A DNA stretch of 18,420 bases from Campylobacter sp. UBA1713 (GTDB lineage Bacteria > Campylobacterota > Campylobacteria > Campylobacterales > Campylobacteraceae), in contig DCIZ01000012.1 of assembly GCA_002317305.1 (NCBI GenBank), forward strand, positions 1 to 18,420, given 5' to 3'. The position numbers and the translations under genes were made by a program. Below are positions 1-18,420 of the stretch, piece by piece (the first letter of the stretch is position 1; each line of letters opens with the position of its first letter). Below the pieces are notes generated by a model, which made no database searches, was not told the DNA's origin, and saw only the letters and a program-made list of their open reading frames with translations.

Positions 1-170
1 AAGGCATGCAGCAAGGCATGCAACAAGGCATGCAACAAGGCATGCAACAAGGCATGCACCAAGGCATGCAACAAGGCATGCAACAAGCACTTCAAAACCT
101 CATGAAAACCCTAAACATCTCAAAAGAGAAAGCTATGGAGCTCATCGGCATGGAAAAGGCGAAAAAGTAA
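1..170 (+). CDS. 3' end of a gene with GMQQ repeat tail (possible Rpn/PD-(D/E)XK family protein)
   Basis: Only the last 55 or so codons are in the window; the reading frame starts at base 3 and stops with TAA at 168-170. The visible part is seven Gly-Met-Gln-Gln-type tetrapeptides (one GMHQ), followed by a helical, Lys/Glu-rich tail that contains NLMKTLNISKEKAMELIG. No catalytic domain is visible. From family knowledge, Rpn-type recombination-promoting nucleases / PD-(D/E)XK transposase-like proteins often end in an expandable Gly-X-X-X helical repeat followed by a short helix-turn-helix-like tail, so this is the best guess, but it rests only on the C-terminus. It could be another protein with a glutamine-rich repeat. 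The coding nature is well supported because the 12-bp unit keeps the frame and the substitutions are silent or conservative. Function is not established. Confidence 0.55.
   Translation, partial: GMQQGMQQGMQQGMQQGMHQGMQQGMQQALQNLMKTLNISKEKAMELIGMEKAKK
3..86 (+). repeat. 12-bp tandem repeat, 7 units, inside a coding sequence
   Basis: Seven head-to-tail copies of ggcatgcaacaa, each encoding Gly-Met-Gln-Gln. Unit 1 (3-14) has cag in place of caa and unit 5 (51-62) has cac; the others are identical. Each unit carries the palindrome GCATGC. The near identity implies recent expansion or contraction by slippage, and the length is a multiple of three, so copy-number change keeps the frame. Confidence 0.95.
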
Positions 171-207
171 ATTTGTCGGCGTTAGGCGATGTTTCTTTAA
201 AAACAAA

Positions 208-415
208 CGCCGTCATTTTGAGCGAGCGGTAGCGAAGTGAAGATTCCCTGAAATTTTGGTGAGTAGAATCTTTAAATTTGCTTTTTCGTGAATTTAAAGA
301 AACATTTTTGTTTTGCAAAAAGCGCTTCGCTTGTTTTACAGGAACTTCGTTTGTAGATTCTACCTTATAAAAAGGCGGGGGATTCTCCCTTACGTAACCC
401 TTGCGAATTACGGTG
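208..415. repeat. Inverted-arm intergenic element, diverged copy
   Basis: The left arm (208-250) starts CGCCGTCATTTTGAGCGAG and ends GATTCCCTG; the right arm (about 375-415) reads GGGGGATTCT and ends with GAATTACGGTG, roughly the reverse complement of the left. The interior is AT-rich and longer (about 125 bp) than in the best copy at 13965-14118. The arms have diverged, so this looks like an old copy. Confidence 0.7.
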
Positions 416-530
416 TTTTGTTTGACTGCTCTTGACATTTGCAAATTTAGCACTATTTAATGCACATTTGTAACTAGCGTTTCACACAAAATTTCTCTTG
501 CTAACTTTCTGTTAAACTCTTTTTGGTAAA

Positions 531-632
531 ATGAAAAGATTCTTTGATAAATTCTTTGGTAGTAAATTTTACCGCTACAAACCAGCAAAACCAAATTTAT
601 CAAAAAACATAAATTTAACACAAGGAGAGTAA
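531..632 (+). CDS. Possible 33-aa upstream ORF abutting yggT
   Basis: ATG at 531 opens a 33-codon frame rich in Lys, Phe and Tyr (starting MKRFFDKFFGSKFYRYKPAK) whose TAA (630-632) directly touches the yggT ATG at 633. Its last codons CAA-GGA-GAG form the yggT Shine-Dalgarno. There is no strong ribosome binding site before 531, and TAAAAT at 527-532 overlaps the ATG and could instead be a -10 box, in which case the ORF would not be translated from this promoter. I do not recognise the peptide. Either a small coupled leader peptide or a chance frame. Confidence 0.3.
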   Translation: MKRFFDKFFGSKFYRYKPAKPNLSKNINLTQGE

Positions 633-926
633 ATGCACCACCCGCTTTCGCTGCTTTTTTACGTCATTCACATGGTCATAAGTATCTACATTTGGATACT
701 CATCATCTCCATGTTTGCCAGCTGGATTCGCCACATCGTTACAAACGAAACCGTTCTACGCATCCTCTACACTGCCGACAGACTCGCTGAGCCAGCCTAC
801 GCTTTTGTGCGTTTTTGTTTTGGAAAAATAGGCGTTCCGACCAGCATCGGCATGTTTGATTTTTCTTTTTTGATAGCTTATGTTGTGCTTCGTGTTTTAG
901 ATAGTATAGTGAGGTCGCTCATATGA
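633..926 (+). CDS. YggT family integral membrane protein
   Basis: A 97-residue, very hydrophobic protein of the usual size for a single YggT unit. It has an N-terminal membrane segment (about residues 7-28, ending in ISMFASWI), a short amphipathic middle containing DRLAEPAYAFVR, and a second membrane segment (about 70-93) running into VVLRVLDSI. The pattern of a hydrophobic helix, a LAEP-like motif and a second helix is typical of YggT. The family is linked in various bacteria to cell division, osmotic tolerance or membrane biogenesis; no enzyme activity is known. The start is supported by AAGGAG at 622-627. The stop overlaps the slt start (ATGA), so the two are very likely co-translated. The yggT-slt pair is also found in C. 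jejuni (as I recall, Cj0844c-Cj0843c), which supports both calls. Confidence 0.88.
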   Translation: MHHPLSLLFYVIHMVISIYIWILIISMFASWIRHIVTNETVLRILYTADRLAEPAYAFVRFCFGKIGVPTSIGMFDFSFLIAYVVLRVLDSIVRSLI

Positions 927-2605
927 GGCGCGTTTTTGATTCTAAATTTGCCACCGCTCTCGCCACCATCACCGCTGTTTTTTTGTTTTTTGTAACAAAC
1001 GCAAGTGCCAAAAGCTACACATTTGACGAGCTAAAAGCACTTCCACACAGCTACGCAAAGGACTACTACATCAGCCGTTACCTTTCAAACGCCACAGAAG
1101 ATGAGCTACAAAAACTTCGCTGGCACATTACAAATTTCTCGGGTAATATCAAAAAAAAATACGAAAAGCTGAGTAAAACAACGCTTGAAGATATTTGTGG
1201 CGTGGAATTTGCCACGATGGACCACGAGTGCCAAAAGATGAATTTGACCGCCAAAAACATACGAGCGCTTTCGTTTGAGAGTGCGGCAAAGCTAAAAGAG
1301 TCGTTTCGTTATGATGAGAATCTCTACCGCTTCATCATAGGCGTAAGAGAGAAAAATCCTGCGGCGTATTTTGTAAAGACGGCAAACACAGACGGCTACT
1401 TTCGTTACGCAAAAAACCTGCCAAATGACGAGGAATTTTTAGGCTTTTCGCTACCTTCTAGCTTCGCTTTTAAGCTGGTAAAAGATGCGCGGTTTGACTC
1501 TTTTTTAAACACTCTGATGGTGGCAAAAGAGAGACGCAAATTTGCTGAACGCTTTTTGACCTTTGAGCCTTCTCGTTTTTCGACAAAAAGCGCTTTTTGG
1601 CTCGGCGTTTTGGCAGTTACAAAGGAAAAACGCGCCGTTGCGAACAAATTTTTCAGACACGCCGCAAAGTCGTCAAGCGTTTTTGAGCGGGACAACGCTT
1701 TGTTTTGGGCTTACTTAACAAGCGGCAAAAGAGATGACCTAAAAGCAGTCGCAAAGAGTGAAAACCCAAACATCTACGCCATCTACGCACGTGAAAAGTT
1801 GGGCGACAAACGCAAATTTAACATTGTGCATTTTACGAGCACAAAAAAGAAAAAAAATGATGGCTTTGTGGTGGGCGACCCGTTTAGTTTAGTGCGCGCA
1901 CAAGCGGCTTTTTCACGGGCGGACGTGGAGGGCAAAAGGGCGATTCTAGCACGCTTTGACACGCGTGAAACCATCGGCGAATATAGCTACTTTGCGGAGC
2001 GTTTGGGCGGAGGCAAATTTTACTTTTCCACGCCTTACATTGAGCTACTTAATGGCAAAAATGTTGAGCGAAAGGCGCTCATATATGCGCTTATGCGTCA
2101 AGAGAGTCGCTTTGCAACTGGCGCGGTTTCGCCCTCATACGCACTAGGCGCCATGCAGTTTATGCCGTTTTTGTCTAGGGACATGGGAAAACAGCTAGGG
2201 CTAAAAGATTTTGACGAAGATGACGTAACAAAACCTGAAATTTCGCTTAAATTTGCAAATGCACATTTGGACTATTTGGAAAAATTTCTCTTTAACCCCG
2301 TGCTCATCGCCTACGCTTACAACGGCGGAATCGGCTTTACAAAACGCATGCTTCTCTCGGGCGACCTCTTTTCGCCAAGTGCTTTTGGCGGACGGCTGAC
2401 ACGCTTTGAGCCTTTTTTGTCTATGGAGCTCGTGCCTTACGAAGAGAGTAGGACTTATGCAAAAAAGGTGCTGGCAAACTATGTCATCTACCTTAATTTT
2501 TTGGGCGCCAAAACCACGAGCGAGAGATTTTTGAAAGCGTTAATGCAGCCCAAAAGTAGCGATTCGTGGCGGAAGGCTCAGCAAGCAAAGAGCGCTCTTC
2601 GTTAA
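923..2605 (+). CDS. slt: Soluble lytic murein transglycosylase (Slt70 type)
   Basis: A 560-residue periplasmic enzyme that cleaves the MurNAc-GlcNAc bond of peptidoglycan and leaves 1,6-anhydromuropeptides. A signal peptide covers residues 1-29 (hydrophobic core about 10-25, Ala-Ser-Ala before Lys30). Residues 30 to about 370 are helical and charged, as in the superhelical U/L domain of Slt70. The catalytic SLT domain follows: MRQES with the catalytic Glu394, GAMQFMP at 409-415 and AYNGG at 465-469. The segment VPYEESRTYAKKVLANY (504-520) matches the conserved C-terminal motif of the family. The start overlaps the yggT stop by 4 bases. The last 113 bases lie opposite the end of the convergent lipoprotein gene, so the 38 C-terminal residues are constrained on both strands or one of the two ends is extended. 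Confidence 0.95.
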   Translation: MRRVFDSKFATALATITAVFLFFVTNASAKSYTFDELKALPHSYAKDYYISRYLSNATEDELQKLRWHITNFSGNIKKKYEKLSKTTLEDICGVEFATMDHECQKMNLTAKNIRALSFESAAKLKESFRYDENLYRFIIGVREKNPAAYFVKTANTDGYFRYAKNLPNDEEFLGFSLPSSFAFKLVKDARFDSFLNTLMVAKERRKFAERFLTFEPSRFSTKSAFWLGVLAVTKEKRAVANKFFRHAAKSSSVFERDNALFWAYLTSGKRDDLKAVAKSENPNIYAIYAREKLGDKRKFNIVHFTSTKKKKNDGFVVGDPFSLVRAQAAFSRADVEGKRAILARFDTRETIGEYSYFAERLGGGKFYFSTPYIELLNGKNVERKALIYALMRQESRFATGAVSPSYALGAMQFMPFLSRDMGKQLGLKDFDEDDVTKPEISLKFANAHLDYLEKFLFNPVLIAYAYNGGIGFTKRMLLSGDLFSPSAFGGRLTRFEPFLSMELVPYEESRTYAKKVLANYVIYLNFLGAKTTSERFLKALMQPKSSDSWRKAQQAKSALR

Positions 2606-3146
2606 ACAAATTTGAATTTTGTAAATTTTGTGCGTTTTGTTCGTTTGCTTGCGGGGCGTTTGCTGTCTCGTCTATGAGCTCGGGCTCGATGGTTTGGTTT
2701 TTAAGACCGGGGTTTATCTCTAGCGTGAGCGTGCTGGCATCAAGCGCTTTTGTGCTGACTAAAAGTTGCTTTGACCAGTCGACTTTGGCGGTTTTTAGCT
2801 CGTCAAATTCGCCTGCTTCTAGCTCACGGAAGTCGGCGTTTTCTCTGTTTATAGTGATGTTTTTGACCACTGTGTTTTGCGGGTAGATGTTTACGATGAT
2901 GAGCTCATGCGTGGTGTTTTTTAGCGCAGGCGAGATGTAAGTGGCGTAGACATTTACGTAGCTTTCGTTGCTCATAGCACGCACGGTGTGGACAAGTAGC
3001 GAGCTCTTTTCTGTGGGCTGGTTGTGGCTGGCGTAGCAGCCAGAGAGGAGGGCGGCGGCTAGCGTTGTGGCTAGCGTTGTGGCGAGTGTTGTGGCGAGTG
3101 TTGTGGTGAGTGTTGTGGTGAGTGTTTTTTTAAATTTGCTTTTCAT
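2493..3146 (-). CDS. Putative lipoprotein with repeat-built signal peptide (Cj0842-like by position)
   Basis: A 217-residue protein. The basic start MKSKFKK is followed by a hydrophobic stretch made of TTTL and ATTL tetrapeptides (residues 10-29) and a lipobox L-S-G-C with Cys37, so export and lipidation by signal peptidase II are expected. The mature part (38-217) is rich in Asn, Thr and Glu and has no motif I recognise. A convergent lipoprotein gene next to slt is also known in C. jejuni (Cj0842), so orthology by synteny is an inference. The C-terminal 37 codons lie antisense to the 3' end of slt, an unusual 113-bp overlap, and the tail there (Trp/Arg-rich, ending in WRPKN) does not resemble the rest of the protein. 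The signal peptide is coded by a 12-bp tandem repeat. Confidence 0.75.
   Translation of the reverse strand: MKSKFKKTLTTTLTTTLATTLATTLATTLAAALLSGCYASHNQPTEKSSLLVHTVRAMSNESYVNVYATYISPALKNTTHELIIVNIYPQNTVVKNITINRENADFRELEAGEFDELKTAKVDWSKQLLVSTKALDASTLTLEINPGLKNQTIEPELIDETANAPQANEQNAQNLQNSNLFNEERSLLAEPSATNRYFWAALTLSKISRSWFWRPKN
3058..3129 (-). repeat. 12-bp tandem repeat encoding the lipoprotein signal-peptide core
   Basis: On the + strand there are six units of the form gNNagYgttgtg: gctagcgttgtg twice, gcgagtgttgtg twice, gtgagtgttgtg, and a last unit ending in T's. On the coding strand they give the tetrapeptides ATTL and TTTL. Neighbouring units are identical in pairs, as expected for stepwise duplication. 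Copy-number changes would alter signal-peptide length by four residues at a time without a frameshift. Confidence 0.92.
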
Positions 3147-3235
3147 TTTGTTTGCCTTTTTTTGAATTTGTAATGTTTTTAGATTTTTGCATTTTTGCTA
3201 AATTTGTGTAAATTTGACTTTTTACGCCCTCGCTA

Positions 3236-3281
3236 GGCGGGGGATTCTTCGCCTCGCTAGCTCCCTTGCGAATGACGGCGG
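3236..3281. repeat. Solo right arm of the inverted-arm element
   Basis: GCGGGGGATTCTTCGCCTCG followed by CTAGCTCCCTTGCGAATGACG is the right half of the element whose full copy is at 13965-14118. No left arm is found upstream. The arm is followed directly by GTAACGG and a heptamer array, the same junction as at 14118-14123. Confidence 0.8.
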
Positions 3282-3284
3282 TAA

Positions 3285-3319
3285 CGGAAAACGGAAAACG
3301 GAGAACAGAAAACAGAATT
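3285..3319 (+). repeat. Heptamer tandem repeat, 5 units
   Basis: Units cggaaaa, cggaaaa, cggagaa, cagaaaa, cagaatt in perfect 7-bp phase, followed by a TTGTAAAAATTCGC linker that recurs after other arrays. Confidence 0.85.
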
Positions 3320-3384
3320 TGTAAAAATTCGCTTTTAACAAAAAAATGTCAATTCTCAACTGCAAATTTCCCAAATCCTCAAAT

Positions 3385-3432
3385 TATAACATATTATAGT
3401 AAATTTAAAATTTTTATAGTATAATTGCGAAA
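3385..3432 (+). promoter_or_regulatory. Predicted luxS promoter
   Basis: A perfect TATAAT at 3420-3425 sits in a very AT-rich stretch with phased A/T runs upstream (ATAACATATTATAGTAAATT), the usual look of sigma-70 promoters in Campylobacter, where a clear -35 box is often missing. Transcription would start near 3432, about 28 bases before the luxS start codon. Confidence 0.65.
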
Positions 3433-3459
3433 AATGAATCAAAAATTTAAGGAGAAAAG

Positions 3460-3951
3460 ATGCCGCTACTTGATAGTTTTTGTGTAGATCACACGCAGAT
3501 GAACGCGCCGGGCGTGCGTTTTGCAAAGAGTCTAACCACGCCAAAAGGAGACGAAATTTGCGTTTTTGACTTGCGTTTTTGCAAGCCAAATGTAGAGATG
3601 TTGGGCGAGAAAGAGACACACACGTTTGAACATCTTTTTGCAGGTTTTATGCGTGAATTTTTGGTCGGTTTTACCATTATTGACATTTCGCCGATGGGCT
3701 GCAGGACGGGCTTTTACATGAGCATCATCGGGCGGGCGAGCTTTGAGGCGGTGCGTGAAGCGTGGCTAAAAAGCTGCGAGGCTATTTTGGCGGTAGAGAA
3801 GATCCCAGAAGCGAACAAATTTCAGTGCGGAAGTTTTGCTATGCACTCTCTTGAAGGGGCAAAGCGTGTGGCGGCAGATGTGCTAAAAAAGGGCATTTGT
3901 GAGTTAGATAACGAGGCGTTGAAGCTAAATTTAAATTTGGTAGAAAATTAA
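3460..3951 (+). CDS. luxS: S-ribosylhomocysteine lyase LuxS
   Basis: A 163-residue metalloenzyme that splits S-ribosylhomocysteine into homocysteine and DPD, the precursor of autoinducer 2; part of the activated methyl cycle in the cytosol. The sequence follows LuxS throughout: MPLLDSF at the start, MNAPGVR, TPKGD, the metal site HTFEH with His54 and His58, MGCRTGFY with the catalytic Cys81, and Cys123 in QCGSFAMHS as the third metal ligand. Length is normal. The start is fixed by AAGGAG a few bases upstream and a good promoter. The stop codon is the first of six identical in-frame TAA codons produced by a 12-bp tandem repeat that runs to the cdsA ribosome binding site. The metK or pfs genes of the pathway are not in the window. 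Confidence 0.97.
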
Positions 3952-4014
3952 GCAGAAAATTAAGCAGAAAATTAAGCAGAAAATTAAGCAGAAAATTAAG
4001 CAGAAAATTAAGCG
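3943..4014 (+). repeat. 12-bp tandem repeat over the luxS stop codon, 6 units
   Basis: Six units of gaaaattaagca (3943-3954 to 4003-4014). The first unit contains the last two luxS codons and its stop. Because the unit is 12 bp, the luxS frame meets TAA every four codons (3949, 3961, 3973, 3985, 3997, 4009). The last unit differs by one base (gcg instead of gca) and leads into GGAG at 4014-4017, the cdsA Shine-Dalgarno. Confidence 0.95.
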
Positions 4015-4024
4015 GAGTTTAGTC

Positions 4025-4786
4025 ATGGTAAAGCGAATTTTGATAGGCGTCGCTCTTTTGGCGACCTTTTTGGTGGTGGTTTTGGTGGATTTTTTTCCGC
4101 TTAACTGCGCGCTTTTTGCGCTGGTTTTGTATTTTTCTTTTCGTGAGAGTTTGCCACTTTTTGGGCTAAAAACTGAATTTTGGCTGACTATGTTGCCACT
4201 GGTTTTTTTCGCCATTTTGCCGTTTTGGCACGTTGATGCGGCGGCGTTAAAAGTGGCATTTTTGATGGTGCTTTTTGTGGCGAGTGGCGTGGCGTTTTCT
4301 AAATTTGAGAATCCTGCCATTTTGTTGCCTTTTCTCTACCCTGCCGTGCCTGTTTTTTTGCTTTTTGGAATTTGTGCGGAGTATGGAATCAACTATCTTT
4401 GTTGGCTCATCGTCTCTGTGGTGGCAAGCGACAGCGGGGCGTATTTTGTAGGTAAATTTTTTGGCAAAAGAATCTTTGGCGACCGCAAATTTAGCGCATC
4501 TAGCCCGAACAAAACGTGGGAAGGCACGCTTGGTGGCGTGGTGGTAGGAACGGCGGCGGGCTTTGTTTTTTCAAACATGATGCTAGGCAGTTTGAGTGTG
4601 ATAATGAGTGCGGTGGCGAGCTTTGTGGTGGTCTTTTTTGGTGTCTTTGGCGACTTGTTTGAGAGCTACCTAAAACGCCGCGTAGGTGTAAAAGACAGTA
4701 GCCACTTGCTCGGCGAACACGGCGGCATGCTTGACAGGTGCGATGGCTACCTTTTTGGTGCGGTTGCGTTTTGGGTGATATTTTGA
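4025..4786 (+). CDS. cdsA: Phosphatidate cytidylyltransferase
   Basis: A 253-residue membrane enzyme that makes CDP-diacylglycerol from phosphatidic acid and CTP, the branch point to phosphatidylethanolamine and phosphatidylglycerol. Several hydrophobic segments fill residues 5-130. Conserved parts are ASDSGAYFVGKFFG (134-147), SPNKTWEG (160-167) and the CDP-diacylglycerol synthase signature at about 216-242: LKRRVGVKDSSHLLGEHGG then MLDRCDGY, with the metal-binding Asp pair (Asp223 and Asp237). The usual Pro of the signature (LLPGHGG) is replaced: LLGEHGG. GGAG at 4014-4017 supports the start. It is 73 bases behind luxS, separated by the tandem repeat, and 9 bases ahead of pgpA, which acts two steps later in the same pathway. 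In C. jejuni I recall dxr beside cdsA; dxr is absent here. Confidence 0.93.
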   Translation: MVKRILIGVALLATFLVVVLVDFFPLNCALFALVLYFSFRESLPLFGLKTEFWLTMLPLVFFAILPFWHVDAAALKVAFLMVLFVASGVAFSKFENPAILLPFLYPAVPVFLLFGICAEYGINYLCWLIVSVVASDSGAYFVGKFFGKRIFGDRKFSASSPNKTWEGTLGGVVVGTAAGFVFSNMMLGSLSVIMSAVASFVVVFFGVFGDLFESYLKRRVGVKDSSHLLGEHGGMLDRCDGYLFGAVAFWVIF

Positions 4787-4795
4787 GAGGTTTGC

Positions 4796-5311
4796 ATGCA
4801 AAAGCTTTTTTTGACCTTTTTTGGCACAGGGTTACTGCGTCCTGCGCCTGGCACGTGGGGAAGTCTAGCAGGTGCGGTTAGCGGCGCGGCGGTGGCGGTT
4901 TTTTTGGGGCTTCAGACGCTTTTTTTGGCGAGTATTTTGCTTTTTTTGGCGAGCATAAAAGTGATAGACGCTTATGAAAAAAGGGTTGGGTCGCACGATT
5001 CTAGCGAGATAGTCATAGACGAGGTGGCAGGCGTGTGGGTGGCTTTAAGCATAGGTTGTTACGGGCTGGTCGAGGGAGGCGGCGAGGCGGGCAGTTACCG
5101 CGTGGCGTTTGACGGAGTTTTTGTGGTTTTGGTGGCGGTTTCGTTTGGGCTTTTTAGGCTTTTTGACATCACAAAACCGAGCATCATAGGGCGGATAGAC
5201 AGAGGCGTAAGTGGCGGGCTGGGCGTGATGGGAGACGACATGGTAGCAGGCGTGGTGGCGGGGCTTTTGACGGGCGTTTTGTTTCGCGGATATGTGATGT
5301 TTTTGGCGTGA
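4796..5311 (+). CDS. pgpA: Phosphatidylglycerophosphatase A
   Basis: A 171-residue membrane enzyme that dephosphorylates phosphatidylglycerol phosphate to phosphatidylglycerol. Typical PgpA motifs are present: FGTGLLRPAPGTWGSLAG (9-26), EIVIDEVAGVWVA (71-83), FRLFDITKPSIIGRID (120-135) and GDDMVAGV (146-153), which together carry the acidic active-site residues. Hydrophobic segments lie at about 26-55, 100-120 and 150-170. GAGAGG just upstream supports ATG 4796. It is paired with cdsA and both serve phospholipid head-group synthesis. The stop codon TGA (5309-5311) runs directly into a heptamer repeat array: its last base is the first base of unit ACGGAAA. Confidence 0.93.
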   Translation: MQKLFLTFFGTGLLRPAPGTWGSLAGAVSGAAVAVFLGLQTLFLASILLFLASIKVIDAYEKRVGSHDSSEIVIDEVAGVWVALSIGCYGLVEGGGEAGSYRVAFDGVFVVLVAVSFGLFRLFDITKPSIIGRIDRGVSGGLGVMGDDMVAGVVAGLLTGVLFRGYVMFLA

Positions 5312-5435
5312 CGGAAAACGGAAAACAGAGAACAGAAAACAGAAAACGGAAAACAGAATGCGGAGAGCGTTCAGAATGCAGAATGCGGAGTGCGAAGTGC
5401 GAAGTGCGTGCGGAAAACGGAAAACGGAGGGCGGA
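5311..5435 (+). repeat. Heptamer tandem repeat, long array directly after pgpA
   Basis: From 5311 seven units follow without a break (acggaaa, acggaaa, acagaga, acagaaa, acagaaa, acggaaa, acagaat), then gcggaga, and after a short irregularity (gcgttc) units of the gcagaat, gcggagt and gcgaagt type, a 4-base gcgt slip, and gcggaaa, acggaaa, acggagg, gcggagc. The first unit uses the last base of the pgpA stop codon. Confidence 0.88.
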
Positions 5436-5444
5436 GCGATTTAA

Positions 5445-5552
5445 GGGGTCGCAGGGGCGGTAGCCCCCGTCCCACCGTCCCGCTTATGTTTTTCTTTGAG
5501 CTTCAGCGAAAAGCAAAACATAAGCGGGACTACAAAAAAGCGTTAGCTTTTT
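5445..5552. repeat. Structured triple-hairpin element, copy A
   Basis: Order on +: GGGGTCGCA; hairpin 1, GGGGC(ggta)GCCCC at 5454-5467; CGTCCCACC; hairpin 2 with perfect 16-bp arms 5477-5492 and 5515-5530 (GTCCCGCTTATGTTTT and its complement) and a loop containing TTGAGCTTCAGCGAAAA; then hairpin 3, AAAAAGC(gtta)GCTTTTT at 5535-5552, with A- and T-runs like a bidirectional terminator. Homologous to copies at 13818-13918, 17944-18050 and 18282-18389, but with different stem bases. Confidence 0.9.
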
Positions 5553-5558
5553 ACCTAT

Positions 5559-5622
5559 CGGAGTGCGGAGTGCGTTCGGATTGCAGAATGCAGAATTCAG
5601 AATGCAGATTGCGTGCGGAGTG
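5559..5622 (+). repeat. Heptamer tandem repeat, 8 units with two slips
   Basis: cggagtg twice, cgtt, then cggattg, cagaatg, cagaatt, cagaatg, cagattg, cgtg, cggagtg. Followed by a degenerate TTCTCTAGAATCG palindrome. Together with 5311-5435 it brackets structured element copy A on both sides. Confidence 0.85.
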
Positions 5623-5734
5623 CGTAATTCTCTAGAATCGACAAATTTAGAATGTGAAATATATTCGAATCGGAAAACGAAAGATTGGTTTTGCAAATTT
5701 GCAGAATTCTAAAATTTTACATAAAGGAAAAAAT

Positions 5735-6724
5735 ATGAACATTTTGGTTACTGGCGGTGCGGGCTACATAGGCTCGCATGTTTTGAAAGCACTTTTGGAA
5801 AGAGGCGGCGACAACATTACGGTTGTAGACAACTTTTACAGCGGGTCGCAGGATGCGCTTTTGGCACTTCAAAAGGTCGGCAAATTTGAATTTGTCAAGT
5901 GCGACTTGGCGGATTTTGCGGCGGTGGCGGAGGTTTTTAAGGGGCGCAAATTTGACGCTATCATTCACTTTGCAGCCTACATAGAGGTCTTTGAGAGCAT
6001 GCAAAAACCGCTAAAATACTACCTCAACAACACAGCAAACGCAGCGAATCTCATAAAGCTAGCGAGTGAAACGGGAGTTCGTTACTTCATCTTTAGCTCG
6101 ACGGCGGCGACTTACGGCGAGCCAGAGAGTGGCGTGGTGAGCGAGACGAGCCCGCAAAATCCCATCAACCCTTATGGCAAGAGCAAGCTAATGACGGAGT
6201 GGATTCTAAAAGACGCGGCGGCGGCAAACGCAAATTTTAAATTTGGCATCTTGCGCTACTTTAACGTAGCAGGCGCTTCTAGCGATGGGCTCATAGGACA
6301 AAACTACCCAAATGCAACGCACTTAATAAAAGTCGCCGTGCAGACCATCACAGGAAAGCGTGAAAAGATGTCCATTTTTGGCGAGGACTACGCGACAAAA
6401 GATGGCACGTGCGAGCGAGACTACATACACGTCGAGGATCTTGCGAGTGCGCATTTGGCGGTTTTGGACTACTTGCAGGAGAATCCGAGCGACATTTTTA
6501 ACGTAGGTTACGGCAGAGGTTTTAGTGTAAAAGAGGTGGTGGAGTGTGCCAAAAAAGTCGGTGGCGTGGATTTTCGCGTAGACATGGCAGCACGCCGAGA
6601 TGGCGACCCAGCAGTGCTCATCTCAAACGCTGACAAACTTCGCCAAAAGACAAACTGGAAACCGCAACGAGAGAATTTAGAACTCATCATAAAAAGCGCA
6701 CTAGAATGGGAGAAAAAATGTTAA
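5735..6724 (+). CDS. galE: UDP-glucose/UDP-GlcNAc 4-epimerase (GalE/Gne type)
   Basis: A 329-residue cytosolic short-chain dehydrogenase-type epimerase that interconverts UDP-glucose and UDP-galactose and, in C. jejuni Gne, also UDP-GlcNAc and UDP-GalNAc. It would feed lipooligosaccharide, capsule or protein glycosylation. Visible motifs: NAD-binding GGAGYIGSH (7-15), FSSTAATYGEP (120-130) with the catalytic Ser/Thr, YGKSK with Tyr147 and Lys151, RYFNVAGA (174-181) and ERDYIHVEDL (227-236). The sequence resembles C. jejuni Gne as I remember it, so dual specificity is plausible but unproven. ATG 5735 is chosen over an upstream in-frame start (5654) because the Rossmann fold begins at once and AAAGGAAAA lies 6-8 bases upstream. 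The next gene overlaps its 3' end by 7 bases. Confidence 0.93.
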   Translation: MNILVTGGAGYIGSHVLKALLERGGDNITVVDNFYSGSQDALLALQKVGKFEFVKCDLADFAAVAEVFKGRKFDAIIHFAAYIEVFESMQKPLKYYLNNTANAANLIKLASETGVRYFIFSSTAATYGEPESGVVSETSPQNPINPYGKSKLMTEWILKDAAAANANFKFGILRYFNVAGASSDGLIGQNYPNATHLIKVAVQTITGKREKMSIFGEDYATKDGTCERDYIHVEDLASAHLAVLDYLQENPSDIFNVGYGRGFSVKEVVECAKKVGGVDFRVDMAARRDGDPAVLISNADKLRQKTNWKPQRENLELIIKSALEWEKKC

Positions 6725-8163
6725 GCAGAGGCAAGAAAATAGCAGTTTTGGCGGTTTTGGCGGTCGTGGTGGCGCTTTTGGTGGCGAGCTTTGTCGCGGG
6801 GAAGAGGGTGGAAACTGTTGTAAAAACCATCGAGACAAATTCGCTTGCTTTTGCCAAATTTACGCAAGTAAGTAGTGAGCGAGGTTTGTTTTCTTCTCGT
6901 TATGTTGGCGAGATAAAAACAAGTGTCAAAGAGATGGCAAAATTTGCTTTGGGTGAGTGGAGAGCAGATATTTACGCCGAAGAGTCTAACGAGGAGGCGA
7001 CTATTTTTGTAGTAACTATTGATTTTGACCATTCGCCTTTTACGCTTCTTTCTAAATTTGGAATCGTGGCAAATGTTTCTGGCGACTTTGAGAAAAAAGT
7101 TAAAGAAGAAATTCAAAAAGATTTGTCGGAGATGAAAGCATACTTTGAAAAAATATCTGTAGACGGCGTAAAACAAACCATTAAAATATCTCTTTTTGGC
7201 GATGCCACTTTTGATATTTTTGTAAAAAATTTGAAATTTGACTTTTTCGCAGACAAAAATGTTGTTGATTCAAAAATTGACGTTGCTTTGAATGACTGGA
7301 GAACTTTTTTTGTTTTTAACAAAAATTTACAGATGACAAAGTTTAATGCTGATTTGAAAAATTTGGAAATAAAATCAAAATATGCCGTGTCTAGCTTCAA
7401 AGATTTAAGCGGTGTTGTGGATTATGTAAAACCTTTTGATATATTTAAAGATGAGAATCTCAAATATTTTTTAGTTTCGACATTTGTTGACAAATCTAAA
7501 GCAAATTCAATTTGGAAAATAAGAGAGATTGAAGTTTTGGAAGGAAATGAAAAGCTTGTGGTGAGCGACATAAAACTCAAGGAGAGCACAAAAAGAGAGA
7601 ATCATCTTTATGCAAATGATGTTTTAAACATAAAATCACTCTCGTTTAAAAATGAGAGCTTGGCGAGTGATGTGGTGCTTAACTTGACATTAGAGATAAA
7701 CAATTTCAATAAACTTATTGATTTGTGGAGAAATGAGACCTATGGCATTAGTAAACTTAACAAAGAGATGTTAAATGACGAGTTTATGAGAAACATCGAC
7801 ACTAAAATCACGATTTCAAATTTGAGTTTTGTCAGAAAAGATATATTCTCTAAAATGTCAGCTTTTGGACACATAAAAGGCTATAAGGATAAAGAAGCAA
7901 ACAGGGAAGCTTTTGTAAATGCTAGTCTAAAATTTGACGCCAACAGCTCGCTTGAAAACTTTGTAAAGAGTTTTCCAGTGCTAGCTAGTTTTCCGCAGGT
8001 TTTTTCGTTTATAAAAGAGGTAAATGGCAGTAAAATAACGTCTGATTTGAGCTTTGAGGAAGATACCAGAGCCAACACCACAAAGATGTCCATTAACGGT
8101 GTTTTGATAGACGAAAATGCTAAAAACAAAAATGCTAACAGCAGCACAAATGGTGGCAAATAA
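6718..8163 (+). CDS. DUF945 (YdgA-like) family membrane-anchored protein
   Basis: A 481-residue protein with a basic N-terminus (MLSRGKK), one membrane segment at about residues 8-28 and then a long polar region of alternating beta-type segments, presumably periplasmic. The pattern just after the membrane segment (FAKFTQVSSERGLFSSRY, 49-66) with the RGLFSS motif is characteristic of DUF945 proteins such as E. coli YdgA, whose biochemical role is unknown. ATG 6718 is preferred to ATG 6706 because GGGAG (6708-6712) stands at the right distance and the overlap with galE is only 7 bases. The middle of the gene (about 7000-7900) is visibly more AT-rich than its neighbours. A hairpin with a T-run lies 20 bases after the stop and probably ends the galE transcript. 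Confidence 0.8.
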   Translation: MLSRGKKIAVLAVLAVVVALLVASFVAGKRVETVVKTIETNSLAFAKFTQVSSERGLFSSRYVGEIKTSVKEMAKFALGEWRADIYAEESNEEATIFVVTIDFDHSPFTLLSKFGIVANVSGDFEKKVKEEIQKDLSEMKAYFEKISVDGVKQTIKISLFGDATFDIFVKNLKFDFFADKNVVDSKIDVALNDWRTFFVFNKNLQMTKFNADLKNLEIKSKYAVSSFKDLSGVVDYVKPFDIFKDENLKYFLVSTFVDKSKANSIWKIREIEVLEGNEKLVVSDIKLKESTKRENHLYANDVLNIKSLSFKNESLASDVVLNLTLEINNFNKLIDLWRNETYGISKLNKEMLNDEFMRNIDTKITISNLSFVRKDIFSKMSAFGHIKGYKDKEANREAFVNASLKFDANSSLENFVKSFPVLASFPQVFSFIKEVNGSKITSDLSFEEDTRANTTKMSINGVLIDENAKNKNANSSTNGGK

Positions 8164-8182
8164 AACGCGTTGATGTTTTTTG

Positions 8183-8231
8183 CAAGCAAAAAAGGTCGCA
8201 GGGGCGAAAGCCCCCGCTTGTAAATTTTTTT
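8183..8231 (+). terminator. Terminator-like hairpin after the galE operon
   Basis: CAAGC at 8183-8187 pairs with GCTTG at 8216-8220, enclosing a second hairpin GGGGC(gaaa)GCCCC at 8201-8214, followed by TAAATTTTTTT. The inner part GGTCGCAGGGGC...GCCCCCG is the same as hairpin 1 of the structured element, so it may be a reduced copy serving as a terminator. Confidence 0.65.
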
Positions 8232-8264
8232 ACTCTCGTTGTTGCCACCTCTTTTTTTGTTTTT

Positions 8265-8302
8265 AAGTTTGCTTTTATTTAAAAATGCTAGAATCTATTT
8301 TT
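8265..8302 (+). promoter_or_regulatory. Predicted promoter of the purC-purF-purE cluster
   Basis: Extended -10 sequence TGCTAGAAT (8286-8294) downstream of AT-rich, T-phased sequence. A transcript start near 8301 would place a small ORF (8321-8437) and then purC in the leader. No PurR-type operator or known riboswitch was recognised. Confidence 0.5.
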
Positions 8303-8320
8303 GATTCTAAAGGATTTAAA

Positions 8321-8437
8321 ATGCTACCAAAATCTTCTAGTTTAATGTTTCAAATTCGAAATTTTACTTTTAGTTATCACAGCCATTATAGACAAAATTC
8401 TACAAATTCATCTACAACTACAAAACCAAAATTTTAA
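8321..8437 (+). CDS. Possible 38-aa leader peptide upstream of purC
   Basis: ATG 8321 follows AAAGGA (8309-8314) at good distance and opens a 38-codon frame rich in Ser, Thr, Asn and Gln (FSYHSHYRQNSTNSSTTTKP in the middle). Its stop TAA (8435-8437) is part of TAAGGAG, the Shine-Dalgarno of purC at 8447. The position gives a clear arrangement for translational coupling of purC, but the peptide matches nothing I know, and it is not PurS. Could be chance. Confidence 0.4.
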   Translation: MLPKSSSLMFQIRNFTFSYHSHYRQNSTNSSTTTKPKF

Positions 8438-8446
8438 GGAGATTTC

Positions 8447-9154
8447 ATGCAAAAGTTAGAACAACTTTATGAGGGCAAGGCAAAAAAAGTTTTCGCTACA
8501 AGCGATGAGTCGCTAGTCATCGTAGACTACAAAGACGACGCGACAGCGTTTAACGGCGCAAAAAAAGGGCAGATAAAAGGCAAGGGCGTCATAAACAACA
8601 AAATGAGCAACTTTCTCATGAGCGAGCTAGAAAAAGCGGGCGTGCCGACACACTTTGTAAAAGAGCTAAGCGAGCGAGAGACGTTGGTAAAAAAGGTGCG
8701 AATCGTCCCGCTGGAAGTGATCATTAGAAACATCTCAGCGGGCAGTTTTGCGGCGCGTTTTGGTGTCCAAGAGGGAATCAAATTTGAAAAACCGACCATC
8801 GAGTTTTGTTTGAAAGATGACGCACTAAACGACCCGATGCTAGCTGAACCGCACATTTTCGCACTCTCTCTTGCCAGCGAAGCAGAGGTGGAGAGCATCA
8901 AAAAAATGGCGTTTCAGATAAACGACTTTTTACGCAGTTTTTACGCAGAGCTTGGCATAACGCTAGTAGACTTCAAACTCGAATTTGGCAGGCTTTCAGA
9001 CGGGCAGATAGTGCTAGCAGATGAGATAAGTCCAGACACTTCGCGGCTTTGGGACACAAAAACAGGCGAAAAACTAGACAAAGACCGTTTCAGACGTGAC
9101 CTAGGTGGCGTAGAGGGCGCATATGCAGAAGTCGCCAGAAGGCTAGGGCTTTAA
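8447..9154 (+). CDS. purC: Phosphoribosylaminoimidazole-succinocarboxamide synthase
   Basis: A 235-residue cytosolic enzyme that joins CAIR and aspartate with ATP to give SAICAR in de novo purine synthesis. Conserved parts: [10 protein letters not shown] (7-16), the ATP loop; [14 protein letters not shown] (88-101), signature 1; LVDFKLEFG (173-181), signature 2; and [12 protein letters not shown] (192-203). Length is the usual one for the bacterial single-domain form. TAAGGAG stands 5 bases upstream of the ATG. purF begins 1 base after the stop, so the two are coupled. A small ORF upstream may influence its translation. Confidence 0.97.
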
Positions 9155-9155
9155 G

Positions 9156-10517
9156 ATGAGAAAGCTTAACGAAGAGTGTGGCGTTTTTGGCGTTTGTTTT
9201 ACACAAAAAGAGGCAGTCGCGCAGCTTTGCTATTACGGGCTTTTTGCTTTGCAGCACAGAGGACAAGAGGCGGCGGGCATTTGCGTGGCTAGTGGCGGAC
9301 GTTTGCAAACGCACAAAGATGACGGGCTAGTGGGGGATGTCTTTTGTGAGCAGGTTTTGGGCGGTTTTGAGCTGGGCGAGATAGGCATAGGGCACGTTCG
9401 TTACTCGACAACGGGCAGCAAGTGTAAAGAGAACGCCCAGCCCATAGTCGTCAGCCACAAAGCGGGCAACCTAGCCCTAGCACACAACGGCAACCTAACA
9501 AACACAGCGGAGCTAAAAGCCATGTTAGAGAGCACGGGGGCTATATTTCACACCACTAGCGACACGGAGATCATTAGCTATCTCATAACAAAAGAGCGAC
9601 TCTCTAGCCCAAATTTAGAAACCGCCATCTTGCGTGTGATGGGGCAGATAGAGGGCGCTTTTTCTCTCGTCATTACAAACGGACAAAGACTCATAGCGCT
9701 AAAAGATCCGCACGGCTACAGACCGCTTTGTTACGGCAAATTTGCCAGTGGCGGTTACGTCGTGGCTAGTGAAAGCGCGGCACTTGACGCTGTGGGAGCG
9801 ACTTTTGTAAAAGAGCTAGATGCAGGCGAGATGGTCATCTTTGAAAATGGGCAGGTGCGAAGTGTGCGTGAATTTTGTGGCGTAAAAAAGGGCAAAATTT
9901 GCGCCTTTGAGTTTATCTACTTTGCGCGACCAGATAGCGTAATAGGCGGCGTGAGCGTGCACAATGCGCGTGTGCGAGCGGGTGAAATTTTAGCCACTCG
10001 ACATCCAGTAGATGCTGACCTCGTCATAGGCGTGCCAGACTCGGGGCTTGAAGGGGCGATGGGCTACGCAAAGCAGAGTGGTTTGCCTTTGGAATTTGGT
10101 TTTTTGAAGAATCGCTACATAGGGCGAAGTTTCATAGGACCTACACAAAAGAGCCGTGAAAACATGGTCAGCATAAAGCTAAATGCGGTGCGTTCGGTGG
10201 TAGAGGGAAAGAGGCTGGTAGTCATAGACGACTCTGTCGTGAGAGGGACGACTAGCAAACGCACGGTGGAGATCTTGCGGCGTGCGGGCGCAAAGGAGAT
10301 TCACATGCGAATCACCGCGCCGCAGTTTGTGAGCCCGTGTTTTTGGGGAATCGACATAGACGACAGGGCGAACTTAATAAGCGCTAAATTTGGTTTGGAC
10401 GAGATAGCGCGGTTTGTCGGCGTAGATTCTTTGGGGTTTTTGGAGCTTGAAGACCTAAACGAAATTTGTGGCGGCGAGGAGCACTGCAATGCGTGTTTTG
10501 TGCGCGAGGAGAACTGA
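9156..10517 (+). CDS. purF: Amidophosphoribosyltransferase
   Basis: A 453-residue enzyme for the first committed step of purine synthesis, PRPP plus glutamine to phosphoribosylamine. The short propeptide MRKLNEE precedes Cys8, which becomes the N-terminal nucleophile of the glutaminase domain; HRGQEAAG (34-41), GHVRYSTTG (79-87) and HNGNLTN (110-116) follow. The PRPP-binding loop is VVIDDSVVRGTTSKR (355-369). Cys249, Cys395, Cys444 and Cys447 fit the four ligands of the [4Fe-4S] cluster in the Bacillus-type enzyme, so this is the iron-sulphur form with a processed propeptide. It follows purC by one base. Its stop codon lies within a heptamer-like unit (CTGAAAA), and that short repeat bridge continues to purE. 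Confidence 0.97.
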   Translation: MRKLNEECGVFGVCFTQKEAVAQLCYYGLFALQHRGQEAAGICVASGGRLQTHKDDGLVGDVFCEQVLGGFELGEIGIGHVRYSTTGSKCKENAQPIVVSHKAGNLALAHNGNLTNTAELKAMLESTGAIFHTTSDTEIISYLITKERLSSPNLETAILRVMGQIEGAFSLVITNGQRLIALKDPHGYRPLCYGKFASGGYVVASESAALDAVGATFVKELDAGEMVIFENGQVRSVREFCGVKKGKICAFEFIYFARPDSVIGGVSVHNARVRAGEILATRHPVDADLVIGVPDSGLEGAMGYAKQSGLPLEFGFLKNRYIGRSFIGPTQKSRENMVSIKLNAVRSVVEGKRLVVIDDSVVRGTTSKRTVEILRRAGAKEIHMRITAPQFVSPCFWGIDIDDRANLISAKFGLDEIARFVGVDSLGFLELEDLNEICGGEEHCNACFVREEN

Positions 10518-10540
10518 AAACATAGAACGGAGAAAAATAG
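10514..10540 (+). repeat. Short heptamer-like bridge between purF and purE
   Basis: ctgaaaa, catagaa, cggagaa, then aaatag and the purE ATG. The first unit contains the purF stop codon TGA and the third gives the purE Shine-Dalgarno (GGAG at 10529-10532). Confidence 0.55.
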
Positions 10541-11032
10541 ATGAAAGTTGGAGTGGTTTTAGGAAGTAAGAGCGATGTGGCTTTGATGAAGGGTTGTTTT
10601 GAGACACTTAGCGAATTTGGCGTGGCGTTTGAGGCGCACATATACTCGGCACACAGGACGCCAGAAAAGGCGCATGAGTTTGCACGGAGTGCTAGAGAGA
10701 AGGGCTTTGGCGTGCTAGTAGGAGCTGCTGGCATGGCGGCGCACTTGGCGGGTGCTTTGGCGGCGGTGAGCACTTTGCCAGTCGTGGCGGTGCCTTTGGC
10801 AAGTCAAAACGCAAATTTGGGCGGGCTAGATGCTTTGCTTGCTAGCGTTCAGATGCCGAGTGGCGTGCCAGTGGCGACAGTGGCGGTAAATGGCGCAAAA
10901 AATGCAGCTTTGTTAGCTGTGCAGATTCTCTCGCTTTCAGATGAGAGTTTGGCACAAAAGCTAGCGGCGGCAAAGGCAAAAAATGCGGCGGACGTTTTGG
11001 AGGCGGATGCAAATTTGCAAACTGAATTCTGA
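10541..11032 (+). CDS. purE: N5-carboxyaminoimidazole ribonucleotide mutase
   Basis: A 163-residue enzyme that moves the carboxyl group of N5-CAIR to C4 to give CAIR, the substrate of PurC. Class I PurE motifs: GSKSDVALM (8-16), the phosphate/CO2 site with Ser10 and Asp12; SAHRTPEK (41-48) with the catalytic His43; GAAGMAAHLAG (61-71). Length is normal. The start is fixed by GGAG 8 bases upstream. In most bacteria this class works with PurK, which is not in the window. The stop codon is again inside a CTGAAAA heptamer and a short array continues downstream. Confidence 0.96.
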   Translation: MKVGVVLGSKSDVALMKGCFETLSEFGVAFEAHIYSAHRTPEKAHEFARSAREKGFGVLVGAAGMAAHLAGALAAVSTLPVVAVPLASQNANLGGLDALLASVQMPSGVPVATVAVNGAKNAALLAVQILSLSDESLAQKLAAAKAKNAADVLEADANLQTEF

Positions 11033-11063
11033 AAACGGAAAACGGAGTACGGAATGCAGAATT
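11029..11063 (+). repeat. Heptamer tandem repeat containing the purE stop codon
   Basis: ctgaaaa (with purE TGA at 11030-11032), cggaaaa, cggagta, cggaatg, cagaatt, all in 7-bp phase. Confidence 0.82.
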
Positions 11064-11128
11064 TAAAAAATTTACTTTTGGCTAAATTTTAACGATTCTT
11101 GATAAAATTTAAAAAAGCAAAAACAGAA

Positions 11129-11262
11129 CGCCGTCATTCTGAGGGAGCGTTAGCGACCCGAAGAATCCCCTGAAATTTGAGCTAGTAGAATCGTTAAATT
11201 TACGAAAAAACGAATTTGTAGATTCTTTTCCCTCAAAAGGCGGGGGATTCTTCGGTCGGTAA
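11129..11262. repeat. Inverted-arm element with truncated right arm
   Basis: The left arm (11129-11172) is intact, starting CGCCGTCATTCTGAGGGAGC and ending AATCCCCTG. The right arm begins GGCGGGGGATTCTTCGGTCGG (from 11239) but jumps straight to TAACGG, so about 24 bases present in the full copy at 14077-14118 are missing. Confidence 0.85.
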
Positions 11263-11297
11263 CGGAAAACAGAATGCGGAAAACAGAAAAAAGAATT
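11263..11297 (+). repeat. Heptamer tandem repeat, 5 units
   Basis: cggaaaa, cagaatg, cggaaaa, cagaaaa, aagaatt, followed by TGTAAAATTTGC. Same position relative to an inverted-arm element as the arrays at 3285 and 14123. Confidence 0.85.
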
Positions 11298-11329
11298 TGT
11301 AAAATTTGCTTTTTCGTAAATTTGTTTGT

Positions 11330-11345
11330 CGATTCTATAGAATCG
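11330..11345. repeat. GATTCTAYAGAATC palindrome
   Basis: CGATTCTATAGAATCG is a perfect 16-bp palindrome at the outer border of the repeat block. Near-identical copies are at 13735-13750 and 13941-13955. Confidence 0.8.
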
Positions 11346-11391
11346 CAGAATCTGCATTCTGAACGCATTTTTGCATAACTAGGAGCAAAAA

Positions 11392-12015
11392 ATGAATTCA
11401 CTTTTGATAGCCGAAAACATAGGCATCATCGCCGCTGCATTTAGCGGTTTCTTTTTTGGTGTAAAGCGTGGTTGCGACCTTTTGGGGCTCTTTTTAAGCG
11501 CCTTTTTGACTGCGCTTGGTGGCGGACTTTTAAGAGATGTTTTTGTGAGTCGCTTGCCGTTTAGTTTTACCCACTACTCACCTGTGATGCTCGTCCTCGG
11601 CGTGCTCTTTTTTGGCATCGTTTTTCGGTTTTACAGGACGAATCTCGACAGAATCGAAAATTCCACTTGGTTTATCTTTTGCGATGCACTCGGCATCGTG
11701 AGCTTCTCCATAGTGGGCGCAGGCGTGGCGTATGCGGCGGGACTAAACGCAGTCGGCGTGGTTTTGGTCGGCTTTTTTAACGGCATCGGTGGCGGACTTT
11801 TAAGAGACATCATCTTAAACGAAGTGCCGTGGTTTTTAAAAACTGGGCTTTACGGAAGTGTCTGTTTGCTGACGAGTTTTGGGTATTTTTGGCTGTTAAA
11901 ATTTGGTTTTGACGGGATTTTGGAAGTGAGCGTTTTGCTTTTTTTTATGACGGCGTTTAGAATGGCGGCGTTTAAATTTGGCTGGCGACTTTTGGTTTTA
12001 AAAACGAAGGAGTAA
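11392..12015 (+). CDS. TRIC-type cation channel family protein (YadS/UPF0126)
   Basis: A 207-residue integral membrane protein with about seven hydrophobic segments. It is built as an internal duplication: each half carries GGGLLRD (43-49 and 133-139), the glycine-rich kink motif of bacterial TRIC homologues (UPF0126), and the second half has the GFFNGIGGG context. Family members are trimeric monovalent cation channels in structural studies; the physiological role in bacteria is unclear. AGGAG 8 bases upstream supports the start. Its stop is 3 bases before purM, and AAGGAG at its own 3' end serves as purM ribosome binding site, so it is very likely the first gene of the purM-purN transcript. 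Nothing in the sequence shows a link to purine metabolism. Confidence 0.87.
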   Translation: MNSLLIAENIGIIAAAFSGFFFGVKRGCDLLGLFLSAFLTALGGGLLRDVFVSRLPFSFTHYSPVMLVLGVLFFGIVFRFYRTNLDRIENSTWFIFCDALGIVSFSIVGAGVAYAAGLNAVGVVLVGFFNGIGGGLLRDIILNEVPWFLKTGLYGSVCLLTSFGYFWLLKFGFDGILEVSVLLFFMTAFRMAAFKFGWRLLVLKTKE

Positions 12016-12018
12016 AAG

Positions 12019-13053
12019 ATGAGAAAGGCGTATGAGGCAAGCGGCGTAAATGTCGAGGCAGGTTATGAGGCGGTTGAGCGCATAAAAAGCCACGCGGCTA
12101 GGACAAAAGTGCCGGGCGTGCTGGGCGGACTGGGCGGTTTTGGTGGGCTTTTTGAGCCAAATTTAAGTGGCATAAAAGAGCCTGTTTTTGTGAGCGGGAC
12201 AGATGGCGTGGGGACAAAGCTAAAGCTTGCGTTTTTGCTAGACAAACACGACACAGTCGGCATCGACTGCGTGGCGATGTGTGTAAATGACGTGGTTTGT
12301 GGCGGTGCAAAGCCTTTGTTTTTTTTGGACTACATAGCGGTGGGCAAAAACTCGCCTGCGCAAGTCGAGGAGATAGTAAAAGGCATAGCAGACGGGTGCG
12401 TGGAGGCGGGCTGTGCGCTGGTGGGTGGCGAGACGGCGGAGATGCCGGGCTTTTACCCTGTGGGCGAATATGACGTGGCGGGCTTTTGCGTGGGCGTGGT
12501 AGATAAGTCAAAGATTCTCACGCCAGAGCGTATGCGTGAGGGCGATGCGGTGCTAGCGCTTGCATCTAGCGGCGTGCATAGCAATGGCTTTTCGCTTGTG
12601 AGGCGTGTTTTTGGGCTGGACGGTGAGGAGGCAAAGGCAAATTTGAGTGAGCGGTTTAGTGAGCTAGGCGGTGAGAGACTAGGCGACGTGCTTTTGACGC
12701 CAACGCGAATTTATGTGCGTGAGGTTTTGAGGCTTTTTGAGGCGGGCGTGCTAAATGGTGCGGCGCACATTACAGGTGGCGGGTTTTTTGAAAATGTGCC
12801 GCGATGTTTGGGCGATGGCTTTGGCGTGGAGGTGGAGCGTGAAAAGGTGCGAGTTTTGCCTATTTTTGAGCTTTTGACAAAGCGAGCGGGGCTTTGTGAC
12901 GTGGAGGCGTTTTCTACCTTTAACATGGGCGTGGGAATGGTTTTTGTAGTGCCACGTGAGCGTGTGAGCGAGGCTTTTGCGCTGGTGCCAGAGCTTTATG
13001 AGATAGGGCGAGTGGTAAAGGGCAGTGGTGTAAATTTGAAAGGCGCAAGATGA
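12019..13053 (+). CDS. purM: Phosphoribosylformylglycinamidine cyclo-ligase (AIR synthetase)
   Basis: A 344-residue cytosolic enzyme that closes the imidazole ring, converting FGAM to AIR with ATP. It has the PurM/ThiL-type ATP-binding fold: GTDGVGTKLKLA (60-71), VNDVVCGGAKPLFFLDY (89-105), LVGGETAEMPG (134-144), SSGVHSNGFSLVR (183-195), ITGGGFFENVPR (251-262) and FNMGVGM (301-307). Length is normal. AAGGAG stands just upstream, inside the end of the channel gene. The stop overlaps the purN start (ATGA), typical of tight coupling. Together with purN, purF, purE and purC it covers half of the IMP pathway. Confidence 0.97.
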   Translation: MRKAYEASGVNVEAGYEAVERIKSHAARTKVPGVLGGLGGFGGLFEPNLSGIKEPVFVSGTDGVGTKLKLAFLLDKHDTVGIDCVAMCVNDVVCGGAKPLFFLDYIAVGKNSPAQVEEIVKGIADGCVEAGCALVGGETAEMPGFYPVGEYDVAGFCVGVVDKSKILTPERMREGDAVLALASSGVHSNGFSLVRRVFGLDGEEAKANLSERFSELGGERLGDVLLTPTRIYVREVLRLFEAGVLNGAAHITGGGFFENVPRCLGDGFGVEVEREKVRVLPIFELLTKRAGLCDVEAFSTFNMGVGMVFVVPRERVSEAFALVPELYEIGRVVKGSGVNLKGAR

Positions 13054-13649
13054 GGCGAGTTGCGGTTTTGGTGAGTGGTGGCGGGACAAATTTGCAGGCT
13101 TTGCTGGACTTTGAGCGGGCGGGGCTTTTGCGTGGCGGAAAGATAGCTTTGGTGGTGAGCAACAAGCCAGAAGCCTTTGGGCTGGTGCGGGCAAAAGAGG
13201 CGGGCGTAAAGAGTGCGGTGGTGGAGAGCAAAGGGCGGACACAGAGCGAATTTGAGGCGGAGCTGCTGGCGGTTTTGCGAGAAAATGGTGTAGATGTGGT
13301 GGTTTTGGCGGGATTTTTGCGCGTGCTTAGTGGAGAGTTTGTAAAGAACTTTGAGCAAAGAATGCTAAATGTGCATCCATCGCTTTTGCCTAAATTTGGC
13401 GGCGTGGGGATGTATGGGCTAAATGTGCATCGGGCGGTTTTGGCGAGCGGCGAGCGTGTGAGTGGCGCAAGCGTGCACTTTGTGAGCGCAGGTGTGGACG
13501 AAGGCGAAGTGGTGCTACAGCGTGAAGTGGCGGTGGAGAGTGGCGACACGCCGGAGAGTTTGCAGGAGAGAATCATGCGTGAGGCGGAGTGGAAAATTTT
13601 GCCGGAGGCTTTGAATTTGGTCTTGGCGGGGCTAGATTCTAAAGGGTGA
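13050..13649 (+). CDS. purN: Phosphoribosylglycinamide formyltransferase 1
   Basis: A 199-residue enzyme that transfers a formyl group from 10-formyltetrahydrofolate to GAR. Motifs: VLVSGGGTNLQALL (6-19), the phosphate-binding loop; NVHPSLLPKF (107-116) with the catalytic Asn107 and His109; and VDEGEVV (149-155) with the catalytic Asp150. Length matches the family. It overlaps purM by four bases. Just after the stop codon a heptamer array begins (13659). No terminator of standard form is seen until the hairpins at 13843-13918. Confidence 0.95.
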   Translation: MRRVAVLVSGGGTNLQALLDFERAGLLRGGKIALVVSNKPEAFGLVRAKEAGVKSAVVESKGRTQSEFEAELLAVLRENGVDVVVLAGFLRVLSGEFVKNFEQRMLNVHPSLLPKFGGVGMYGLNVHRAVLASGERVSGASVHFVSAGVDEGEVVLQREVAVESGDTPESLQERIMREAEWKILPEALNLVLAGLDSKG

Positions 13650-13658
13650 TGTGTAGTG

Positions 13659-13732
13659 CGGAGTTCGGAAAACGGAAAACGGAAAGCAGAAAACGGAGCA
13701 CGTGCGGAATGCGGAATGCGGATTGCGGATTT
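13659..13732 (+). repeat. Heptamer tandem repeat, 10 units
   Basis: cggagtt, cggaaaa, cggaaaa, cggaaag, cagaaaa, cggagca, a 4-base slip cgtg, then cggaatg, cggaatg, cggattg, cggattt. It ends three bases before the palindrome CGATTCTACAGAATCG. Confidence 0.88.
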
Positions 13733-13734
13733 TG

Positions 13735-13750
13735 CGATTCTACAGAATCG
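13735..13750. repeat. GATTCTAYAGAATC palindrome
   Basis: CGATTCTACAGAATCG, with one central mismatch from perfect symmetry. Followed by TCAAATTCACGAAAAAGCAA, which is the reverse complement of the linker seen after other arrays. Confidence 0.78.
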
Positions 13751-13779
13751 TCAAATTCACGAAAAAGCAAATTTTCACA

Positions 13780-13814
13780 AATTCTGTTTTCTGTTTTCCG
13801 CACTCTGTTTTCTG
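13780..13814 (-). repeat. Heptamer tandem repeat in reverse orientation, 5 units
   Basis: On + it reads aattctg, ttttctg, ttttccg, cactctg, ttttctg. With the linker and palindrome to its left it forms the same module as 11263-11345 but inverted. Confidence 0.85.
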
Positions 13815-13817
13815 AAT

Positions 13818-13918
13818 GCAGGGGCGTAGCCCCCGTCCGCCCGTCCCGCCGCCGTTTTCTTTTGAGATTTATCGAAAAAGAAAACGGTGGCGGGACATTT
13901 AAAAAGCAATAGCTTTTT
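13818..13918. repeat. Structured triple-hairpin element, copy B
   Basis: Hairpin 1 GGGGC(gta)GCCCC at 13821-13833; hairpin 2 arms 13843-13858 (GTCCCGCCGCCGTTTT) and 13881-13896 (AAAACGGTGGCGGGAC), 15 Watson-Crick pairs and one G-T pair, loop with TTTTGAGATTTATCGAAAAAG; hairpin 3 AAAAAGC(aata)GCTTTTTT at 13901-13918. Confidence 0.88.
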
Positions 13919-13940
13919 TGTGCGGAGTGCGGAGAATTAT

Positions 13941-13955
13941 GATTCTACAGAATCG
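13941..13955. repeat. GATTCTAYAGAATC palindrome
   Basis: GATTCTACAGAATCG, placed between a two-unit heptamer remnant and the left arm of the full inverted-arm element. Confidence 0.75.
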
Positions 13956-13964
13956 TCAAATCAA

Positions 13965-14118
13965 CGCCGTCATTCTGAGGGAGCGACAGCGACCGAAGAA
14001 TCCCCTGAAATTTTAGTAAGTAGAATCTTTAAATTTGCTTTTTCGTAAATTTGACTTTTTGACTTGCTTCAAAAGGCAGGGGATTCTTCGGTCGGCTTTC
14101 GCCCTCAGAATGACGGCG
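13965..14118. repeat. Inverted-arm (MITE/REP-like) element, complete copy
   Basis: A 154-bp element. The left arm 13965-14007 starts CGCCGTCATTCTGAGGGAGC and ends GAATCCCCTG; the right arm 14077-14118 is its near-perfect reverse complement, differing mainly in the small GCGACAGC versus GCTTTCGC inner motif, where each arm is itself a mini-hairpin. The 69-bp interior is AT-rich with TAGAATC and TTTGCTTTTTCGTAAATTTG. No transposase and no clear target duplication at the ends. Confidence 0.92.
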
Positions 14119-14122
14119 GTAA

Positions 14123-14157
14123 CGGAAAGCGGAAAACGGAATGCGGAAAACGGAATT
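14123..14157 (+). repeat. Heptamer tandem repeat, 5 units
   Basis: cggaaag, cggaaaa, cggaatg, cggaaaa, cggaatt, separated from the inverted-arm element by GTAA as at 3281 and 11259. Confidence 0.87.
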
Positions 14158-14277
14158 TGTGAAAATTCGCTTTTTGTAAATTTTGCTTTTTTGATGTTTG
14201 ACAAAACTCCAAATTCAGCCATTTTAAAGCACTTTTAAAGTAACATAAAGGCAAATTTAACAAAAAGGACAAAAAAG

Positions 14278-14919
14278 ATGATTCTAGACCTCCTTTTGGA
14301 AGCGACTTTGCAAACACTCTACATGACTTTTGTCTCTACCTTTCTAGCCTCTATTTTGGGACTTTTTCTAGCCGTCATTTTGGTGCTGACAAAAGATGGC
14401 GGACTTTTGCCAAACCGCCTCATCTTTCGCACGCTAGACGCTGTCGTAAACTGCCTCCGAAGTTTTCCGTTCATCATCTTGATCATCGTTTTGTTTCCGT
14501 TTACAAAACTACTCGTTGGCACTAGCATCGGCACGACTGCAGCCATCGTCCCGCTCGTCATAGGCTCGGCGCCATTTGTTGCACGACTCATAGAAAACGC
14601 CATGAACGAAGTCGACAGCGGCGTGGTAGAAGCAGCGCTTAGTTTTGGGGCGAGCAGAAGCCAGATCATCTTTCGTGTCATTTTGGTCGAGGCGTTGCCG
14701 TCCATCATAAACGCCATTACGCTTACTCTCATCGTTATCGTAGGTTTTACGGCGATGGCGGGCACTGTGGGCGGTGGCGGACTGGGCGACGTGGCGATGC
14801 GTTATGGCTTTCAGCGCTTCCGTCCAGATGTGATGCTCTACACCGTGCTCATTCTCATTTTCATCGTTCAGCTGATTCAAATGTGCGGAAATTTGCTTTA
14901 CAAACTTACGAAAAAGTAA
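14278..14919 (+). CDS. metI: Methionine ABC transporter permease (MetI type)
   Basis: A 213-residue inner-membrane permease with five or so membrane segments. The EAA loop that contacts the ATPase is at about 118-144 (VEAALSFGASRSQIIFRVIL). GSAPFVARLIENAM (96-109) and AGTVGGGGLGDVAMRYGFQR (161-180) are strongly characteristic of MetI of the D/L-methionine uptake system. AAGGA (14264-14268) supports the start. The usual partners metN (ATPase) and metQ (binding lipoprotein) are not beside it: upstream lie 628 bp of repeats, downstream azlC and azlD. The partners may be elsewhere, or the locus may have been broken up by repeat-mediated rearrangement. Confidence 0.88.
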   Translation: MILDLLLEATLQTLYMTFVSTFLASILGLFLAVILVLTKDGGLLPNRLIFRTLDAVVNCLRSFPFIILIIVLFPFTKLLVGTSIGTTAAIVPLVIGSAPFVARLIENAMNEVDSGVVEAALSFGASRSQIIFRVILVEALPSIINAITLTLIVIVGFTAMAGTVGGGGLGDVAMRYGFQRFRPDVMLYTVLILIFIVQLIQMCGNLLYKLTKK

Positions 14920-14947
14920 ATTTGCGGTGCGGAAAGCGAAAAAAAAT

Positions 14948-15604
14948 ATGAAAGATATCATAAAAAGCACATTTCCCGTTTTTGTAGGCTACACTTCGCT
15001 TGGCATCGCCATGGGCATCTACGGCGTGGGCGTGGGTGTTAGCCCGTGGTGGATTCTCCTCATGAGCGTGGTCGTTTACGGCGGTGCTGCGCAGTTTTTG
15101 TTAGCTGGGCTCATCGCTGCTGGTGCGGGCGTGCTAGAAATTTTCGTGGCTATATTTTTGCTAAATGTGCGGCACATTTTCTACACACTTACGCTTTTGG
15201 AGAGTTTCAAAAAACTTCGCTTTCGCTACTACTCCATCTTTGCGCTCACAGATGAGACTTTTGCTCTGCTAAAAGCGCGCGACTACCCGGACGACAAACT
15301 CGATCTGGCTTTTAACCTCACTTGCGGGCTAAACCAAATTTACTGGGTGCTCGGCACTTCGCTCGGCGGTTTTTTAAGTGCGCATTTGGGGCTTACGCTA
15401 AAAGGCGTAGAGTTTAGTCTAACCGCACTTTTTATCGTTTTGTTTTATGAGCTTTTTAGACAAAATCGCGACTTTCGCCTACTCTTGCTCGGCGTTTTTT
15501 GCGCTTCTGTTAGCGTTTTTGTCGTTAGCAAAGAGTATTTTTTGGTCTTTTCTCTACTTCTTTCTGTGGTGGCACTTCTTTTGATGCAAAGGTGGTTAAG
15601 ATGA
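14948..15604 (+). CDS. azlC: AzlC family branched-chain amino acid exporter subunit
   Basis: A 218-residue membrane protein with the AzlC pattern: an N-terminal FPVFVGYTSLGIAMG, VYGGAAQFLLAGL and LLNVRHIFYTL, followed by DETFALL and hydrophobic segments to the C-terminus. AzlC works with the small AzlD as an amino acid efflux pair. ATG 14948 is chosen; a GTG at 14927 is in frame but would add a basic 7-residue tail. The ribosome binding site appears to be GGAAAG within a heptamer remnant (CGGAAAG, 14930-14936), a little far from the ATG. It lies 28 bases behind metI and overlaps azlD by ATGA. Confidence 0.85.
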   Translation: MKDIIKSTFPVFVGYTSLGIAMGIYGVGVGVSPWWILLMSVVVYGGAAQFLLAGLIAAGAGVLEIFVAIFLLNVRHIFYTLTLLESFKKLRFRYYSIFALTDETFALLKARDYPDDKLDLAFNLTCGLNQIYWVLGTSLGGFLSAHLGLTLKGVEFSLTALFIVLFYELFRQNRDFRLLLLGVFCASVSVFVVSKEYFLVFSLLLSVVALLLMQRWLR

Positions 15605-15900
15605 TTTGGGCAGTTTTGAGTGCGGCGTTTGCGATGATTTTGACACGGTTTTTGGCGTATTGGTTTTTAAAAGATGTCCGCTCGCCACTTTTGTCTTTTT
15701 TGCAAAAAAATATGGGACTTGTCATCATGGTCGTTCTCATTTTTTACACGCTTAGCCCCTATGAAGCTAGTTTTAACATGGCGACTTTTCACATTTTGGC
15801 GTGTGCTTTTTTGGCGCTTGTTTTACAAATTTGGCTAAAAAGCCCGCTCATCTCCATCGTTTTGCCTACTTGTGTTTATATTTTGTTGGTAAATTATTAA
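15601..15900 (+). CDS. azlD: AzlD family branched-chain amino acid transporter subunit
   Basis: A 99-residue protein with about three or four membrane segments, typical in size and position for AzlD, the small partner of AzlC. The start ATG 15601 overlaps the azlC stop by four bases and follows AAAGGTGG; a GTG nine bases earlier is less likely. The internal Thr-Arg near the N-terminus (ILTRFLAYW) fits the family. tlyA begins 9 bases after the stop, suggesting one transcript from metI to tlyA. Confidence 0.83.
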   Translation: MIWAVLSAAFAMILTRFLAYWFLKDVRSPLLSFLQKNMGLVIMVVLIFYTLSPYEASFNMATFHILACAFLALVLQIWLKSPLISIVLPTCVYILLVNY

Positions 15901-15909
15901 AGGAAACTA

Positions 15910-16656
15910 ATGCGTTTAGACCTTTTTGTTAGCGAAAAATTTGGCATCAGCCGTAACCAAGCCAGCGAGCAGATAAGACGCATGGCAGTCAGCGTAAATG
16001 GCACACTCATCTCAAAACCAGCCTTTGTGGTGAAAGAGGGCGACGAGGTGGTGCTTTTGGGCGAGCTTTTTGTGGGGCGTGGTGCGCTGAAACTTTTGCG
16101 TTTTTTGGAGAAAAGCGAGCTACTTGTGGCGGGCAAAAATGCGCTAGACGTGGGCGCAAGCACGGGCGGTTTTACGCAGGTTTTGTTGCAAAAAGGCGCT
16201 TTGAGCGTAACGGCACTGGACGTGGGCACTTCGCAGCTTTCGCCACTTTTGCGAGATGACTTGCGTGTAAAAGTGGTGGAAAAATGTGATGTTAGGGAGT
16301 TTGCAAACGCTTTTTTGACAAATTCAAATTTGCCACTTTTTCTGCCCGAAAAACCTTTTGACCTCGTTGTAGCAGACGTGAGTTTTATCTCTGTTTTGCA
16401 AATTTTGCCATCTTTGGATGCGCTTTTTAGTGGCGATGTGGTGGTGCTTTTTAAGCCGCAGTTTGAGGTGGGAAAAGAGGCAAAACGTAACGCAAACGGC
16501 GTAGTCAAAGACCAAAAAGCTACGCTTGTGGCGATGCGGCGTTTTGAGAGAGAGGCGGGCGTGTTGGGCTGGATTTTGCGTGAAAAACGTGAGTGCGAAC
16601 TGCTTGGCAAAAGTGGAAATCTCGAATTTTTCTATCGTTTTTCAAAAGAAAAGTGA
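15910..16656 (+). CDS. tlyA: TlyA family rRNA (cytidine-2'-O)-methyltransferase
   Basis: A 248-residue enzyme with an S4 RNA-binding domain (about 1-60: MRLDLFVSEKFGISRNQASE then VNGTLISKPAFVV) and a Rossmann-fold methyltransferase (about 60-248). The SAM loop is LDVGASTGGFTQ (79-90), followed by DVGTSQL (104-110), ADVSFIS (155-161), FKPQFEVG (181-188) and GNLEFFYRF (236-244). Family members methylate 2'-hydroxyls of cytidines in 16S and 23S rRNA; loss gives capreomycin resistance in mycobacteria, and the C. jejuni homologue affects motility and biofilm as I recall. AAAGGAAAC just upstream sets the start. It ends convergently with hemD. Confidence 0.93.
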   Translation: MRLDLFVSEKFGISRNQASEQIRRMAVSVNGTLISKPAFVVKEGDEVVLLGELFVGRGALKLLRFLEKSELLVAGKNALDVGASTGGFTQVLLQKGALSVTALDVGTSQLSPLLRDDLRVKVVEKCDVREFANAFLTNSNLPLFLPEKPFDLVVADVSFISVLQILPSLDALFSGDVVVLFKPQFEVGKEAKRNANGVVKDQKATLVAMRRFEREAGVLGWILREKRECELLGKSGNLEFFYRFSKEK

Positions 16657-16719
16657 TAAATTTGACTTATTTGCATCTATAAATTTATGTCATAACTATG
16701 GTGTAAAAAGTCAAATTTA
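16657..16719. repeat. 12-bp inverted repeat after tlyA, possible weak terminator
   Basis: TAAATTTGACTT at 16657-16668 is the exact reverse complement of AAGTCAAATTTA at 16708-16719, separated by 39 AT-rich bases. It starts on the base after the tlyA stop codon. The stem is AT-rich and the loop long, so terminator function is uncertain. Confidence 0.45.
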
Positions 16720-16756
16720 CTAAAAAGCGAATTTGTAAATTCTTTGCCCTTACCAG

Positions 16757-16797
16757 ACAGGCGATTCTTCGCTTCGCTAACACTCATAATGACGGTG
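16757..16797. repeat. Solo right arm of the inverted-arm element
   Basis: AGGCGATTCTTCGCTTCGCT followed by AACACTCATAATGACGGTG is a diverged right arm; no left arm is present. It lies in the short convergent gap between tlyA and hemD. Confidence 0.65.
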
Positions 16798-16820
16798 TTG
16801 CATGACTTTTTTATATTTTA

Positions 16821-17507
16821 TTACAGCTTACTCAAATTTAGAATCTCCTCTATACATGCGTTTAGTTTTGTTTTTTGACAAATGTAAGCGGTCGCGTGAG
16901 TGGTTTCGTGCTCGTTTATGGCGCGTGCTGTCGTCTTGCCGATGGCGTAGGCGTGGTAGCTCTCCTCCCAGCCAAAGTGCCACAAAAACGCCTCAAAATT
17001 TAGCGGACTTGTAAAAAGAATTTGCGCGTTTTTTGGTGGCTTTTGGCTTTTTAAAAGCGGTGAGTGCGGCAAGATGGCGTTTTGGTAGCCCACGACTTCT
17101 TTTACAAAAACGTCATTTTTTCGTAAAAATTCGCCCAGCTCAAAGGCGACTTTTTGTGCTCTAATCAAAAGTAGTCGCGGTTTTTCTCCCTCTTTTTTCT
17201 CGTTTTTAAAAATTTGTTCGAGTAGTTCGCACTTAAAAGTCGCCGCGTCTCCAGCACCTGCAAAAACTTCGGCAAAACCTGCCTCTGTCGCTGCTTTTGC
17301 AGTCGCTTCGCCTACGCAAAAAGCGCACGTTTTGCGAAAGTGGCTTTGTTGGCAAAATGCACGCACGCCGTTTTTGCTGGTAAAGACTACGCCGTCAAAA
17401 CTAGGCACATCGGCGGTTTCAAAGGCGAAAAATTTGACTTCGCAAAGTTTTAGGTGAGTTGTCTTTGGCGTGGCGTCAAAAGGTGTGTTTGAGACTATGT
17501 AGAGCAT
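16821..17507 (-). CDS. hemD: Uroporphyrinogen-III synthase
   Basis: A 228-residue cytosolic enzyme that cyclises and inverts ring D of hydroxymethylbilane to give uroporphyrinogen III, the branch point for haem and sirohaem. HemD is poorly conserved, but the typical anchors are visible: DGVVFTSKNGVRAF (38-51), ILFTSPLNFEAFL (163-175) and AIGKTTARAI (188-197), in two domains as expected. ATG 17507 is chosen over an upstream in-frame ATG (17555) because the fold starts at MLYIVSNTPF and AAAGAGG stands at the right distance; the longer version would overlap crcB. It starts 14 bases after the crcB stop, in one minus-strand transcript. Confidence 0.82.
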   Translation of the reverse strand: MLYIVSNTPFDATPKTTHLKLCEVKFFAFETADVPSFDGVVFTSKNGVRAFCQQSHFRKTCAFCVGEATAKAATEAGFAEVFAGAGDAATFKCELLEQIFKNEKKEGEKPRLLLIRAQKVAFELGEFLRKNDVFVKEVVGYQNAILPHSPLLKSQKPPKNAQILFTSPLNFEAFLWHFGWEESYHAYAIGKTTARAINEHETTHATAYICQKTKLNACIEEILNLSKL

Positions 17508-17521
17508 GGTTTTTCCTCTTT

Positions 17522-17890
17522 TTAGAGTAGTTTTTGTAGCCAAAATCCCGCACAAACAGCGAGGAGTCCGAGTGCGAAATTTGCCACAGAAAAGAGTAGG
17601 GCGGTGAAAAATTCGCCGTTTTTTAAAAGCGTGAAAGTTTGTAGCGAAAATGTGCTAAAAGTGGTTAGTCCGCCTAAAAAACCGCTCATGACGAGCACTT
17701 TTGTCGCGCCACTTATGCTGCTAGCTGCCACGATGCCCGCTAAAAACGAGCCGAGCAAATTTACCGCTAGCGTCCCGCTCCAAAATGCCCCAAAGCTTTT
17801 TACCACAAAGCTGTCTAGTAAGAATCTCACAAGAGTTCCGACACCGCCGCCAAAAAACGCACAAGATGCGTATAGAATGTAAGTTTTCAT
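17522..17890 (-). CDS. crcB: Fluoride channel CrcB/Fluc
   Basis: A 122-residue inner-membrane protein with four membrane helices that forms a dual-topology fluoride channel and removes fluoride. All conserved motifs are present: GGGVGTLVRF (14-23), GTLAVNLLGSFLAG (39-52) with the conserved Asn44, and GFLGGLTTFSTFS (70-82) with the Phe residues lining the pore. A single gene is enough for a homodimer. No normal Shine-Dalgarno is visible before the ATG; instead the coding strand carries long A-runs interrupted by single C's right up to the start. No fluoride riboswitch was recognised upstream. hemD follows 14 bases downstream. Confidence 0.92.
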   Translation of the reverse strand: MKTYILYASCAFFGGGVGTLVRFLLDSFVVKSFGAFWSGTLAVNLLGSFLAGIVAASSISGATKVLVMSGFLGGLTTFSTFSLQTFTLLKNGEFFTALLFSVANFALGLLAVCAGFWLQKLL

Positions 17891-17915
17891 TTTTTTTTGT
17901 TTTTTTGTTTTTTTG
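17891..17915 (-). repeat. Homopolymer T/A runs directly before crcB
   Basis: On +, T8-G-T7-G-T7-G follows the crcB start codon complement. On the crcB strand this is three A-runs of 7-8 separated by C, ending at the ATG, where a Shine-Dalgarno is expected. Such tracts are prone to length change. Confidence 0.85.
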
Positions 17916-17943
17916 TTGTAGTTTGACTTTTTTGTATTTAGGT

Positions 17944-18050
17944 AAAAATCTAACGCTTTTTTGTTTCTCTTGTCGCCGTTTTTTTAAGCCCAAAAACTCA
18001 AAAAAAAACGGCAGCGGGACCGGGATACTGGGACAGTCCCCTGCGACCCC
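17944..18050. repeat. Structured triple-hairpin element, copy C (inverted, decayed)
   Basis: Reading on the minus strand: GGGGTCGCA, hairpin 1 as GGGAC(t)GTCCC (18030-18040), then the GTCCCGCTGCCGTTTT arm, whose partner is only partly complementary, and a damaged hairpin 3 (AAAAAGCGTTAGATTTTT). Hairpin 1 has kept pairing with a different sequence from the other copies. Confidence 0.75.
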
Positions 18051-18053
18051 TTT

Positions 18054-18074
18054 CGGAAAACAGAATGCGGAATG
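18054..18074 (+). repeat. Heptamer tandem repeat, 3 units
   Basis: cggaaaa, cagaatg, cggaatg, then the AT-rich AAAAATTCATTAAAATTAG and the first left arm. Confidence 0.75.
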
Positions 18075-18110
18075 CAAAAATTCATTAAAATTAGAAAAAG
18101 CAAAAACAAA

Positions 18111-18213
18111 CGCCGTCATTCGCAAGGGAGCGTAAGCGACCGTTTTAACAAAATGCGAAACGCAAGTGCCACGCCGTCATTCGCAAGGGAGCAAAGCGAC
18201 CGAAGAATCCCCT
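18111..18213. repeat. Two tandem left arms of the inverted-arm element
   Basis: CGCCGTCATTCGCAAGGGAG at 18111 is followed by CGTAAGCGACCG and stops; a second arm starts at 18173 with the same bases and continues to GAAGAATCCCCTG at 18213. No right arm follows in the window. These belong to the TTCGCAAGGG sequence subtype rather than TTCTGAGGG. Confidence 0.82.
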
Positions 18214-18281
18214 GAAATTTGATTTAGTAAAAAGCCAAATTCACGAAAAAGCAAATTTTACAAATTCCGCTTTCCGTATGT

Positions 18282-18389
18282 AAAAAGCTAACGCTTTTTT
18301 TGTAGTCCCGCCGCCGTTTTTCTTTTCGCTAAAGCTCAAATAAAAACGGCGGCGGGACGGTGGACGGGGGCTACCGCCCCTGCGACCCC
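18282..18389. repeat. Structured triple-hairpin element, copy D (inverted)
   Basis: On +: hairpin 3 AAAAAGC(taac)GCTTTTT at 18282-18299; hairpin 2 with perfect 17-bp arms 18305-18321 (GTCCCGCCGCCGTTTTT) and 18342-18358; hairpin 1 GGGGC(tacc)GCCCC at 18367-18380; then TGCGACCCC. On the minus strand it is almost identical to copy A outside hairpin 2. Confidence 0.92.
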
Positions 18390-18393
18390 GTTT

Positions 18394-18420
18394 CTGAAAA
18401 CGGAAAACAGAAAACGGAAT
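18394..18420 (+). repeat. Heptamer tandem repeat, cut by the window end
   Basis: ctgaaaa, cggaaaa, cagaaaa, cggaat, directly after structured element copy D. Confidence 0.8.

What the first reader, a model, noticed from the sequence alone, without database searches (positions are those of the whole stretch)
5445..18389. Structured repeat family with compensatory stem changes (copies A-D)
Four dispersed copies share the same layout: a GGGGTCGCA lead, small hairpin 1, a long hairpin 2, and an AAAAAGC-loop-GCTTTTT hairpin 3. Copies A (5445-5552) and D (18282-18389, inverted) are nearly identical outside hairpin 2, yet the inner stem is TTATG/CATAA in A and CGCCG/CGGCG in D, still perfectly paired over 16-17 bp. 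B has one G-T pair. In C, hairpin 1 is GGGAC/GTCCC instead of GGGGC/GCCCC. Paired changes on both arms indicate selection for structure, or spread by a mechanism that copies hairpins. Could be an RNA motif, a bidirectional terminator cassette, or a REP-type mobile element.
Basis: partly seen in the sequence, partly recalled or inferred. Interest (0 to 1): 0.75.

Follow-up and report, generated by a model that had tools for sequence, protein, structure and literature searches.

The report
Rewritten-stem hairpin repeats in Campylobacter relative
One Campylobacter-like genome carries roughly 250 scattered copies of a short three-hairpin DNA element whose long middle hairpin differs in sequence from copy to copy yet stays almost perfectly paired, which suggests that one arm is repeatedly copied onto the other rather than being repaired by slow selection.

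Summary
Stretches of the same genome (559 kb of 1.71 Mb, chosen around hits) hold 192 lead/hairpin-1 sites; 174 have hairpin 2. Scaling a lead pattern suggests about 257 genome-wide. None of the 192 midpoints lies in an ORF of 200 aa or more. No congener (0 of 15) matches the model. Lead, hairpin 1 and hairpin 3 are conserved. Hairpin 2 is not: 125 different left arms in 165 N-free copies, but 3245 of 3340 pairs are Watson-Crick. A GA...GA apex sits at its tip. Both-arm changes outnumber one-arm changes on minimum trees of 134 copies (115-130 against 47-65). G·T and A·C mispairs are equal (33 and 31), which argues against RNA selection on one strand. Best reading: a species-specific, REP/REPIN-like dispersed element whose long stem is rewritten by DNA-level arm copying (template switching). 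How it spreads is unknown: no Y1 transposase, reverse transcriptase or resolvase was found in this draft. Selection on a DNA hairpin needed for mobility is not excluded. New variant of a known kind.

The parts
5445..5453 (+). copy A, lead GGGGTCGCA
   Evidence: sequence
5454..5467 (+). copy A, hairpin 1 (GGGGC-GGTA-GCCCC)
   Evidence: sequence; DNA fold
5477..5530 (+). copy A, hairpin 2: 21-nt arms GTCCCGCTTATG.../...CATAAGCGGGAC around apex GAGCTTCAGCGA
5535..5552 (+). copy A, hairpin 3 (AAAAAGC-GTTA-GCTTTTT)
   Evidence: sequence
13821..13833 (+). copy B, hairpin 1 (GGGGC-GTA-GCCCC); its lead is GAATGCA, not GGGGTCGCA
13843..13896 (+). copy B, hairpin 2, one G.T pair, apex GAGATTTATCGA
13901..13918 (+). 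copy B, hairpin 3 (AAAAAGC-AATA-GCTTTTT)
17946..18050 (-). copy C, degenerate: lead 18042-18050, hairpin 1 about 18030-18041, hairpin 2 partly paired (17974-18020), hairpin 3 mismatched
   Evidence: 85.4 bits; z -1.16
18282..18299 (-). copy D, hairpin 3
18305..18358 (-). copy D, hairpin 2: GTCCCGCCGCCG.../...CGGCGGCGGGAC, apex GAGCTTTAGCGA
18367..18380 (-). copy D, hairpin 1 (GGGGC-GGTA-GCCCC)
18381..18389 (-). copy D, lead GGGGTCGCA

Best explanation
This is a species-specific, dispersed, intergenic hairpin repeat of about 108 bases, REP/REPIN-like in behaviour. Order: lead, hairpin 1, long hairpin 2, hairpin 3. SHOWN: 192 lead sites located; conserved lead, hairpin 1, hairpin 3 and (in most copies) a GA...GA apex; hypervariable but paired hairpin-2 arms; paired changes more frequent than one-arm changes. 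INFERRED: the arms stay paired because, during DNA synthesis, the polymerase switches template inside the folded hairpin and writes one arm from the other (quasipalindrome correction / template switching), so a change on one arm is either erased or turned into a paired change in one event. INFERRED: the element spread as a non-autonomous mobile element whose conserved lead, hairpins 1 and 3 and apex are recognised by an unidentified machinery, while only the shape of the stem matters.
For: Family size and shape. Covariation on 150 copies: 24 of 36 pairs change on both sides, 655 both-side cells against 147 in shuffles, 98.6% of cells paired (the alignment was fitted to the model, so it leans towards the structure). 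Copies defined by the lead alone: 3245 of 3340 hairpin-2 pairs Watson-Crick, 125 distinct left arms in 165 copies. Trees of 134 copies, over the 16 positions nearest the apex: 115 paired against 65 one-arm changes even when a paired change costs two steps; 17 tree edges consist of exactly one paired change, 26 of one one-arm change. For 9 of those 17 the changed 7-mer is private to one of the 134 copies. Paired changes cluster in adjacent runs (25 against 15.8 expected, 8 of 2000 simulations), and 54 of 128 are transversions, which cannot pass through G-U. Hairpins 1 and 3 have similar one-arm load (1.6%, 1.9%; hairpin 2 2.6%) but almost no paired changes (0.2%, 0.5%; hairpin 2 18.6%) (from the table, leaving out the G-T/G-C closing pair of hairpin 1). 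Independent double hits would give about 0.2 restored pairs (rough). G-T equals A-C (33, 31). One copy (L182:195-302) has its apex inverted against the lead, a footprint of template switching (PMC8794818, passages read). The mechanism is established in E. coli (PMC7202029, abstract and passages read).
Against: Mobility is not demonstrated: no target-site duplication stands out, no empty site was compared, no enzyme identified. The single inverted apex may be an assembly artefact (11 of 192 copies have N there or nearby). The script counts a second one, in L115, but that copy is a palindrome with leads on both strands and reads normally from the other side, so it is no evidence; confidence was lowered by 0.02 for this. 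The trees are minimum spanning trees, not dated phylogenies; cells and edges are not independent events, and recombination with another copy, including copies outside the set, can import both arms at once. The GA...GA apex with a covarying two-base-pair mini-stem is too short for arm copying and speaks for some selection on the folded form. The G-T/A-C control is small (tRNA 9:1, Fisher p 0.036).
Confidence: 0.53

Rival explanations
1. Selection on the folded DNA hairpin. The element moves as single-stranded DNA and only copies with a well-paired hairpin 2 are mobilised, so ordinary step-by-step compensatory changes accumulate. No arm copying is needed.
For: [quoted passage not shown] The GA...GA apex and its covarying mini-stem recur in most copies. 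Tail-to-tail doublets recall REPINs: 17 tail-to-tail and 2 head-to-head within 600 bases lead to lead, against 11 and 22 at 1200 or more (Fisher p 1e-4).
Against: Tree edges of exactly one paired change are not much rarer than edges of one one-arm change (17 and 26). 54 of 128 paired changes are transversions. Adjacent runs exceed expectation. No Y1 transposase found.
Confidence: 0.28
2. A structured RNA (small RNA or mRNA 3' element) under selection for its secondary structure.
For: Strong covariation; conserved tandem G.A-type internal loop at the apex.
Against: G.T 33 and A.C 31, where tRNA acceptor stems of the same genome show 9 and 1. Orientation to codirectional genes 46 and 31. At least 151 model matches in one species and none in 15 congeners. 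No Rfam family over its cut-off in the window.
Confidence: 0.1
3. Bidirectional transcription terminator cassette spread for that function.
For: Intergenic (0 of 192 midpoints inside ORFs of 200 aa or more); hairpin 3 has A and T tracts on both sides; hairpin 1 of copy E is listed as terminator-like on the minus strand.
Against: Copies between convergent genes are 23 of 116, against 37 of 190 for gaps of 130 bases or more and 52 of 392 for all adjacent pairs; 16 lie between divergent genes. Hairpin 3 of A-D is not listed by the terminator scan, which found 35 sites where shuffles give 30.4; hairpin 2 lacks a T run.
Confidence: 0.05
4. Assembly artefact: chimeric joins in a repeat-rich draft create apparent variety.
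For: 160 contigs; N in or near hairpin 2 of 11 of 192 copies; 15 of the matches listed begin within 200 bases of a contig's first base; one palindromic copy in L115 may be chimeric.
Against: A wrong join inside a stem would mismatch the arms, not match them; the window copies show no N and lie in one 25-kb contig.
Confidence: 0.03

Closest known systems
REPINs / REP sequences (Pseudomonas, E. coli; RAYT-associated)
   Same: Many species-specific extragenic palindromic copies; conserved ends with a variable middle that keeps pairing; inverted doublets (PMC3116915, passages)
   Different: Three hairpins with unlike ends and no GTAG tag at an end; no Y1/RAYT gene found in the genome; stem arms vary almost completely
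CGTC-tagged REPs (PMC3733652, passages)
   Same: Dispersed palindromes without a known dedicated transposase
   Different: CGTC-REP stems are 8-9 bp with 4-5 base loops; here the stem is about 21 bp with an apex of 11-13 bases. A separate family in this window looks more like a CGTC-REP
Quasipalindrome correction / template-switch mutation (E. coli reporters, PMC7202029; RNA stems, PMC8794818)
   Same: One arm of an inverted repeat copied onto the other in one event; multi-base paired changes; apex inversion
   Different: In the passages read: single hotspots or reporters, and RNA genes compared across species; here it would act on well over a hundred copies of one element inside one genome
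Integron attC sites
   Same: Shape-conserved, sequence-variable stem with conserved ends (recalled)
   Different: The window copies lie singly between housekeeping genes, not in cassette arrays; integron integrase not searched

Membership tests
REP / REPIN (GTAG-tagged, RAYT-mobilised) | Y1 (RAYT) tyrosine transposase in the genome | tested here: not met
   PF01797: 0 matches in the own genome, control rings in 5 of 14 genomes; the draft is 97.5% complete, so a missed gene is possible
REP / REPIN (GTAG-tagged, RAYT-mobilised) | GTAG tetranucleotide at one end of the palindrome | tested here: not met
   GTAG occurs in the hairpin-1 loop of some copies; others have GAA, GAAA, TTG and more
REP / REPIN (GTAG-tagged, RAYT-mobilised) | High copy number, extragenic | tested here: met
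   192 sites in 559 kb, 0 midpoints inside ORFs of 200 aa or more
REP / REPIN (GTAG-tagged, RAYT-mobilised) | Inverted doublets as unit | tested here: inconclusive
   Tail-to-tail doublets over-represented at short range, but of 110 neighbouring pairs in the stretches only 28 are within 600 bases
CGTC-REP | CGTC tag at one end, 8-9 bp stem, 4-5 base loop | tested here: not met
   Hairpin 2 stem about 21 bp, apex 11-13 bases; CGTC adjoins the stem base in copies A, B and D but is not at the element's end
MITE of a DDE transposase | Terminal inverted repeats and target-site duplication | tested here: not met
   Ends are unlike each other; among 151 copies no direct repeat, of the offsets compared with swapped flanks, exceeds their maximum
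Known structured RNA | Match to a curated Rfam family | tested here: not met
   In the window no match reaches a gathering score; the best sub-threshold ones are mostly miRNA models
Template-switch (quasipalindrome) mutation | Paired changes more frequent than one-arm changes, multi-base runs | tested here: met
Template-switch (quasipalindrome) mutation | Apex inversion | tested here: inconclusive
   One clear case among 174 copies (L182), possibly an assembly artefact; the second case is a palindromic copy and does not count
Template-switch (quasipalindrome) mutation | Event seen within a lineage in one step | not testable with these tools
   Only one genome of the species is held

The most novel reading that the evidence does not exclude
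The element replicates through a folded single strand whose conserved GA...GA apex primes snap-back synthesis, so that each round of copying rebuilds one arm from the other: a class of mobile DNA that keeps its shape and freely rewrites its sequence.
Probability: 0.1. Interest if true: 0.88.

Novelty: new variant of a known kind. Interest (0 to 1): 0.62.

Why it matters
Paired changes in a hairpin are usually read as proof of selection for structure. Here 165 readable copies from one genome give a within-genome record in which single paired steps are nearly as easy to find as single one-arm steps, G·T equals A·C, and two short hairpins of the same element serve as internal controls. That makes the question 'selection or template switching?' directly testable, and it warns that covariation alone is not evidence for an RNA.

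Tried and rejected
Rfam: only sub-threshold, implausible matches in the window. Y1 transposase (own genome: none; genus: 0 of 16 over the cut-off, one 24-aa fragment in G006), reverse transcriptase (none), serine resolvase (none). Y2 transposase: no match, but the control rang nowhere, so this says nothing. TnpB: one 432-aa TnpB at G000:C9 over its cut-off; its 5-kb contig holds no element of this family and I saw no similar hairpin downstream of the gene; not linked. Outer stem formed by the flanking heptad arrays: flank complementarity is not copy-specific (real 9.3, swapped 8.9-10.0), rejected. Target-site duplication: 151 copies, 14 x 14 offsets and lengths 3-7; the three best offsets of each length were compared with swapped flanks, and a few equal but none exceeds the swapped maximum. 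One query (copy D) against plasmids and phages and one exact 25-base pattern against viral contigs: no match. Phylum sample (397 genomes): the only other match, G391, is a different G+C-rich repeat without the lead. The purM scan of named genomes did not name the organism, and a search with the 485-aa protein at 6706-8163 found only itself. Selection-only and RNA-only readings are kept as rivals.

Limits: the 80 stretches were chosen around model matches, so density is biased upward; copy number is scaled from a four-base-loop pattern (175 in the stretches, 234 in the genome). Searches scored at most 150 first-look candidates per genome; searches scored 25 and 9 per genome with stricter filters, so weak relatives could be missed. 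Dropped before counts: 192 sites, 174 with hairpin 2, 165 of these without N, 134 in the trees. Tree ties are broken at random, so totals differ slightly.
Full report
What is there. The plan is: lead GGGGTCGCA, hairpin 1 GGGGC-loop-GCCCC, a short linker, hairpin 2, a short linker, hairpin 3 AAAAAGC-loop-GCTTTTT. Copy B has a different lead (GAATGCA) and copy C is degenerate. A, B and D fold as single-stranded DNA with z-scores of -7.9, -7.9 and -7.6; C does not stand out (-1.2).

How many. A covariance model of the four copies (R1) has 151 matches in the genome; only 150 of 1989 first-look candidates were scored. I took 80 stretches around matches. With the window and three other loci they make 84 sources and 559,484 bases, which gave 310 model matches at E 0.01 or better, many of them echoes on the opposite strand of the palindrome. 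A search by lead and hairpin 1 alone, blind to hairpin 2, found 192 sites; 174 of these have a hairpin 2 of score 8 or more and 165 of the 174 are free of N. The lead pattern with a four-base loop (up to three mismatches) occurs 175 times in the stretches and 234 times in the genome, so about 257 copies are expected genome-wide.

Where. None of 192 sites has its midpoint in an ORF of 200 aa or more, although such ORFs cover 67% of the bases. With a looser gene definition (100 aa) 41 fall into ORFs of 101-179 aa, which I take to be spurious. Of 116 with two neighbouring genes, 77 lie between codirectional, 23 between convergent and 16 between divergent genes; gaps of 130 bases or more are 119, 37 and 34. 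Orientation to codirectional genes is 46 to 31. Neighbouring copies closer than 600 bases (lead to lead) are mostly tail to tail (17, with 2 head to head and 9 same), unlike distant ones (11, 22, 38 at 1200 or more) (Fisher p 1e-4). In 158 copies, upstream flanks carry heptads YWYTCYG (265, against 64 in the other orientation) and downstream flanks the inverse (260 against 12), but the two flanks are not complementary copy by copy.

Who has it. Among 16 genomes of the genus only the own genome matches the model; a pattern search gives 234 matches in the own genome and one three-mismatch match in G013, whose reversed control also gives one. In the family it is 1 of 153. In a phylum sample it is 2 of 397, the other being a weak match to a different repeat. 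No match for one copy in plasmids and phages, nor for one exact pattern in viral contigs. Two congeners sampled at 200 kb each have 6 and 5 hairpins of score 13 or more, against 176 in 559 kb here (the stretches here were chosen around hits, those were not, and the congeners have 33% G+C against 45%). For the window's lytic transglycosylase the best relative is 47% identical and unnamed; the named ones among the 120 listed are Campylobacter or Campylobacteraceae, the first of them at 42%.

The hypervariable stem. In 165 copies there are 125 different left arms, yet 3245 of 3340 arm pairs are Watson-Crick. The tip usually reads TTT-GA-nn-loop-nn-GA-AAA: a tandem GA/GA internal loop closing a two-base-pair mini-stem that itself changes in pairs (GA/TC, GC/GC, AC/GT); 134 of the 165 pass a filter for that tip and arms of 16 or more. 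On the alignment of 150 copies 24 of 36 pairs have both-side changes, with 655 cells against 147 in shuffles and 67-112 in slid structures. Because that alignment was fitted to the model, I rely more on the lead-defined set.

Paired changes in one step. On minimum spanning trees of 134 copies (16 positions nearest the apex), paired changes outnumber one-arm changes: 130 against 47 if a paired change costs one step, 115 against 65 if it costs two, with 5-6 positions changed on both arms but not paired. Edges with a single event are 23 paired and 20 single, or 17 and 26. For 9 of the 17 paired ones the changed 7-mer is private to one of the 134 copies, for 10 of the 26 single ones too; copies outside the set could still be donors. 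Of 128 paired changes 54 are transversions. Adjacent paired changes are 25 against 15.8 expected (8 of 2000). A rough expectation for independent double hits is 0.2. Hairpins 1 and 3, which have a similar one-arm load, show 0.2% and 0.5% paired cells against 18.6% in hairpin 2. G·T and A·C mispairs are 33 and 31 (binomial p 0.90); acceptor stems of 14 tRNA genes give 9 and 1 (Fisher p 0.036).

Mechanism. An RNA acting from one strand should tolerate G·U far more than A·C; that is not seen. Step-by-step compensation should leave many one-arm neighbours and few one-step paired neighbours. Both are better explained by an event that copies one arm onto the other. That is what template switching at quasipalindromes does in E. 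coli (PMC7202029, abstract and passages) and what Monttinen and Loytynoja propose for RNA stems (PMC8794818, abstract and passages), including multi-base paired changes and loop inversion. One copy here (L182:195-302) has an inverted apex, but it may be an assembly artefact, since 11 of 192 copies have N in or near hairpin 2. A second case counted by the script, in L115, is a palindrome with leads on both strands and is no evidence. Long arms are needed, which would explain why hairpins 1 and 3 do not behave so (inference). Selection on the folded DNA probably adds to it: the apex is kept, and REPINs show compensatory changes in a variable middle (PMC3116915, passages). Loop types of hairpins 1 and 3 are not associated with the base, tip or distal part of hairpin 2 (z -0.7 to 0.9), whereas base and tip of hairpin 2 are with each other (z 7.6), so hairpin 2 is inherited or exchanged as a unit.

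Mobility. Dispersal to many unrelated intergenic sites in one species implies spread, but no enzyme was found: Y1, RVT_1 and resolvase gave no match, and the Y2 search is uninformative. DDE transposases were not searched. A lone TnpB exists without elements in its contig. No target-site duplication stands out. The mechanism of spread is therefore unknown.

Known or new. Searches of the held library listed no paper whose title or abstract start describes this element; most subscription papers are not held. Papers seen: PMC8794818 (outline, abstract, passages), PMC3116915, PMC1590033, PMC3733652, PMC8266576, PMC2267715 and PMC7202029 (passages); all others as search listings. It works like a REPIN-type repeat in distribution and like a template-switch hotspot in its stem, but fails the defining tests of REP/RAYT membership (no GTAG end tag, no Y1 gene found). 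I file it as a new variant of a known kind.

Noticed in passing
window 3285-3311, 5313-5430, 5555-5610, 11026-11060, 11258-11290, 13655-13730, 14116-14160, 18389-18420: Arrays of a degenerate 7-base unit (YWYTCYG / CRGARWR). Three units in a row match 883 times (overlaps counted) in the own genome and never in 15 congeners. Next to the hairpin element the upstream units are mostly in one orientation and the downstream ones in the other.
   Followed up: partly
window 207-400, 3230-3280, 11128-11260, 13964-14123, 18112-18222: Second palindromic family CGTCATTCTGAGGGAGCG...CGAAGAATCCCC, which looks like a CGTC-tagged REP as described in PMC3733652 (passages read).
   Followed up: no
L233 (G000:C9) 3697-4995, minus strand: Lone 432-aa TnpB: general model NF040570 over its cut-off, best model IS200_TnpB below that model's own cut-off, in a genome with no detected Y1 TnpA. 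The gene begins 23 bases from a contig end.
   Followed up: partly
L234 (G000:C82) 362-3436: A 1024-aa protein matching PADLOC Cas12a models strongly (716.7 bits) but no NCBIfam family at E 0.001; possibly a divergent Cas12a.
   Followed up: no
window 12019-13053: purM: the best loci found by a scan of named genomes are Bacillota (Clostridia, Streptococcus; up to about 60% identity); possible horizontal transfer. The genome stretches have 45% G+C, two congeners 33%.
   Followed up: no
L115 1388-1506: A copy that is one long palindrome: lead, hairpin 1 and hairpin 2 followed by inverted hairpin 1 and lead instead of hairpin 3; either a recombinant or a chimeric assembly.
   Followed up: partly
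window 1-108, 3945-4016, 3067-3125: 12-base tandem repeats; 3067-3125 lies inside the minus-strand ORF 2493-3146.
   Followed up: no
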